From an uncultured Bacteroidales bacterium (GTDB lineage Bacteria; Bacteroidota; Bacteroidia; Bacteroidales; Paludibacteraceae): a DNA stretch of 58,725 nt. Made by a program: the position numbers and the translations under genes. The DNA is taken from NCBI GenBank assembly GCA_944321745.1, contig CALUML010000003.1, forward strand, positions 1 through 58,725, in the 5' to 3' direction. Below, one piece after another: positions 1-58,725 of this stretch (position 1 is the first letter of the stretch; each line of letters starts with the position of its first letter). Below the pieces are notes generated by a model that was not told the origin of the DNA, did no database searches, and saw only the letters and a program-made list of their open reading frames with translations.

Positions 1-80
1 TTTCACGTTGGTTGCCGACCGACTGTTGGCCGACAAGCCGAAGACGGCCTTTGTGGGAGTCGGGCATGGCTTTTTTCTTT
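1..80. other. Left edge, unassigned
   Basis: No reading frame here has a recognisable product. The stretch could be the end of a gene lying mostly outside the window, but nothing decides this. Confidence 0.3.
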
Positions 81-168
81 CATACGTGCGCGGCGGAATT
101 TCCGCACGTATGAAAATAAAATTCCGTCCGTGCGGAAATGAAATTTCGCACGGACGGAATTTTATTGC
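81..168. repeat. Palindrome array, 22-nt period (family CCGTCCGTGCG)
   Basis: Four 22-nt units start at 81, 103, 125 and 147 and alternate in orientation, giving two adjacent hairpins. One pairs TTTCATACGTGCG (78-90) with 103-115. The other has perfect 20-bp arms (115-134 and 147-166). The array lies just past the stop of the sensor gene and could end its transcript. The same family recurs at 38105-38192. Confidence 0.75.
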
Positions 169-192
169 AGCAAGCATCCGCTTTCCGGCATC

Positions 193-3100
193 TCATCCCC
201 CTTTTCTTTCGCGCTTGTAATAGCAGTTGTTCAGGTAGTCCGTAGGGCGGATGCCCAGTTCCTTCTTGAATGCCTTGGAAAAATAGTTCGGGTCGGCAAA
301 TCCCACCTTGTAGGCCGTTTCGGACACGTTGAACCCCTCGCGAAGCAGCTCGCACGCTTTCTTCATCCGCTTTTTGCGGATGAAGTCGCCCATGGAGGTA
401 TTCAGCAGGCTCTTCATCTTGACGTGCAGCAGGCTGCGGCTCACGGCCAGCGTCTGGGTGATGTCGGCTATGCTGAACGCATCGTTGCCTATGTTTTCTT
501 CTACCAGCTTGTTGATTTTCTCGATAAACTCCCGGTCAAACTTGCTCAGCGAGGCGGTCTCCACGTCCGAGCCCAAGGCCTGCCCTATCCGCTCGCGCTG
601 CACCAGCTTCATGTGGATGATGTTTTTCACCTGGAGTTCCAATATTTCCGGGTCGAAAGGCTTGGGCACATAGGCCTCCGCGCCGCTCTCGTAGCCCTTC
701 ATCACATCCTCGGTGTCGCCCTTGGCCGTAAGCAGGATGACGGGGATGTGCGACGTGGAGGGGTCTTCCTTCAACGTCCGGCACAAGGTGTTGCCGTCCA
801 TTTTGGGCATCATGACATCGGATATGACAAGGTCCAGCGGATACTTGCGGGCGATGTCCAACGCTTCGGCCCCGTTGTTCGCCACGTAGGTGTGGTAGCT
901 TTTGCCAAACAGGCCCGACAAGAAGCCCAGTAGTTCCTCGTTGTCCTCCACCAGCAAGATGGAGGATTGCGATGCCGCCGGAGACGAGCCTCCCATGTGT
1001 GCGGCCTGCGCGGCTCGTTCGGGATAAGGGACGGTGAATTTGTATTGGCTCAACGGGACAACCGTCTTGTCGGAACTGATTTTATCCTGCGCGTCGAAGG
1101 CCTCCTCGGACACGTTCAGCAACACGGTGAAGCATGAACCCTTGCCCGGCTCGCTTTCCACGGACACACTGCCCTTGTGTATGGAGGCGCACTTCTTGAC
1201 GAGAGCCAGCCCGACGCCCCAGCCCTTGTTGTTGGCGTTGTGCCCCCGCTTGGTCTGGTAATATTTTTCAAATATGTTGCCAAGCTCTTCCTTGACTATG
1301 CCTATGCCGGTGTCCCTCACCTCGATGCGGAGGTAGTTGTAGCCGTCGGAGCAGTCGGTGATGGCGGCATCGACGAACACCTGTCCGCCCGCAGGCGTAA
1401 ACTTGATGGCGTTGGAAATGAGGTTACTGGTTATACGCTCCACATAAGAGGGCGAGAACCACACTTCCTCACCGTTATTCTCGCAATGGACGTAGAACGC
1501 CAGGGACTTTTCCCGGGCATTTTCCCGGAATAGCGAACACAGGCTCTCGATGAAGTCGAGCGGGTTGCCTTTTTCCAGGTAGAACTGGAAATTGCCCGAC
1601 TCCAGTTTGTTGAACGTGACCAGCTCGTCTATCAGCCCCACCATCTTGTGCGTGTTCTTGACGGCCAGGTCCAACCGCTCCCGCGACTCGGGCGACAAGG
1701 ACTCGTGCTGCGCGATGTATTTCAGCGGAGCCATGATGAGCGACAAGGGTGTCTTCAACTCGTGCGACACGGTGGTGAAAAAGTCCATCTTCACCTTGTT
1801 CACCTCCTCCAGGCTCTCCTTTTCCAGGTTGGCCATCCGCACGGCGTTTTTCTCCCGAAGGCGGATGGCAAACAACTTCAAACCGAGCCAAAGTATCACC
1901 ATCGCCACCACGGCATAGATGGCGAATGCCCATCCGGACAAGAAGAAAGGCGGATGCACCACAAACGTCAACTGCTTGACGGGTGCCTGCTCCCAGCCGT
2001 CATTGGAGTTGTTGGCCCGTATGCACAGGGTGTATGTGCCGGGGCGCAGGTTCGACCCCACGAACTTGCGCTCCTTGCCCACGCTTTTCCAGTCCTCATC
2101 TACTCCCACGAGCTTCACCTGGTAGTTGATGGCACTGGTATTGGCCAAAGAAATGGCCGCATACTCGATGCTGAACGAGCGTGACTGCTTGTAAGTGAAA
2201 TCTATGACGGACATGTCGTCCAGGGCGGCAGTCAGGGGCGAGTCCGAAGTGTTCGAATCGACGATGTGGTTGTCGATGTTCAGATGAAGCAGGTGTACCT
2301 GGTAGGGTTTCCATCCCTCCTTAAGGGTCTTAGGAGTGAAAGAAATAAGCCCGTTGACACTGCCGAAATAAAGCAGGCCGTCCGAAGCCTGTATGGAGGA
2401 GGCGAAGTTAAACTGGTTGACCGGCAGCCCATCCTGCACCGTGTAATACACAAAGGCACTGCGTTCCTTGTTGAACTGATAAAGTCCCCGGCTGGTGCTG
2501 ACCCACAGGCGGCCGAACTCATCCTCGATGATGCTGCATATGGTGGCCTGGAACAAGGCAAGCCCGTTCCCCGGCACGCGGACTTCCAGTTCCTCCGGGT
2601 CGATGTACTGCAGCCCCCCGTTGTTGGTCCCTATCCAGATGCGCCCGTCCGCATCCTGATACAGGCAGGTGATGTAATTGTCCTTCAAGGCCGATCCGCC
2701 CGCCGTGGCAGTCCAGTTGTTTATCTCGTCCGTCCGGTTGTCTATGCGGAACAGGCCATAATTGCGGGTGCCCACCCACAGGTTGTCGTCCCGGTCCACC
2801 AACATGCAGAACACGAAGTCCACGTCCAGCTGCGGATGGCCGGTGGCCAGGAACGTGTCCCGCTCCTGGGCGTAACGCCGCAACCCCAGCGTGGTTCCAA
2901 TCCACAGGGTGCTGTCTTGTTTTCTTTTGATGGAGAATATGGCATCGGACGGCAGCCCGCTGCTATCGGGCATGTAATGCACATATTCATCGGCCGCGAG
3001 GTTGTATCGGAACAGCCCGTTGCGGAATGTCCCGATCCACATGTCCTGTGTGCCACCGTCATAGTACAACTCGTGTATGTTGTGCCCCAATTGCGGTATC

Positions 3101-4245
3101 CGGTCAAACCGCCGGATGCCGCCGCTGCGTGTGTCGTATATGTTCAGCCCGCCATCCTCCGTGGCAATCCACAGCTTTCCTTTTTGTGGCTCAATGATCT
3201 TGCGCACGGCCTTCCCACGTATGTTCTGGGAGCCGTATCCGGCTTCAACCCAGCGGAACTGCTCGTTGTTTTTCAGCAGCACGTTGATGCCGCCGAAGTA
3301 AGTGCCGATCCACACGTTGCCGTCCCGGTCGCACAGGATGTCGTAAATGGCGTTGTCGTTCAGCTTGTTTTTGTCCTCCAAGTCTTGCCGGATAATTTCC
3401 GCCGTGCCGTTCTGGTGCAAGATGGTAAGGCCCCGCTCCGTACCGAGCCACGTGCGCCCCATGTCGTCCTCCGTAATGACACGCACCGTGCCATCGGACA
3501 GCTGCCCGGCCTCGTACAGGTGCGTTGTGCCTGCCGCCAGGTCGATGCTCATCACCCCCTTGCCGTTGCGTCCCACCCAGAGTAATCCTTGAGAGTCGAA
3601 AAAGAGGGGAACGATGCCGTCCGACCCGGTCAGAAAGTCGGAGAAATACGCCGGATTGATTTGGGTGGTTTTGGAGAAAGAAGGATCGTAGTAAAAGATG
3701 GAACGGTTGGTTGACACAAACAGGCGGTCTTCGCGGTCGATGGCCAGCGAAAGGATAAATTCGGAGTCCTGCCTCGGCAGCATGACGAACTCACCGGTCC
3801 GCTCGTCCAACAAGTAGAGCTGCTTGCCTCCGCAAATGATTTGCCCCCGGCTCGTTTCCACGATGGAATGGATGACGGCATCGGGCAAACGGTACCGCTT
3901 GAAATCGTCCGTAGCAGGTTGATACTGGCAAATGCCGCTGTAGGTGCCTATCCACACCCGCTTCCGGCTGTCCTGGTAAATGGTCTGGATGAAGTTCTGG
4001 TTGAGCGAGCGGGGATCATCCGGCTGGTTGAAATAATTGGTGATGGTGTAGCCGTCGTAGCGCGACAGCCCGTTGCGCGTGCCTATCCACAGCATGCCTT
4101 TGTCATCCTGCATCAAGGCACTTATCTGCTGGTGGGGAAGCCCATCGCGGCCGGTAATATGCATGAAGCGGTAACTGGCATCCGCCATTACCACCCAGGT
4201 ACACAGCAAGAAGAACAATCCGCAGCAGCAAGCACGCTTTATCAT
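193..4245 (-). CDS. Hybrid two-component system sensor/regulator (HTCS) of the PUL
   Basis: One-protein sensor kinase and transcription activator of the kind that controls Bacteroides polysaccharide loci, about 1350 residues. A signal peptide is followed by many Reg_prop-type propeller blades (repeated LWIGT/IWIGT motifs, to about residue 620), a Y_Y_Y domain and one membrane helix (near 770). Next come HisKA (VSHELKTPLS, about 825), an ATPase domain (N-box NAIKFTP, DTGIGI, GWGVGLAL), a receiver domain (ILLVEDNEE, phospho-acceptor Asp in SDVMMPKMDG near 1143, Lys in YVPKPF) and a C-terminal AraC-type helix-turn-helix. The periplasmic propellers are expected to bind an oligosaccharide and the HTH to activate the neighbouring genes. 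The frame is open up to 4464, but those 73 extra residues read through a foldback repeat. ATG 4245 directly precedes a good signal peptide and is preferred. Confidence 0.93.
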   Translation of the reverse strand: MIKRACCCGLFFLLCTWVVMADASYRFMHITGRDGLPHQQISALMQDDKGMLWIGTRNGLSRYDGYTITNYFNQPDDPRSLNQNFIQTIYQDSRKRVWIGTYSGICQYQPATDDFKRYRLPDAVIHSIVETSRGQIICGGKQLYLLDERTGEFVMLPRQDSEFILSLAIDREDRLFVSTNRSIFYYDPSFSKTTQINPAYFSDFLTGSDGIVPLFFDSQGLLWVGRNGKGVMSIDLAAGTTHLYEAGQLSDGTVRVITEDDMGRTWLGTERGLTILHQNGTAEIIRQDLEDKNKLNDNAIYDILCDRDGNVWIGTYFGGINVLLKNNEQFRWVEAGYGSQNIRGKAVRKIIEPQKGKLWIATEDGGLNIYDTRSGGIRRFDRIPQLGHNIHELYYDGGTQDMWIGTFRNGLFRYNLAADEYVHYMPDSSGLPSDAIFSIKRKQDSTLWIGTTLGLRRYAQERDTFLATGHPQLDVDFVFCMLVDRDDNLWVGTRNYGLFRIDNRTDEINNWTATAGGSALKDNYITCLYQDADGRIWIGTNNGGLQYIDPEELEVRVPGNGLALFQATICSIIEDEFGRLWVSTSRGLYQFNKERSAFVYYTVQDGLPVNQFNFASSIQASDGLLYFGSVNGLISFTPKTLKEGWKPYQVHLLHLNIDNHIVDSNTSDSPLTAALDDMSVIDFTYKQSRSFSIEYAAISLANTSAINYQVKLVGVDEDWKSVGKERKFVGSNLRPGTYTLCIRANNSNDGWEQAPVKQLTFVVHPPFFLSGWAFAIYAVVAMVILWLGLKLFAIRLREKNAVRMANLEKESLEEVNKVKMDFFTTVSHELKTPLSLIMAPLKYIAQHESLSPESRERLDLAVKNTHKMVGLIDELVTFNKLESGNFQFYLEKGNPLDFIESLCSLFRENAREKSLAFYVHCENNGEEVWFSPSYVERITSNLISNAIKFTPAGGQVFVDAAITDCSDGYNYLRIEVRDTGIGIVKEELGNIFEKYYQTKRGHNANNKGWGVGLALVKKCASIHKGSVSVESEPGKGSCFTVLLNVSEEAFDAQDKISSDKTVVPLSQYKFTVPYPERAAQAAHMGGSSPAASQSSILLVEDNEELLGFLSGLFGKSYHTYVANNGAEALDIARKYPLDLVISDVMMPKMDGNTLCRTLKEDPSTSHIPVILLTAKGDTEDVMKGYESGAEAYVPKPFDPEILELQVKNIIHMKLVQRERIGQALGSDVETASLSKFDREFIEKINKLVEENIGNDAFSIADITQTLAVSRSLLHVKMKSLLNTSMGDFIRKKRMKKACELLREGFNVSETAYKVGFADPNYFSKAFKKELGIRPTDYLNNCYYKRERKGG

Positions 4246-4283
4246 AAGTAAACAGCTTGTTTCGTTTTTTTTTACAAAATGGT

Positions 4284-4323
4284 TCACATGGGGATGCCCC
4301 GTGCAGGGACTGCCCCATGTGAA
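4284..4323 (-). repeat. Hairpin in the HTCS leader
   Basis: Arms TTCACATGGGG (4284-4294) and CCCCATGTGAA (4313-4323) are perfectly complementary over 11 bp. It lies 39 nt upstream of the chosen HTCS start. It could be a leader structure or a terminator for transcripts coming from the GH43-like gene. Confidence 0.55.
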
Positions 4324-4327
4324 CATT

Positions 4328-4503
4328 ATCCCAAATCGGTCATTAGACCATTCAGGGAATATCTTTGCCCGCTTTCCGTCTTGTGGCGGCGTTTTTTGCT
4401 GCCTTTTCTCTCGACATAGCCCGCTATGCCTTCGAGAAAAGCCATCAAAAACCACTCGCCACAAGAACAGAAATCAGACAAAGCCTAATGACCGATTTGG
4501 GAT
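4328..4503. mobile_element. Foldback (MITE-like) element, 176 bp
   Basis: Perfect 19-bp inverted ends (4328-4346 and 4485-4503, reading ATCCCAAATCGGTCATTAG inwards) enclose a second imperfect palindrome (TTGTGGCG...CGCCACAA, 4381-4464) with CATAGC/GCTATG near its tip. No coding capacity. A Bacteroides-type -7 box TATCTTTG (4360-4367) on the plus strand lies inside. It separates the HTCS from the GH43-like gene. Confidence 0.6.
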
Positions 4504-4530
4504 TATCATTTCCTTGTTTTCCGTAGAAGT

Positions 4531-7179
4531 TTATTGGTTGTCAACCGGCTTTTCACCCACATGGTAATACAGCACGCCCCGGTAATCCGAGGAGTAATTG
4601 CTGCCGCCGAGTGCTACCCGCGAGGCTTGGAACGGCAGCTCCAGCGAGCCCACTTCCCGCCCGTCGATGAACAGGTAGAGTTTTTCCCCGTCGCGCACCG
4701 TGCGCAGGTTGTACGACTCCTTCAGCATTTCATGCACCCGCAGTTTGTAGATATGCCTGCCCTGGTCGGTCGGCACGCGGTTGATGAAACGCACGCCGTC
4801 GGCCTTGACCGGCGCAAACGTCAGCTTGTTGTACATGGGGTTGTCGGCCACCGTCACCTGGCTGTTGTCCACAGGATGCCACTTGCCATCCGCCAGGTAC
4901 TGCACGGTGAATTTGTCGAACATATTCGCCGTGAAGTCCGACTTGTCGTCCGCATCGTGCCGGCTGAGATACAGTTCGTCTATCACGGTCGGGGTGGCGA
5001 ACCGATAGTTTTTCTCGAACGAATCGGTATATTTCACATCGGGATAGGCCGTGCGCACCTGTCCCAGCGGGTAGCTTTCCAGCCGTTTCACCTTCCCTTT
5101 GCTCACGAGCGTCACTTCCAGCAAGGCGGTCGTGCCGTTGAACGCCGCCTTTACGTAATTGTCCTCGTCCACATATACCGGGTAAGAGGCATGAACCTTG
5201 CCCTCGCCCAGTCCATAAGCCTGGTAGGCCAGTTCGTACCGGTCCAGCGGTTCGCCAACCACCTTCTTCTCGTTAGCCGACAGCCGGATGCTGCCCTCAT
5301 CGAAGCCGATGGTGTAAATCGTGCCCTCGAAGCGGGCATTGCCGGTGGCATCGAACGTGCCGGGACAACCTGCCGTAACCGGGATGACGTTGGCAAACAC
5401 ATGCTGCCCCGGAGCGGGCATTTCATCCAACCACACTTTCAGCTGTCCGCCGTTGCGCTCGATGCGGAAGTGGTGATACACGCCCCACTTGAAATCGTCC
5501 GGCAAAGCAAACTGTTTTTCCGTCGTCTTTCCATCTTCCGTCACAGCCAGGTACCAGGCGTTATCCGCTGCCCGCAGCCCCACCCGGGCCTGGTTCTCAT
5601 CATCTTGCCACCAGGCAATGGCTCCCGCTTCGCCCGAAGTGCTCACCGAAGTTTCCAGCATATAGGCCACTGCGGGCTGAGCCTGTGCCAGCACGCCCAC
5701 AGCCCCGGTTTCGTCCATGGCAGCCACAGTCGGCCAAGCCGGTACGGGGTGATATCCCGGGGTGTTCGGCCCGGTGATGCCGTCCACATACAAGGTCTTG
5801 TCGAAGAACTGCACCCGGTCCACATATTGGTCGCGCGACTCGTCGTTCTTGTTGGCCATGTAGATGAGCCACCACTCGAAGCCGTTCGGCCCGCGCAGGA
5901 TGTTGGGCTGGCCGGGAGTAAAGAGGATATCGTCCGCCACCTGGTCTTTCAGGTCGAACAACGACACGTTGAAATAGTTGGAACGTCCGCCAGCCGTCTC
6001 GATGGCCAGCAGGTTTTCCCCCGTTTTCAAGGCTTTGAGTTGTTTCGGCGTGAGGTTGACCATGCAGTAGTCCGAGCCTTTTTTGTCGTAAATCACCGTG
6101 CCGTTGAGCAGGATGCGGGTGTCGCCGTAGTGGGTTACGCGCAAAGCCAAGTTGCCATGGTTTTCAGGAACGGCGAACGCCTTGCGCAGCCACAGCGAAG
6201 GCGACTGCCACATCGTGGCACAGTACCGCACCGTGGAACCCGCTATCTTGCGGGAAGCGAAACCGCCTTCACCTTGTTTCCAGGCGGCATCATCAAAGCC
6301 CGCTTCCGTCCAGCCTTCGCCCGGCTGCACTTCCGTGTAGGCAAACAAAGGAGTATAGTCCGTACCCGTGTAGCGCAACAGGTCCACATACGTTTCCTCT
6401 ATCGGTGTCTGGTTGCTGCCCACCACCGGATGGCTGTACTTGTTGCCGTTGTTGAACTCCATGGGCGAATCGGCCTGCGCCACGCCCAGCTGGTAGTTGC
6501 CCCACGTGTGCCCCGTGTGGTTGGCGTTGTACATCATGTAATACTGGTCGCGGTACTTGATGACCCACGGCCCTTCGGCCACGCGGTTGTCCATCGTCTC
6601 CCACGTATTGGGCAGCGAGGCGAACAGGCAATACGGCTCGGTGAGGAACTCCGAAGGGTTCTTCATCTTGCGCACCCAGATGGTGTTGCCCTCGGTGAAG
6701 CGCACCATGTACAGGTAGAGCTGCCCGTCATCGTCCTTGAACACCTTGGGGTCGATGCGGTTGTCGAGCCAGGTCGTCTTGTCCGGCTCGGTGTACGGAC
6801 CCAGCACCTTGTCGCTTTGGGAATGGACGATGTGCACCGCATGCAGGTCGTCACCCCAATGGTTCACCGACCAGAACATGTGGAACTGTCCGTTGAGGTA
6901 GAACATGTCGTTCGCGTGTATCTGGTTGTTGCCCGCTTTGGAGCCCCGTGTCCAGTCGTTGTCCATGGTGACTACGTGCACCGACTCGCTCCAGCGGACG
7001 AGGTCGTCGGACACGTACACATCGCCATACGTGCCCACACCGCCAATGTAATACTTCCCGTTATACTTCATGACCCCCGCATCGGCCACATGGGGAATGA
7101 CCGGGTTGGGGACGTTTTGCGCAAATGCCACGGCACCCACCGCGCAAGCGCAGACCAGTGAGAACAATTTGTTTTTCAT
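4531..7179 (-). CDS. Secreted GH43-like glycoside hydrolase with inserted galactose-binding-like domain
   Basis: Predicted exo- or endo-acting enzyme of the five-bladed propeller GH43 type (arabinan/xylan/galactan side chains in known members), 882 residues. Signal peptide cleaved after about residue 20 (AVAFA-QN). The three expected acids are visible: Asp33 (VADAGVMKYNGKYY), Asp143 (RIDPKVFKDDDG) and Glu202 (AEGPWVIKYRDQYYMMYN). After blade four, a jelly-roll galactose-binding-like domain (about 285-425) interrupts the propeller, which then resumes with GQPNILRGPNGFEWWLIY. A LamG-like region (about 490-640) and a discoidin-like region (about 700-800) follow. No T9SS sorting domain is obvious. 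It is downstream of the SGNH gene in the same direction. Exact substrate is not readable from the sequence. Confidence 0.8.
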   Translation of the reverse strand: MKNKLFSLVCACAVGAVAFAQNVPNPVIPHVADAGVMKYNGKYYIGGVGTYGDVYVSDDLVRWSESVHVVTMDNDWTRGSKAGNNQIHANDMFYLNGQFHMFWSVNHWGDDLHAVHIVHSQSDKVLGPYTEPDKTTWLDNRIDPKVFKDDDGQLYLYMVRFTEGNTIWVRKMKNPSEFLTEPYCLFASLPNTWETMDNRVAEGPWVIKYRDQYYMMYNANHTGHTWGNYQLGVAQADSPMEFNNGNKYSHPVVGSNQTPIEETYVDLLRYTGTDYTPLFAYTEVQPGEGWTEAGFDDAAWKQGEGGFASRKIAGSTVRYCATMWQSPSLWLRKAFAVPENHGNLALRVTHYGDTRILLNGTVIYDKKGSDYCMVNLTPKQLKALKTGENLLAIETAGGRSNYFNVSLFDLKDQVADDILFTPGQPNILRGPNGFEWWLIYMANKNDESRDQYVDRVQFFDKTLYVDGITGPNTPGYHPVPAWPTVAAMDETGAVGVLAQAQPAVAYMLETSVSTSGEAGAIAWWQDDENQARVGLRAADNAWYLAVTEDGKTTEKQFALPDDFKWGVYHHFRIERNGGQLKVWLDEMPAPGQHVFANVIPVTAGCPGTFDATGNARFEGTIYTIGFDEGSIRLSANEKKVVGEPLDRYELAYQAYGLGEGKVHASYPVYVDEDNYVKAAFNGTTALLEVTLVSKGKVKRLESYPLGQVRTAYPDVKYTDSFEKNYRFATPTVIDELYLSRHDADDKSDFTANMFDKFTVQYLADGKWHPVDNSQVTVADNPMYNKLTFAPVKADGVRFINRVPTDQGRHIYKLRVHEMLKESYNLRTVRDGEKLYLFIDGREVGSLELPFQASRVALGGSNYSSDYRGVLYYHVGEKPVDNQ

Positions 7180-7228
7180 ATTTCGCTTTTGTTTGATAAA
7201 GTCTCAAGATCAAAGCTAAAGCTAAACA

Positions 7229-7270
7229 AAACCACAGAGACACCTGGATAAACGAGTGCCTCTGTGGTTT
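7229..7270 (-). terminator. Terminator hairpin after the SGNH gene
   Basis: On the minus strand, AAACCACAGAG pairs with CTCTGTGGTTT (11 bp, 7229-7239 and 7260-7270), followed by a T-rich run. It begins about 10 nt past the stop of the SGNH gene and fits an intrinsic terminator or attenuator before the GH43-like gene. Confidence 0.55.
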
Positions 7271-7279
7271 ACCTTTTAC

Positions 7280-10200
7280 TTACTGCTCGCCACCCACGGC
7301 TTTCCGGGTCGCGATGTTGCCGTTTTCATCGACCATCCTCAGCACATATATGCCGGAAGGCAGGTTGTTCAAGCCGTCTTTTTCCCAATTGTCTCCTTGC
7401 AGAGTCATCAGCTTTTCACCGGTCACTTTGTACACGGTTACTTCTTTCAAGCGGGCATTCGCCTGCACGCCATCCAGTCCGGTAGAAACCCGGTTTTCTT
7501 CCAAAACCAGCTTGTTCAGGCTCTGCGCCTTGTTTTCCACGATGCCTTCCCCACTGGCCGTGCCGTCGAGCGGAGCATATATTTCCAGACTCGACTTCAG
7601 CATACGTCCTTCATGCAAGGCGGCTATTTCCTCGGCACACATGCCTGCCCGGTAGAAATACAGTTCGCGGAAATCCGCCGCCGTCAACGGATTGTCTGCC
7701 GCATTCAGGCTGAACGTGGTGGAATAAAGTCTTTCCTTTACCTCACCTTGGAGCACACCGTCCACGTACAGGAGCGTGGCTTGGCGGGCAAAGTAATGGG
7801 TCAGGCTCACGGTGTGCCATTCGCCATCGTTCAGCGTGCCCGATGCCGTCACCACCTGGTCATCCTGCGTGGCATCATAAGTAAGCGTGCCATCGGCAGC
7901 CAGCATCACCTTGCCTACCAACGAGCCGTTGCGCGCGGCAAAGCGCAACAACGTGCCCGCCGATTCGGTGCGGAACGAGAACGTAACCGTGAACGGATGC
8001 AATGTGCCTTCCGGTTGCCACGTCACCAACTGCGCCTGTCCGTCCTGCACGCCAAGCGACAGGGAAGTACCCTCCTGACGCACCGGCTGCGGCTTGCCGA
8101 CAACCAAGGCATCGAGCAGCGAAGGCACAAACGCATAGAACATCTCGGCATGGCCCGCCGTGTTGGGATGGGCATTATCTGCCTGATAGCCGGTCGCCCA
8201 TTGCCCGGCACCGTTGTCGATAGCCCCCAGCAGGTTGACACTCGGCACGTCCCACTCGTGGATAAGCAAATTCAATTGCTTCACGAAGTTATAATCACTT
8301 TCGTTGAAGTCGGCACGGGCGTAGTTGTTGCCCATCAACGGCACTTTGCCGAACAAACGAGTGCGCTCGATGATGGTCTGCATGTTATCGCGATAGCTGT
8401 CGAAAGCTGTCTGCCCGTTTTCATGCACCCCTTCGTTGCCCAGCGACAAGCCGTAGTACACGTAACGGCTGCACGTGGGCAGCAGGTCGCTGTCCCAGCG
8501 GTTCATTACGTCCGTGGTGTTGTTGCCCGGCACGGAAATATTGTCCGTGCTCCAAGCATGTTCAGCCTCTGTAGCCAGGTAGTTGGCCCACAACTGCGCA
8601 TAGCCTTTGCCCGTATCAGCCCCTTGCCCATAAGGCACGGACGAACCCATGACCGTAAGCGTGTAGTCATCGGGCGTTTGGTTGGACAGCGTGATTTCTT
8701 TCGAATCGGTCAACTGGCTTCCACTTGCAAACGTGGCGGTAGCGGTCACCGTCACGGTGCCGTTGCCCAGCGGGTACAGCAGGCCATTCTCCGTGATTTG
8801 TGCCAATTCGTCATCACTCACCGCCCAGGTCACAGCCGGACAGAAAGCCCCCTCGGGCGTGGCCGTCGCACTCAGCTGCAAGGTCTGCCCGCACACGTCT
8901 ATCGCATCGCCGCCCGTGATGGCCAGTGCCGTAGCCTGTTCGGTCACATCCAGTTCTTCCACCTTCATGGCATTGACGTGGAAGAAATTACCCAGCCATT
9001 CCGTGAGTTTCAGCGTAATCGTTCCCTCCGTGTCGGGCACCAACAAGTCGGACACGAAGATGTTCGCCACATTGCGGTGCACGCCCGTACCGGCCATGTC
9101 CTTGCCGCCCATCTGGTGGATACCGGTGACGGAGTTCGACCCGATGAGTTGCACGATGCCGATGCGGTTTCCTGTCTTTTCCTCCCTGCTGCCGAAGATG
9201 TGGAAGCGGTACATCTTTTCCTTGTCCAGGTTCTTGAACAGTATGGAGGCCGTTGTGCCGTCGCCGCTGCGGAAGATGTAGTCTTGTGTGGCGGTGGCAA
9301 TGGCCAGGTCGCCCAGCAGGGCCGGGTCGGGATTGGTGAGGCCGCCGTTGCGCACCCCGTTGAACTCGAACTTGTCTGCCAGTTCCACTTCATAAGGAGT
9401 TTCGGTGTTGTCCGAGTACACGATGTCGATTTTCAGTCCCGCCTGCTCGGTGGTAGGCCCGTCGCCATTGCTGTACATATTGTTCCAATAATGACCGTTC
9501 GCATCGGGGCTGGCGGTAGGCGTGCCGTCCGTTCCGTTGTTATTCTTGCCGAAGTCGATGTAGAATTGCCTGTCGGCCACGGGCAGGGTATAGCCCTCGT
9601 ATTCCTCTATCTTCATGGCGTTGATATAGGCATAGCCGCCGGTGAGGATGCCCAATTCGAAAAGTATCTCGCCGTTGTCCTTCGGCATCACGTAGCCCGA
9701 CTCCCAAATGTCATCATCGTTCGTGTTGCCGATATCCGTACCAATGCCCGCGCCGGTGGTCTGGTGCGTGCCGTGGCTGCCGTTGCGCCCGGTAATGGAG
9801 AAGATGGACGTGCGCACGTCATTACCAGAACGGCTGCCGAACACATAGAACTTATAGGCCCGCTGCGGGTTCAGCCCCTTCAGCACGAAAGCCCCCTTGT
9901 CGGCCACGCCGTTGTCTATGAAGAAATAATCTTCCGTGGCAGTCGCAACGGCCAGGTCGCCCAACAGGTCGGGGTTGGGGGCAAGCAAAGCCCCGTTTTT
10001 CTTACCATTGGCCATGAAGTCCTCCACGGTTTCCAGGGTGATGCCCGTGGCCTGGTTGTCCGCGTTGACCAAATCCACCGTGTAACCCGCCGGTTTGCGC
10101 GAAGGCGCACCGCTTTCATCGCTCACGATGTTGTTCCAATAATGACCGTTCGCATCGGCTTCGGCGGTGATGTTGCCGTTCGTCCCGTCGCTCTTCCCGA

Positions 10201-11389
10201 AGTCGAGATAGAGGGTTTGGGTCAATGCCTGCCCCTCGGCGGGCCGGTCGGTATTCCTATACAATTTCGTTGCGTTCCAGCCGCACTTGAATATCTCGGC
10301 ATAGCCGTCGCCGTCGAAGTCGGCCACTTCCAGCGTGCCGTCGGCCCAGCCGGGTATCACATCGTTCACGCCCGCCACCGGGGTGAAAGCCGTGTTCGTG
10401 CCATCATTCTTATACACGGCAAACGAACCTGCTCCGTTCCAACCGGAGATGAAGAAGTCGGTGTAGCCGTCGTGGTCGCAGTCGCCCGTGCGGATGGGGC
10501 CAACCTGCACGCCCGGCAAGCCCAGGTCAACCTTGGTAAAAGCATTCGTGCCGTTGCCTTTCCACACGTCGGTGAAGAACGCGCCTTCCTTCAACCCTCC
10601 CAAGAGGATGTCCAGGTTACCGTCCCGGTCGTAGTCCACCCAATAGGCAAACGATTGGCCGTAGCCCGTCAGCGCGATGTCGGTCTGCTCGGTGAAACCG
10701 CCCTTTCCATCGCCCTTATAGACGTGTGCCTGCTGCCACCCGTTCAGCAATATGTCCAGGTTGCCGTCGTTGTCGTAATCGCCGAAGCGGGCTTCCCCGT
10801 CGGACATGAGGAACAAGGTCGTGTTGTTGATGTCGGTAAACGCGTTGTTGCCCTCGTTGTGCCAGATGGTCACTTTCGCGCCAAGTCCATCCTTATGACC
10901 CACTTGCAGGACATCCATCTTCCCGTCGTTGTCATAATCGCCGAACTCGATCACGCCGTTCGAGCGGCCGTCAAGCGTGGCTGCCTGGGTGAACACGCCT
11001 TGCCCGTTGTTCTGGTACACATAGGCCTGTTGCACGTTCTTCCCGTCCACGGGCGACCAGCCTTGTATGGCGAGGTCCAAGTCGCCGTCGCCGTCATAGT
11101 CGCCCACCGCGATGGAGCTGTGGATAAAGCCCTTGTCCAACCCCGTATTCTCGGCCAGGGTAAAGCCGCCTTGGCCGTCGTTCAGGTACAGCCACGTCTT
11201 GTCCACACCGGCGGCTTTCCCGGTCAGCACGATGTCGAGGTACCCATCGCCGTTGAAGTCGCCGCAGGCGGAGGCACAGTCGTTTTCCACATTCTGCTCA
11301 AAGCAGGCAGGTGTCATGTCTTGATAAATCTGTGCATTCATTCCGAATGCCCCGGCCAATGCCAGGCCTAACAGTACGTTCTTTTTCAT
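7280..11389 (-). CDS. Giant multidomain SGNH/GDSL esterase with FG-GAP repeats and T9SS sorting domain
   Basis: 1369-residue exported protein. Order: signal peptide (to about 20); FG-GAP/VCBS propeller repeats (about 25-345, many DxDGDGxxD motifs); two tandem copies of a roughly 200-residue domain that begins YLDFGK/YIDFGK and carries DANGHYWNN; a BIG2-type Ig domain (about 790-880); an SGNH hydrolase domain with the nucleophile Ser in MGSSVPYGQG (about 913), SLGNEG, MGNN and the Asp/His block DNAHPNTAGH (about 1073); a LamG-like domain; and a C-terminal type A T9SS sorting domain (VTVYKVTGEKL ... LPSGIYVLRMV). The SGNH core suggests removal of acyl esters (for example acetyl) from a glycan. 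The other domains look like carbohydrate-binding or scaffold parts. Confidence 0.82.
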   Translation of the reverse strand: MKKNVLLGLALAGAFGMNAQIYQDMTPACFEQNVENDCASACGDFNGDGYLDIVLTGKAAGVDKTWLYLNDGQGGFTLAENTGLDKGFIHSSIAVGDYDGDGDLDLAIQGWSPVDGKNVQQAYVYQNNGQGVFTQAATLDGRSNGVIEFGDYDNDGKMDVLQVGHKDGLGAKVTIWHNEGNNAFTDINNTTLFLMSDGEARFGDYDNDGNLDILLNGWQQAHVYKGDGKGGFTEQTDIALTGYGQSFAYWVDYDRDGNLDILLGGLKEGAFFTDVWKGNGTNAFTKVDLGLPGVQVGPIRTGDCDHDGYTDFFISGWNGAGSFAVYKNDGTNTAFTPVAGVNDVIPGWADGTLEVADFDGDGYAEIFKCGWNATKLYRNTDRPAEGQALTQTLYLDFGKSDGTNGNITAEADANGHYWNNIVSDESGAPSRKPAGYTVDLVNADNQATGITLETVEDFMANGKKNGALLAPNPDLLGDLAVATATEDYFFIDNGVADKGAFVLKGLNPQRAYKFYVFGSRSGNDVRTSIFSITGRNGSHGTHQTTGAGIGTDIGNTNDDDIWESGYVMPKDNGEILFELGILTGGYAYINAMKIEEYEGYTLPVADRQFYIDFGKNNNGTDGTPTASPDANGHYWNNMYSNGDGPTTEQAGLKIDIVYSDNTETPYEVELADKFEFNGVRNGGLTNPDPALLGDLAIATATQDYIFRSGDGTTASILFKNLDKEKMYRFHIFGSREEKTGNRIGIVQLIGSNSVTGIHQMGGKDMAGTGVHRNVANIFVSDLLVPDTEGTITLKLTEWLGNFFHVNAMKVEELDVTEQATALAITGGDAIDVCGQTLQLSATATPEGAFCPAVTWAVSDDELAQITENGLLYPLGNGTVTVTATATFASGSQLTDSKEITLSNQTPDDYTLTVMGSSVPYGQGADTGKGYAQLWANYLATEAEHAWSTDNISVPGNNTTDVMNRWDSDLLPTCSRYVYYGLSLGNEGVHENGQTAFDSYRDNMQTIIERTRLFGKVPLMGNNYARADFNESDYNFVKQLNLLIHEWDVPSVNLLGAIDNGAGQWATGYQADNAHPNTAGHAEMFYAFVPSLLDALVVGKPQPVRQEGTSLSLGVQDGQAQLVTWQPEGTLHPFTVTFSFRTESAGTLLRFAARNGSLVGKVMLAADGTLTYDATQDDQVVTASGTLNDGEWHTVSLTHYFARQATLLYVDGVLQGEVKERLYSTTFSLNAADNPLTAADFRELYFYRAGMCAEEIAALHEGRMLKSSLEIYAPLDGTASGEGIVENKAQSLNKLVLEENRVSTGLDGVQANARLKEVTVYKVTGEKLMTLQGDNWEKDGLNNLPSGIYVLRMVDENGNIATRKAVGGEQ

Positions 11390-11461
11390 GTTAATACTTA
11401 TTATTGTGTTTGTTAATATGGTTTCTTCGTATTTTCATGCTCATCCTGTTTTGTATTTCCC

Positions 11462-11573
11462 CGCATAAAGTAGTCGTTCCACAGCTGTGAGACAATCGTC
11501 TCACGGCTGTGGAACGATCGTCTCACAGCCGTGATTCAATCGTTCCACGGCTGTGGAACGACTACCTTATGCG
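11462..11573. repeat. Palindrome array, 22-nt period (family CACRGCYGTG)
   Basis: Four cores CACAGCTGTG, CACGGCTGTG, CACAGCCGTG and CACGGCTGTG start at 11480, 11502, 11524 and 11546, exactly 22 nt apart, each flanked by CGTTC/GAACG or CGTCT/AGACG arms. The whole block is itself palindromic: CGCATAA at 11462 pairs with TTATGCG at 11567. It fills the gap between two PUL genes. Confidence 0.85.
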
Positions 11574-11627
11574 AAGAAAGTTCCTACCCCGCCCGCTTGC
11601 GGGGACGACTTGATGCGGACGTTCCCG

Positions 11628-13586
11628 TCAGAACTTCCGGCTCACCCGCCGCCCATTGGCCTTGAACACGGAGAGGATGCCGCCCTGCCTCGCCGGGAGA
11701 TACCATTGCAGGCTTCTGCCCGCCTGCTCCATCCGCCCCAGCAGCTTGCCGTCATAGGAATAAAGGGCGCACTCCGCCATGTCGTCCGGGCTGCTCACGT
11801 GCAGCACCTGCCCGTCCACGTACACCGACAGTTCCTTTTCATCGGCCAACGGGGCCATGCCCGCACCTTCCGGGGCTTCGTTCACCCGGAACTCCATCCA
11901 CGTCCAGGAGGCCTTCGGGTCGGTGTCGGTGATCGTTTCCGTTTCTATCGCCCCCTCGATGCGGTTGCGCACCTCGATGTTCACCCGCATCACGTCCTCG
12001 GGGGCCGGGGCGGCTTCCAGCCCGAGCAACTTCCAGGGGACGGCCACTTCCATTTCATAATAATATGAACCCAACCGGACCTGGTAGTTCACCCCGTCCG
12101 TGTCGGCGGCCTCGTTCCATCGGTTGTTTTCACCGTATTTCAAGGACATCGTGCCGTCCACGTTGAAGAAGAACTGGAACATGCCCGTCTGCGGGTAGGT
12201 GTCGCAGGCGTTCAGCAGGTCCAGCGACAGGAACACCCCGTCGTTGTCCACCTTGTCGGTGAAGATGTCGCGGTCCACCACGCGGGCGGCGAAATAGAGG
12301 TTGTCGCGGTCGTACAGGAAATCGGCAATGGTGCGGTTGCCCGTCACCTGACCCAGGATAACCTGCTGGGCACGCTCATAGATCCATTCAACTCCTGTAA
12401 TAGAAGCATCCACGACAGGCGTTCCATAATTGGCCTCAAACCGTTTCATCGGGTAGCCTTTCACCATGTGGACCGCGTTGCCCTCGCCCACGTCGGCGAT
12501 TGAACCCAAGGCGATGACGCTGCCATCGCCCAGGGTGGCCACCGAGTTCAACACCGAGTGCTGCGTCCTGCTCAGGCAGAAGGGGGCGGTGATGCCCTTG
12601 AAATTCCTGGCATCCGCATCGCCCACCGCCACGAACATGCTGTAAGCCTCCGGCCCCACTCCCAGCCGGTCGCCGTGGTCGCCCTGCCAGGAAGCGATGG
12701 TTTCACCCGTAGGAAGCCGACGCAGGTAGGGAGCTGACGAGGAATACTGCCAATCCGCTTCGTTGGCGAATATCACGTTGCGGTCCGGACTGTCCGCCCC
12801 CACCACGCTGCTCCAATTGTCCGCCAGCGGGCAACGCACGGTGGTCGCCCGATCCACGGGGCGGCCCGGCCAGCCGTTGTCCTCGATGATGACCACTATC
12901 TCGCCGGCATCGGTCAGGATGGGCACGGGCATGCCGTCGCGCCCTCCGGGACGGAAGGAGACGCGCACCGGCCCGCTCCACGTCAACCCTTTGTCGAACG
13001 AGCGGCACATGGAGATGCACTGCTCGTTGCTCGAGGTGAAATCGTTCTCGTTGGCGAAATAGCATTGCAGCTCGCCCGAAGGCAGTTCGAGGAACGAGGG
13101 TTCCCAGCATCCGTCACCAAACGTGTGCCGCGCGTCAAAGATGAAAATGGCATCGCTCCACGTCTTGCCCACGTCGGTACTTCGCACCGCCCGGATGCCG
13201 AAGCGGCGGTTCTCACTGTACGGTTCCGCAGGGCGGGGGTTGAAGCCCACCACGATGGTGCCGTCGGCCAGCTGGATGAGGTCGGGCACGTGCAGGGGCA
13301 AGCTGTCCGTATCCTGGATGATGAGGTCGGGCGAAGTCCACGATTTCCCGTAGTCGTTGCTGTAGCACACCGAAATGCCCCCGCCGACTGCCGCAACCGC
13401 CATGACGCGCCCGTCCTGCAACTGGATGGCACGGGCATAACAGCCCGATGGAAACAGGATTTTCTCCGTATTCCTGTCCCAAAAGATGCGGGAGGAGGGA
13501 TAGGGGTCTTTGCGCACGGCCTGCACGCTGCACACCGTGAACAAAGCCAGGACCAACCCTGCATATTTCTTCCAGCCTGTACCCAT
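11628..13586 (-). CDS. Sialidase-superfamily (GH93/GH33-like) enzyme with CBM9-like and T9SS domains, copy A
   Basis: 652 residues, exported. A signal peptide is followed by a six-bladed propeller with Asp-boxes SNDYGKSW (76-83), STDVGKTW (136-143) and SFDKGLTW (196-203). A CBM9-like domain (about 395-570, ADFLYDRDNLYFAARVVDRD) and a T9SS sorting domain (about 590-652) follow. Two candidate catalytic acids are Glu162 (WEPSFLEL) and Glu235 (VVIIEDNG). Their 73-residue spacing is close to that recalled for the GH93 exo-arabinanase pair, and the arginine pattern of true GH33 sialidases is not evident. It starts 16 nt after the GH5-like gene, so the two are probably cotranscribed. It is closely similar along its length to the product at 15637-17589. 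Confidence 0.8.
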   Translation of the reverse strand: MGTGWKKYAGLVLALFTVCSVQAVRKDPYPSSRIFWDRNTEKILFPSGCYARAIQLQDGRVMAVAAVGGGISVCYSNDYGKSWTSPDLIIQDTDSLPLHVPDLIQLADGTIVVGFNPRPAEPYSENRRFGIRAVRSTDVGKTWSDAIFIFDARHTFGDGCWEPSFLELPSGELQCYFANENDFTSSNEQCISMCRSFDKGLTWSGPVRVSFRPGGRDGMPVPILTDAGEIVVIIEDNGWPGRPVDRATTVRCPLADNWSSVVGADSPDRNVIFANEADWQYSSSAPYLRRLPTGETIASWQGDHGDRLGVGPEAYSMFVAVGDADARNFKGITAPFCLSRTQHSVLNSVATLGDGSVIALGSIADVGEGNAVHMVKGYPMKRFEANYGTPVVDASITGVEWIYERAQQVILGQVTGNRTIADFLYDRDNLYFAARVVDRDIFTDKVDNDGVFLSLDLLNACDTYPQTGMFQFFFNVDGTMSLKYGENNRWNEAADTDGVNYQVRLGSYYYEMEVAVPWKLLGLEAAPAPEDVMRVNIEVRNRIEGAIETETITDTDPKASWTWMEFRVNEAPEGAGMAPLADEKELSVYVDGQVLHVSSPDDMAECALYSYDGKLLGRMEQAGRSLQWYLPARQGGILSVFKANGRRVSRKF

Positions 13587-13602
13587 ACGTGGAGCTACAT
13601 GT

Positions 13603-15450
13603 TTATAAAAAGCCTTCCACCACCTGCCGTTGCGTGCCGGTCTGCCTGAACCGGAAGGCGGACAGTTGGCCGGCAGTCAAGTCGTTCCCTTCCGAGAACC
13701 AGAACACATGGCTTGTGGCAAACCGTTCCAACAAGCCCGGCACGTCGGCATCGCCCGGGGCGGTCCACCCGGTGCAGAAGACGGGACGACCGAAGCGGTA
13801 ACAGATGCTCGCCAGCCAACCCGCCTCGGGCGCGGCTTGCACGGACGAGAAAGAAACGACATCCGACAAGCTCCATATCCGGTAGCAAAGCTCCGCTGTG
13901 CTGCCACCGCCATAGGCCAACCTATCCCAACCAGCAGTGCGCCCGTGCACCATCGCACCCCAATAATCGAAGCCCGGCTCAAACGCCTGCACCTGCACAT
14001 AGGGGGTCATGGTGAGGGGCTGGTTGGCGTACTGGTTGCGGGCGTGGCGGAAAATGAGCGACACCAGGCGGGAGAGTGCCGCCGTGTCCTTCACCCGCTC
14101 GCCCGGGTGGTGGTACAATTCCCACGCCTTGACGCGGGTGTCGCAATAATACCGCCCCACGACACTTCCCACATATTCCGCCAGCGACGGGTGCGGTGCC
14201 TCAAAGTCCTCATCCGTCAGCAGCCGGGGCATCACAGTCAGACCTTGCGCATCGGCATCGGCCAGCAAGGCATCGGCACGCTTGAAAAACGCCGCCGTGT
14301 CCGCCTGCCAATCCTCGTAAGAAAGATGCACCAGCACCGCATTGTACCCGTCCGTTTCCGGCTTCAAGCCATCCTCGCCCGCCACAAAGCCCTTCAACGG
14401 ACCGGTGGCCATCCATCGCCAGGCACGCTCGTGGCTCCAGCGGTCGGTCACTTCCAAGGGCGGATACAGTGCTTCGCCGTTTTCGGCAAAGCGGTAGTTG
14501 CGTATCATCTCTATCTCGCGGGCATCATAGGCATCGCCGTCGCTATAGAGAATGTTGTGGAACATGGGGTCATAAGGATCGTAGGTGCTGCGCTCCCAGC
14601 GGGCTTCCCAGTTGCGGTCGTTCACGTACAGCCCCCAGATGTAGAAATTCACCTTGTAGCGGGAAAAGGCATCGAACGTGCGGGCAATGCCCGACCCGTT
14701 GGTGCGCGTGAGGCATTCCGTGGCCACCATGGGACGGGGACTTATCGCTTGCAGCAAGTCCATCATGTCGTACACATGCTTGCCGAAGTCGAGCGCACAA
14801 TTATAATAATGGAAATTGTGAATGTCCATCATGGCTTCCACCTCGGCCATGCGCTTCAGCGACTTGCTGCCTTCTTTGACGGTCGCCCAGATGATAGAGG
14901 ACGTGATGGGCTGGCTGAGGTTTTCCTTGCGGCACCACGCCACCATCTGCTCGATGATGTCCATCTGCTCGTAAGTCACGGCGTTGTCCTCATAGCGCGG
15001 TTCGTTCCACAAGTCCCAGAACACGATGCGTTCCTCATCGGCAAACGCCCCCACCACCGCCCGGGTGACCCGTTCGTAATCCTTCATGGGCTGGTTGCCC
15101 CGGTTGCGGGCGAAACGTTCCTTGACGTAATTCAACACGGGGGAAACCGTCATGCCATACCGGTCGGCCTCGTCTATCATCTGCCGGATGTGGGCTATCT
15201 GTTCCTCCGCCGTTTCCCCGCGCACCCAGAATCGCACGCTGTTCAAGCCCACATCATGAGCCTTCTTCAACACGTCCGCCCGAGACATGCCGGGGTAGGC
15301 CGGATAAGGTTCGTTGAAACCCTTGATGACCCCCACCCGCTCCTGCCATTGCCAGGCCTGTTCCACCGTCCATTGTTCGCGGGCGGAAAGCGTGTGCACG
15401 CCCGCCACCAGCAAGAGGGACAAGAGGGTTATGGTTATTTTTCTTTTCAT
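13603..15450 (-). CDS. GH5-like (clan GH-A) secreted glycosidase with a degenerate second barrel
   Basis: 615 residues with a signal peptide (to about 22). The first half is a clan GH-A barrel: acid/base Glu150 in FWDLWNEPRY and probable nucleophile Glu245 in MVATECLTR. The second half (about 336-615) repeats the same plan: ERAWRWMATGPLKGF matches EQAWQWQERVGVIKGF, and KAWELYHHPG matches VFWDLWNEP. There the Asn-Glu pair is replaced by His447-His448, and the nucleophile strand reads VFCTGWTAP with no Glu. So the protein looks like one live and one dead barrel. Database names such as 1,4-beta-xylanase are often given to this kind of protein, but the substrate is unknown. It lies between the two sialidase-like paralogues. 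Confidence 0.75.
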   Translation of the reverse strand: MKRKITITLLSLLLVAGVHTLSAREQWTVEQAWQWQERVGVIKGFNEPYPAYPGMSRADVLKKAHDVGLNSVRFWVRGETAEEQIAHIRQMIDEADRYGMTVSPVLNYVKERFARNRGNQPMKDYERVTRAVVGAFADEERIVFWDLWNEPRYEDNAVTYEQMDIIEQMVAWCRKENLSQPITSSIIWATVKEGSKSLKRMAEVEAMMDIHNFHYYNCALDFGKHVYDMMDLLQAISPRPMVATECLTRTNGSGIARTFDAFSRYKVNFYIWGLYVNDRNWEARWERSTYDPYDPMFHNILYSDGDAYDAREIEMIRNYRFAENGEALYPPLEVTDRWSHERAWRWMATGPLKGFVAGEDGLKPETDGYNAVLVHLSYEDWQADTAAFFKRADALLADADAQGLTVMPRLLTDEDFEAPHPSLAEYVGSVVGRYYCDTRVKAWELYHHPGERVKDTAALSRLVSLIFRHARNQYANQPLTMTPYVQVQAFEPGFDYWGAMVHGRTAGWDRLAYGGGSTAELCYRIWSLSDVVSFSSVQAAPEAGWLASICYRFGRPVFCTGWTAPGDADVPGLLERFATSHVFWFSEGNDLTAGQLSAFRFRQTGTQRQVVEGFL

Positions 15451-15466
15451 TAGAGAATGTATTTTT

Positions 15467-15631
15467 TAGAGGGTGTGTCAAAATAAGAACGAACACGGAT
15501 TGAGCGGATTTAACGGATTGTCACAGATGAGGATACTGTTGATGGCCAATGACATCATTGGCAAAATATCCGTGTAAATCTGTTTGATCCGTATTATCTG
15601 TGTTCTAAATCCCATTTTGATACACCCTCTA
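15467..15631. repeat. Foldback repeat, 165 bp
   Basis: Ends TAGAGGGTGTGTCAAAAT (15467-15484) and ATTTTGATACACCCTCTA (15614-15631) pair with one mismatch. The apex carries GCCAATGA-CA-TCATTGGC (15544-15561). Internal sequence is of the ACACGGATTnnnCGGATT kind. It ends 6 nt before the stop of the upstream gene and 17 nt from the start of the GH5-like gene. Confidence 0.7.
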
Positions 15632-15636
15632 CAGAT

Positions 15637-17589
15637 TCAGAACTTCCGGCTCACCCGTTGCCCGTCGGCCTTGGTGACGGACAGGATGCCGCCTTGCCGG
15701 GCAGGGAGATACCATTGCAGGCTCTTACCCACCTGCTCCATCCGGCCTATCAGCTTGCCGTCATACGAATACAGGGCGCATTCGGCCATGTCGTCCGGGC
15801 TGGTCACGTGCAGCACCTGGCCGTACACGTACACGTCCAACTCCCCTTCATCGTCCGGCGAACCGATGCCCACGCCTTCGGGGGCTTCATTCACCCGGAA
15901 TTCCATCCACGTCCAAGATTCTTTCGTCTCGGTGTCGGTTATCTTTTCCGTCTCGATGGCTCCCTCGATACGGTTGCGCACCTCGATGTTCACCCGCATC
16001 ACGTCTTCGGGGGTCGGTGCGGCTTCCAGACCGAGCACTTCCCACGGGATGGCCACTTCCACATCGTAATAGAACGACTTCAGCGATACCTGGTAGTTCA
16101 CTCCGTCCGTGCTGGCGGCATCGTTCCAACGGTTGTTTTCCCCGTACTTCAACTCCATCGTGCCGTCCACGTTGAAGAAGAACTGGAACATGCCCGTCTG
16201 CGGATAGGTGTCGCTAGCGTTCAGCATGTCCAGCGACAGGAACACCCCGTCGTTGTCCACCTTGTCCGTGAAGATGTCGCGGTCTATCACCCGGGCGGTA
16301 AAATAGAGGTTATCGTGGTCGTACAGGAAATCGGCGGTGGTGCGGTTGCCCGTCACCTGCCCCAGGATGACCTGCTGGGCATTTTTATATGTCCAGTCAT
16401 CGCCCACAAAAGTACCATCGAGGGCAGGCGTGCCATAGTTGGCCTCGAAATGGTTCATCGGGTAGCCTTTCACCATGTGGATGGCGTTGCCGACATTCTG
16501 GCCGCCGATAGAGCCCAAGGCAATGACACTGCCGTCGCCCACCGAAGTAACCGAGTTCCACAACGAGTGCTCCGACATGCTCAAGTCAAACGGCGCGGTG
16601 ATGCCCTTGAAGTTTTTCGCATCCGCATCGCCCACCGCCACGAACATACCGTAAGCATCCGAACCGACACCCGCCCGGTCGCCGTAATCGCCCTGCCAGG
16701 AGGCGATGGTTTCGCCGGAAGCCAGATGGCGCAGGTAAGGAGCCGCCGAGACATATTGCTTATCCTCCTCGTTGGCGAATATCATGTTGCGGTTCGGGCT
16801 GTCCGCCCCCACCACGCTGCTCCAGTTATCCTCCAGCGAACAACGCACCGTAGTGGCCCGGAAGCCCGAACGGCCCGGCCAGCCGTTGTCCTCGATGATG
16901 ACCACGATCTCGTTGTTGGCCGTCAAGATGGGCACGGGCATCCCGTCGCGCGTGCCGGGACGGAAAGAGATGCGCACCGGCTCGCCCCACGTCAGCCCCT
17001 TGTCGAACGAACGGCACATGGAAATGCACTGCTCGTTGCTCGACGTGAAATCATTTTCGTTGGCAAAATAGCATTGCAGCTCGCCCGAAGGCAATTCCAG
17101 GAACGAGGGTTCCCAGCACCCGTCGTTGAACGTGTGCTGCGCATCGAATATGAAGATGGCATTGCTCCACGTGTTCCCGTTGTCGGTACTGCGCACGGCC
17201 CGGATGCCAAACTTGCGGTCTTCGCTATACGGTTCGGACGGCCGTGGATTGAAGCCCACGATGATGGTGCCGTCGGTCAGTTGGATAAGGTCGGGCACAG
17301 CATAAGGCACTTTGTTAGCACTGCGGATGATGACCTCGGGCGAAGTCCACGTTTGCCCGTAATTGCTGCTGTAACATACCGAAATGCCGCCACCAGCCTC
17401 GGCAGCCGCCATGATGCGCCCGTCCTGCAACTGGATGATGCGGGCATAATTGCCCGATGAGAACAAAGTCTTTTCACTGTTCCTGTCCCAAAAGATGCGG
17501 GAAGAGGAATAAGGGTCTTTGCGCACGGCGAACACACTGTTGACCACCATCAAAGCGGTCACAATCATGAAAATCTTCATCGTCTTCAT
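15637..17589 (-). CDS. Sialidase-superfamily (GH93/GH33-like) enzyme with CBM9-like and T9SS domains, copy B
   Basis: Paralogue of the product at 11628-13586 with the same order of parts: signal peptide, Asp-box propeller (SSNYGQTW, STDNGNTW, SFDKGLTW), CBM9-like domain and T9SS sorting domain ending RVSRKF. The candidate acids in CWEPSFLELPSGE and IVVIIEDNGWPGR are kept. Differences are scattered, for example CPAD-type loops near the start and SFYYDVEVAIPWEV against SYYYEMEVAVPWKL in copy A, so the duplication is not very recent. The frame is open to 17616, but that would overlap the gene before it. ATG 17589 leaves a 7-nt gap and is preferred. Its product probably acts outside the cell on terminal sugars of the same glycan. 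Confidence 0.8.
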   Translation of the reverse strand: MKTMKIFMIVTALMVVNSVFAVRKDPYSSSRIFWDRNSEKTLFSSGNYARIIQLQDGRIMAAAEAGGGISVCYSSNYGQTWTSPEVIIRSANKVPYAVPDLIQLTDGTIIVGFNPRPSEPYSEDRKFGIRAVRSTDNGNTWSNAIFIFDAQHTFNDGCWEPSFLELPSGELQCYFANENDFTSSNEQCISMCRSFDKGLTWGEPVRISFRPGTRDGMPVPILTANNEIVVIIEDNGWPGRSGFRATTVRCSLEDNWSSVVGADSPNRNMIFANEEDKQYVSAAPYLRHLASGETIASWQGDYGDRAGVGSDAYGMFVAVGDADAKNFKGITAPFDLSMSEHSLWNSVTSVGDGSVIALGSIGGQNVGNAIHMVKGYPMNHFEANYGTPALDGTFVGDDWTYKNAQQVILGQVTGNRTTADFLYDHDNLYFTARVIDRDIFTDKVDNDGVFLSLDMLNASDTYPQTGMFQFFFNVDGTMELKYGENNRWNDAASTDGVNYQVSLKSFYYDVEVAIPWEVLGLEAAPTPEDVMRVNIEVRNRIEGAIETEKITDTETKESWTWMEFRVNEAPEGVGIGSPDDEGELDVYVYGQVLHVTSPDDMAECALYSYDGKLIGRMEQVGKSLQWYLPARQGGILSVTKADGQRVSRKF

Positions 17590-17596
17590 ATTCCAT

Positions 17597-19570
17597 TTAC
17601 TTACTGTTTTCCTCATAATACTGTTTCACTCTCAAAGCATCCAACGGCTTGTCCGTCGTGATGTATTGGACACCGGCGTTTGTCATTTCCGCCATGTCGC
17701 CCATCGAGTTCACCGTCCACACATTGACCGTCATGCCCAATTCCTTGGCCTGCTCTATCCATTGCGGGTTGTTCCGGAATTCTGAGATGTTGTAATCCAA
17801 TCCGGTAATGCCATATCCGTGCAAGGTCGCCGGTCCCATGCCGCCCGACAAGTACGCCACTTTCGCTTCGGGGTCGAGCTGCGCGAGCTTCTTGCATATT
17901 TCCAGGTCGAAAGCGATATATTCCACCTTGTCTTGCGCCCCGGCTTCTTTTACTTGGTTCACCACCGCTTCCGCCGCAGCCATGTTACGTTCCGCAGTCG
18001 AATGCGTCTTGATTTCGATAATCAGTTTCGTGGGGCTGTCGCTTTCTTTGACCAGATTGATGCAGTCAATCAGCTGGGGCACTTTTTCCCCATTGCTCAA
18101 GGTGAGGTCTTTCACCTGGTCGTAGGTCGCATCCTGGAACGTCACGCCACCCAAAGATGCATCGTGGTTGAGCATGATGTACCCGTCAGTCGTCAGCCAC
18201 ACGTCCAGTTCCGAGCCATACAGGTTCAGCTCCTGCGCCTTCCGAATGGCGGTCAACGAGTTTTGCGCCGAGCCTTCCACGTCCCAATACCCCCGGTGAG
18301 CTATCACCTGGGCGGGTTGCGGCATTTCGACCACCACTTCCAATTGGGTCAGACCAAGATCCTGCATATTGTCGCCACGCAGGAGCAACATGCGATATTG
18401 GTCGGACTTGAAACCTTGGGGGATAACCACATAAACACCATTCTCGCCATCGAGCGTGCAATCCAGCGTCTGCACATTCGTTTCATCGGTTACCGAGGTA
18501 AAGACGATTTGGTCGCCTTCGGCAAATCCCGTACCGGTTATGCTATACGTGTCGCCTGCCCTGACTGCAATACCTGAAATAAAATCCACGTTGCTCACCA
18601 TGTCGGGCACGGCATTTTCCTGCATGGCCTTCACGTCTTCCCACAACATCGTCACATCATCTTGCGTGAGCGGGTCGTCATAAATGCGTGCCAGCACGAC
18701 ATCGCCGCTCCAACCCAACTGGGCGGTAGGCCCGGAGTCGCTGCCCACGGAGAACCAGTCGGAACCGCTGGCCGCGAACGTGAGGTCGCCCGCCGCGTCT
18801 ATCGTGTTTTTCAACTCGCCGTTGATATACACGTAAGCCTTGCCTTCTTCCTTGTTCCACACCCCTACGATGTGATAATACACGTGGGGTTCGGGCACTA
18901 CGCCACTGGATGCGAACTTCCAGCCACCTCCTACGTGGGGCAGGAAGCACAACTCGTTTTGCCCGGTAAGGCCGTTGCCGGTCTTGCAGACCATCAACCC
19001 CGTGCCGCCACGTTCATGCGAACTGAAGAACTTCGCTTCCACGTTTTCAATGGGCGGTTCATAGTCGCCCATCACGATGGCTTCCAGCGTATGCCCGTCG
19101 GCCAAAGCATTTCTGAATGCCGTGTTGTTGGCATAATCTATCTCATAATACCCGGTAGAAGTGCCTTTTCCCCATGAGTTCCCGAACTGGGCGACAAAAC
19201 GGTTGTAAGTAGCACTGTAATACGTGGACAACGCTCCTCCCGCATGTGTTTCCACCACGTTGTGCATGGGCGAGACATCTTCCGCCGTGCCATCCGTCTT
19301 GAACACCACGTCCAGCACATCGGCCACCGGCTTCCGGGTGAATACCATGCTGTCTATGCCGGATCGGCTCGCACTGTACAGCACAGCCCCGTCGGCATTG
19401 TACAGGGACACTTTCGTGTTATCATCCTCCAGCACAACCCGATCCACCTCCTCCGTGGAGCCGGTGTACACCATATCATCGCTATTGAATATGCATATGT
19501 TTTCCTGGCCAGCCAACGACCATGCCCCCACGGAGAGAATGCTTGCCAGTATGAGGTATTTTATGTTCAT
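17597..19570 (-). CDS. LamG-glycerophosphodiester phosphodiesterase, copy 2
   Basis: 657 residues. A signal peptide (to about 21) is followed by a roughly 60-residue module (ENICIFNSDD ... MVFTRK) that resembles the small protein encoded just upstream, a LamG/concanavalin-like domain (about 110-310), an Ig-like stretch (about 330-415) and a GDPD barrel (about 420-650). GDPD hallmarks are AHRGYWDVEGSAQNSL, ELDVW, LNHDASLGG and IIEIKTH. The family hydrolyses glycerophosphodiesters to an alcohol and glycerol phosphate using a divalent metal. A location inside a glycan locus suggests it removes glycerophosphate-type decorations, which is inference. No sorting domain is present. Spacing is 5 nt from the small gene upstream and 7 nt to the sialidase-like gene downstream. 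Confidence 0.85.
   Translation of the reverse strand: MNIKYLILASILSVGAWSLAGQENICIFNSDDMVYTGSTEEVDRVVLEDDNTKVSLYNADGAVLYSASRSGIDSMVFTRKPVADVLDVVFKTDGTAEDVSPMHNVVETHAGGALSTYYSATYNRFVAQFGNSWGKGTSTGYYEIDYANNTAFRNALADGHTLEAIVMGDYEPPIENVEAKFFSSHERGGTGLMVCKTGNGLTGQNELCFLPHVGGGWKFASSGVVPEPHVYYHIVGVWNKEEGKAYVYINGELKNTIDAAGDLTFAASGSDWFSVGSDSGPTAQLGWSGDVVLARIYDDPLTQDDVTMLWEDVKAMQENAVPDMVSNVDFISGIAVRAGDTYSITGTGFAEGDQIVFTSVTDETNVQTLDCTLDGENGVYVVIPQGFKSDQYRMLLLRGDNMQDLGLTQLEVVVEMPQPAQVIAHRGYWDVEGSAQNSLTAIRKAQELNLYGSELDVWLTTDGYIMLNHDASLGGVTFQDATYDQVKDLTLSNGEKVPQLIDCINLVKESDSPTKLIIEIKTHSTAERNMAAAEAVVNQVKEAGAQDKVEYIAFDLEICKKLAQLDPEAKVAYLSGGMGPATLHGYGITGLDYNISEFRNNPQWIEQAKELGMTVNVWTVNSMGDMAEMTNAGVQYITTDKPLDALRVKQYYEENSK
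19275..19554. repeat. 280-bp segment identical to 21753-22032
   Basis: The 5' part of this phosphodiesterase gene matches the paralogue base for base as read, at a fixed offset of 2478 nt. Sequence outside is clearly diverged. Confidence 0.85.
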
Positions 19571-19575
19571 CTTGC

Positions 19576-20061
19576 TTACTTTTTAATGATTTTATGATAT
19601 TCTTGCTGCCCGCCCATCGTTATTTCCACAATATACAAGCCTGCGGGATATGCTTCTATCGACTGGTCATACTCGCAGGATCTGGGAACGTCCTCGCACA
19701 CAAGTCCTCCTTGAACCGAAAACAGTTCAATCCGGTCCATGGTGCGGTCTGCCTTTACCGAAAGGATGTTGCTTTGGGCATCCAAGGAAACGTTCACCTT
19801 CGAGTCCTGCACCGCACCGACGGCTGACAGTTCCCGTTTTGCAAAGGTAAAATAATGAAAATCCGAAAAAAGCATTTCCGAGGCAGTATTGTCAGCGGCA
19901 GTCAGGCTCATTCTATCTTCTGCAAACGTTATTTTCCGTATGTCGGTAAACGACTGGATCGGCTCATCCGCAGTGTTATTGTACACATACACGTTTTCCC
20001 CCGTTGCGCCCAAGCAAGAGAAAATTCCCAAAGCCAATCCCCATAATTTTAAATTCTTCAT
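19576..20061 (-). CDS. Small exported protein with T9SS sorting domain, copy 2
   Basis: 161 residues: a signal peptide, a short module ENVYVYNNTADEP ... IRKITFAED ... FHYFTF, and a C-terminal T9SS type A sorting domain (IELFSVQGGLVCED ... YPAGLYIVEITM ... KIIKK). No enzymatic motif. The module is related to the N-terminal module of the phosphodiesterase encoded 5 nt downstream, so one product carries module plus sorting domain and the other module plus enzyme. The pair is duplicated at 20090-22536. Function unknown; a partner or anchor for the phosphodiesterase is possible. Confidence 0.75.
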   Translation of the reverse strand: MKNLKLWGLALGIFSCLGATGENVYVYNNTADEPIQSFTDIRKITFAEDRMSLTAADNTASEMLFSDFHYFTFAKRELSAVGAVQDSKVNVSLDAQSNILSVKADRTMDRIELFSVQGGLVCEDVPRSCEYDQSIEAYPAGLYIVEITMGGQQEYHKIIKK

Positions 20062-20089
20062 AGAAGATTGTTTTTATATGCTCAAAAAA

Positions 20090-22048
20090 TTATTGATTTT
20101 CTTTGTAATATTGCTGGACTTCCAAGGCCAGCAGCGGCTTGTCAGTCGATATGATGTCGATACCCATGTTGATCATATCTCCCATATCCTCTACCGTATT
20201 GGTTCCTTGCACGTTGGTTGTCATGCCCAACTCATGGGCTTCCTGTATCCACTGCGGGTTGTTGCGATATTCCGTCTGGTGATATTGCAATCCCCTAATC
20301 CCCAAGGCATAGACATCTTCCGGCGCCATTCCCCCGCCCAAATAAGCGACTTTGGCCGTAGGGTCGAGTGCCACGATGCTTTTGCCGATTTCCAGGCTGA
20401 ACGTGATGTACTCCATCTTGTCCTGCACGCCTTCCTTCTTCACCGCTTCCAGAATAGCCTTCACCGCAGCCGTATTCTTTTCTGCCGTGGCGTGGTTCTT
20501 CACTTCCAGGAACACTTTGGTGTTGCCTTCCTTGGCCACTTTCAACACGTCAACCAGCTGGGGGAGTTTTTCCCCGTTACTCAACGTGAAATCCTTTATC
20601 TGGTCATAGGTTGAATTTTGAATGGAAACGCCATTGATAGATTCGTCATGGCACAGCACCAGATAACCATCTGCGGTCTGCCACACATCGGTTTCAGACC
20701 CATACAGCCCCAGTTCCTGGGACTTTTTAAACGATGCCAGCGAATTTTGCGCAGAACCTTCCGTGTCCCAATAGCCCCGGTGTGCCACCACCTCGGGGGC
20801 TTTGGGGAATTGTTCCACAATGGCCACCTTGATCAGGCCCAGGTCCTGCATTTGCTCGCCCCGGTACAGGTTCATGCGGTACTGGCCCGACACAAGCCCT
20901 TCCGGGATGGTGATTTCATACCCGGTTTCGGTTGCTGTGCCTTCCACCACAATGTCGGCCATTCCGCCGGTTATGGAAGAGAAATGCAACACATCCCCGG
21001 GCATAAACCCTGTTCCGTTAATCGTGTAGGGCTGGCCAACCCGGAAAGCCAATCCGGACAAATAATCCACATTGCTTACCAAGGCAGAGTGGGCATTGTC
21101 CTGCAAAGCCTTCACGTCTGCCCACAGCATGGTCACTTCTTCCTGCGTGAGCGGGTCGTCGTAAATGCGGGCCAGCACCACATCGCCGTTCCAGCCCAGC
21201 TGGGCGGTGGGACCGGCATCACTGCCAATGGAGAACCAGTTTGAATTGGCCTTCGGGAACTTGAACTCGCCCGCAGCGTCTGCCTCGTTCTTCAACTCGC
21301 CGTCGATGTACACCCGGGATTTACCCGCTTCCTTGTCCCACACGCCCACGATGTGGTAATACACCTGCGGCTCGGGCACAATGCCGCTCGAAGCAAAACG
21401 CCAGTCACCGCCCACATGGGGCAGGAATGCCAGCTCGTTTTTCCCGTTGAGCCCCCGGAATGCCTTGCACACCATCAGGCCCGTGCCGCCCGACTCGTGC
21501 GAACTGAAAAACTTGGCCTCGCCCTCCTTGATGGGCGGTTCATAATTGGCCATCACCACGGCCTCCAGCGTGTGCCCGTCGGCCAGGGCATTCTTGAACG
21601 CCGTGTTGTTCGAATAGTCTATCTTGTAGAAACCCGAGGTAGAGCCGGCCCACGTATTCCCGAACCGGGCCACATAACGCTTATAAGTGGAGCTGAAATA
21701 GGTGGAAACCGCCCCGCCGGAGGAAGTCGTGACCACATTGTGCATGGGCGACACATCTTCCGCCGTGCCATCCGTCTTGAACACCACGTCCAGCACATCG
21801 GCCACCGGCTTCCGGGTGAATACCATGCTGTCTATGCCGGATCGGCTCGCACTGTACAGCACAGCCCCGTCGGCATTGTACAGGGACACTTTCGTGTTAT
21901 CATCCTCCAGCACAACCCGATCCACCTCCTCCGTGGAGCCGGTGTACACCATATCATCGCTATTGAATATGCATATGTTTTCCTGGCCAGCCAACGACCA
22001 TGCCCCCACGGAGAGAATGCTTGCCAGTATGATGTGTCTTGTGTTCAT
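20090..22048 (-). CDS. LamG-glycerophosphodiester phosphodiesterase, copy 1
   Basis: 652 residues with the same order as copy 2: signal peptide, short N-terminal module, LamG-like domain, Ig-like stretch, GDPD barrel. The GDPD motifs AHRGYWDTEGSAQNSL, ETDVW, CHDESINGV and FLEVKNH are intact. The first metal-site acid pair is E-T-D here and E-L-D in copy 2. The first part is identical at DNA level to copy 2 while the rest has diverged, which suggests gene conversion or selection to keep this segment alike. The gene starts 5 nt after the small T9SS gene. Two enzymes rather than one may mean different alcohol specificities. Confidence 0.85.
   Translation of the reverse strand: MNTRHIILASILSVGAWSLAGQENICIFNSDDMVYTGSTEEVDRVVLEDDNTKVSLYNADGAVLYSASRSGIDSMVFTRKPVADVLDVVFKTDGTAEDVSPMHNVVTTSSGGAVSTYFSSTYKRYVARFGNTWAGSTSGFYKIDYSNNTAFKNALADGHTLEAVVMANYEPPIKEGEAKFFSSHESGGTGLMVCKAFRGLNGKNELAFLPHVGGDWRFASSGIVPEPQVYYHIVGVWDKEAGKSRVYIDGELKNEADAAGEFKFPKANSNWFSIGSDAGPTAQLGWNGDVVLARIYDDPLTQEEVTMLWADVKALQDNAHSALVSNVDYLSGLAFRVGQPYTINGTGFMPGDVLHFSSITGGMADIVVEGTATETGYEITIPEGLVSGQYRMNLYRGEQMQDLGLIKVAIVEQFPKAPEVVAHRGYWDTEGSAQNSLASFKKSQELGLYGSETDVWQTADGYLVLCHDESINGVSIQNSTYDQIKDFTLSNGEKLPQLVDVLKVAKEGNTKVFLEVKNHATAEKNTAAVKAILEAVKKEGVQDKMEYITFSLEIGKSIVALDPTAKVAYLGGGMAPEDVYALGIRGLQYHQTEYRNNPQWIQEAHELGMTTNVQGTNTVEDMGDMINMGIDIISTDKPLLALEVQQYYKENQ
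21753..22032. repeat. 280-bp segment identical to 19275-19554
   Basis: Second copy of the identical tract. It covers the signal peptide, the short module and the beginning of the following domain. Confidence 0.85.
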
Positions 22049-22053
22049 CTGTC

Positions 22054-22536
22054 TTATTTTTTAATGATTTTATGAAATTCTTGCTTGTCGCCCAACGTTA
22101 CCCTTACAATGTACAAGCCTGCGGGGCACGTTTCAATGGATTGGTCATATTCGCAGGACAGGGGGGCATCGTCAACCACCTTGTTCCCGCTGGCCGAGAA
22201 CATCTCTATTCGGTTTATCACCTTGTCGGAAGCTACCGAAAGGTGGTTGCCATTGCCGAGGAACACGACCGCACCCGACACCTCCGAAGCTGCTATGCCC
22301 GAATTTTCTTTCTCAACAAATGTAAAATAATGGAAATCGGTAAAGAGCACTTCCGAAGAAGTACCATCAGCCGCCATCACCTGCATAGCATTTTCCGAAA
22401 AGGTGATTTTACGGATGCCCGTAAAGGCTTGAACCGGCTCACCGGCAGCATCGCTGTACACGTACACGTCTTCCCCCATCGCACACAGGCAAGGGAAAGC
22501 CAGAAAGGCTATGGCCCATAAATTCCGCTTTTTCAT
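22054..22536 (-). CDS. Small exported protein with T9SS sorting domain, copy 1
   Basis: 160 residues, paralogous to the product at 19576-20061. Signal peptide (MKKRNLWAIAFLAFPCLC), module EDVYVYSDAAGEP ... IRKITFSEN ... FHYFTF, and sorting domain (IEMFSASGNKVVDD ... CPAGLYIVRVTLGD ... KIIKK). The frame stays open upstream to 22638, but the signal peptide sets the start at ATG 22536. It is followed after 5 nt by phosphodiesterase copy 1, as in the other unit. Confidence 0.75.
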   Translation of the reverse strand: MKKRNLWAIAFLAFPCLCAMGEDVYVYSDAAGEPVQAFTGIRKITFSENAMQVMAADGTSSEVLFTDFHYFTFVEKENSGIAASEVSGAVVFLGNGNHLSVASDKVINRIEMFSASGNKVVDDAPLSCEYDQSIETCPAGLYIVRVTLGDKQEFHKIIKK

Positions 22537-22697
22537 AGATACTTGTTTTATTTCATTCGATTGTATTGCATACATTCCTCGAAAGAGACAACAGAGGAAA
22601 GTATCAAAAACAGCAATGCACACGGCATACACGAACAAAACAGATATTCACGAATTGGAAGAAACGCTGACGAAATCCTCTCCTTATGCACGAAAAC

Positions 22698-22714
22698 CGT
22701 GCAAATCTGTCCGT
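22698..22714 (-). other. Small hairpin between lipoprotein and small T9SS gene
   Basis: TGCACG pairs with CGTGCA around a 5-nt loop, 42 nt past the stop of the lipoprotein gene. It may be a weak terminator or attenuator. Confidence 0.35.
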
Positions 22715-22755
22715 TCCGTGTATTCCGTGTGCATTACAAAAACTTTTCACGCCGC

Positions 22756-23745
22756 TTACTCAGCCGCTACAGTCACGGTCACCACGCAAGTGGACTCGGT
22801 CGTGATGTCCGGGTTGTCGGGATGCGAGGCCACGAAGCGGTAGGTTACCGGCTGGGTGAAGTCGTGCGTCGTGGTGCCCGACACCTGTTCCGCGTCGTCC
22901 ACATACACCTTCGTGTTTTCATACAAGGTGAACGTGGGGGCCACGGCACTCAGGTCGCTGCCCGCCGGCACTTCCAGGTTGATTTCATAATAGCTGTAGT
23001 CGAACTCCGAGCGGGTGATCGTACCTGCCACGCCCAGCATCTCAAAGGTTTCAAACTCGCCGTAGTTCACCGTGTACAACTTGTAAGGGCGTTCCGTGCC
23101 TTCATACGACCTGACCGTGATGTCGAGCACATTCGCCAAGTCGTACTTATCCGTAGAGCTGAACTCCTCACCGTTTATCAGCACCACCGTGGAAGAGGAA
23201 TTGATGTAGAACTTCAACCGCTGGTCAAGCGACACAGGGCGGTCAGCACCATTGAACAAAATCTTCCTCGGCAGCGGCAACAGCCAATCCGTGTCATTGA
23301 GCGCATCGGCAAATACTTCATCGTAGAACACCTGCGGGGCAGACAACCGCTCGATGGTCGTGTCATCATCGATTACACGCACCATGAACGAGCAGGTATC
23401 GGTCTTGATAATGCTGCCCGCATCGCCGTGGTTGGTGGCCACGCACACTACCTTGTAGCTGCCCGGGGTCTGGTACGAATAGGTGAACAAGCCCTTGTTG
23501 ACCACCAGACCATAGTTGCTCTGGGAGCGCAGTTCATAGTCGTGGTCGGTGTCGCCGGTATAGATGACCACATTCTCGGCCTGCCCGGTGAAGTGCACCT
23601 CCATGGTTTCATTGATCTCGTAAACGTACTGGTCGCCTTCCACCGACACGGCGGCATGGGGCTGCAACACCTCCACGTCTTCGCAAGCCGAAAAGAGACC
23701 CACAGCCAGCAAGCCCATGATTGTTTTTATTGCTTTTATTTTCAT
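22756..23745 (-). CDS. SusE/SusF-position surface glycan-binding lipoprotein
   Basis: 329 residues. Lipoprotein signal with lipobox FSAC (Cys21), then a PKD/Ig-like domain (about 45-125, ending CSFMVRVIDDDT) and two further beta-rich domains of the kind seen in Bacteroides surface glycan-binding proteins (DUF5018-like, about 150-329). No catalytic motif. It follows susD, which is the usual place for such a protein, so a role in holding the glycan at the cell surface is likely but inferred from position and architecture. Confidence 0.7.
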   Translation of the reverse strand: MKIKAIKTIMGLLAVGLFSACEDVEVLQPHAAVSVEGDQYVYEINETMEVHFTGQAENVVIYTGDTDHDYELRSQSNYGLVVNKGLFTYSYQTPGSYKVVCVATNHGDAGSIIKTDTCSFMVRVIDDDTTIERLSAPQVFYDEVFADALNDTDWLLPLPRKILFNGADRPVSLDQRLKFYINSSSTVVLINGEEFSSTDKYDLANVLDITVRSYEGTERPYKLYTVNYGEFETFEMLGVAGTITRSEFDYSYYEINLEVPAGSDLSAVAPTFTLYENTKVYVDDAEQVSGTTTHDFTQPVTYRFVASHPDNPDITTESTCVVTVTVAAE

Positions 23746-23763
23746 TGCGAAAGAATTTTTAGT

Positions 23764-23850
23764 TGCCCCCTCAACTCCCCCCGAGGGGGAACTTTAATTG
23801 CTCTGGTATGTTTACATCCCCTCCCTTTGGAGGGGCTTGGGGAGGCTCGT
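23764..23850. repeat. G-rich palindromic intergenic repeats
   Basis: Contains TCCCCCCGAGGGGGA (23776-23790) and CCTCCCTTTGGAGGGG (23821-23836). Related sequence recurs near 37939-37970 and 55430. Confidence 0.5.
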
Positions 23851-23876
23851 TAATCATTAAACATTAATCATTTTGA

Positions 23877-25568
23877 TTAGTATCCCGGATTTTGTTCGAT
23901 TACGCCGTTGGACACGTCTATTTCGGTCTGGGGAATGGGGAATATCTCGTTGACCCCGGCACGGAAGTAAGACCCGCGTTTGTTCGGGCGCATGTTGCTG
24001 TATTCCTTCAACACTTCGGCGGCACGTCCCTGGCGCACGATGTCCCAGAAGCGTTCCCATTCGAAGGCAAACTCCATGTGGCGTTCTTCCCATATCTGGT
24101 CGCGCACATAACCGTAACCGCCGGCCTTGTACAGCTCGCTGCTGGTGTTTGGAGTACGCCCGTCGATGGAAGTCGTGTTAATCACACTCTTGTAGCTGTT
24201 CAGCTGCGCCAACGCTTCAGCTCCTTGCCCGCATTCGTTCAACGCTTCGGCATACATGAGCACCACGTCCACATAGCGCAGGTAGCGACGGTTCTTGGCA
24301 TTGTCGCCCCCGAAGGTCGGTTTGTCCTTCACGGGCGTGTACCACTTCAGGGAGAAGATGCGTCCTGCCCCGATTTCCGTGTTCTGCAAGTCGGGGGTAG
24401 TGGCATGGTGGCCGATGGTGGCCTGCTTGCGTGCATCGTTGCCGAATATCTTGGTGATGATTTGGTCATCGGCATACATGCGGCAGTTATCCTTCGAGAA
24501 CAGGTCATCGTAGATATAGCCCCCTTCGTTCGTGTCGCCATCGGTGCCGTCGCCCGACTCCTTGAACACGACCTCGAAGATGGAACCGCTGCAAAACTCA
24601 CCGTCCTGATACCATTGGTCCAGGTAGCAGATATCCATACCGTAAGCATCCTTGCAGTTGAACGTGTACATGCCCTGCAACACGCGCAGTTCGGAGTCCA
24701 GCGTGTACGTATAGGAACCGCCGTCCCTGAACCACAAGCGTTCCTTGAAGCTGTCCCAGTCCTCGTTATACCGTTCGTCCCACTTCAGCATCTGGCGCAT
24801 GGTCATGGGTTCACCGTCCACAAAGAAACGGCCGAGTTCCACCACCTGTTCCCACTTTTCCGAGTTCACGCTCGGCGTGGCCTGGTACATCAACGCCCGC
24901 ATGAGCAAGGCCACCGCCGCACCTGAACTGGCTTTCCCGGCATCCGTCTTGGTGTAGCGCGGCTCGAGCATACAGGCCGCTTCGCGCAAGTCCTTCTCAA
25001 TGTAGGCATACGTTTCTTCCAACGTGCTGCGCGGTATTACCAGGCTGTCCACGCTTTCCACTTCGGGACGGATAGGTACGCCGCCAAATGTCCTGGCCAA
25101 GTTGAAATAGAACAAGGCCCGGAGGAACTTGGCTTGCCCTAATATCTCGCGCACCGTCTGGTACTCGGTGTAGGCATCACTGGTCAACTCCACTTTATGG
25201 GCATTGGCTATCACTTGGTTGGCACGGTGAATGCCCTTGTAGTTGACATCCCAGCGGTTTTTGATGTACGTGTTGGAGTTGGTGAAGCGGAAGTGAACCA
25301 ACTGGCCCATTTCGCTGCCCAGCCCCTCGTCCGTGCCGATCACGTCATCGGCCAACGCTTCGCCAAACCGCCATTCGCTGTCGTTAAAGGCATCGCTTTG
25401 CAACACATCATACGTGGCGTTGAGGGCTGTTTGCAATTGATATTTGGTATAAAAGAAGTTCTCTTCGAGGGGATAGCCCGTTACTTCCCGATCCAGGAAG
25501 CCTTCGCACCCCACAAAAGCGAAGAGCAGCACACACAGCACCTGTATTTTAAAAATTTGTTTCATCAT
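23877..25568 (-). CDS. SusD/RagB family outer-membrane lipoprotein
   Basis: 563 residues. Lipobox FVGC (Cys21), then the SusD start GFLDREVTGYPLEENFF, the helical tetratricopeptide-like core, and the typical end MEFAFEWERFWDIVRQGR ... IFPIPQTEIDVSNGVIEQNPGY. SusD proteins cap the SusC transporter and bind the glycan. It starts 24 nt after the susC stop in the same direction. Two Met codons are possible (25568 or 25565). Confidence 0.95.
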   Translation of the reverse strand: MMKQIFKIQVLCVLLFAFVGCEGFLDREVTGYPLEENFFYTKYQLQTALNATYDVLQSDAFNDSEWRFGEALADDVIGTDEGLGSEMGQLVHFRFTNSNTYIKNRWDVNYKGIHRANQVIANAHKVELTSDAYTEYQTVREILGQAKFLRALFYFNLARTFGGVPIRPEVESVDSLVIPRSTLEETYAYIEKDLREAACMLEPRYTKTDAGKASSGAAVALLMRALMYQATPSVNSEKWEQVVELGRFFVDGEPMTMRQMLKWDERYNEDWDSFKERLWFRDGGSYTYTLDSELRVLQGMYTFNCKDAYGMDICYLDQWYQDGEFCSGSIFEVVFKESGDGTDGDTNEGGYIYDDLFSKDNCRMYADDQIITKIFGNDARKQATIGHHATTPDLQNTEIGAGRIFSLKWYTPVKDKPTFGGDNAKNRRYLRYVDVVLMYAEALNECGQGAEALAQLNSYKSVINTTSIDGRTPNTSSELYKAGGYGYVRDQIWEERHMEFAFEWERFWDIVRQGRAAEVLKEYSNMRPNKRGSYFRAGVNEIFPIPQTEIDVSNGVIEQNPGY

Positions 25569-25592
25569 AGTCGAATAATTTTAATGGTATGT

Positions 25593-28500
25593 TTAGAAAC
25601 CGATTTTGAAACCAAACGTGAACGAACGCGCTTGCGGGTAGTTACCGTGGTCAACCCCCATGCTCAGGTTGTTGCTTTCCGTGCCCGATACCTTGCCCAC
25701 TTCGGGGTCGAAGCCGTCATAGGCAGTAAAGGTCAGCAGGTTGTAAGCCGTGAGCGAGAAGGAGAGGTTGTCCATCTTCCAGTTCTTCACCACCTTGTCG
25801 GGCACGCTGTACGTGAGGCGCAACTCTTTCAAGCGCAGGTACGAGCCGTCCTTCACGAAGAAGTCCGATGACCGGAAGTTGCGGGCGGCATCGTCCGCGC
25901 TCAGTTCGGGCACTTCGTCCGTAAGGTTCAACGGGAAAAACTCGCGCCCTGTCAGCTGCCCCGACCAGTGCTTTTCGCGGATGTCGGCATACACGTTGCC
26001 AGCCGCTGCATTGTACAGGTAGTAGTCCATCACATTGAAGATTTCGTTGCCCGTCTGGCCTTGGAAGAAGATGTTCAACGCAAAGTCGCCGTAAGTGAAC
26101 TGCAAGGGAATACCAAACACGAAGTCGGGAAGCGGCGAACCTAAATAGGTACGGTCTTCCGCCGTAATCTGGTTGTCGCCGTTCAGGTCCTTGAAGCGGA
26201 AGTCGCCCGGGCGGCTGGTCTGTTCGGAGTCGAGCTTGCCGGGTTCGTACTGCGCACTGGCCTTCACTTCGTCCATCGTGTCGAAGATGCCATCGGTTAC
26301 ATACCCATAGAAACTACCGATGGGCATACCCACTGCCGTCTTGGTCACGTAGTCCACGATGCTGCTTTCGTCCAGGTACGAACCGTAGATAGGTTCGTTG
26401 CCCGTGCCGAGGCTGGTTACTTCGTTCTTAATCCACGACAGGTTGAAGCCGATATCGAAGCCGAACTTGCCGAACTGCCTGCGGTAGTTCACGCTGGTTT
26501 CAATACCGTAGTTGCGTACCGAACCGGCATTGGTCATGGGGTCGCTGTCCAAACCTGCCGACGACACGGTGGGCACTTCCAGCAACATGTCGGTGGTGTG
26601 CTTGTTGAAGTATTCGATGCCGAACGTGATGCTGTTGCGCAGGAAACCGAAATCCAACCCCACGTTGAACGTCTCGGTCTTTTCCCACGTGATGTCCGGG
26701 TTGCCGATGACCGTACCGGTAATACCGGGCTGCAACACGTGGATGCCTTCCCCATACGGATAGTTGTAACCGCTCGTGAGGTAGGTGTAGCGGGCCAACT
26801 CGTCGATGCGGTTGTTACCGAGGATACCCCAACCTACACGCAACTTGCCCAAGTCCATCCAATCAACGCCCTGCATGAACGGTTCGGAAGAGAACTTCCA
26901 CCCGACCGACACGGAGGGGAAGATGCCCCAGCGGTTTTGCTTGGAAAACTTGGACGAACCGTCCGCACGCATGTTGGCTTGGAACAGGTAGCGGTCCAAC
27001 ACGTTGTAGTTCACACGCCCGATGAAGCCCACGCCGGTCCACTCATCTTCCAGCCCATAGGCCTTGTCGCCCGTGTAGGCACTGGAGAGATACCACATGT
27101 TGGACTCGTTACTCGGCGTACCCTTGCGGGTGGCTTCCATGTAGTTGGAGCGGTAACCTTCAGCCGTCTGCCCGGCCAGCACCGTCACGGCATGTACATC
27201 GTTGTTCCAATTAAATGTCAACAGGTTGTTTATTTCCCACTTGCTGGTATTGGTCTGCTTCTTGTACACCGTGCTGAGGTCGGTCATGGCGAAGTCCTGA
27301 TCCAAGTTGTTTACCTCGGTGAACTGCTCGCTCGTTTCCGGTGTCATGTAATAGGAAGCCTTGAACTGGTACATCAACCATTTGGTGATGTCGGCGGTCA
27401 GGCTCAGGTTCATGTCGAAGCGGTCGCTCTTGTACTTGTTGTGGTTGCGGTCCAGCATGGCCAACGGGTGGTCTTCGCTCCAATACCCGCGTGCATCGTA
27501 GGTGTAAATCATCGGATTTTGGTACAACGCTTTCTTGAGCACGCTGTTCGAACCTTCGGGCACGATGTCGCGGTCTTCATTCACGTAAGACAGGTTGGCA
27601 TTCATCGTCAACCATTTCGCTATTTTCTGGTTCACATTGATACGGGTGTTGAGGCGGCGGTAGCCGGACGTTTCCACAAACCCCTTTTCATCGTACAGCC
27701 CGGCACTGACCATGTACTTCGTCTTGTCCGTACCGCCGGATACCGATACATTGTACTGTTGCTTCACACCGGTGCGGGTGATGGCATCCCACCAGTTGGC
27801 AGGCGAATTGTTGCGGATGGTATCTATCAAGTACTTCTTGTAGTCGTCGAACACGTAGGAATCGCCCTGCTTGGTGTAATACAAGCGACCGTCGGAAGAA
27901 TAAATGGAACTGTTGTTGATATAGTCCTGCATCAGGGCGTAATCTTCCACGCCCATTACATCGATGGTCTTCCAAGGGTTGGAGATACCCACATAGCCAT
28001 CGACCGTAACCCGCATCTGGCCTTCTTCGCCGCTCTTAGTGGTGATGGAGACAACCCCGTTGGCCGCACGCGAACCATAGACGGCACTGGAGGCGGCATC
28101 CTTGAAGATTTCGATGTTGGCAATGTCGTTGGGATTGAGGTAGTCGATGTCGTCCACAATGAACCCATCCACCACATAAAGCGGGTCGGAGTCGTTCACC
28201 GTGCCCGTACCGCGGATTTTGATGGTGGTGTTGCTGCCCGGGGCACCGGTGTTCTGGATGATATTCACCCCGGAGGCCTTCCCCTGCAAGGCTTGCAGGG
28301 TGGATGCCACCGGCATGTCGTTGATGTCCTCTCCGGACACGGAGGCTATGGAGCCGGTGATGTCGCTCTTACGCTGCACCCCGTAACCGATAACCACCAG
28401 CTCGTCCAACGCCTGGCTTTCTTCGGCCATGGAGATGACAATGTCCTTGGCACTCGCCGCAGGAATTTCCTGCGTGACGTAACCCATATAACTTAACTCC

Positions 28501-28724
28501 AAGGTAGCATCGGCATCCGCTTGGAGCATGAATTTTCCATCCATGTCGGTGATGGTGCCATTGGTCGTGCCTTTTTCCATCACGGCAACCCCGATGAGGG
28601 GTTCATTGTTGCCCGCATCCAGCACCGTTCCCGATACGGAAATGCGCTGCGCATAGGCCGCCGACATGAAACATGCGGCCATGAGAAAGAGTATGACCTT
28701 TCGTATCTGTCTGAAGTGATTCAT
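25593..28724 (-). CDS. SusC/RagA family TonB-dependent transporter
   Basis: 1043 residues. Signal peptide, carboxypeptidase-regulatory-like domain (about 28-105, VSGTVLDAGNNEPLIGVAV), TonB-box region and plug (VVIGYGVQRKSDITGSI, VNIIQNTGAPGSNTTIKIRG, DPLYVVDGFIVDD), then the outer-membrane barrel ending ARSFTFGFKIGF. It forms with the SusD protein the energised import gate for glycan fragments. It is the first of the tightly spaced genes susC-susD-lipoprotein. The 454 nt before it probably carry its promoter, though I could not fix the boxes. Confidence 0.96.
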   Translation of the reverse strand: MNHFRQIRKVILFLMAACFMSAAYAQRISVSGTVLDAGNNEPLIGVAVMEKGTTNGTITDMDGKFMLQADADATLELSYMGYVTQEIPAASAKDIVISMAEESQALDELVVIGYGVQRKSDITGSIASVSGEDINDMPVASTLQALQGKASGVNIIQNTGAPGSNTTIKIRGTGTVNDSDPLYVVDGFIVDDIDYLNPNDIANIEIFKDAASSAVYGSRAANGVVSITTKSGEEGQMRVTVDGYVGISNPWKTIDVMGVEDYALMQDYINNSSIYSSDGRLYYTKQGDSYVFDDYKKYLIDTIRNNSPANWWDAITRTGVKQQYNVSVSGGTDKTKYMVSAGLYDEKGFVETSGYRRLNTRINVNQKIAKWLTMNANLSYVNEDRDIVPEGSNSVLKKALYQNPMIYTYDARGYWSEDHPLAMLDRNHNKYKSDRFDMNLSLTADITKWLMYQFKASYYMTPETSEQFTEVNNLDQDFAMTDLSTVYKKQTNTSKWEINNLLTFNWNNDVHAVTVLAGQTAEGYRSNYMEATRKGTPSNESNMWYLSSAYTGDKAYGLEDEWTGVGFIGRVNYNVLDRYLFQANMRADGSSKFSKQNRWGIFPSVSVGWKFSSEPFMQGVDWMDLGKLRVGWGILGNNRIDELARYTYLTSGYNYPYGEGIHVLQPGITGTVIGNPDITWEKTETFNVGLDFGFLRNSITFGIEYFNKHTTDMLLEVPTVSSAGLDSDPMTNAGSVRNYGIETSVNYRRQFGKFGFDIGFNLSWIKNEVTSLGTGNEPIYGSYLDESSIVDYVTKTAVGMPIGSFYGYVTDGIFDTMDEVKASAQYEPGKLDSEQTSRPGDFRFKDLNGDNQITAEDRTYLGSPLPDFVFGIPLQFTYGDFALNIFFQGQTGNEIFNVMDYYLYNAAAGNVYADIREKHWSGQLTGREFFPLNLTDEVPELSADDAARNFRSSDFFVKDGSYLRLKELRLTYSVPDKVVKNWKMDNLSFSLTAYNLLTFTAYDGFDPEVGKVSGTESNNLSMGVDHGNYPQARSFTFGFKIGF

Positions 28725-28996
28725 GTTGTTGATTTTCTAATTTAAAACTACGTGATTTTTCCCGTTGAGTGAGGTCGGGCAAGGGGATGGGTCAAAACTG
28801 TTGTTTCCCGCAGATAACGCAGATTGGCGCAGATACTTTGCGCTTATTCATATCATGTGCGTTGCTTGCGTTCCCGAAAATTCGTTTTATCGGCTTCATC
28901 CGTGTTTAGGCTTATTTTGACACATCTCCATCTCTATAACGTGAATTCGGGATAAGGCAATGCATACCGAACTCGCGTATATATAATAGGAAAAGA
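28725..28996. other. Region upstream of susC
   Basis: No gene. It holds degenerate CGCAGATT repeats (28800-28840) and a fragment GTGAATTCGGGATAAG ... ACCGAACTCGCG (28940-28977) that matches the outer ends of the elements flanking nnr. No convincing TTG/TAnnTTTG pair was found on the minus strand. Confidence 0.4.
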
Positions 28997-29169
28997 ACCT
29001 CACCCCTAACCCCTCTCCCGGCGTTCCCGTCATTTCGAGCGCAGCGAGAAATCTCACAGTAACCTTGGGGGCGTTGAAGAAGGGGATTTCTCCCTACGGT
29101 CGAAATGACGGCGGGCTTGTTGCGCGCTTTCCACACAACCTCCCCAAAGAGAGGGGTTAGGGGTGAGGT
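28997..29169. repeat. Foldback (MITE-like) repeat, 173 bp
   Basis: Perfect 21-bp inverted ends (28997-29017 and 29149-29169; core CTCACCCCTAACCCC) enclose a second hairpin, GTCATTTCGA ... TCGAAATGAC. The inner hairpin recurs at 31140-31207. It begins 10 nt after the stop of the ELW-repeat gene. Confidence 0.7.
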
Positions 29170-29178
29170 AAATCCGTT

Positions 29179-31041
29179 TTACTTGTTCACTATCAAGCTG
29201 GCCGATACCGTGCCGGTCTTTTCAGCCGTGGCGGTAACTTCGTAACGGCCGGCGGGCAGGTCGGACACATCTACCTTGACACCAATGCCCATGTTGTCGA
29301 TACTACGCACGAGGCGACCGTTCATGTCGTACATGCGCAGGTCAAAGCTGGTAGCATCAAGCCCCTTGATGCGGAAGGCATCCACGGCGGGATTCGGGTA
29401 GGTGGCAAATTCGATGGCATTGGCTTCCACGCCTTCCACGGCCGACGGAGCCGGGATGTCGGGTTCCATCACGTCGGGGTTCTTGTTGGGATCATAATCC
29501 GGCTGGCGATAGGTGTAGCAATATACCTGGCCATTGACCTTGGAGGTGAAAAGCAGGCTGCCGTCCATGTTGCGCAGACAATATACCTGGTCGCCACCGG
29601 CATCGATGTTCGAAATGATTTTCGGAATGCTGTCCCACGCGTTCAGGCGCACCAGCTTGGTATTGGTAGCACCCGTGCCGTCCATGCTACCTTCGTTCCA
29701 CCAGTAGAGGCTACCGCCGCACACGGTCAGTTCCTTCACCCAGTCGCACCCATTGCCCGGGGCAAAGTCGTATTGCAACTGTACCTTTTCATTGTCGAAC
29801 CAATGCAGTTCACCACCGTATTGTCCATCGATGTTCGCATCCGTCCCGGCACTTGCGCAGAACATGTAGCGGTCATCGAATACCACGCCGTGGTCGGGGA
29901 ACGACTGGTGCTCGTTGCTCGGTTCATAGGTGAAAATGTCGAACTGGCGGAAGTTGCCCTTTTCGCAGTTGGTCACCCCAAGCTCGATACCCGTTGCTTC
30001 CTGAAAACCACGGAAGCATACCTGGCCTTTGTAGATTTCCCCTACCATGCACACGCCGCCGCCGTTGCCCACGCCGGTTTCCGCATTCTTGGTAGGATTG
30101 GTATCGTATATTTCATACGTACCGGCTTCCGTGCCGTCGGTGAACCAAGGTTCGTTGCCACTTTCCAGCGACCAGGCCTTGAAGAACACGCCCCGGTTTT
30201 CCACATTCATGATGTAGCTGATGGCGGCACTGTTCGTGCTGAGGCTGTCCGGGTCATTCGTGTCCAACTCCTTGTTGATGTCCTTCACCATGTACGTACC
30301 GGCAGGCGTGCCGTCGGTCACCCACAGTTCTTCGCCGTAGGTGGTGCCGTACTTGTCGGCAGCATCAGCTTTGAAGAATACCTTGCGGCCCGAGCGCACC
30401 GTGGCACCATAGCGGTGGTCCAAGTTTTCACTGCCCGGATACTTGGAGTCCACTTCGGCTACCAGCTGCGTGCCTTCTTCCGTGCCATCGCTCACCCACA
30501 GCCATTGTTCGGCCGTGCCGTACTTCTGTTCGCTGTCAAGGCTCGTGGCAAAGAACACGAACTGGCTTTCGTTCAACTGGCAAAAGCCCTTGGGGTCGGC
30601 ATTGTCCAATTCATGGATTTGCTTCACCATGTGCGTGCCTTCTTCCGTACCGTCCGAAATCCACAACTGGGAACCCCACACGCCGTCCGTAGCCGAGAAC
30701 ACTACCTTATCGTTGAAGCGGGTGAGCCAGTTTACTTCCGACGATGCCACGCCGGGGTTGATATCCATCACCATGTGCGTGCCTTCCGCCGTACCGTTCG
30801 TTACCCACAATTCTTCACCGTGGTCGGTATCCGAAGCGGAGAAGAAGGCATAATACCCTTTTTCAGGCGAACCGGCCACCGCCAGGTTCTTGGCCGTCTG
30901 GAACATTTTGGTCTGGTCGATGTTGGCCGTTACCCCATCGGGGAGCAAGGCTACCAATTCACCACCGACATTGGGTTGCAACTGGGCAACCGCACCTCCT
31001 GCCATAAGGAGAGATGCCATGAGTAAATAAGTCTTTTTCAT
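29179..31041 (-). CDS. ELW-repeat exported protein with T9SS sorting domain
   Basis: 620 residues. A signal peptide (to about 19) is followed by repeated units around EELWVTNGTAEGTHMVMDI, SQLWISDGTEEGTHMV, EELWVTDGTPAGTYMVKDI and NEPWFTDGTEAGTYEIYDT, which are propeller-type blades of the ELWxTDGT kind. A T9SS type A sorting domain (FDLRMYDMNGRLVRSI ... LPAGRYEVTATA) ends the protein. No enzymatic motif is visible. It sits between the GH2 gene and susC in the same direction, so a cell-surface structural or glycan-binding role is plausible but not shown. Confidence 0.72.
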   Translation of the reverse strand: MKKTYLLMASLLMAGGAVAQLQPNVGGELVALLPDGVTANIDQTKMFQTAKNLAVAGSPEKGYYAFFSASDTDHGEELWVTNGTAEGTHMVMDINPGVASSEVNWLTRFNDKVVFSATDGVWGSQLWISDGTEEGTHMVKQIHELDNADPKGFCQLNESQFVFFATSLDSEQKYGTAEQWLWVSDGTEEGTQLVAEVDSKYPGSENLDHRYGATVRSGRKVFFKADAADKYGTTYGEELWVTDGTPAGTYMVKDINKELDTNDPDSLSTNSAAISYIMNVENRGVFFKAWSLESGNEPWFTDGTEAGTYEIYDTNPTKNAETGVGNGGGVCMVGEIYKGQVCFRGFQEATGIELGVTNCEKGNFRQFDIFTYEPSNEHQSFPDHGVVFDDRYMFCASAGTDANIDGQYGGELHWFDNEKVQLQYDFAPGNGCDWVKELTVCGGSLYWWNEGSMDGTGATNTKLVRLNAWDSIPKIISNIDAGGDQVYCLRNMDGSLLFTSKVNGQVYCYTYRQPDYDPNKNPDVMEPDIPAPSAVEGVEANAIEFATYPNPAVDAFRIKGLDATSFDLRMYDMNGRLVRSIDNMGIGVKVDVSDLPAGRYEVTATAEKTGTVSASLIVNK

Positions 31042-31139
31042 GCTTGTAATTTTTAAAAAATGAATAAATGAAGTTGTTTATATCTGATCGCCCTTGCCCG
31101 AAGAGATTGTGTGAACCCCACACATTCCATGACATTTTC

Positions 31140-31207
31140 GTCATTTCGACCGGCGGGAGAAATCTGCATTTTGTAGAATGGGATTTCTCACTTCGTTCGA
31201 AATGACG
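31140..31207. repeat. Palindromic repeat CGTCATTTCGA
   Basis: CGTCATTTCGA (31140-31150) pairs with TCGAAATGACG (31197-31207), with inner GAGAAATCT/GGATTTCTC arms. Same family as the inside of 28997-29169. Confidence 0.65.
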
Positions 31208-31296
31208 GCGACATAGGTCGCGGTTTTCATACAACCTCCGAAAGCACGGAGCGGGTCATTCGTTTTTTCAGCTACGGGTTACGGGCTACAAGTGCC

Positions 31297-31341
31297 GTAG
31301 GGCGATGCCCTACGCTGAATGCCACAAGGCCGTTGGCCTTG
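31297..31341. repeat. 45-bp double-hairpin element, copy 1
   Basis: GTAGGGC-GAT-GCCCTAC and CAAGGCC-GTT-GGCCTTG, separated by 11 nt. The first loop is GAT rather than GTT. Confidence 0.9.
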
Positions 31342-31346
31342 TTACT

Positions 31347-31381
31347 CGTAGCTTGTAGCTCGTAGCTCGTAGCTCGTAGCT
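31347..31381. repeat. Heptamer repeat CGTAGCT, five units
   Basis: Five near-identical 7-nt units end 6 nt from the stop codon of the GH2 gene. Confidence 0.85.
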
Positions 31382-31387
31382 ACCCCG

Positions 31388-33244
31388 CTATTTCCCCCTT
31401 GCTTTGAGCATTTCGGCTACTTCCTGCTTGGCTTGTTCGCGTGGTTTGCTGAATATTTTATAGATGCGTTCCATGTCGAACTTTTCCGCGCGGTCGTAGG
31501 TGTAGATGCCGTTCTTTTCCAGTTCCACGTCCACAATCTGCGTGTAGCAGAAACCGGCGATGTGGTCGAGGCTCAAGATGACGTTCACCTGTTCTTCCAG
31601 CCGTTGGTAGAATTCTTCGATGGTTTTGGGCGGTGCCCCATAGCCCCAGAAGTTTTCTTCAGTGCTCACTTCGGGTGCTTTCATTTCTTTCATCCACTTG
31701 ATGCCACCGAACTCGTCAATCATGTAGGCCTGCCCTTCGTGCCAAGGTGCGCTCTGGTCGTGCCTGCGCCAATAGGGCAGACCGTTTTCATCAAGTTCCA
31801 GCTGTTCGTACAGCTTCACCGGGTCTTGTTCGTAAGTGTGCTCCGTGTAAATGTCGGTAAAGCCGGTATGGAATCCCCCGCTGACCGTAGCCACCGGACG
31901 GGTGCGGTCCAGCCGCTTGGCGGCGAAGTACAAATCGTTGGTCAGGCGGGCACGTTGGCCGTTCACATCGTCTTTCCAGCATTCGTTGAGCGGCGACCAC
32001 GCCACGATGGAAGGTGCGTTGTAATCGCGGTTGATGCTTTCTTCCCATTCGGTCAACATGTTGCGCGCGGCAAGCGGGTTGGTCCAGTCCATGCCCCAGC
32101 TGGCCGACTCGCCCCACGTGAGGTAACCCAGCTTGTCAGCCCAGTACAGGTAGCGTTGTTCAAACACCTTCTGGTGCAGGCGTGCCCCGTTGAAGCCGCA
32201 CTTCTTGCCCAACTCGATGTCGCGCTTCAACTGCTCGTCGGTCGGAGCGGTCCATTGCCCGTCGGGATAATACCCTTGGTCGAGCACCAGCCGTTGGTAG
32301 TAGGGTTCATTATTGAGGTAGAACACGCCGTCACGCACTTCCGCCTTGCGCATACCGGCGTAAGCATTCACCCGGTCGATGACCTTACCTTCCGCATCCA
32401 ACACGGTAAATTCCACATCGTACAGGAAGGGCGACTCCGGCGACCAGGTTTTCACCTTCTTCAACTTGGCCGGGACGAAGGTGCTGTTGCTCGCCGCCAC
32501 TTGCTGCGAGAACACCGTCTTGCCGCCGTCCAGCACACGCACCTGGAAGCGGGCGTTGCGGTCCAAATCATAAAAAGTAGGCTCGAAGATGAATTGCTTG
32601 TTGTCCAGGTCGGGCGTGATGCGGCAGTCCTTCAAGCCGCCCTTGGCCACGGCTTCCATCCACACCGTCTGCCAAATGCCCGTCACGCGGGTGTAAAAGC
32701 ATTCATAGGCATACAGGCGGCGCGACTGCTTCCCGGCCGTCTGCAACTGCGAGCGCAGGTCATCCTCGGCATACACCACCAGGTTATTGTTTGCCCCCGG
32801 GGTCACGTAATCGGTAATGTCCACCGAGAACGAAGAAGACCCCCCATAATGGGTAAAAACTTCCTTTCCATCGATAAAAATGACGGATTTGTAATCCACG
32901 CCTCCAAAGTTGAGAAGCACCCGCTTGCCAGCCCATTCGGCCGGGACGGACAGGGTGCGCTGATACCACACGGCGGGAATGAAATCGGTATAACCGATAC
33001 CCGACAACGGACTTTCGGGGCAAAACGGCACGGTAATGGACTGTTCCAATCCCTTACTATTAAATAAGGAACGTTCCATACCGCTCTTGGAGAAATCGAA
33101 ATCAAAACTCCACGTGCCGTTCAGATTGACCCATTCGGCGCGTTCGAACTGTGGACGGGGATATTCGGGGCGAGGTGTCTCCGCCCCCTTCAGGGTGGCG
33201 ATTGCAAAAAGCAATCCTAATGGTAAAATGAATTTCTTTTTCAT
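31388..33244 (-). CDS. GH2 family glycoside hydrolase
   Basis: 618 residues. Signal peptide (to about 20), sugar-binding jelly roll (about 30-205, WVNLNGTWSFDFDFSKSG, VDYKSVIFIDGKEV), Ig-like domain (about 210-315), then the TIM barrel with acid/base Glu in WSPLNECWKD (about 420) and nucleophile Glu in MIDEFGGIKW (about 510). GH2 covers beta-galactosidases, beta-mannosidases, beta-glucuronidases and relatives, and the sequence does not settle which. At 618 residues it is a short GH2. It is the first gene of the locus in reading direction. Confidence 0.88.
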   Translation of the reverse strand: MKKKFILPLGLLFAIATLKGAETPRPEYPRPQFERAEWVNLNGTWSFDFDFSKSGMERSLFNSKGLEQSITVPFCPESPLSGIGYTDFIPAVWYQRTLSVPAEWAGKRVLLNFGGVDYKSVIFIDGKEVFTHYGGSSSFSVDITDYVTPGANNNLVVYAEDDLRSQLQTAGKQSRRLYAYECFYTRVTGIWQTVWMEAVAKGGLKDCRITPDLDNKQFIFEPTFYDLDRNARFQVRVLDGGKTVFSQQVAASNSTFVPAKLKKVKTWSPESPFLYDVEFTVLDAEGKVIDRVNAYAGMRKAEVRDGVFYLNNEPYYQRLVLDQGYYPDGQWTAPTDEQLKRDIELGKKCGFNGARLHQKVFEQRYLYWADKLGYLTWGESASWGMDWTNPLAARNMLTEWEESINRDYNAPSIVAWSPLNECWKDDVNGQRARLTNDLYFAAKRLDRTRPVATVSGGFHTGFTDIYTEHTYEQDPVKLYEQLELDENGLPYWRRHDQSAPWHEGQAYMIDEFGGIKWMKEMKAPEVSTEENFWGYGAPPKTIEEFYQRLEEQVNVILSLDHIAGFCYTQIVDVELEKNGIYTYDRAEKFDMERIYKIFSKPREQAKQEVAEMLKARGK

Positions 33245-33263
33245 TTTTTAGCACTTAGGTTTA

Positions 33264-33283
33264 CAATATCGGAGACGATATTG
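33264..33283 (-). promoter_or_regulatory. Hairpin in the GH2 leader
   Basis: CAATATCG-GAGA-CGATATTG is a perfect 8-bp stem with a 4-nt loop, 20 nt upstream of the start codon. It could affect mRNA stability or bind a regulator. Confidence 0.5.
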
Positions 33284-33308
33284 AGTTAATACTTGAAAAT
33301 TTCATGGG

Positions 33309-33316
33309 CAAAGATA
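33309..33316 (-). promoter_or_regulatory. Possible -7 box of the GH2 gene
   Basis: Minus strand reads TATCTTTG (TAnnTTTG), about 65 nt before the start codon. No matching TTG at the right distance, so support is partial. Confidence 0.4.
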
Positions 33317-33590
33317 ATCACCCATGCAATATATTTGAGTGGAAAATTATGTAAGAAATAAGTGTTTTTGTCCAATGAAAGCAAAAACGATGCATTCCTT
33401 GCCTCCCGGGGAAAGCTGTGCAGGGGAATAAGACAAAATTACCCGACAGAAAGGAGATTTTCAGATTGTTTCCCGCAGATTTCGCAAATTATCACGGAAG
33501 CAGATATTCGACATTCCGTTTTCTCCATTTTTTCGTACTTTTGTCCCACAGATGGCGCAGATAAGCGCAGACGGGTTCTTGCCTCTATTC

Positions 33591-33635
33591 GTAGGGCGTT
33601 GCCCTACGCTGAATGCCACAAGGCCGTTGGCCTTG
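33591..33635. repeat. 45-bp double-hairpin element, copy 2
   Basis: GTAGGGC-GTT-GCCCTAC and CAAGGCC-GTT-GGCCTTG with the 11-nt spacer. Copies 2 and 3 lie in the 1010-nt gene-free stretch 33245-34254, with CGCAGAT-type repeats between them. Confidence 0.92.
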
Positions 33636-33707
33636 GGCGGTTTTTGTGCCGCAGATGGCGCGGATAAGCGCGGATGGGTTCTTACCTCTCACTCCTTACC
33701 TCTTGCC

Positions 33708-33752
33708 GTAGGGCGTTGCCCTACGCTGAATGCCACAAGGCCGTTGGCCTTG
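33708..33752. repeat. 45-bp double-hairpin element, copy 3
   Basis: Both stems perfect, same orientation as copy 2. It is preceded by pyrimidine-rich CTTACCTCTCACTCC sequence. Confidence 0.92.
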
Positions 33753-33844
33753 GACGGTAAAGGGCGGAAGATTTTTCGTCTTTGCATACAGGTTCGCCCT
33801 TGCACTTTCAATTTTCAATTCTCCACTCTCCATTAAAAAACCCC

Positions 33845-34050
33845 TACTAGTTTCCCGGTCATCGTCCTATAGTTTCCCGACCAACATCCTATAGTTTCTT
33901 TGTTAACATTTGCCTGTTTTTGGAGGCAATATTCTATTATTCAATGTCGGATGTCCTATTGCAGCCCCGAAAACAAACTATAGTATCCGAATCATCGTCC
34001 TATAGTTTCCCGGGCAACGTCCTATAGTTTCCTGCTTCGTTTTCTATAGC
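33845..34050. repeat. Palindrome array, 22-nt period (family CCTATAGTTTCCCGG)
   Basis: CTATAG or a decayed form of it recurs at about 33845, 33867, 33889, 33934, 33956, 33978, 34000, 34022 and 34044. The phase of 22 nt is kept within 1 nt even across the decayed middle units. The best units read TCCTATAGTTTCCCGG. No coding content. Confidence 0.8.
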
Positions 34051-34099
34051 TTGTTCATACCCCTCCGTCGTTCCGCGACAACTCCCCTAAAGGGGTTTA

Positions 34100-34171
34100 T
34101 TAACCGCAAAGAGCGCAAAGAGACGCAAAGGCATTACCTGCCTCTGCGCCCTTTGCGCTCTTTGCGGTTAA
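34100..34171. repeat. Inverted repeat TTAACCGCAAAGAGCGCAAAG
   Basis: Left arm begins at 34100 and the right arm CTTTGCGCTCTTTGCGGTTA ends at 34171. A related element lies at 44605-44671. It sits in the gene-free stretch before the sulfatase stop. Confidence 0.65.
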
Positions 34172-34254
34172 CCAGCTCCCCCCTTTAGGGGTCGGGGGTC
34201 AGTTCTTTGCGGTTATAAAATTTCGGGCGGGAACATTCTTCCGTCCTCCCGCCG

Positions 34255-35790
34255 TCATTGCAATTCCACCTCCTCCACTTCGGCTTTGTAATACCCTTGG
34301 GTCAGGGTGAAGAAGCGCGACTTCAATGCGTCCACGATGTCGGGGTGCTGCGAAGCGACATCGGTGGTTTGAGCCGGGTCGGCATCTACATTATATAAGG
34401 TAAAGTCGGGCATGTTGCCCAGCTCGTTGCCGGTGAGGTTGGTGGCCGGACCGCCATAAGGGGGCAACAGTATCCAGCCGCCTTTCCGGATGGCCAGTTT
34501 GCCCTGCGCCTCGACTATCAGTTCATCGCGCCCCCGGGTGCTTTCGCCCAACAGAGCGGGCAACAGGTCCTGGCTGTCACACGCTTCCTTGCCATCCAAC
34601 GGCCGCCCCACCAACGTGGCCAAGGACGCAAACAAGTCCAGCTGGCAAACCAATGCATCGGACACAGCGGGCTGTATGCGCCCTTTCCAGTACACGAAAA
34701 AGGGCACGTGCGTCCCGGCATCGAACAGGCTGTATTTTCCCCCACGCAATCCGCCCCGGGGGTCATGATTGCCCTGCATCTCTACAGCTCCATCCCGATA
34801 ACCATCGTTCAGCACCGGGCCGTTGTCGCTGGTGAACACAATGAGGGTGTTTTCCAGCAAGCCCAAGCTGTCCAGACAAGCCATCATTTCGCCCACGCAC
34901 CAGTCGGCCTCCGCAATGGCATCGCCCCGGGGTCCCATGGAGGTGGCACCCACGAAACGTTCATGCGGGGCACGGGGCACATGAGGCTGGTGCAGGCCAT
35001 AATACAGGAAGAAAGGACGATCCTTGTTTTCAGACAAGAAGCCTTTCACCTTGCCCACGAAATAATCGGCCATATCCTCGTCTTTCCACCGGGCTTTTTC
35101 GCCTCCCTTCATGTAACCGATGCGCGGGATGCCATTCACGATAGACTGGTTGTGCCCGTGCGACCACTGCATCCGCAACAGCCCGGGATGCGTGAGGGCC
35201 GTGGGTTCGCCCTCGAAATTATGTTCATAGCTCACCTGGATGGGGTCGGCGGGGTCAAGGCCGACCACCTGGCCGTTCTCCACATACACGGTGGGCACAC
35301 GGTCGTTCGTAGCGGCAATGAGGCACGAATAGTCGAAGCCTATCTCCCGGGCACCGGGTGTCACCGGCCTGTTCCAGTCCACCTGGCCGGCTCCCATGCC
35401 CAAGTGCCACTTGCCGACAGCCCCCGTCGCGTAACCAGCCGCCCGCATCATCTTGGGCAAGGTGTATTGAGCCTCCGAAATGATGAGCGGGGCATCGCCG
35501 GGCAGAATTTTGGCCTGCTCGTTCTTCCACGGGTACATGCCGGTCATCAAAGCATAACGGCTCGGCGTGGAGGTGGCGGAGGTGGCATAGCCGTTGGTGA
35601 ACTTGACTCCTTCATTGCCCAGGCGGTCGATATTGGGCGTATGGATGGTCGTGCTGCCATAGGCACTCACATCGCCATAGCCGAGGTCGTCGGCCAGGAT
35701 GACGATGATGTTGGGCTTGCTTTCCTGCTGCCTGGCGCAACCGGCCAGCGCAAGAGCGGAAGCAGAATAGAGAATAATGTTCTTTTGCAT
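34255..35790 (-). CDS. Ser-type sulfatase, lipoprotein
   Basis: 511 residues. Lipobox LAGC (Cys18), then the sulfatase start NIIVILADDLGYGDVSAYG (metal Asp34-Asp35) and the formylglycine motif S-T-P-S-R (Ser74-Arg78) in TSTPSRYALMTG. Later motifs include KWHLGMG, FFLYYGLHQPHVPR and FTSDNGPVLNDG. Ser rather than Cys at the modified position means activation by a radical-SAM maturase (anSME type), which is not encoded in this window. It should remove sulfate esters from a glycan at the periplasm or cell surface. The leader is a heptamer repeat tract. Whether it belongs functionally to the locus on its left is inferred from proximity. Confidence 0.9.
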   Translation of the reverse strand: MQKNIILYSASALALAGCARQQESKPNIIVILADDLGYGDVSAYGSTTIHTPNIDRLGNEGVKFTNGYATSATSTPSRYALMTGMYPWKNEQAKILPGDAPLIISEAQYTLPKMMRAAGYATGAVGKWHLGMGAGQVDWNRPVTPGAREIGFDYSCLIAATNDRVPTVYVENGQVVGLDPADPIQVSYEHNFEGEPTALTHPGLLRMQWSHGHNQSIVNGIPRIGYMKGGEKARWKDEDMADYFVGKVKGFLSENKDRPFFLYYGLHQPHVPRAPHERFVGATSMGPRGDAIAEADWCVGEMMACLDSLGLLENTLIVFTSDNGPVLNDGYRDGAVEMQGNHDPRGGLRGGKYSLFDAGTHVPFFVYWKGRIQPAVSDALVCQLDLFASLATLVGRPLDGKEACDSQDLLPALLGESTRGRDELIVEAQGKLAIRKGGWILLPPYGGPATNLTGNELGNMPDFTLYNVDADPAQTTDVASQHPDIVDALKSRFFTLTQGYYKAEVEEVELQ

Positions 35791-35801
35791 AAGGATTTCT
35801 A

Positions 35802-35860
35802 ATTTCAGATTTCAGATTTCAGATTTCAGATTTCAAATTTCAAATTTCAGATTTCAGATT
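35802..35860. repeat. Heptamer repeat ATTTCAG/ATTTCAA before sulfatase start
   Basis: About eight 7-nt units begin 12 nt upstream of the start codon (35790) of the minus-strand sulfatase. The rest of the gap to 36106 holds CGCAGATT-like remnants, a double-hairpin element and a pyrimidine-rich tract (36020-36095). Confidence 0.85.
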
Positions 35861-35975
35861 GACGGGAACGCGAATAACGTGAATGAACGCAGATTGCAGC
35901 ACACGGATGGTACGGATTAAAGGGATTTACGCGGAGAGCTACTTTTTTCTTACGTCTCGCCTCTTACCCCTGTTC

Positions 35976-36020
35976 GTAGGGCGTTGCCCCACGCTGAATG
36001 CCACAAGGCCGTTGGCCTTG
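35976..36020. repeat. 45-bp double-hairpin element, copy 4
   Basis: The second stem is perfect. The first stem reads GTAGGGC/GCCCCAC, with one mismatch. Confidence 0.9.
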
Positions 36021-36106
36021 GGCTTTTCTCCCTTCACCTTTTTCCCTTTCACCCTTTCTACTTTCCCCCTTTCTATTTTTCCCTTTCACCTTCTTGCTCC
36101 TTGCCT

Positions 36107-37783
36107 CTATCGTGGTGCGGGCACGACCAAGCAGCGTTCTGCCCAGGCGTTATATTGCCTTTCCATCTCCGCCACCTTGTCGGGGTGGGCGGCGGCCAAG
36201 TCGTGCAGCTCGGTGCGGTCGGTGTTCAGGTCGTAGAGTTCCCATTCCCGGTTTTCGCCGGCCTGCTTCACGATTTTCCACCCGTCCCGGCCGATAAGGG
36301 CTTTTTCGCCGAAATGCTCGAAGCCGATGTATTCATGTCCCTGGCGCGTGCCGGTGCGGAAGACGGGTGCCAGGCTTTTCCCCTCCAGGGGCGTGATGGC
36401 GTGCCCGTTGTATTCAGCCGGATACGTGGCACCGGCCAGGTCGATGCAGGTGGCCATGATGTCCATCACGTGCCCCGGCTCGGCGGTGATGCTGCCTGCG
36501 GGCTGCTCGATGCCCTGCGGCCAATGGGCGATGAGCGGGGTGCAGATGCCACCCTCGTATTCGCGCGCCTTCCAGTAGCGGAAGGGGGTGTTGGCCACAT
36601 TGGCCCACTCCGCCCCGAGCGAGGCGAAGGTCGTCTCCGGTCCGGGCAGGGCTTCCTTGTTTTTGGGATAGATGATTTCCCGCCCGTCGCGCGTGCGGTC
36701 GGGGCGGTCGTTCTCGCCCGGGGCAAAGTTCTGGCACACCTCAGGGCTGCACCCGTTGTCCGAAAGGAAAAGGATAAGCGTGTTGTCGTATTGCCCGTTT
36801 GCCTTCAGCGCCTCAACCAATTGACCGATGCCCCGGTCCATGCGGTGCACCATGGCGGCGTGTACGGCCATGGCACGGGCATCCCACTCACGGTCGGGGT
36901 TGTCCTCCCAACGCCGGTCGAACGGCCTGGGCGACAGCGCATGTCCCGCATCGGCCAAGATGCCCAGCTGCTCCATGCGCCCGTAGCGTTGTGCGCGTAT
37001 GCTGTCCCAACCCACGCGGTACGTGTCCTCGTACAGCGCAATGTCCTCGGGCAAGGCGTGCAACGGCCAGTGCGGCGCGGTGTAGGACAAATAGAGGAAG
37101 AATGGGCGGTCGCCCTGCGCATAACGATTGACATAGGCCACCGCCGAATCGCTGAAGGCGGTGGTGATGTAGTAATCGTCCGGCACGTCGCGCACCGGTT
37201 CCTCGCCGCTCACCAGGCTGAAAGGGTCGAAGTAGTCTGCCACCCCGTAAATGATGCCGTAATAGTCATCGAACCCCCGATGGGTGGGATAGCACGCCTT
37301 GTCGGCAAAAGCCGGATGATGCACCTGGTGATTCAGCCAGTCGCGCTGGTCGGGTTGCAACGGGGTCTCCGCCACGTGCCACTTGCCCACCATGCCCGTG
37401 CGATAGCCGCTCCCGCGCAGCACTTCGGCGATAGTGACGGCGTTGTCGGACAGTTGCCCGCGGTAGCCCGGCAGGTGCGCGTCGAACGTCATGCGCCCGA
37501 TGCCCGCCTGATGCTGGTACAGCCCGGTAAGCAAGGAAGCCCGCGTGGGGCAGCTGCGGCTACAGTTGTAAAAGCGGCTGAAACGCATCCCTTCCTCGGC
37601 CAGACGGTCCAGGTTGGGCGTGTGTATCTCGCCGCCGTAGCAGCCAAGGTCGGAATAGCCGAGGTCGTCGGCCAGGATGACGATGATGTTCGGACGCTCG
37701 TCCCGCCCCTCTTGGCAGGCGGTCAGCAGGCCGGTCGCCGCCAAAGCCAGCGAACCGGATTTCAGGAAAGAGGTTGTCTTCAT
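36107..37783 (-). CDS. Ser-type sulfatase, lipoprotein
   Basis: 558 residues. Lipobox LTAC (Cys23), NIIVILADDLGYSDLGCYGG (metal Asp39-Asp40) and formylglycine motif S-C-P-T-R (Ser77-Arg81) in RSCPTRASLLTG. The residue at the modified position is Ser, with Cys next to it. Further motifs are GKWHVAETPL, FFLYLSYTAPHWPLHA and FLSDNGCSPE. Its length and the GIGRMTFD region are like arylsulfatase-A-type family S1 members. It lies 317 nt upstream of the other sulfatase and in the same direction. The start codon abuts a heptamer repeat tract with no spacer. Confidence 0.9.
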   Translation of the reverse strand: MKTTSFLKSGSLALAATGLLTACQEGRDERPNIIVILADDLGYSDLGCYGGEIHTPNLDRLAEEGMRFSRFYNCSRSCPTRASLLTGLYQHQAGIGRMTFDAHLPGYRGQLSDNAVTIAEVLRGSGYRTGMVGKWHVAETPLQPDQRDWLNHQVHHPAFADKACYPTHRGFDDYYGIIYGVADYFDPFSLVSGEEPVRDVPDDYYITTAFSDSAVAYVNRYAQGDRPFFLYLSYTAPHWPLHALPEDIALYEDTYRVGWDSIRAQRYGRMEQLGILADAGHALSPRPFDRRWEDNPDREWDARAMAVHAAMVHRMDRGIGQLVEALKANGQYDNTLILFLSDNGCSPEVCQNFAPGENDRPDRTRDGREIIYPKNKEALPGPETTFASLGAEWANVANTPFRYWKAREYEGGICTPLIAHWPQGIEQPAGSITAEPGHVMDIMATCIDLAGATYPAEYNGHAITPLEGKSLAPVFRTGTRQGHEYIGFEHFGEKALIGRDGWKIVKQAGENREWELYDLNTDRTELHDLAAAHPDKVAEMERQYNAWAERCLVVPAPR

Positions 37784-37868
37784 TCAGATTTCAAATTTCA
37801 AATTTCAGATTGCAGATTTCAAATTTCAGATTGCAGATTGCAGATTTCAAATTTCAGATTTCAAATTA
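37784..37868. repeat. Heptamer repeat ATTTCAA/ATTTCAG abutting sulfatase start
   Basis: The tract starts at the base next to the ATG (37783) and runs about 85 nt, with some GATTGCA variants. The gene-free stretch 37784-38281 also holds G-rich palindromes (37939-37970), a double-hairpin element, a pyrimidine tract and a palindrome array. Confidence 0.85.
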
Positions 37869-37982
37869 TTGCCCGCAGATTGCGCGGATGGACGCAGATT
37901 TCCTTCTTCTTGCTTCTTGCCCAATTGACGCGGATGGGTACATCCCCTCCTTGGGAGGGGCTTGGGGAGGCTTCCTCTGTCC

Positions 37983-38027
37983 GTAGGGCGTTGCCCCACG
38001 CTGAACGCCACAAGGCCGTTGGCCTTG
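37983..38027. repeat. 45-bp double-hairpin element, copy 5
   Basis: Second stem perfect; first stem with one mismatch as in copy 4. Spacer GCTGAACGCCA. Confidence 0.9.
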
Positions 38028-38104
38028 GGCTTTCCCTTTCACCCTTTCTACTTTCGCCCTTTCTACTTTTCCCTTTCACCTTTCTCCTTTTTCCCTTTCA
38101 CCTT

Positions 38105-38192
38105 TGTGCTTGCGGAAATGATTTTTCGCACCGACGGAATTTTATTTTCGTGCGGACGGAATTTTATTTTCGCACGGACGGAAATCCCATCC
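38105..38192. repeat. Palindrome array, 22-nt period (family CCGTCCGTGCG), second locus
   Basis: Units start at 38127, 38149 and 38171, exactly 22 nt apart (CGCACCGACGG, CGTGCGGACGG, CGCACGGACGG, each followed by AATTTTATTTT or similar), with a decayed unit at 38105. Same family as 81-168. Confidence 0.82.
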
Positions 38193-38281
38193 ACTCCTCA
38201 CGCACCTTGTCCTTTGCAAAAGTAGGCTGTACGAGACGTACATACGGGGAAAAACGTCCAGAATAACGGTAAGAAACTGTT

Positions 38282-39136
38282 TTATCCGAATGGCTCCCGC
38301 TCCCTTCGGGCGGCTTCCCAACCAATGAGGGCCGTCTTGCGGGTCTCGCCCCAGCGGTAAGGGCCCCACTCGCCGGTGGCGCGGATGACGCGGTGGCACG
38401 GGATGAGGTAAGCCACCGGGTTGTCGCCCACCGCCGTGCCTACCGCCCGGCAGGCCGTCGGCCGACCCATGTCCGCCGCAATATCGCCGTAGGTGACCAG
38501 CCCGCCCGGCGGGATGCGGAGCAGGGCCTGCCACACCTTCAACTGGAAGTCCGTGCCTTTCAGGTGCAGTTTTATTTCCGGCAGGTTGTCCCAGTCCCGG
38601 GCGAAGAGGGAGAGGGCTGCCCGCTGCCGTTCGTCCCCAGCCCGGGTGTAGCGGGCGAGGGGGAATTTTGCCCTCAGGCGGGCGAGGCAATCCCCGTTTC
38701 CATCGGTAAATTCCAGCCAACAGATGCCTTTGTCGGTGGAAGCCACCAGCACTTCGCCGAAGGGGCTCCCCGCCAAGCTGTAGCGGATGTCGAGATGCGC
38801 ACCGCCGTTCTTGTACTCGCCGGGAGTCATTCCTTCGATGCGGACAAACAGGTCGTGCAGCCTGCCCGTGCCCGAAAGGCCGACCGCGGCAGCCGCTTCG
38901 GCCAGCGAGGCGCGCGTTTCCCGCAACACGCGCTTGGCATACTCCACGTTAAGATATTGCAGGAACTGTTTGGGCGAGGTGCCCGCCCATTCCCGGAACA
39001 TGCGCTGGAAGTGGTTCGGGCTCATGCAGACGTGCTCCGCCACCTCCTCCAGGCAGGGTTGCTCGCGCCGGTGCTCGCGGATGAAGCGGATGGCGGCAGC
39101 GATGCGCTCGTAGTTCAATGACTGTTGCGATTGCAT
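38282..39136 (-). CDS. Ada-type regulator / O6-methylguanine-DNA methyltransferase
   Basis: 284 residues. N-terminal AraC-type helix-turn-helix (about 1-100, ERIAAAIRFIREHRREQPCLEEVAEHVCMSPNHFQRMFREW), then a methyltransferase domain with active-site PCHRVIRATGEWGPYRWG (Cys near 250) and GTDFQLKVWQALLRIPPGGLVTYGDIA. The domain takes a methyl group from O6-methylguanine onto the Cys. The N-terminal zinc phosphotriester domain of E. coli Ada is missing, so this is the shorter two-domain form. The frame is open to 39598, but ATG 39136 starts the HTH directly and clears the divergent gene. It may regulate itself. Confidence 0.92.
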   Translation of the reverse strand: MQSQQSLNYERIAAAIRFIREHRREQPCLEEVAEHVCMSPNHFQRMFREWAGTSPKQFLQYLNVEYAKRVLRETRASLAEAAAAVGLSGTGRLHDLFVRIEGMTPGEYKNGGAHLDIRYSLAGSPFGEVLVASTDKGICWLEFTDGNGDCLARLRAKFPLARYTRAGDERQRAALSLFARDWDNLPEIKLHLKGTDFQLKVWQALLRIPPGGLVTYGDIAADMGRPTACRAVGTAVGDNPVAYLIPCHRVIRATGEWGPYRWGETRKTALIGWEAARREREPFG

Positions 39137-39156
39137 GGTGATGCGGTTTGACGGTG

Positions 39157-39164
39157 CAAATTTA
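39157..39164 (-). promoter_or_regulatory. Possible -7 box of the Ada-type gene
   Basis: Minus strand TAAATTTG fits TAnnTTTG and lies 21 nt before the start codon. The -33 box is not clear. Confidence 0.4.
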
Positions 39165-39203
39165 CCGTTCCTGAGCCGAATTGCACGACCCGAAAGTTGC
39201 TTT

Positions 39204-39237
39204 TTTGAGCGGGATACGCAAAAAATGCGTATTTTTG
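39204..39237 (+). promoter_or_regulatory. Promoter of the OmpA-like gene with embedded palindrome
   Basis: TTTG (39204-39207), 22 nt, TATTTTTG (39230-39237). The palindrome ATACGCA-AAAAA-TGCGTAT (39214-39220, 39226-39232) lies between the boxes and touches the -7 box, as an operator would. Confidence 0.6.
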
Positions 39238-39263
39238 TCTGCATCTTTGGTAAACTTCCAGTT

Positions 39264-39929
39264 ATGAAAAAGAACGTATTGATTATCGCGTCGCTGGCTG
39301 CGGGCCTGCTGGTCACGGGCTGCCGCACCACGAGCCGCACGATGAAATCCGCCACGGAAACCTCCGCCCACGAACAAGCCGATGCCACACCGGAATACGC
39401 ACGCCCCCTCACCGTGGGCGCATCGGGGGTGGAGGACGTGTCGCCCAAGGCCAACGCTGCCATCAGCCGGGAGATGGATGCCTTGGCAGCCCAGGTGGCC
39501 GCGCTCGACGGGGCACGGGTGGAAAGTTTCACCGATGCCAACGGGCTAAAGGCCCTGCGCGTCGCGCTGGGTGCGGATGCCTCGTTCGACCCCGCCACAG
39601 GTTCCTTGCGGCCCGAAGCCCAGTCGCTGCTAACAGGCCTGGCAGGCGTGCTGAAGGCTCACCCGGGCGTGTGCCTGATGGTGTACGGCCACACGGACAA
39701 CGTGGGCACGCCGGAAGACAACCGCCGCACGTCGGGCAACCAGGCGACCGCCGTGGTGCGTTCGCTCACGGCACAGGGCGTGACAGGCAAACGGATTACC
39801 GCCTCGGGAGGACGCGCCTTTGCCGACCCGGTGGCCAGCAACGACACACCCGAAGGACGGGCACAAAACCGGCGGGTAGACATCTACCTGTATGCCGGGA
39901 CGGAAATGGTAGCGGCAGCCGCACGGTGA
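39264..39929 (+). CDS. OmpA-like lipoprotein
   Basis: 221 residues. Lipobox VTGC (Cys20), a spacer with an ISREMDALAAQVAAL helix, and a C-terminal OmpA-like peptidoglycan-binding domain (about 105-215) with MVYGHTDNVG and QNRRVDIYLY, whose Asp and Arg normally hold diaminopimelate. It should tie the outer membrane to the cell wall. The start at ATG 39264 is chosen because it opens a lipoprotein signal; the frame is open further upstream but would run through the promoter. It is transcribed away from the Ada-type gene. Confidence 0.88.
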   Translation: MKKNVLIIASLAAGLLVTGCRTTSRTMKSATETSAHEQADATPEYARPLTVGASGVEDVSPKANAAISREMDALAAQVAALDGARVESFTDANGLKALRVALGADASFDPATGSLRPEAQSLLTGLAGVLKAHPGVCLMVYGHTDNVGTPEDNRRTSGNQATAVVRSLTAQGVTGKRITASGGRAFADPVASNDTPEGRAQNRRVDIYLYAGTEMVAAAAR

Positions 39930-40096
39930 TGCATGGGAGGGTAAAGCATAGAAAACAAACTTCCTATTGTACCTATTGTGTTTTACAAACATGAACGGTC
40001 TGCCGGCAAATTGCGGATATTCATTATACCTATTATATTAACGTGAGTCGATATAAGGGTTCATGCTTTCGTGTCGACATTGAAGCAAGATGCCAT

Positions 40097-40233
40097 CTAA
40101 CCCCTCCCCCTTACGGGTACTCCCCTTTATCAAAAGGGGAGAGTTGGCATGTTTCGTCTGTTGACAACAGTCAGAAGTAACCCCATTCTCCCCTTTTGAT
40201 AAAGGGGAGTGGCTCGAAGAGCCGAGGGGTTAG
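40097..40233. mobile_element. 137-bp foldback element, copy 1 (left of nnr)
   Basis: TAACCCCTC...GAGGGGTTA ends with inner TCCCCTTTATCAAAAGGGGA and CTCCCCTTTTGATAAAGGGG arms. The centre (GAGTTGGCATGTTTCGTCTG) matches copy 2. Partial flanking ends of the GTGAGTTCGG/CCGAACTCAC kind extend it to about 40041-40265. No coding capacity. The stretch 39930-40311 holds nothing else. Confidence 0.7.
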
Positions 40234-40311
40234 ATAACGGCCATTGCTTATGCCGAACTCACATTATATCATGTTGTCAATGCTGTCCTCCTTTCAAAAA
40301 CTTCTTCCTCT

Positions 40312-41841
40312 ATGAACATCCTCACCGGAACACAAATCAAGGAAGCCGACCGCTTCACGATGGAGACGGAACCCATTGCCTCGCTCGACCTCATGGAGCG
40401 GGCATCCGGGGCGGTTGCCGATTGGTTTAAAGCACACATCGGGCCAAACCGTCCCCTGCTTTTCCTCATCGGCAAGGGCAACAACGGGGGCGACGGGCTG
40501 GCAGTGGCCCGTATGCTGGCCGAGGCGGGCTACGCGTGCAGCATGTTTTCGACCTTTTCACCGGATGAAATGACGGAAGAATGCCGTGCCAACCTGCACC
40601 GCCTGCCCGACCGCGTGCGTCCCTTGCTGCGCCATGAAGCCCTGTGCCCGCCGAAAGACGCGCTCCTGGTGGACGCGCTCCTGGGTACCGGCGTGCGGGG
40701 CGGACTGAAAGAGCCGTTGGCATCGCTCATCCCGGCGATAAACCGCCTGCCCAACGAGGTGGTGGCCATCGACCTGCCCTCGGGCATGGCGACGGAGTGG
40801 GGCAACGACCCCGCCCGCATCGTGCATGCCACGCACACGCTGGCCTTGGAGTGCCCCAAGCTGGCCATGATGCTGCCCGAGGCGGGGGATTGCTGCGGAC
40901 AGTTGCACGTGCTGCCCATCGGCCTCGCGCCCGCCTACCCCGGGTGGACAGACACGCCCTACTCCTACACCGGGCAGGCGGACGTGACCCCGTTGCTGCG
41001 GGGGCGCAGGACGTTCGCCCACAAAGGCGACTACGGACACGCCCTGCTGGTGTGCGGCTCTGCCCGCATGACGGGGGCGGCGGTGCTGGCCACGGGCGGG
41101 GCGTTGCGCTCGGGCTGCGCGTTGGTCACGGCACACGTGCCCCGGCAAGGTGCCGTGGCCATGAATGTGGCCTTTCCATCGGCCATGTTGAGCCTCGACC
41201 CGGCAGACAGCTTCTCCACCTTGCCCGAAGAGCTTGCCCGCTACCGCGCCATCGGCACGGGCAGCGGACTGGGCATGGCCGATGAAACGGTGGCGGCATT
41301 CGGGCGATTGCTGCAAGCCGCTTCCGTGCCGATGGTGCTCGACGCCGACGCGCTGAACATCCTCGCCCGGCACGGGGAATGGCTCGGACGCATCCCGTCC
41401 GGCTCCATCCTCACACCGCACCCGGGCGAATTGCAACGGCTGATAGGAAATTGGAACGATGAAAAGGAGAAAATAGAAAAGGCATGTGCCTTGGCCGCAC
41501 GGTTGCGGTCGGTCGTGGTGGTGAAAGGGGCACACACCATGGTGGTGATGCCCGACCGGCGCATCCGCTTCAACTCCACCGGCAATCCCGGCATGGCCAA
41601 GGGCGGCAGCGGCGATGTGCTCACCGGGCTGCTCACCGGGTTACTCGCCCGTGGGTACGACAGCGAGCAAGCCGCCGTAATAGGCGTGTACTGCCACGGG
41701 CTGGCAGGCGATGCCGCCGCCCGCAAACATGGCGAGGAAAGCATGAACAGCCGCGACTTGGTGGATGAATTGAAGATAGGCAGGTTTTGGGACGCAAATG
41801 ACGCGAATAACGCGAATGCACGCAAATCATCTTGCCCATAA
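40312..41841 (+). CDS. nnr: Bifunctional NAD(P)H-hydrate repair enzyme Nnr
   Basis: 509 residues. N-terminal epimerase half (about 1-215, FLIGKGNNGGDGLAVARMLAEAG, DALLGTGVRGGL, IDLPSGM) and C-terminal ADP/ATP-dependent dehydratase half (about 225-495, HKGDYGHALLVCGS, LTPHPGEL, VVVKGAHT, GNPGMAKGGSGDVLTG). It repairs hydrated NADH and NADPH in the cytosol. The last 20 or so residues (WDANDANNANARKSSCP) are encoded by an ACGCAAATGACGCGAAT repeat and are not family-typical. The gene sits between two direct copies of a 137-bp foldback element. Confidence 0.95.
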   Translation: MNILTGTQIKEADRFTMETEPIASLDLMERASGAVADWFKAHIGPNRPLLFLIGKGNNGGDGLAVARMLAEAGYACSMFSTFSPDEMTEECRANLHRLPDRVRPLLRHEALCPPKDALLVDALLGTGVRGGLKEPLASLIPAINRLPNEVVAIDLPSGMATEWGNDPARIVHATHTLALECPKLAMMLPEAGDCCGQLHVLPIGLAPAYPGWTDTPYSYTGQADVTPLLRGRRTFAHKGDYGHALLVCGSARMTGAAVLATGGALRSGCALVTAHVPRQGAVAMNVAFPSAMLSLDPADSFSTLPEELARYRAIGTGSGLGMADETVAAFGRLLQAASVPMVLDADALNILARHGEWLGRIPSGSILTPHPGELQRLIGNWNDEKEKIEKACALAARLRSVVVVKGAHTMVVMPDRRIRFNSTGNPGMAKGGSGDVLTGLLTGLLARGYDSEQAAVIGVYCHGLAGDAAARKHGEESMNSRDLVDELKIGRFWDANDANNANARKSSCP

Positions 41842-41876
41842 ATAGCGTGAGTTCGGTATAAGCAATGGCCTTTATC

Positions 41877-42013
41877 TAACCCCTCGGCTCTTCGAGCCAC
41901 TCCCCTTTATCAAAAGGGGAGAGTTGGCATGTTTCGTCTGTTGACAGCAGTCAGAAGTAACTTCATTCTCCCCTTTTGATAAAGGGGCGTGGCTAGAAGA
42001 GCCGAGGGGTTAG
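41877..42013. mobile_element. 137-bp foldback element, copy 2 (right of nnr)
   Basis: Same length and orientation as copy 1, with a few base differences (GACAGCAG against GACAACAG). Outer ends GTGAGTTCGGTATAAG (41847) and ATCGAACTCGCG (42058) extend it. It starts just past the nnr stop. The gap 41842-42188 contains nothing else but CGCAAATGACGC-type repeats. Confidence 0.7.
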
Positions 42014-42188
42014 AAAATATTTCGTTTGAATATCAATACATAAGCACAACTCTTAATATCGAACTCGCGTTTATACTGCTATTGTGCCTATTGTGTTTGT
42101 TTGTTTGTATGAAAGCTCTGACAGCAGGACGTATCCCCACAGTTTATACCGAACTCACGTTAAATAGCGTGTATTCGCTTTATTTGCG

Positions 42189-42722
42189 TCATTTGCGTTC
42201 CAAAACCTGCATCACCGCCACATCCACGAAGGCATCCCCCCGTTTCATCCAGTCGCGCAGCAGGGCGGTGCGGGTGAAGCCCGCCTTTTCGAACACACGC
42301 AGGCTGGCCCCGTTGGTTACGGCAATGTGCGCATAGAGCTGGTGCAGGCGCAGGTGGTCGAAGGCATAACGCCGCACGGCCAGCAGGCTTGCCGTGGCCA
42401 GCCCCCGGCCTTGACAAGGCTGGTCAATCAGGATGCCCACCCCGGCCCGGCTGTTGTGCGGGTCGAAGTCGTACAAATCCACGACCCCCACCGTGAGCCC
42501 GTCCGCCTCCCTCACGGCCATGAAGCGCATCTGCCGGCTTTCGTACACGCTCTGCCCGGCGCGGAGGATGAACTGCTTCAACACATACCGCGAATAAGGC
42601 GTGCGCAACTCGTCGCCACACCAATAGGCGGGGTCGTTCTCCCAACGGTAGAGCAACTCCAGGTCTTCCGGCTCGCAGGCACGCAGGCGGATGGTTTCTA
42701 CGGACATAAGCGGCTTATTCAT
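42189..42722 (-). CDS. GNAT family N-acetyltransferase
   Basis: 177 residues, RimJ/RimL-like: starts VETIRLRACEPEDLELLYRWENDPAYW, with the acetyl-CoA loop QPCQGRGLATASLL and the C-terminal NGASLRVFEKAGF. The family moves acetyl from acetyl-CoA to amino groups of proteins or small molecules; the target is unknown. ATG 42722 begins 13 nt after the HAD gene stop; ATG 42707 is an alternative. Its stop codon lies in a TTTGCGTCATTTGCG repeat that is inverted relative to the one at the end of nnr. Confidence 0.85.
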   Translation of the reverse strand: MNKPLMSVETIRLRACEPEDLELLYRWENDPAYWCGDELRTPYSRYVLKQFILRAGQSVYESRQMRFMAVREADGLTVGVVDLYDFDPHNSRAGVGILIDQPCQGRGLATASLLAVRRYAFDHLRLHQLYAHIAVTNGASLRVFEKAGFTRTALLRDWMKRGDAFVDVAVMQVLERK

Positions 42723-42735
42723 TTGAACACGATAC

Positions 42736-43152
42736 TCACTTGAACCGCCCGAACAAGCCTTTCTTCTTCGGGCGTTCGCCCTGGAGGATGTTGTCCGGCT
42801 GCTCGAAGCAACGGTCTTCGGCAATCATGCGGTAGATGACCCCCCAGTCGGGCAGTCCGCCCAGGCTGCGGTCGTCGATGAAAAGGTCGGCGTTCACCTT
42901 GCGCGACATGCCCGGCTCGAACACCTCCTCCGGGTAGCTGGCGTTGACGGCGTAGAACTCCAGCCCCCGGGCGCGGCAATACTCCACGGCCTCGTCCAGT
43001 TCCTTACCGTCGCGCATGGTCCACAACACCAGCTGGTGGTGGAGCTCGCTTTGCAACCGCTTCAGCGTGTCGATGGCAAAGGGTATTTCCCTCCCTATCT
43101 TCGGGTACTCGTGGGTCACGATAGTCCCGTCAAAATCTACGGCAATAAGCAT
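42736..43152 (-). CDS. Small capless HAD-superfamily hydrolase
   Basis: 138 residues with HAD motif I AVDFDGTIVTHEYP (nucleophile Asp6, acid Asp8), motif II LWTMRDG and a C-terminal acidic pair in ADLFIDDRSLGG. No cap domain, so large substrates or exposed phosphates are possible. The basic tail KKKGLFGRFK is unusual. It is probably cotranscribed with the acetyltransferase gene that follows after 13 nt. Confidence 0.85.
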   Translation of the reverse strand: MLIAVDFDGTIVTHEYPKIGREIPFAIDTLKRLQSELHHQLVLWTMRDGKELDEAVEYCRARGLEFYAVNASYPEEVFEPGMSRKVNADLFIDDRSLGGLPDWGVIYRMIAEDRCFEQPDNILQGERPKKKGLFGRFK

Positions 43153-43163
43153 GGCTGTTTAAT

Positions 43164-43259
43164 TAACAATTAACAATTAACAATTAACAATTAACAATGG
43201 ACAATGAACAATGAGCGGAAGTTGTGCGTTGCCCGCTGTTCATTGTTCATTGTTCATTG
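43164..43259. repeat. Heptamer repeats TAACAAT/GAACAAT facing GTTCATT
   Basis: Five TAACAAT units (43164-43198) and two variants run to 43212 directly upstream of the HAD gene start. Inverted GTTCATT units (43238-43259) lie opposite, so the segment can fold. The inverted part codes for the last residues of the next gene. Confidence 0.85.
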
Positions 43260-43692
43260 TCCTCAATTCATTATCTGCCTTCATTTCGCTCGGCTTGCAG
43301 AACACGAGTGCCACGGCGGCGATGGCGGCGCAATATATCATGGAGCGCGAGCCGAGCAGGTAGAACAGCGCAATGCCGACGAGCAGGTCCGCCCCGATGG
43401 CCACTAACCTCCAGGCAGCCAGGGGCAGGTAGCGGGCGGCCTTGGCATCCTCGTCCAAATCCTCGCGGGCGGCCAGCTTCTTCACCTTCATGCTAAAGAG
43501 TTTGAGTGCCAAGGGTATGCTTGCCACCAGCAACACGATGTAGGCCGAGCTGAGCGCGATGCCCGCCGAGCCGTGCTCGTCCACCAAGGGCGGCTTGCCC
43601 GACAGATAAGCGTACCCTATCGCCGCCAACCCGATGGCCAGCACGTAAAAACCGTAATAAATCAGCGTGAGCTTGTTGATAACCTTTCTCAT
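43240..43692 (-). CDS. Four-helix membrane protein of unknown function
   Basis: 150 residues with four hydrophobic helices (about 8-28, 43-63, 92-110, 116-132) and a charged loop KVKKLAAREDLDEDAKAARY. No family recognised. The last residues (NELRTMNNEQ) come from the GTTCATT heptamer repeat, so the natural C-terminus is probably only loosely constrained. Start at ATG 43692; a heptamer tract lies 5 nt upstream. Confidence 0.65.
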   Translation of the reverse strand: MRKVINKLTLIYYGFYVLAIGLAAIGYAYLSGKPPLVDEHGSAGIALSSAYIVLLVASIPLALKLFSMKVKKLAAREDLDEDAKAARYLPLAAWRLVAIGADLLVGIALFYLLGSRSMIYCAAIAAVALVFCKPSEMKADNELRTMNNEQ

Positions 43693-43696
43693 AACA

Positions 43697-43734
43697 ATTT
43701 CAGATTTCAAATTTCAAATTTCAAATTTCAGATT
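43697..43734. repeat. Heptamer repeat ATTTCAA before a start codon
   Basis: Five units (ATTTCAG, three ATTTCAA, ATTTCAG) begin 5 nt upstream of ATG 43692. Confidence 0.88.
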
Positions 43735-43812
43735 GTTCCCGTAGATTGCGCGGATGGGCGCAGATAAAGGGGAGACTTCAAATCTCTTACTCCTTACTTC
43801 TTGCCTCTGTCC

Positions 43813-43857
43813 GTAGGGCGTTGCCCTACGCTGAAAGCCACAAGGCCGTTGGCCTTG
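43813..43857. repeat. 45-bp double-hairpin element, copy 6
   Basis: Both stems perfect. Spacer GCTGAAAGCCA. It is followed by CTTGCCT/CTTGCTC-type repeats up to the recR stop. Confidence 0.92.
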
Positions 43858-43914
43858 CACTTGCTCCTTACTTCTTGCCTACTTGCTACTTACCTCTTGC
43901 CTCTTGCTCCTTGC

Positions 43915-44535
43915 CTACTTGAACGTCCCGGTGAAGTCCACCCGGTTCAGGATGGAGCGGCCCAGCGTCACCTCGTCGGCATACTCCAGCTCGTCGCCGA
44001 TGGCCACCCCGCGGGCGATGGTGGTGATGCGCACGCCGAGCGGTGCCAGCTTGCGGTAGATGTAGAAGTTGGTCGTGTCGCCCTCCATGGTGGTGCTCAG
44101 GGCGAGGATGACCTCCTGGATGCCCTCGCGCGGCACACGCTCCACGAGGCTCTCTATCTCCAGGTCCTTCGGTCCCACGCCGTCCATGGGCGAGATGACC
44201 CCGCCCAGCACGTGGTAGAGGCCGTGGTATTGCTGCGTGTTCTCCACCGACATCACGTCCTTCACGTTTTCCACCACGCACACCGTGTGGTGGTCGCGCC
44301 CCGGGTTGGCGCACAGGTGGCACACCTCCGTGTCCGATATGTTGTGGCACACGCGGCAGTAGCGTATCTCCTTGCGCAGGCGGATGACCGCGTTGCCCAG
44401 CGACTCCACCTCTTCCTCCGTCCGCCGCAACAGGTGCAACGCCAGCCGCATGGCCGTCTTCCGCCCGATGCCGGGCAACTTGGCCAGCTCGTCCACGGCG
44501 TTTTCAAGCAATGTGGATGAAAATTGTTGACCCAT
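43915..44535 (-). CDS. recR: Recombination protein RecR
   Basis: 206 residues. Helix-hairpin-helix [20 protein letters not shown], four-Cys zinc finger [16 protein letters not shown], Toprim domain ([28 protein letters not shown]) and C-terminal [15 protein letters not shown] ... [17 protein letters not shown]. It acts with RecO/RecF to load RecA at gaps. ATG 44535 ([17 protein letters not shown]) matches the family length; the frame runs on upstream through repeat sequence. Confidence 0.96.
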
Positions 44536-44552
44536 ATCGATATTCGTCCCCG

Positions 44553-44584
44553 CAAAGGTACGAAAATATGTACTTAGCCGCAAA
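44553..44584 (-). promoter_or_regulatory. recR promoter
   Basis: Minus strand TTTG (44581-44584), 20 nt, TACCTTTG (44553-44560), 18 nt before the recR start codon. Confidence 0.65.
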
Positions 44585-44604
44585 GAGCGTATATATATTA
44601 TATC

Positions 44605-44671
44605 TAACCGCAAAGAACGCAGAGAGTGGGACAATGCCTCTCCTTTGCGCTCTTCGCGCTCTTTGCGGTTA
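44605..44671. repeat. Inverted repeat TAACCGCAAAG, second copy
   Basis: Arms TAACCGCAAAG and CTTTGCGGTTA, with inner GCAGAGAG/CTC sequence. Related to 34100-34171. Confidence 0.6.
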
Positions 44672-44739
44672 AGAACCAAATTTCAGCGCGGGATTGAACG
44701 GATTGGCACGGAGAGGTGCTCGCCTCCTCACCCCTATCC

Positions 44740-44784
44740 GTAGGGCGATGCCCTACGCTGAACGCCACAAGGCCGTTGGCCTTG
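44740..44784. repeat. 45-bp double-hairpin element, copy 7
   Basis: First loop GAT as in copy 1; both stems perfect. It lies in the divergent gap between recR and the symporter gene (44536-44917). Confidence 0.92.
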
Positions 44785-44847
44785 ACTTTTCCTTTACCTT
44801 TGTCCCTCTACTTGCCACACCCCTGCGGCTGCACCGGGCAGAATGCT

Positions 44848-44855
44848 TACCTTTG
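44848..44855 (+). promoter_or_regulatory. Possible -7 box of the symporter gene
   Basis: TACCTTTG fits TAnnTTTG. A second match lies at 44795-44802. Neither has a TTG at the ideal distance. Confidence 0.4.
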
Positions 44856-44889
44856 CACCCTTGTAGGCGGGAGCGGTATCCCGGATTCC

Positions 44890-44910
44890 CGTAACTCGTA
44901 ACTCGTAACT
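44890..44910. repeat. Heptamer repeat CGTAACT before symporter start
   Basis: Three perfect 7-nt units end 7 nt before ATG 44918, where a ribosome site would be. Confidence 0.85.
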
Positions 44911-44917
44911 AAAAAGC

Positions 44918-46384
44918 ATGTCCGCATATTCCATCTTGCTCATCATCGGGGTTTACTTCTCCGTCCTGCTGCTCATATCGCTTGTGGCGGGGCGGGGCGG
45001 CACGGACAACGAGGCTTTCTTCCTCGGCAACCGGCGGTCGCCCTGGTGGGTGGTGGCCATCGGCATGGTGGGGTCGTCGCTGTCGGGGGTGAGCTTCGTG
45101 TCGGTGCCGGGCATGGTGCGCGACATCGGCTTCACGTACATGCAGACGGTGGCGGGCTTTTTCTTCGGTTACCTGGTCATTGCCGGGGTGCTGCTGCCGC
45201 TGTATTACCGCCGGGGCTTCACGTCCATCTACACGTATCTGGAGGAACGGTTCGGGCGGCGGTCGTACAAGACGGGGGCGGCGTGCTTCCTCGTGGGCAA
45301 GACCATCGGGGCGGCGGCACGGCTGTACGTGGTGGCCCTGATGTTGCAGACGCTCGTGTTCGACAGCCTGGGAGTGCCCTTCGTGGCGAACGTGTGCGGC
45401 ATCATCGGGCTGATATGGCTCTACACGTTCCGCAGCGGCATCAAGGCGATTGTGTGGACGGACACCTTGCAGACCGTCGTCATGCTGGCCGCGCTGGTGC
45501 TGCTCATGGTGGAGGCGGCGCGGCGCATCGACCTGGGCGCGGGCGAACTGGCCTCGACCTTGGCGCACAGCGACATGACCCGCCTCTTCGTGCTGGACGA
45601 CTGGCACAGCAAGCAGAACTTCTTCAAGCAGTTCTTCAGCGGCATCTTCATTGCCATCGTGATGACGGGGCTGGACCAGGACATGATGCAGAAGAACCTG
45701 ACCTGCCGCAGCCTGCCCGAGGCGCAGAAGAACATGCGTTGGTATGGCGCGTCGTTCATGCCGGTCAACTTCCTGTTCCTCACGCTGGGGGCCATGCTGC
45801 TGGTGCTGGCCGGGCAGGAAGGCATCGCGCTTCCCGCGCAGTCGGACGAGATACTGCCCTTGTTCGCCTCCCGATACTTGGGCAAGACGGCCTTGGTGCT
45901 CTTCGTCGTGGGCATCGTGGCGGCGGCCTTTTCGAGTGCCGACTCGGCCTTGGCGGCGTTGACCACCTCGCTGGCGGTGGACATACTGGGCATCGGGCGG
46001 CAACAGCCCCGGCAGGCCAAACGCACGCGGATAGCCGTCCACGTGGGCATCTCGGCGGCGTTCGTGGGGATTATCCTGCTGTTCCGGGCGGTGAACAACA
46101 CGAGCGTGATCGATGCCATTTATACCTTGGTGAGCTACACCTACGGGCCGTTGCTGGGCCTGTTCGCCTTCGGGCTGTTCACCAAGCGGCCTACGTGCGA
46201 CCGGGCGGTGCCCTTCATCGCCGTGGCAGCCCCGGTGCTGTGCGGCCTGCTGGACTGGGCCAGCCGCCACTGGTGGGGATATGCCTTCGGCTACGAGCTG
46301 CTCATGCTTAACGGCCTGCTGACGTTCGCGGGGCTGTGGGCGGCGAAGAGAATTGAAAATGGAAAGATGAAAATGGAAAGTTGA
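44918..46384 (+). CDS. Sodium:solute symporter family protein
   Basis: 488 residues and about 13 membrane helices with the SSS-family pattern: FFLGNRRSPWWVVAIGMVGSSLSGVSFVSVPG in the first helices, GKTIGAAARLYVV, FRSGIKAIVWTDTLQ, GLDQDMMQKNL and AAFSSADSALAALTTSLAVDI (helix 8 Ser residues that usually bind sodium). It imports an unidentified solute with sodium at the inner membrane. The final residues ENGKMKMES come from a GAAAATGGAAAG repeat rather than conserved protein. It converges on rodA. Confidence 0.92.
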   Translation: MSAYSILLIIGVYFSVLLLISLVAGRGGTDNEAFFLGNRRSPWWVVAIGMVGSSLSGVSFVSVPGMVRDIGFTYMQTVAGFFFGYLVIAGVLLPLYYRRGFTSIYTYLEERFGRRSYKTGAACFLVGKTIGAAARLYVVALMLQTLVFDSLGVPFVANVCGIIGLIWLYTFRSGIKAIVWTDTLQTVVMLAALVLLMVEAARRIDLGAGELASTLAHSDMTRLFVLDDWHSKQNFFKQFFSGIFIAIVMTGLDQDMMQKNLTCRSLPEAQKNMRWYGASFMPVNFLFLTLGAMLLVLAGQEGIALPAQSDEILPLFASRYLGKTALVLFVVGIVAAAFSSADSALAALTTSLAVDILGIGRQQPRQAKRTRIAVHVGISAAFVGIILLFRAVNNTSVIDAIYTLVSYTYGPLLGLFAFGLFTKRPTCDRAVPFIAVAAPVLCGLLDWASRHWWGYAFGYELLMLNGLLTFAGLWAAKRIENGKMKMES

Positions 46385-46469
46385 AAACGACAGCTTTGCT
46401 ACCTGCATAGCAACGCGTTACGTGTATCCAGCATGATGCCTTGTCCCTCTCTATGAAGTCCCCTTAGGC

Positions 46470-46620
46470 CTCACTATAGTGAGACCACGCACTTCACTAT
46501 AGTGGGATGCCTTGCCTCACTATAGTGAGATGTCTTGCCTCACTATAGTGAGATGCTTACCCTCACTATAGCGAGATGCTTACCCTCACTATAGTGAGAT
46601 GCCTTGCCTCTCCATAGCAA
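46470..46620. repeat. Palindrome array, 23-nt period (CTCACTATAGTGAG)
   Basis: The 14-bp perfect palindrome starts at 46470, 46516, 46539 and 46585, with one-to-three-base variants at 46493 and 46562 and a decayed unit at 46608. Spacing is exactly 23 nt throughout, with a 9-nt linker of ATGCCTTGC type. The array lies between the convergent symporter and rodA genes (gap 46385-46763), which otherwise holds only a short AT palindrome (TTCTATAGAA) and a GGAAAATGG remnant. Confidence 0.93.
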
Positions 46621-46763
46621 GGGGCAGGGCATCACGCGGGAGACCCGTAACCTATTATTCTATAGAATAAAAACCTGACTCAGGGGAAGGCAACACGGCG
46701 TGTTGGGAGGGCATGGGCCGCCGTTTCAACTTTCCATTTTCCATTCTCCATTATCAACCGTCC

Positions 46764-48242
46764 TCACCGCATCCGTTCGCCCCGCGAGGCATCGAGGCGC
46801 AGCAAGATGAAGAGCATGACGGTGAACGCCCACAGCGACGAGCCGCCGTAACTGAAGAAGGGCAACGGGATGCCGATGACGGGCAACAGGCCGATGACCA
46901 TGCCGATGTTGACCGTGAGGTGGAAGAAGAGGATGGATACCACCGCATAGCCGTAGATGCGGTTGAAGGTGTCGCGCTGCCGCTCGGCGATGTGGATGAG
47001 CCGCAGCAGGAAGACGGTATAGAGGCACAGCAGGCCCGCCGCTCCCACGAAGCCGAACTCCTCGCCCACGGTGCAGAAGATGAAGTCGGTGTCCTGCTCG
47101 GGCACGTACTTCAGCTTCGTCTGCGTGCCGTTGAGGAAGCCCTTGCCCGTGAGCCCGCCCGAGCCGATGGCTATCTTGGACTGCGCCACGTTGTAGCCCG
47201 CCCCGCTGGGGTCGTCCTCCATGTTGAGCGCCACCTTGATGCGCACCTGCTGGTGGGGCTTCAGCACGGAGTCGAACAGGTAATCGGCCGCGAAGCAGAA
47301 CAGCACCGCCCCCACCATGAGCACGGCCATGACCTGCACGCCGCGCAACCGCCTGGCATAACCCACCACGCCCCAGTACAGGCAGGAGGCCACCGCCACG
47401 CCCAGCAGCACGTGCGTGTAGCTCACGGTGGTCCACAAGTTGGCCACGAAGGCCAGCAGCCCCACCCCCGCCACGCCGCCGAGGTAGAGGAGCGTCTCGC
47501 GCCGCACCCGCCGCACGAAGGCCACGTACGTCAGCCCCGCCAGCAGGATGAACGCCAAGGCGACGAGCATCCCCAGGTCGCCCGCCCCGCCCTGCACCGG
47601 CACGTCGCCGAAGCGCACGATGATGACGAAGAGCACCACGGCCGCCACCCCCGCCAGCAGCACCACGCCGCTCATGCCCTCGCGGTAGAACACCAGCAGG
47701 AAGGCGGCGAACACGAGGGCCGACCCCGTCTCCTGCTGCAAGATGATGAGGCAGCACGGCACCAGCACCAACGCCGCCGCCTGCACCCACCCGCGCCCCG
47801 CAAAGGCGTTGCGGTGCACCGACAGGTAGCGCGCCACGGCCAGGGCGGTGGCTATCTTGGCCAGCTCGGCAGGCTGGAAGCTGACCGGGCCGAGCACAAT
47901 CCACGAGCGCGAGCCCTTGATGTCGGGCACGAAGGGCAGGTTCACCAGCCCTCCCACGATGGTGAGCAGCAGCAGCAGCATCGCCCCGATGTAGATGAAG
48001 TTGGTCACCAGGCTGTCATATACCTTGTAATCTATCAGCAGCACCAGCCCGGCCAGCATGAACGCGGTGAGCATCCACACGAACTGCTTGCCCGCACGGT
48101 TGTCGAAGCTGAAGATGGACGACTGGTCGAAGTCGTAGCTCGCCCCGTAGATGCTCAGCCAGCCGCACACCACCAGGGCCAGGTACATGAGCACCGTGGG
48201 CCAGTCTATCCCCTTGCGTATGTCAGTTTCCCTTGATAACAT
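46764..48242 (-). CDS. rodA: Peptidoglycan glycosyltransferase RodA
   Basis: 492 residues, a multi-helix SEDS protein: KGSRSWIVLGPVSFQPAELAKIATALAVARYL, QQETGSALVFAAFLLVFYREG and the C-terminal GLLPVIGIPLPFFSYGGSSL. It polymerises glycan strands during elongation with the transpeptidase encoded just upstream. The region between about 210 and 330 is longer than in E. coli RodA, as often seen in Bacteroidales. Its first 20 nt overlap the end of mrdA, so translation is probably coupled. Confidence 0.96.
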   Translation of the reverse strand: MLSRETDIRKGIDWPTVLMYLALVVCGWLSIYGASYDFDQSSIFSFDNRAGKQFVWMLTAFMLAGLVLLIDYKVYDSLVTNFIYIGAMLLLLLTIVGGLVNLPFVPDIKGSRSWIVLGPVSFQPAELAKIATALAVARYLSVHRNAFAGRGWVQAAALVLVPCCLIILQQETGSALVFAAFLLVFYREGMSGVVLLAGVAAVVLFVIIVRFGDVPVQGGAGDLGMLVALAFILLAGLTYVAFVRRVRRETLLYLGGVAGVGLLAFVANLWTTVSYTHVLLGVAVASCLYWGVVGYARRLRGVQVMAVLMVGAVLFCFAADYLFDSVLKPHQQVRIKVALNMEDDPSGAGYNVAQSKIAIGSGGLTGKGFLNGTQTKLKYVPEQDTDFIFCTVGEEFGFVGAAGLLCLYTVFLLRLIHIAERQRDTFNRIYGYAVVSILFFHLTVNIGMVIGLLPVIGIPLPFFSYGGSSLWAFTVMLFILLRLDASRGERMR

Positions 48243-50064
48243 CCGGATTGGTAATGGTATTTGTCACATAGTCGAGCAGCCACGTGCGCCTGATGGTGTC
48301 CTGCACGTAATACTCCGTCATCAGCGTGGCCACGGGCATGGCGTAGGTGGCTCCGAAGCCCGCGTTCTCCACCACCACGGCGATGGCTATCTGCGGGTCG
48401 TCGAGCGGGGCGAAGCCCATGAACAGCGCGTGGTCCTTGCCGTGGGGGTTCTGCACGGTACCCGTCTTGCCGCCCATCTCCAGCCCGGGCACGCGGTAGT
48501 AGCGGCCCGTCACGGTATTTTCCAGCACCCGCTTCATGCCCTCCTTCACCACGGGGAAGTGCTTCGGGTCCACGTCCACCCGGTGGGTGCGCAGGGCAAG
48601 CGAGTCGGCACGGCGCAGGTGGGGCGTCACGTAGTAGCCCTCGTTGGCGATGGTGGCGGCCACGTTGGCTATCTGCAAGGGGGTGACCAGCAACTCGCCC
48701 TGCCCGATGGAGAGCGAGCGCACGGTCATGGCCTTCCAACTGTGGGGGCCGTACGTCTTGTCGTAGCGGTCGCGCGAAGGCACGTAGCCGGCCAGCTGCT
48801 CGTAAATGTCCGTGCCGGGCAGGCGGCTGCCCAGCCCGAAGCTGCGCACCTTACCCTCCCAGGTGTCGTAGCGTCGCTTGAAGGGTTCGTTGTCCTCGCC
48901 GTAGCCGTCCAGCTCCAGCGTGTTGCGGTAGGCTTGCCAGAAGTAGGGGTTGCAGCTTTGCTCAATGGCGTCGCACAGGTCGGCGGGACTGTCGTGGGTG
49001 TGGGTACACTTGATGGGGTAGGACAGTTGCCCCTGGCAGGAGAAGAGGGTGGACGGGGTGATGCCGCCCATGTCGAGGCAAGTCAGGGCCTGGATGATTT
49101 TGAAGGTAGAACCGGGCGAATACTGCGCCTGCGTGGCACGGTTGAGCAGGGGCTTCAGCGTGTCGGCCACCAGCGCGGCATAATTCTTCGAGCGTTCGCG
49201 CCCCACCAGCAGCCCGGGGTCGAAGGCGGGGTTGGACACCATGGCCAGTATCTCGCCCGTGGCAGGCTCTATGGCCACGATGCTGCCCACCTTGCCCGTG
49301 AGCAGCCGCTCGCCCAATTGCTGCAGTTCCATGTCGAGCGACAGGGTGATGTCCTGCCCGGCGCGGGGGGCGATGTCCTCCCGCCCGTCCTCGTAGCGGC
49401 CTTGGATGCGTCCTCGGGCATCACGCAACAATATCTCCACGCCATTCTCGCCCCGTAGTTCCTTCTCGTACACGTACTCGATGCCGTCGCGCCCGGCATA
49501 GTCGCCCTGGCGGTAATAGTCATCCTCCTCCAACTGCCGGGGCGACACTTCGCCGATGCTGCCCAGCACGTGCGCCGCGCTGGGATAGGCATATTCGCGC
49601 AAGGTGCGGTTCTGCAGGTAGAAGCCGGGAAACTTGTAGCCCAGCTGCTGGAAAGCGGCCACATCCTCCATCTCCAGCTGCGACATGAAAGTCTGCGGCG
49701 TGTAGGGGGAGTAGCCCCGGTTCTTGCGGCGGTTCTTGATGTCGGCCATGCGCCCGTCGAAATACGCCCGGTCGATGCCCAGCGTGCGGCACAGCTCCAG
49801 CGTGTCGAGTTGCTGTACCTCACGCATGATGACGTTGATGTCGTAAGCAGGCTTGTTGTACACCAGCAGCCGCCCGTCGCGGTCGTATATCAGCCCGCGC
49901 GGGGCATAGAGCGTGCGGTGCAGCAGGGCGTTGCTCTCCGCCCCCTCCTTGTATTTGGTCTCGACTACCTGGAGGGAGAAAAGGCGCACGATGTACACCA
50001 GCACGACCCCCACGATGATGGCCGATACCACGTATTTCCGGTTCTGGTAGGGATTATTGAGCAT
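48223..50064 (-). CDS. mrdA: Penicillin-binding protein 2
   Basis: 613 residues. One membrane helix (about 12-32), PBP dimerisation/pedestal domain (RGLIYDRDGRLLVYNKPAYDINVI) and a transpeptidase domain with active-site SPGSTFK, SCN (EQSCNPYFW) and KTG (GGKTGTVQNPHGKDHALF). It crosslinks wall strands made by RodA in the elongation complex. It starts 6 nt after mreD. Confidence 0.97.
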   Translation of the reverse strand: MLNNPYQNRKYVVSAIIVGVVLVYIVRLFSLQVVETKYKEGAESNALLHRTLYAPRGLIYDRDGRLLVYNKPAYDINVIMREVQQLDTLELCRTLGIDRAYFDGRMADIKNRRKNRGYSPYTPQTFMSQLEMEDVAAFQQLGYKFPGFYLQNRTLREYAYPSAAHVLGSIGEVSPRQLEEDDYYRQGDYAGRDGIEYVYEKELRGENGVEILLRDARGRIQGRYEDGREDIAPRAGQDITLSLDMELQQLGERLLTGKVGSIVAIEPATGEILAMVSNPAFDPGLLVGRERSKNYAALVADTLKPLLNRATQAQYSPGSTFKIIQALTCLDMGGITPSTLFSCQGQLSYPIKCTHTHDSPADLCDAIEQSCNPYFWQAYRNTLELDGYGEDNEPFKRRYDTWEGKVRSFGLGSRLPGTDIYEQLAGYVPSRDRYDKTYGPHSWKAMTVRSLSIGQGELLVTPLQIANVAATIANEGYYVTPHLRRADSLALRTHRVDVDPKHFPVVKEGMKRVLENTVTGRYYRVPGLEMGGKTGTVQNPHGKDHALFMGFAPLDDPQIAIAVVVENAGFGATYAMPVATLMTEYYVQDTIRRTWLLDYVTNTITNPDVIKGN

Positions 50065-50070
50065 GGGCGG

Positions 50071-50571
50071 TCAGCGTCGTTTAATCAGTTGCAAGCCCAG
50101 CACGATGACCAGCGTGACGGCCGCAGCCAGGCAGGCATGCCACAGGGTGTCGAAGAAATGCGCCAAGGTGAACGCTTCCAGGAAATAAATGGCCAGGTGG
50201 TGCACCACCACCAACACGGAGGCGTATTTCACATAATTGCCCATGCCCAGCGTAGCCATCGAGGGGGTGAAGTCGTTGTTGTCGTCGCCCGCGCCGAGCA
50301 GCTTGACGAGCGGGTCGCGCAGGAAGCCCGCCAGCACGCAGGCAAAGGCGTGCAACCCCAGCGTGTCGGCAAAGGCATCTACCGCCATGCCCAACCCGAA
50401 CGACAGCACCAACGTGAGCCAGCGCGGCGTGCGCACCGGCAGCGACAGGATGAACAGCACGTAAACGTAGGGATTGACAAACCCCAGGAACTGCACGTGG
50501 TTGAGCACCAGTACCTGCACCAGCACCAGCACCACAAAGCGGATGATATTCTGTATGACCGTCTGCAACAT
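50071..50571 (-). CDS. mreD: Rod shape-determining protein MreD
   Basis: 166 residues, about five membrane helices (LVLVQVLVLNHVQFLGFVNPYVYVLFILSLP, LTLVLSFGLGMAVDAFADTLGLHAFACVLAGFLRDPLVKLL). It links MreC to the RodA/PBP2 pair in the membrane. The frame is open to 50637, but the added residues come from GAGGTAA heptamer repeats (50597-50617). ATG 50571 (MLQTVIQNII) matches the family. Confidence 0.93.
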   Translation of the reverse strand: MLQTVIQNIIRFVVLVLVQVLVLNHVQFLGFVNPYVYVLFILSLPVRTPRWLTLVLSFGLGMAVDAFADTLGLHAFACVLAGFLRDPLVKLLGAGDDNNDFTPSMATLGMGNYVKYASVLVVVHHLAIYFLEAFTLAHFFDTLWHACLAAAVTLVIVLGLQLIKRR

Positions 50572-50702
50572 GAACAGGGTGAGAAGTAAGGAGTGAGAGG
50601 TAAGAGGCAAGAGGTAAGGGAACACCATCCTCCGCATCTATTCCTTTATCGCATTTCTCTCTTTATCCTATTTATAATAACATATAATATACCGATGGAA
50701 TT

Positions 50703-50730
50703 GTAGAGACAAGGCATGCCTTGTCTCTAC
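50703..50730. repeat. 28-bp perfect palindrome
   Basis: GTAGAGACAAGGCA and its exact complement, without a loop. It lies between the mreC stop and the mreD start. A shorter relative (GTAGAGACGCGGCGTGTCTA) is at 51728-51747. Confidence 0.85.
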
Positions 50731-50816
50731 CCACGTCACGTCTATATGGATGTTCCTATCCGTGATTATCCGTACAATCCGTACAATCCGTGTTCTTTCC
50801 TATTTTGGCACACCTC

Positions 50817-51656
50817 CTACATGGGCAGGGAGGATTCCAACGCCTCCTGCTCGTCCCGGTTTTTATAATCAATGACCTGCACATTGGAGATGCGGCGGAA
50901 ATCGGTGGCCAACCGCACCTGAATGTGATAGAAAGCATCGCCCTCGTCGCACGTAAAATTCTCGATGACCCCTACCGGGATGCCTTCGGGGAAGGTGGTG
51001 GTCAGCCCGCTGGTCACGATGGTGTCGCCGATGTACAAGTCCACGTGGCGCGGGATGTCGGTCAGCTGGGCATAGCGGTAATCCAGCCCGTCCCACCCCA
51101 AGGGGCCGAAATAGTTGTTGCGTTTGATTTTGCAGTTCACCTGTATCAAAGGGTTGAGCAGGGAAATGACCGTGGCGAAGCGGTCGGACGTGGTCTGCAC
51201 GATGCCCACCACGCCCTCGGGACCCACCACGCCCATGTCGGGACGCAGGCCGTCCGAAGCCCCCCGGTTGAGCGTGATGTAGTTGCGCACCCGGTTGGTC
51301 GTGTTGTGGATGATGCGTGCGGGGATGTATGCCACCTCCTGCTCCGGCTGCACGAAGCGGGTGGTGTCCGGCAGTCCGGCCCGTACCAACGCCAGCTCGT
51401 TCTCCAACACGGCGATGCGCTCCTTGAGCCGGGCGTTCTCCCCGGACAGTCCCTCGTTGTTCGAACGCAGCTTGAAAAAGTCCGTCACACGCCCGCTCAC
51501 GCTGTACAGACCCGCAATGAGCGCATTGCTCGACGAGAAGAACACGCTGCCCGCATACCGCCCGTTGCCCACAAACAAAGCGAATGAGGCTATTTCCAAC
51601 AACAGAAACAGCCCCACGATGCTATACCGGGCAAGGAAAAGGAATAACTTGTGCAT
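50817..51656 (-). CDS. mreC: Rod shape-determining protein MreC
   Basis: 279 residues. One membrane helix (about 10-30), a coiled coil (about 65-98, NEGLSGENARLKERIAVLENELALV) and the double beta-barrel domain (ARIIHNTTNRVRNYITLNRGASDGLRPDMGVV, GVVGIVQTTSDRFATVISLLNP, GDTIVTSGLTTTFPEGIPVGVI). It is the periplasmic scaffold of the elongation complex. ATG 51656 (MHKLFLF) is chosen; the open frame to 51683 adds nine residues with no homology value. Confidence 0.95.
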   Translation of the reverse strand: MHKLFLFLARYSIVGLFLLLEIASFALFVGNGRYAGSVFFSSSNALIAGLYSVSGRVTDFFKLRSNNEGLSGENARLKERIAVLENELALVRAGLPDTTRFVQPEQEVAYIPARIIHNTTNRVRNYITLNRGASDGLRPDMGVVGPEGVVGIVQTTSDRFATVISLLNPLIQVNCKIKRNNYFGPLGWDGLDYRYAQLTDIPRHVDLYIGDTIVTSGLTTTFPEGIPVGVIENFTCDEGDAFYHIQVRLATDFRRISNVQVIDYKNRDEQEALESSLPM

Positions 51657-51770
51657 AAACCTCCGACCCCAAAACACCCCCAACCCCCTAAAGGGGGCTT
51701 TCGGAAAATACCATTAAAAGCATACTTGTAGAGACGCGGCGTGTCTATCCCCCCCTTCAGGGGCAGGGGG

Positions 51771-52793
51771 TCACCTGATAAGGAACGAATACTTGTCCAC
51801 GTTCTTCAACGCGATGCCCGTGCCGCGCGCCACGGCGTGCAGGGGGTCGTCGGCAATGTGGAACGGAATGTTCAGCTTGTCGGTGAGCCGCTTGTTCAGC
51901 CCGCGCAGCAACGCACCGCCGCCCGTGAGGTAGATGCCCCGCTGCACGATGTCGCTGTACAGCTCGGGAGGCGTCTGCTCCAACGCGCTCAGGATGGCCG
52001 TCTCTATCTTCGAGATGGACTTTTCGAGGCAGTGGGCAATCTCCTGGTACGACACCGGCACTTCCATGGGCAGAGCCGTCATGCGGTTCGGCCCACGCAC
52101 GATGTAGTCTTCCGGGGCTTCTTCGCCCAGGTCGGTCAAGGCCGCGCCCACGTTGATTTTAATCAGCTCGGCGGTGCGCTCGCCCACCTTGATATTGTGC
52201 ATGTGGCCCATGTATTCCACGATGTCCTGCGTGAGGTCGTCGCCCGCGATGCGTATCGACTTGTTGGACACGATGCCGCCCAGCGATATGACGGCAATCT
52301 CCGTGGTGCCGCCGCCTATGTCCACAATCATGCAGCCCGCCGGGGCTTCCACGTCGATGCCGATGCCCATGGCCGCCGCCATCGGTTCGTATATCATGTA
52401 CACCTCGCGCCCCCCGGCGTGTTCGGACGAGTCACGCACGGCGCGTATTTCCACTTCCGTGCTGCCCGAGGGAATGCATACCACCATCTTCAGGCTGGGC
52501 ATGAACAGGCGGTTCTTGCTCGGTATCATCTTGATCATGCCGCGTATCATCAGTTCCGCCGCGTAGAAGTCGGCTATCACCCCGTCGCGCAACGGGCGCA
52601 CGGTGCGGATGCCCTCGTTCTCCTTGCCCTGCATCTGGCGGGCTTTCTCGCCGATGGCCAGCAACTTGTCCGAACGCTTGTCGAGAGCCACCACCGACGG
52701 CTCGTCCACCACGATTTTATCATTGTGTATGATAATCGTGTTGGCCGTGCCCAGGTCGATGGCAATTTCTTGTGTGAAGGAAAACAGTCCCAT
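51771..52793 (-). CDS. mreB: Rod shape-determining protein MreB
   Basis: 340 residues, actin fold: phosphate-1 loop AIDLGTANTIIIHNDK, phosphate-2 VDIGGGTTEIAVISLGGIV, and the C-terminal GIYLTGGGALLRGL. Filaments guide wall synthesis. ATG 52793 (MGLFSFTQE) sits directly before the fold; 8 extra codons upstream would be repeat sequence. Confidence 0.97.
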   Translation of the reverse strand: MGLFSFTQEIAIDLGTANTIIIHNDKIVVDEPSVVALDKRSDKLLAIGEKARQMQGKENEGIRTVRPLRDGVIADFYAAELMIRGMIKMIPSKNRLFMPSLKMVVCIPSGSTEVEIRAVRDSSEHAGGREVYMIYEPMAAAMGIGIDVEAPAGCMIVDIGGGTTEIAVISLGGIVSNKSIRIAGDDLTQDIVEYMGHMHNIKVGERTAELIKINVGAALTDLGEEAPEDYIVRGPNRMTALPMEVPVSYQEIAHCLEKSISKIETAILSALEQTPPELYSDIVQRGIYLTGGGALLRGLNKRLTDKLNIPFHIADDPLHAVARGTGIALKNVDKYSFLIR

Positions 52794-52794
52794 A

Positions 52795-52986
52795 CAATAA
52801 CAATGAACAGTTAACAATGAACAATTAACAATGAACGGTCAACAATGAACAATGAACGGTCAACAATGAACAATGAACACCTAACAATGGACAATGAGCA
52901 GCAGACCACGGGAAACGGCTTCCCCGCCATCCATTGTTCATTGTTAATTGTTAATTGTTCATTATTCATTGTTCATTATTCATTGT
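52795..52986. repeat. Heptamer repeats filling the purH-mreB gap
   Basis: TAACAAT/GAACAAT units (52795-52898) lead away from the mreB start. Inverted ATTGTTA/ATTGTTC units (52930-52986) reach to within 3 nt of the purH stop. The two halves can pair into a long stem. Confidence 0.85.
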
Positions 52987-52988
52987 TT

Positions 52989-54509
52989 TTAGTGTTTAAA
53001 ATGCCTGTAGCCCGTGGACACCATGGCCATGCCGTTCTGGTTGCAGGAATCCACCGATTCGTTGTCGCGGATGGAGCCGCCCGGCTGTATCACCGCCGTG
53101 ATGCCCGCCTCGTGGGCTATCTGCACGCAGTCGGCAAAGGGGAAGAAGGCATCCGAGGCCATCACCGCCCCTTGCAGGTCGAAGCCGAACGAGCGTGCCT
53201 TCTCAATGGCCTGCTCCAGGGCATCCACCCGCGAGGTCTGCCCCACCCCGCTGGCACACATCTGCTTGTTCTTCGCCAGCACAATGGCGTTCGACTTCGA
53301 GTGCTTCACAATCTTGTTGGCAAACAGCAGGTCCTCCACCTGTTCGGGCGTGGGGGCTTTTTCCGTCATGGGCTTCAGCTCGTCGGGCGTTTCGGTGTGC
53401 GTGTCGCGGTCCTGCACCAGCACGCCGTTGAGCAGCGAGCGGAACTGGCGGCTGCGCGTCTTGTTGCCCTTTGCAATCAAGATGATGCGGTTCTTCTTCT
53501 GCCCCAGTATTTCGAGCGCGTCCATGTCGTAGTCGGGCGCGATGATGACTTCGAAGAATATCTTAGTGATTTCCTCGGCCGCAGCCTTGTCGATGACGGC
53601 ATTGGTCACCAGCACGCCGCCGAAGGCCGACACGGGGTCGCCCGCCAGCGCGTCCTTCCACGCTTCGAGCACCGTGGGGCGCGAGGCGATGCCGCAGGCG
53701 TTGTTGTGCTTCAGGATGGCAAACGTCACTTCGTCGAAGTCATTGATGAGGTTCGTGGCCGCATCGATGTCGAGCAGGTTGTTGTAGGAGATTTCCTTGC
53801 CGTGGATTTGCTCGAACATGTCGTCGAAGTTGCCGAAGAAGAAACCCCTCTGGTGCGGGTTCTCGCCATAGCGCAGCACCTTGGCGTTGTCCTCGGCGCA
53901 GCGGAACGCGCTGGCATTGTCGCCGTCGAAGTAGTTGAAGATGGCACTGTCGTAGCGTGACGACACGGCAAACGCCTCCTTGGCAAACCACCGGCGTTCT
54001 TCCAGCGTGGAGGCCGCCCCCCGCTCGTCCAGCAAGTCGAGCAGCGGCTCGTACTGCGCCTGCGAAGCCACGATGAGCACGTCGTTGTAGTTCTTCGCCG
54101 CCGCGCGGATGAGCGAGATGCCGCCTATGTCGATTTTCTCGATGATGTCGGACTCGCCCGCCCCCGAAGCCACCGTGGCCTCGAACGGGTACAGGTCCAC
54201 AATCACCAGGTCGATGCCCGGTATGTCATACTGCGCCACCTGTTCCCGGTCCTGCCCGTTGTCGCGGCGGTTGAGAATGCCGCCGAACACCTTCGGGTGC
54301 AGCGTCTTCACCCGCCCACCCAGGATGGAGGGGTAGCCCGTGAGGTCTTCCACCGCCTCGCACGGCACGCCCAGCGATTCGATGAACGCCTGCGTGCCCC
54401 CGGTGGAAATGAACGACACGCCCGCCGCGTGCAGTTTCTTGATTATTTCGTCTAACTTCTCCTTGTGATAGACTGATACTAAAGCCTTTTTAATCTGTTT
54501 TGTATCCAT
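52989..54509 (-). CDS. purH: Bifunctional AICAR transformylase/IMP cyclohydrolase
   Basis: 506 residues. N-terminal IMP cyclohydrolase (MGS-like, KALVSVYHKEKLDEIIKKLHAAGVSFISTGGTQ, GRVKTLHPKVFGGIL) and C-terminal transformylase (LRYGENPHQRGFF, NHACGIASR-type strand KHNNACGIA, FPFADCVQIAHEAGITAVIQPGGSIRD). It performs the last two steps of purine synthesis. Its promoter is divergent from that of a small membrane-protein gene. Confidence 0.98.
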   Translation of the reverse strand: MDTKQIKKALVSVYHKEKLDEIIKKLHAAGVSFISTGGTQAFIESLGVPCEAVEDLTGYPSILGGRVKTLHPKVFGGILNRRDNGQDREQVAQYDIPGIDLVIVDLYPFEATVASGAGESDIIEKIDIGGISLIRAAAKNYNDVLIVASQAQYEPLLDLLDERGAASTLEERRWFAKEAFAVSSRYDSAIFNYFDGDNASAFRCAEDNAKVLRYGENPHQRGFFFGNFDDMFEQIHGKEISYNNLLDIDAATNLINDFDEVTFAILKHNNACGIASRPTVLEAWKDALAGDPVSAFGGVLVTNAVIDKAAAEEITKIFFEVIIAPDYDMDALEILGQKKNRIILIAKGNKTRSRQFRSLLNGVLVQDRDTHTETPDELKPMTEKAPTPEQVEDLLFANKIVKHSKSNAIVLAKNKQMCASGVGQTSRVDALEQAIEKARSFGFDLQGAVMASDAFFPFADCVQIAHEAGITAVIQPGGSIRDNESVDSCNQNGMAMVSTGYRHFKH

Positions 54510-54536
54510 TGGTTTCCCTGTTGTTTTTTAGATGTG

Positions 54537-54566
54537 CAAATGTAGGAAAAACAATTTGTTTTCCAA
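54537..54566 (-). promoter_or_regulatory. purH promoter
   Basis: Minus strand TTG (54564-54566), 19 nt, TACATTTG (54537-54544), 28 nt before the purH start. Confidence 0.75.
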
Positions 54567-54593
54567 TGGCGTTCAAGTATTTTAAAAATAAAC

Positions 54594-54623
54594 TTGTCCG
54601 CATGGAAAGATTTCCTATCTTTG
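54594..54623 (+). promoter_or_regulatory. Promoter of the small membrane-protein genes
   Basis: TTG (54594-54596), 19 nt, TATCTTTG (54616-54623). Spacing equals that of the purH promoter on the other strand. Confidence 0.75.
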
Positions 54624-54657
54624 CGTGTCGGGAGGCGGAGGCCAAAAAGGAAGAACC

Positions 54658-54840
54658 ATGGGAGAAAAAGCAAATGAAAAAATCAGCGAATGGCTGTTGG
54701 ACATATCCAAGTACATCACTACCGCAGTGGTCGTGGCATCTTTCTTTGATGCAATAAACAATGTGGCCGTAGTATTCTCTGTCGGCATGCTTGCCGCAGT
54801 GGCTGCCCTGATCGGCAGCATATTACTAACAAGGAAGTAA
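54658..54840 (+). CDS. Small two-helix membrane protein (DUF6722-like)
   Basis: 60 residues: a short amphipathic start (MGEKANEKISEWLLDISKYI) then two hydrophobic helices (about 20-38 and 40-57) and LLTRK. It resembles the short DUF6722-type proteins seen in Bacteroidales; function unknown. ATG 54658 follows AAAAAGGAAGAACC and lies 35 nt past a good promoter. It is followed by a second tiny gene. Confidence 0.75.
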   Translation: MGEKANEKISEWLLDISKYITTAVVVASFFDAINNVAVVFSVGMLAAVAALIGSILLTRK

Positions 54841-54850
54841 AGAAGGAGGT
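54841..54850 (+). promoter_or_regulatory. Full Shine-Dalgarno sequence AGAAGGAGGT
   Basis: Directly after the stop of the preceding gene and 5 nt before the next ATG. Such a complete match to the 16S tail is rare in Bacteroidota and decides the start of the 34-residue gene. Confidence 0.75.
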
Positions 54851-54855
54851 CGATT

Positions 54856-54960
54856 ATGTTTTTCAATTTGTTACCGTTTTTTGTAGTCATTGCCGTATCG
54901 GTTATCTCTGTGATTTACTTCAAGATACAGGACAAAAAAGAAGAGAAGAAACAGAGCTGA
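54856..54960 (+). CDS. 34-residue single-helix membrane peptide
   Basis: ATG 54856 to TGA 54960. The product begins MFFNLLPFFVVIAVSVISV, one hydrophobic helix, and ends in a highly charged cytoplasmic-type tail (KIQDKKEEKKQS). It is in operon with the 60-residue membrane protein (15-nt gap) and has a perfect Shine-Dalgarno sequence. The hydrophobic-then-charged layout and the ribosome site make a real gene likely, though no homologue can be named. It may be a small subunit or a partner of the preceding protein. Confidence 0.65.
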   Translation: MFFNLLPFFVVIAVSVISVIYFKIQDKKEEKKQS

Positions 54961-55124
54961 TCCTTTGGAGGGGAGCCCTCCGCTCCTTCCCGACAGCCCA
55001 CCCAGACCCCGTACCACACCCGCATATTCCCTGCGCTTCGCCCGCCCGGGTCGAAGCCGTTTTCCACCCCAATCCACATCCTTAACGCGCTTTCCCTTTT
55101 TTAAGGAAAGGTCCGTATCCCTTT

Positions 55125-55355
55125 AGGCAAAAGGGTTGTACCCCTTTTAGGCAAAAGGGTTGTACCCCTTTTAGGCAAAAGGGTTGTACCCCTTTTAGGC
55201 AAAAGGGTTGTACCCTTTTTAGGCAAAAGGGTCATACCCCTTTAGGCAAAAGGGTCGTACCCCTTTGGGCAAAAGGGTCGCACCCCTTTGGGCAAAAGGG
55301 TCGTACCCCTTTAGGCAAAAGGGTCGTACCCCCTTGGGCAAAAGGGTCGCGGTCT
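55125..55355. repeat. Palindrome array, 23-24-nt period (AGGCAAAAGGGTTGTACC)
   Basis: Ten units start at 55125, 55149, 55173, 55197, 55221, 55244, 55267, 55290, 55313 and 55336: four steps of 24 nt, then five of 23. Each has AAAAGGGT facing ACCCCTTT across GTA. The remaining gene-free sequence between 54961 and 55614 is G-rich palindromic repeat (CCCCCTTTAGGGGG, 55371-55384) and unassigned DNA. Confidence 0.93.
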
Positions 55356-55614
55356 TTAAGCAGGTGGTAAAGCCCCCTTTAGGGGGTTGGGGGTGTCTCT
55401 TTTAGGGGAGGTGGGGGTGTCTCTTTTATAGGGGTTGGGGAGGCTCTTAGGCAAAAGATGCGCCCGGCTTCCACCGACCACCGAGTTAAACTTTCATAAA
55501 CTTTACTAAAACCACCAATCCTCCCGCCACCCCGAGCGATGATTTTTCCCACCGGAAGGCTGCGGTTTCGGGCGGCTTTGACGTATCTTTTTTGCACCAG
55601 GATACAAATTGCCT

Positions 55615-56238
55615 ATGGACGCAAAATCAAACTCCCAAGCTTCCTTCGACCGCCAAGCTGCCACATACGACGTGGACAGGAACGGCAGCCATGCCAGAAA
55701 GGCATACAAACCGATACTCACCGAAATACTTGCACAGAATTACTCCAGCCTGCTGGATGTCGGCGCCGGGACGGGCGAAATGCTCCGGATGCTCATCAAC
55801 GCCCGGCCCGAAGCCCGCTATGCCGGCATCGACCTGGCGGAAAACATGCTGAAGGCGGCCGGGGAAAAGCTCGGCAGGTCGGCCGACCTGCTGCAAGGCG
55901 ATGCGGAAAAGCTCCCGCTGCCCGGCCATTCGTTCGACATCATCATTTGCAACGACTCGTTCCACCACTACCCCAACCCGGCAACAGCCCTCGCCGAGTT
56001 CAAACGGGTGCTCAACCCGGGCGGGATGCTGCTCATCAGCGACTACCGCATGACATTCCCGCTGCGGCAACTGATGAACCTTTTCATCAGGTATAGCCAA
56101 GACGGGGACGTGCACATTTACTCAAAGGGAGAACTACGTCGCCTGACGCAGGATGCGGGCTTCACACATTGGACCTATAAGAACATAGGGAACAACGCCT
56201 TCATCATGACCGCCCGGAAAGCGGGAGAAATTCAATAG
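55615..56238 (+). CDS. Class I SAM-dependent methyltransferase
   Basis: 207 residues with the Rossmann SAM site LLDVGAGTGEMLRML (motif I), GIDLAENML (motif II), QGDAEKLPLPGHSFDIIICND (motif III) and LNPGGMLLISDYRM. Methyltransf_11/UbiE-like; the substrate is not apparent. ATG 55615 is preferred to a TTG 6 nt earlier. Confidence 0.88.
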   Translation: MDAKSNSQASFDRQAATYDVDRNGSHARKAYKPILTEILAQNYSSLLDVGAGTGEMLRMLINARPEARYAGIDLAENMLKAAGEKLGRSADLLQGDAEKLPLPGHSFDIIICNDSFHHYPNPATALAEFKRVLNPGGMLLISDYRMTFPLRQLMNLFIRYSQDGDVHIYSKGELRRLTQDAGFTHWTYKNIGNNAFIMTARKAGEIQ

Positions 56239-56350
56239 CCGACGAGCCACGCACCGTCATCAAGATTGCGAAGTACCAAGCGTGCCATTTCCACCAACGC
56301 CCCAAACGGAAAAAAACGTCATATGTGCTATGCGTCTTTATAATTCTCCG

Positions 56351-56358
56351 TACTTTTG
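56351..56358 (+). promoter_or_regulatory. Possible trmD -7 box
   Basis: TACTTTTG fits TAnnTTTG, 25 nt before the trmD start. No clear -33 TTG. Confidence 0.5.
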
Positions 56359-56383
56359 CACCGCATTATAAAACAGGTTTGTT

Positions 56384-57067
56384 ATGCGAATAGACATTAT
56401 CACGGTCGTGCCCGAACTGCTGGAAAGCCCGCTGAACCACTCCATCGTGAAGCGGGCGCGCGACAAGGGGCTGGTGGACATCGTGGTGCACAACCTGCGC
56501 GACTACTCCACCGACAAGCACCGCCGCGTGGACGACTACGCGTTCGGCTTCGCCGCCGGCATGGTGCTGCAAATCGAGCCGGTGGACCGCGCCATCACCC
56601 AGCTGCGCAGCGAGCGGACATACGACGAAGTGATTTACACCTCGCCCGACGGGGAACGCTTCAACCAGCGCATGGCAAACCGCTACTCCATGTGCGAGAA
56701 CCTCATCATCCTGTGCGGGCACTACAAGGGCATCGACCACCGCATACGCGAACACTTCATCACCCGGGAAATATCCATCGGCGATTTCGTGCTGACGGGA
56801 GGCGAACTGCCCGCCGCCATGATGGCCGATGCCATCGTGCGGCTGATACCGGGTGCCATCGGCGACGAGACCTCGGCCCTCTCGGACTCGTTCCAAGACA
56901 ACCTGCTGGCCCCGCCCGTGTATACCCGCCCGGCGGAATACAAGGGATGGCGCGTGCCGGACATCCTGCTCTCCGGCCACCAGGCCAAGGTGGAGGAATG
57001 GCTGCACCAACAGTCGGTGGAACGCACGATGCGCTTGCGGCCCGACTTGCTGGAGGATGAACCCTAA
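56384..57067 (+). CDS. trmD: tRNA (guanine-N1)-methyltransferase TrmD
   Basis: 227 residues, SPOUT knot fold: [39 protein letters not shown] and [29 protein letters not shown]. It methylates G37 of tRNAs to prevent frameshifting. In many bacteria trmD sits with ribosomal genes; here it is followed by a DUF1294 and a transporter gene. Confidence 0.97.
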
Positions 57068-57075
57068 CCCCCCAA

Positions 57076-57094
57076 CCCCCTGAAGGGGGCTTTT
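57076..57094 (+). terminator. Short terminator-like hairpin after trmD
   Basis: CCCCC-TGAA-GGGGG followed by CTTTT. Similar CCCCCTAAAGGGGGC motifs occur near 51688 and 55371, so it may also be a repeat. Confidence 0.45.
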
Positions 57095-57101
57095 GCCGGA
57101 T

Positions 57102-57371
57102 ATGCCGATGGATTGGCCTACCGCTTATATGGTACTGATTAACCTGGCCGCAGCGGGTATATTCGCCCGCGACAAGCACCTGGCCCGGCAAGGCCGTGAA
57201 CGCATCCCCGAACGCACGCTGCACCTGCTGGAGGCCTTGGGCGGATGCTTCGCCATCCTGCCGCTGGTGTACCTCATCCACCACAAAAACCGCAAACCGG
57301 CTTACTTCCTGTGGACATGGGGCTTCGCGGCAGCGTGGAGCATCGGGTGGGTGTGGCTGCACAACCGATAA
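57102..57371 (+). CDS. DUF1294 family membrane protein
   Basis: 89 residues, three hydrophobic helices, with the DUF1294 pattern NLAAAGIFARDKHLARQGRERIPERTLHLLEALGGCFAILP. Function unknown. Start at ATG 57102 (or 57108); upstream frame begins at TTG inside the repeat hairpin. Confidence 0.82.
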   Translation: MPMDWPTAYMVLINLAAAGIFARDKHLARQGRERIPERTLHLLEALGGCFAILPLVYLIHHKNRKPAYFLWTWGFAAAWSIGWVWLHNR

Positions 57372-57384
57372 GCCGATTGCACGG

Positions 57385-57415
57385 TTCAGCCATTCAACGT
57401 TTCAGCCATTCAACG
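57385..57415. repeat. Direct repeat TTCAGCCATTCAACG, two units
   Basis: Units at 57385 and 57401 (period 16), ending 11 nt before the start codon of the transporter gene. Confidence 0.8.
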
Positions 57416-57426
57416 ATTATACAATC

Positions 57427-58356
57427 ATGAACAATATCAAAACTCCAGGCCACATCGCCTTGTTTGCGGCCAACGTGATATTCGGCTTCAACACGCCTGT
57501 CTCGCGCTCGCTGATGCCCGACGAACTTGACCCGCTGGTGCTCACGTTCTTCCGCATGGCCGGTGCCATGGTGCTGTTCTGGTGCGTGTCGCCGTTCACC
57601 AAGCGGGAGCACGTGCCCGCCAAGGACGTGCTGCTGCTGTTCTGCGCCTCTGCGCTCGCCATCGTGCTGAACCAGATGCCGTTCATCTCCGGCCTGTCGA
57701 TGACCTCGCCGATAGACGCGTCCATCGTCATCACCATACTGCCCATCGTGAGCATGTTCCTGGCCGCCCTCATCCTGAAAGAACCGATTACGTGGAAGAA
57801 AGCCATCGGCGTGGCGGTGGGGGCTTCAGGGGCGTTGCTGCTCATCCTGAGCCATGCCGGGAACGGGCAGGGGCGCAGCAGCCTGTGGGGCAACCTCATC
57901 ATCTTCGGGGGCGTGGTGTCCTATTCGCTATACCTCACCCTGTTCAAAGGACTGATATCGCGCTACACGCCCGTCACCCTGATGAAGTGGATGTTCCTTT
58001 TCGCCACCCTGATGTGCACACCCGTCTGCTACCACTCCCTGGCCGCGACCGACTTCGCCTCCCTGGCACCCGGCACCTGGCTGCGGGCGGGTTACGTGGT
58101 ATGCTTCGCCACATTCATCACCTACCTGCTCATCCCCATCGGACAAAAAGTGCTGCGCCCCACCACGGTGAGCATGTACAATTACGTGCAGCCGGTGGTG
58201 ACCGCCTTGGTAGCTGTCAGCCTGGGGCAAGACACGTTCGGGTGGCACAACGTGCTGTCGGCCCTGCTGGTGTTCGCAGGCGTATACCTGGTCACCACCA
58301 GCAAGTCGCGGGCACAAATGGAAGCAGCCCACATGAGTAAACAAGTAAACAAGTAG
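57427..58356 (+). CDS. EamA/DMT family transporter
   Basis: 309 residues, about ten membrane helices in two EamA halves (IALFAANVIFGFNTPVSR ..., SSLWGNLIIFGGVVSYSLYLTLFKGLI ...). Probable inner-membrane exporter or importer of metabolites; substrate unknown. The last residues (SKQVNK) and the stop codon lie in a GTAAACAA octamer repeat. Confidence 0.9.
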   Translation: MNNIKTPGHIALFAANVIFGFNTPVSRSLMPDELDPLVLTFFRMAGAMVLFWCVSPFTKREHVPAKDVLLLFCASALAIVLNQMPFISGLSMTSPIDASIVITILPIVSMFLAALILKEPITWKKAIGVAVGASGALLLILSHAGNGQGRSSLWGNLIIFGGVVSYSLYLTLFKGLISRYTPVTLMKWMFLFATLMCTPVCYHSLAATDFASLAPGTWLRAGYVVCFATFITYLLIPIGQKVLRPTTVSMYNYVQPVVTALVAVSLGQDTFGWHNVLSALLVFAGVYLVTTSKSRAQMEAAHMSKQVNK

Positions 58357-58367
58357 ACAAGTAAACA
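58336..58367. repeat. Octamer repeat AGTAAACA over the transporter stop
   Basis: Four 8-nt units; the third (AGTAGACA) contains the TAG stop. Confidence 0.85.
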
Positions 58368-58370
58368 AGC

Positions 58371-58415
58371 CAAGTCCAACGGACTTGCGGCTCTCAGCAT
58401 AGGGCAACGCCCTAT
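58371..58415. repeat. 45-bp double-hairpin element, copy 8 (inverted)
   Basis: Reverse orientation. The stems differ from the other copies but stay paired: CAAGTCC/GGACTTG and ATAGGGC/GCCCTAT, with AAC loops (GTT on the other strand). Length is again 45 nt. Confidence 0.9.
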
Positions 58416-58426
58416 GAACCATAACG

Positions 58427-58458
58427 CGATTACACGATTACACGATTACACGATTACA
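58427..58458. repeat. Octamer repeat CGATTACA before a start codon
   Basis: Four perfect 8-nt units end 10 nt before ATG 58469. Confidence 0.9.
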
Positions 58459-58468
58459 CAATCCCCCC

Positions 58469-58725
58469 ATGACCGAAAAAGAAAAAGCCGCGCTCGGGAT
58501 GATATACAACCCGAACCGCGACCCGGAATTACAAGCCGAGATGCAACGCACCCACGCCCTGGTGCATGAATACAACCTGCTGTCGCCCCTGCAGGAGGAA
58601 GAACGGGCAGACATGCTGCGCCGACTGCTGGGACGGTGCGGCGAGGGAGCCACCATCGTGTCGCCCTTCTTCTGCGACTACGGCTACAACATCGAGGTGG
58701 GCGACCACTTCTTTGCCAACGCCGG
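58469..58725 (+). CDS. Sugar O-acetyltransferase (maltose/galactoside type), partial
   Basis: The first 85 residues, cut by the window end. MTEKEKAALGMIYNPNRDPELQAEMQRTH matches the N-terminal Mac domain of maltose/galactoside acetyltransferases, and IVSPFFCDYGYNIEVGDHFF begins the left-handed beta-helix. The family transfers acetyl from acetyl-CoA to a sugar hydroxyl. The catalytic His lies beyond the window. Confidence 0.85.
   Translation, partial: MTEKEKAALGMIYNPNRDPELQAEMQRTHALVHEYNLLSPLQEEERADMLRRLLGRCGEGATIVSPFFCDYGYNIEVGDHFFANA

What the first reader, a model, noticed from the sequence alone, without database searches (positions are those of the whole stretch)
81..55355. Six intergenic arrays share a 22-24 nt period but not a sequence
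Arrays at 81-168, 11462-11573, 33845-34050, 38105-38192, 46470-46620 and 55125-55355 are all built from short palindromes spaced 22, 22, 22, 22, 23 and 23-24 nt apart. They fall into five unrelated sequence families. Spacing is kept more strictly than sequence: in 33845-34050 the phase holds across decayed units. Two turns of DNA per unit would put every palindrome on one face of the helix. This looks like a class of element defined by geometry, for example binding arrays for a dimeric protein or products of a repeat-expanding mechanism. I know of no named system with this design.
Basis: partly seen in the sequence, partly recalled or inferred. Interest (0 to 1): 0.82.

Follow-up and report, generated by a model that had tools for sequence, protein, structure and literature searches.

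The report
Four-palindrome DNA elements between genes
Between its genes this bacterium carries scattered DNA elements built from four short palindromes two helix turns apart; the letters of the palindromes can change together while the layout stays fixed, which suggests a docking platform for an unknown DNA-binding protein.

Summary
The 22-24 nt periods are real in all six arrays, and the period peak holds over 1.21 Mb of the genome (481 tandem arrays: 111 at 22 nt, 24 at 23, 6 at 20, 2 at 25). The six are not one class. Array 3 (33845-34050) is not palindromic. Arrays 5 and 6 are 23-24 nt repeats with about six and ten units. Arrays 1 and 4 are one loose 22-nt family. Only 11462-11573 has the strict design found here: four palindromes at 22 nt between inverted arms ("quad"). 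Three quad families in this genome, and sequence-unrelated ones in other Bacteroidales, share it. At three loci compared with a congener, all four palindrome centres differ together with no length change. Local palindromes are kept; pairing across the element is not, which argues against one long RNA hairpin. One quad family favours divergent over convergent gaps (19:2; background 69:70); another does not. Best reading: dispersed DNA elements acting as a wrapping platform for four protein dimers. The protein is unknown. A MITE-like or purely mutational origin is not excluded.

The parts
11463..11572 (.). Quad element, family B: left arm, four palindromes at 22 nt, right arm
   Evidence: same layout in G003 at the same locus
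11463..11479 (.). Left inverted arm of the quad (GCATAAAGTAGTCGTTC)
   Evidence: pairs with 11556-11572 with one mismatch
11480..11489 (.). Palindrome 1 of the quad, CACAGCTGTG
11502..11511 (.). Palindrome 2, CACGGCTGTG (one mismatch)
11524..11533 (.). Palindrome 3, CACAGCCGTG (one mismatch)
11546..11555 (.). Palindrome 4, CACGGCTGTG (one mismatch)
11556..11572 (.). Right inverted arm of the quad
81..168 (.). Array 1, family A (CGGAATTT type), loose 22-nt repeats, weak dyads; not shown to be a quad
38105..38192 (.). Array 4, family A, about three 22-nt units with dyads; part of it kept at the same place in G003
33845..34050 (.). Array 3, family C: two pairs of 22-nt units inside a dispersed composite element; not palindromic
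46470..46620 (.). Array 5, family E: about six 23-nt units with palindrome TCACTATAGTGA; long matches at two other places in the genome
55125..55355 (.). Array 6, family F: about ten 23-24 nt units; one of a group of 12 arrays in the 1.21 Mb sample, with up to 10.4 copies by TRF
   Evidence: absent at this locus in G003 and G002

Best explanation
The quad is a dispersed, non-coding DNA element. Its core is four palindromes of about 10-18 bp whose centres lie 21-22 bp apart, so all four present the same face of the helix. Its arms are inverted and may themselves carry 22-nt repeats. Most likely (inferred) four dimers, or one protein made of four dimers, sit on the four palindromes and bend or wrap about 90-150 bp of DNA between or upstream of promoters, as octameric Lrp-type regulators are thought to do on four to five regularly spaced sites. 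The elements spread by copying (inferred from homologous arms and cores at many loci). The four units of one element are homogenised with each other, so palindrome letters can change as a set while spacing and number, which the wrapped complex needs, stay fixed. Shown: geometry, number, dispersal, joint change of the centres, local symmetry. Inferred: the protein, wrapping, and any effect on transcription.
For: Sequence-blind four-dyad detector: own sample 11, 26, 18, 6 hits at 21, 22, 23, 24 nt and 0-2 at each other spacing from 15 to 30; shuffled own sequence 0 at each of 20-24, the only spacings shuffled in that call; 80 Bacteroidales loci 11 at 22, 2 at 21, 0-1 elsewhere. In the unselected own sample 26 of 29 runs of three or more units are exactly four (8 of 8, 11 of 11, 7 of 10 for the three families); runs of two are at the shuffle level for B (30 against 32) and few for the others. 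Zero indels in the 96-nt span at 36 of 36 places, although the pattern allowed 89-104; a lost or gained unit would have fallen outside it. Joint change of all four centres at 3 of 5 G000/G003 locus pairs checked, without length change. Local core pairing 277/408 against 256.2 +- 7.3 after half-swaps; pairing across the element 231/408, below the unit-permuted 249.7 +- 6.8. Family B lies in 19 divergent, 2 convergent, 21 tandem and 9 edge gaps of 51 (background, G000 only, 69:70 divergent:convergent; Fisher p = 3.1e-4). A -7-like box (recalled motif TAnnTTTG) lies between element and start codon in 27 of 51 regions, against 9 of 51 on the antisense strand, so the element is often upstream of a promoter-like box. 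Lrp-type precedent: PMC10201364 and PMC2995911 (passages).
Against: No binding protein was identified. Lrp-type genes are 1-2 in G000-G003 and 2-6 in four genomes whose sampled stretches held no quad at 21-22 nt, so there is no correlation. Genes next to family B share no evident pathway (20 of 61 neighbours scanned). Family D shows no divergent bias (1 divergent, 6 tandem, 3 convergent, 1 edge). Two -7-like boxes flanking the element were found in only 5 of 14 divergent gaps, and 11 of 42 elements carry the box motif inside or at their arms. The excess of local pairing comes mostly from G002; in G003 there is none (92 against 92.1). Whole elements, arms included, are homologous between loci, which points to copying rather than to selection of binding sites alone. 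Gene calls were heuristic.
Confidence: 0.38

Rival explanations
1. Quads are MITE-like or BIME-like passengers, moved by a transposase or recombinase that recognises the four palindromes and arms, with no host function.
For: Many homologous copies with the same ends; family B was found in 3 of 101 genomes of the family, all in the same genus; one locus with a three-unit B element in G003 and none in G000; P. gingivalis BrickBuilt precedent.
Against: No clean target-site duplication in the one comparable pair. No Y1 transposase (PF01797) found in G000 or G003, and none of the six Y1 loci of G001/G002 has a convincing quad beside it; the best scores there were 22 of 32 at 22 nt and 23 of 32 at 24 nt, in AT-rich DNA. 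Other transposase families were not searched. Avoidance of convergent gaps by family B is not what neutral insertion predicts.
Confidence: 0.3
2. The pattern is mutational: template switching perfects each palindrome and slippage or gene conversion homogenises units; 22 nt reflects the mechanism.
For: Units of one element resemble each other more than expected in all three genomes (0 of 2000 permutations reach it). A centre reads TT in one copy and AA in the copy at the same locus (L028/L200), like an inverted palindrome centre (mechanism recalled, not searched). Arm repeats differ by 66 nt = 3 x 22 between these two copies.
Against: Does not predict a core of four in 26 of 29 runs of the own sample beside arms of 0 to 5 units, nor the same four in Parabacteroides and Bacteroides with unrelated letters.
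Confidence: 0.17
3. Quads act as RNA: terminators, attenuators or hairpin RNAs.
For: Strong symmetry; arms can pair. A transcribed unit could form a stem with a four-base loop.
Against: Family B is rare in convergent gaps. Pairing across the element is below permuted. The would-be loop bases are themselves palindromic (277 of 408 cells paired). No Rfam match over the arrays in five sources. Many elements lie upstream of a -7-like box.
Confidence: 0.1
4. All six arrays are one class defined only by a 22-24 nt spacing.
For: Shared period peak.
Against: Different dyad content, copy-number behaviour and gene context by family.
Confidence: 0.05

Closest known systems
BrickBuilt MITE of Porphyromonas gingivalis (PMC4596501; abstract, two sections and part of a third read)
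   Same: Intergenic, dispersed, same order of bacteria, 23-nt tandem repeats, predicted stem loops, 19 copies in one strain
   Different: BrickBuilt has 1 to 22.8 repeats, a long leader and tail (up to 285 and 318 nt) and 12-nt IS5-like ends. Quads have four palindromes and inverted arms. Families E and F resemble BrickBuilt's repeat part more in period and variable number.
REP/BIME and RAYT systems (PMC6006769 passages and one section; PMC3733652 search listing only)
   Same: Dispersed extragenic palindromes; Bacteroidetes subclass 2.6 genes have atypical structures nearby
   Different: No Y1 transposase found in G000 and G003; quads are not beside the Y1 genes of congeners; no fixed four-unit array is described in the passages seen
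BOX elements of Streptococcus pneumoniae (PMC3049150, passages)
   Same: Modular intergenic repeats with fixed and repeated parts
   Different: [quoted passage not shown] quads have a centre of four and variable arms
Lrp-type operator arrays, e.g. BarR (PMC10201364, PMC2995911, passages)
   Same: Several semi-palindromes two helix turns apart in a divergent intergenic region; DNA thought to wrap an octamer
   Different: The Lrp arrays described there belong to single regulators and loci; quads are dispersed homologous elements with changing letters and no known protein

Membership tests
MITE (BrickBuilt type) | Dispersed intergenic copies of one element | tested here: met
MITE (BrickBuilt type) | Terminal inverted repeats matching a transposon | not tested
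   Inverted arms are present; no match of the arms to a transposon was sought
MITE (BrickBuilt type) | Target-site duplication at an empty/filled pair | tested here: inconclusive
   One pair (L209 vs L247), ends not clean
REP/BIME with RAYT | Y1 transposase in the genome, flanked by the repeat | tested here: not met
   PF01797 not found in G000 and G003 (drafts, 87-89% complete); no convincing quad at the six Y1 loci of congeners
Intrinsic terminator | Enriched at gene 3' ends and convergent gaps | tested here: not met
   Family B 2 convergent against 19 divergent; family D 3 convergent, 1 divergent, 6 tandem, 1 edge, no clear bias
Structured RNA family | Match to a known RNA family | tested here: not met
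   Rfam gathering search of five sources holding B and D elements; only two tRNAs found
Lrp-type wrapped operator | Regular semi-palindromic sites two turns apart | tested here: met
Lrp-type wrapped operator | Bound by an Lrp-type octamer | not testable with these tools
   Gene present; binding untested

The most novel reading that the evidence does not exclude
Bacteroidales carry a class of chromosomal element whose identity is its geometry, not its letters: four palindromes, two helix turns apart, inside inverted arms. It is a reusable wrapping platform for a four-dimer protein. Because the four palindromes of an element change as a set, element and protein specificities can diversify while the architecture persists across genera.
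Probability: 0.28. Interest if true: 0.85.

Novelty: new variant of a known kind. Interest (0 to 1): 0.62.

Why it matters
Extragenic repeats are normally filed by sequence. An element conserved in number and spacing but free in sequence would be missed by sequence searches, and it offers a natural test of how DNA-wrapping complexes and their sites evolve together. It also gives a simple sequence-blind detector for such elements in other genomes.

Tried and rejected
One long hairpin: rejected, since pairing of unit 1 with 4 and 2 with 3 is below unit-permuted. RAYT as the driver: not supported for quads. A regulon: no evident common function in the 20 neighbours scanned of 61. Lrp gene count as a predictor: no correlation. 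Palindromes in array 3: rejected. A full-unit dyad score on TRF consensus units did not separate period 22 from other periods well in the own sample (0.50 against 0.46 shuffled); the four-centre detector replaced it. One search is void: my pattern had the wrong gap and missed even the known copies; one search repeats it correctly. At 21-22 nt no quad was seen in 400 kb from four other genomes of the class (one hit at 23 nt), 320 kb from three genomes of other classes, or 100 kb of E. coli K-12; G001, a congener, gave one hit in 109 kb that is a long hairpin, not a clean quad. These samples are small against the density in the 80-locus set, so absence is weak. Literature: searches listed no paper whose title or abstract start describes four-palindrome elements; the library holds open-licence papers only.

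Bias and dropped rows: congeneric copies were fetched by similarity to complete elements, so four units are favoured there (47 of 49 B and 3 of 3 D runs of three or more); the own sample is free of that bias. In one search the B and D groups overlap because their half-sites are alike, so its 63 of 68 and 18 of 20 are not independent; one search gives disjoint counts. The three own B runs that are not four are L250 (seven units, of another repeat family), L257 and L269 (three each). Arm counts rest on one 8-9 nt motif per family with up to two mismatches and are rough. Of 65 rows, 51 were used; I dropped 13 rows scoring under 22 of 24 (among them L209, which has three units, and several D elements) and the D element L171. 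Gene calls were longest-ORF heuristics and called the gap of 11462-11573 convergent, although by the conserved start codon the neighbours look tandem.

Full report
Setting. The window is contig C3 of a 2.66 Mb draft genome of 207 contigs, 89% complete. Its RodA/FtsW-type protein is at most 59% identical to the 80 relatives kept by the search, Paludibacter-like and other Bacteroidales or Bacteroidetes genomes. Three congeneric genomes are held: G003 (closest), G002 and G001.

The observation. All six places carry tandem repeats with lags of 22, 22, 22, 22, 23 and 23/24 nt, above 200 shuffles each. Dyad symmetry at the array's own period is significant for 11462-11573, 38105-38192, 46470-46620 and 55125-55355 (0 of 200 shuffles), weaker for 81-168 (5 of 200) and absent for 33845-34050 (88 of 200). 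In the last, the two pairs of units are 111 nt apart, and parts of the stretch between are kept at the same place in G003. It sits in a composite dispersed element of about 400 nt (33641-34049) with many whole or partial copies in G003.

Genome-wide period. TRF on 458,725 nt of this genome gave 188 arrays, 48 at period 22 and 2 each at 20 and 24. On 1,213,701 nt it gave 481 arrays, 111 at 22, 24 at 23, 11 at 24, 6 at 20, 2 at 25. Heptamer arrays (7, 14, part of 21, 28) are a separate large group. Clustering of the 20-24 nt arrays (with 44, 46 and 47) gave 25 groups of two or more and 50 singletons, so many sequence families share the period.

A stricter design. A detector that scores only symmetry around four equally spaced centres, ignoring similarity between units, gives at the higher threshold 6 hits at 22 and 8 at 23 in the first own sample, 8 at 22 in congeneric loci and 6 at 22 in the 80 Bacteroidales loci, with no hit in one shuffle of each set at any spacing; the own set also has 6 hits at 12 nt, about half the longer period. 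In the larger own sample it gives 11, 26, 18 and 6 hits at 21, 22, 23 and 24 and 0-2 at each other spacing from 15 to 30; I take the 23-24 hits to be mostly the 23-nt families such as F and E. In the 80 loci it gives 11 at 22 and 2 at 21. Listed examples in Parabacteroides, Bacteroides oleiciplenus and others show runs of four with weaker symmetry one step outside, some within inverted flanks, and with letters unrelated to those here. In this genome three families follow the design: B (CAC-NNNN-GTG), D (CCCACAGTTGTGGG type) and a 21-nt family, called Q6 here (AAAC...GTTT). In the own sample runs of three or more units are exactly four in 7 of 10 (B), 11 of 11 (D) and 8 of 8 (Q6) cases; runs of two number 30, 3 and 1, against 32, 1 and 0 in shuffled sequence. 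Arm repeats range from 0 to 5 (rough). A pattern for family B that allowed spans of 89-104 nt found 36 places, all of 96 nt, in G000, G002 and G003 and none in the other 98 genomes examined.

How it evolves. Window 11463-11572 and its G003 counterpart have the same length, similar arms and different centres at all four palindromes. The same holds at L194/L179 and L195/L177, matched mainly by the flank with a PdxJ gene. Two further pairs with matching flanks, L192/L199 and L028/L200, kept the same core class. So 3 of 5 checked pairs switched class. Units in one element resemble each other more than units dealt at random, in G000, G003 and G002 (0 of 2000 permutations each). In 27 G000/G003 elements the two main core classes, defined by me after seeing the cores, never mix within one element; four elements carry one unit outside both classes. 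At the locus of array 6, G003 and G002 lack the family F array and carry family B quads with different cores. The arms can gain or lose units: L028 against L200 differ by 66 nt = 3 x 22.

DNA or RNA. In 51 family B elements the four variable centre bases are paired locally in 277 of 408 cells, above the half-swapped 256.2 +- 7.3, mostly because of G002 (123 against 106.2 +- 5.9); in G003 alone there is no excess (92 against 92.1), and in G000 a small one (62 against 58.5 +- 2.3). Pairing across the element is below the unit-permuted value (231 against 249.7 +- 6.8). This favours independent DNA dyads over one long hairpin. Family B lies in 19 divergent, 2 convergent, 21 tandem and 9 edge gaps; the background of G000 gaps of 150 nt or more is 69 divergent, 70 convergent, 219 tandem (Fisher p = 3.1e-4 on divergent against convergent). 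Period 22-23 arrays as a whole show no such bias (27:32), nor does family D (1:3); Q6 has 3 divergent, 0 convergent, 5 tandem. A -7-like box lies between element and start codon in 27 of 51 regions, 9 of 51 on the antisense strand; 11 of 42 elements carry the motif within or at their arms.

Mechanism. Four same-face palindromes two turns apart are what a complex of four dimers would need. The literature gives an example: Lrp-type BarR regulators are predicted to use four to five regularly spaced semi-palindromic sites two turns apart in a divergent gap, and the DNA appears wrapped around an octamer (PMC10201364, PMC2995911, passages). This is an analogy, not a membership claim. Lrp-type genes exist in all eight genomes tested, but their number does not follow quads. 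A mobile-element reading is nearly as good: copies are homologous, confined to the genus among the genomes searched, and dispersed. Its missing evidence is a clean empty site with a target duplication and an enzyme; a Y1 transposase was not found in G000 and G003, and other transposases were not searched.

Verdict.

Noticed in passing
window 33707-33753 and 37982-38029: A REP-like element (GTAGGGCGTTGCCCTACGC...GGCCGTTGGCC) occurs twice; a similar sequence lies in the locus of a Y1 transposase gene in G002 (L185 near 1971), perhaps one of the atypical structures reported for Bacteroidetes subclass 2.6.
   Followed up: partly
window 35794-35860, 37783-37867, 43161-43212, 43696-43734, 52794-52987: Heptamer arrays (GATTTCA, AATTAAC, ACAATTA types) are at least as frequent in the own sample as the 22-nt arrays (66 at period 7 and 66 at 14, against 111 at 22).
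   Followed up: no
window 33641-34049: A composite element of about 400 nt holding array 3 is dispersed in many whole or partial copies in G003.
   Followed up: partly
window 54510-55540: Against G003 and G002 this gap holds about 0.9-1 kb of different DNA, with two small ORF-like stretches and array 6.
   Followed up: partly
G002 contigs C24, C42, C59, C64, C83, C89, C103, C113: Several family B elements lie within 300 nt of a contig start, perhaps because strong palindromes break assemblies.
   Followed up: no
G003:C92:23495-23590: A further core class, CACGAACGTG in the units visible in the printed match, again uniform within the element.
   Followed up: no
window 4531-7179, 7256-11389, 44909-46408: Long ORFs lie open on both strands over the same stretches, which makes strand calls uncertain there.
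   Followed up: no
window 46410-46760: The genes on either side of array 5 are not adjacent in G003 and G001 (different contigs) or G002 (about 7 kb apart), so the array lies at a break of gene order.
   Followed up: partly
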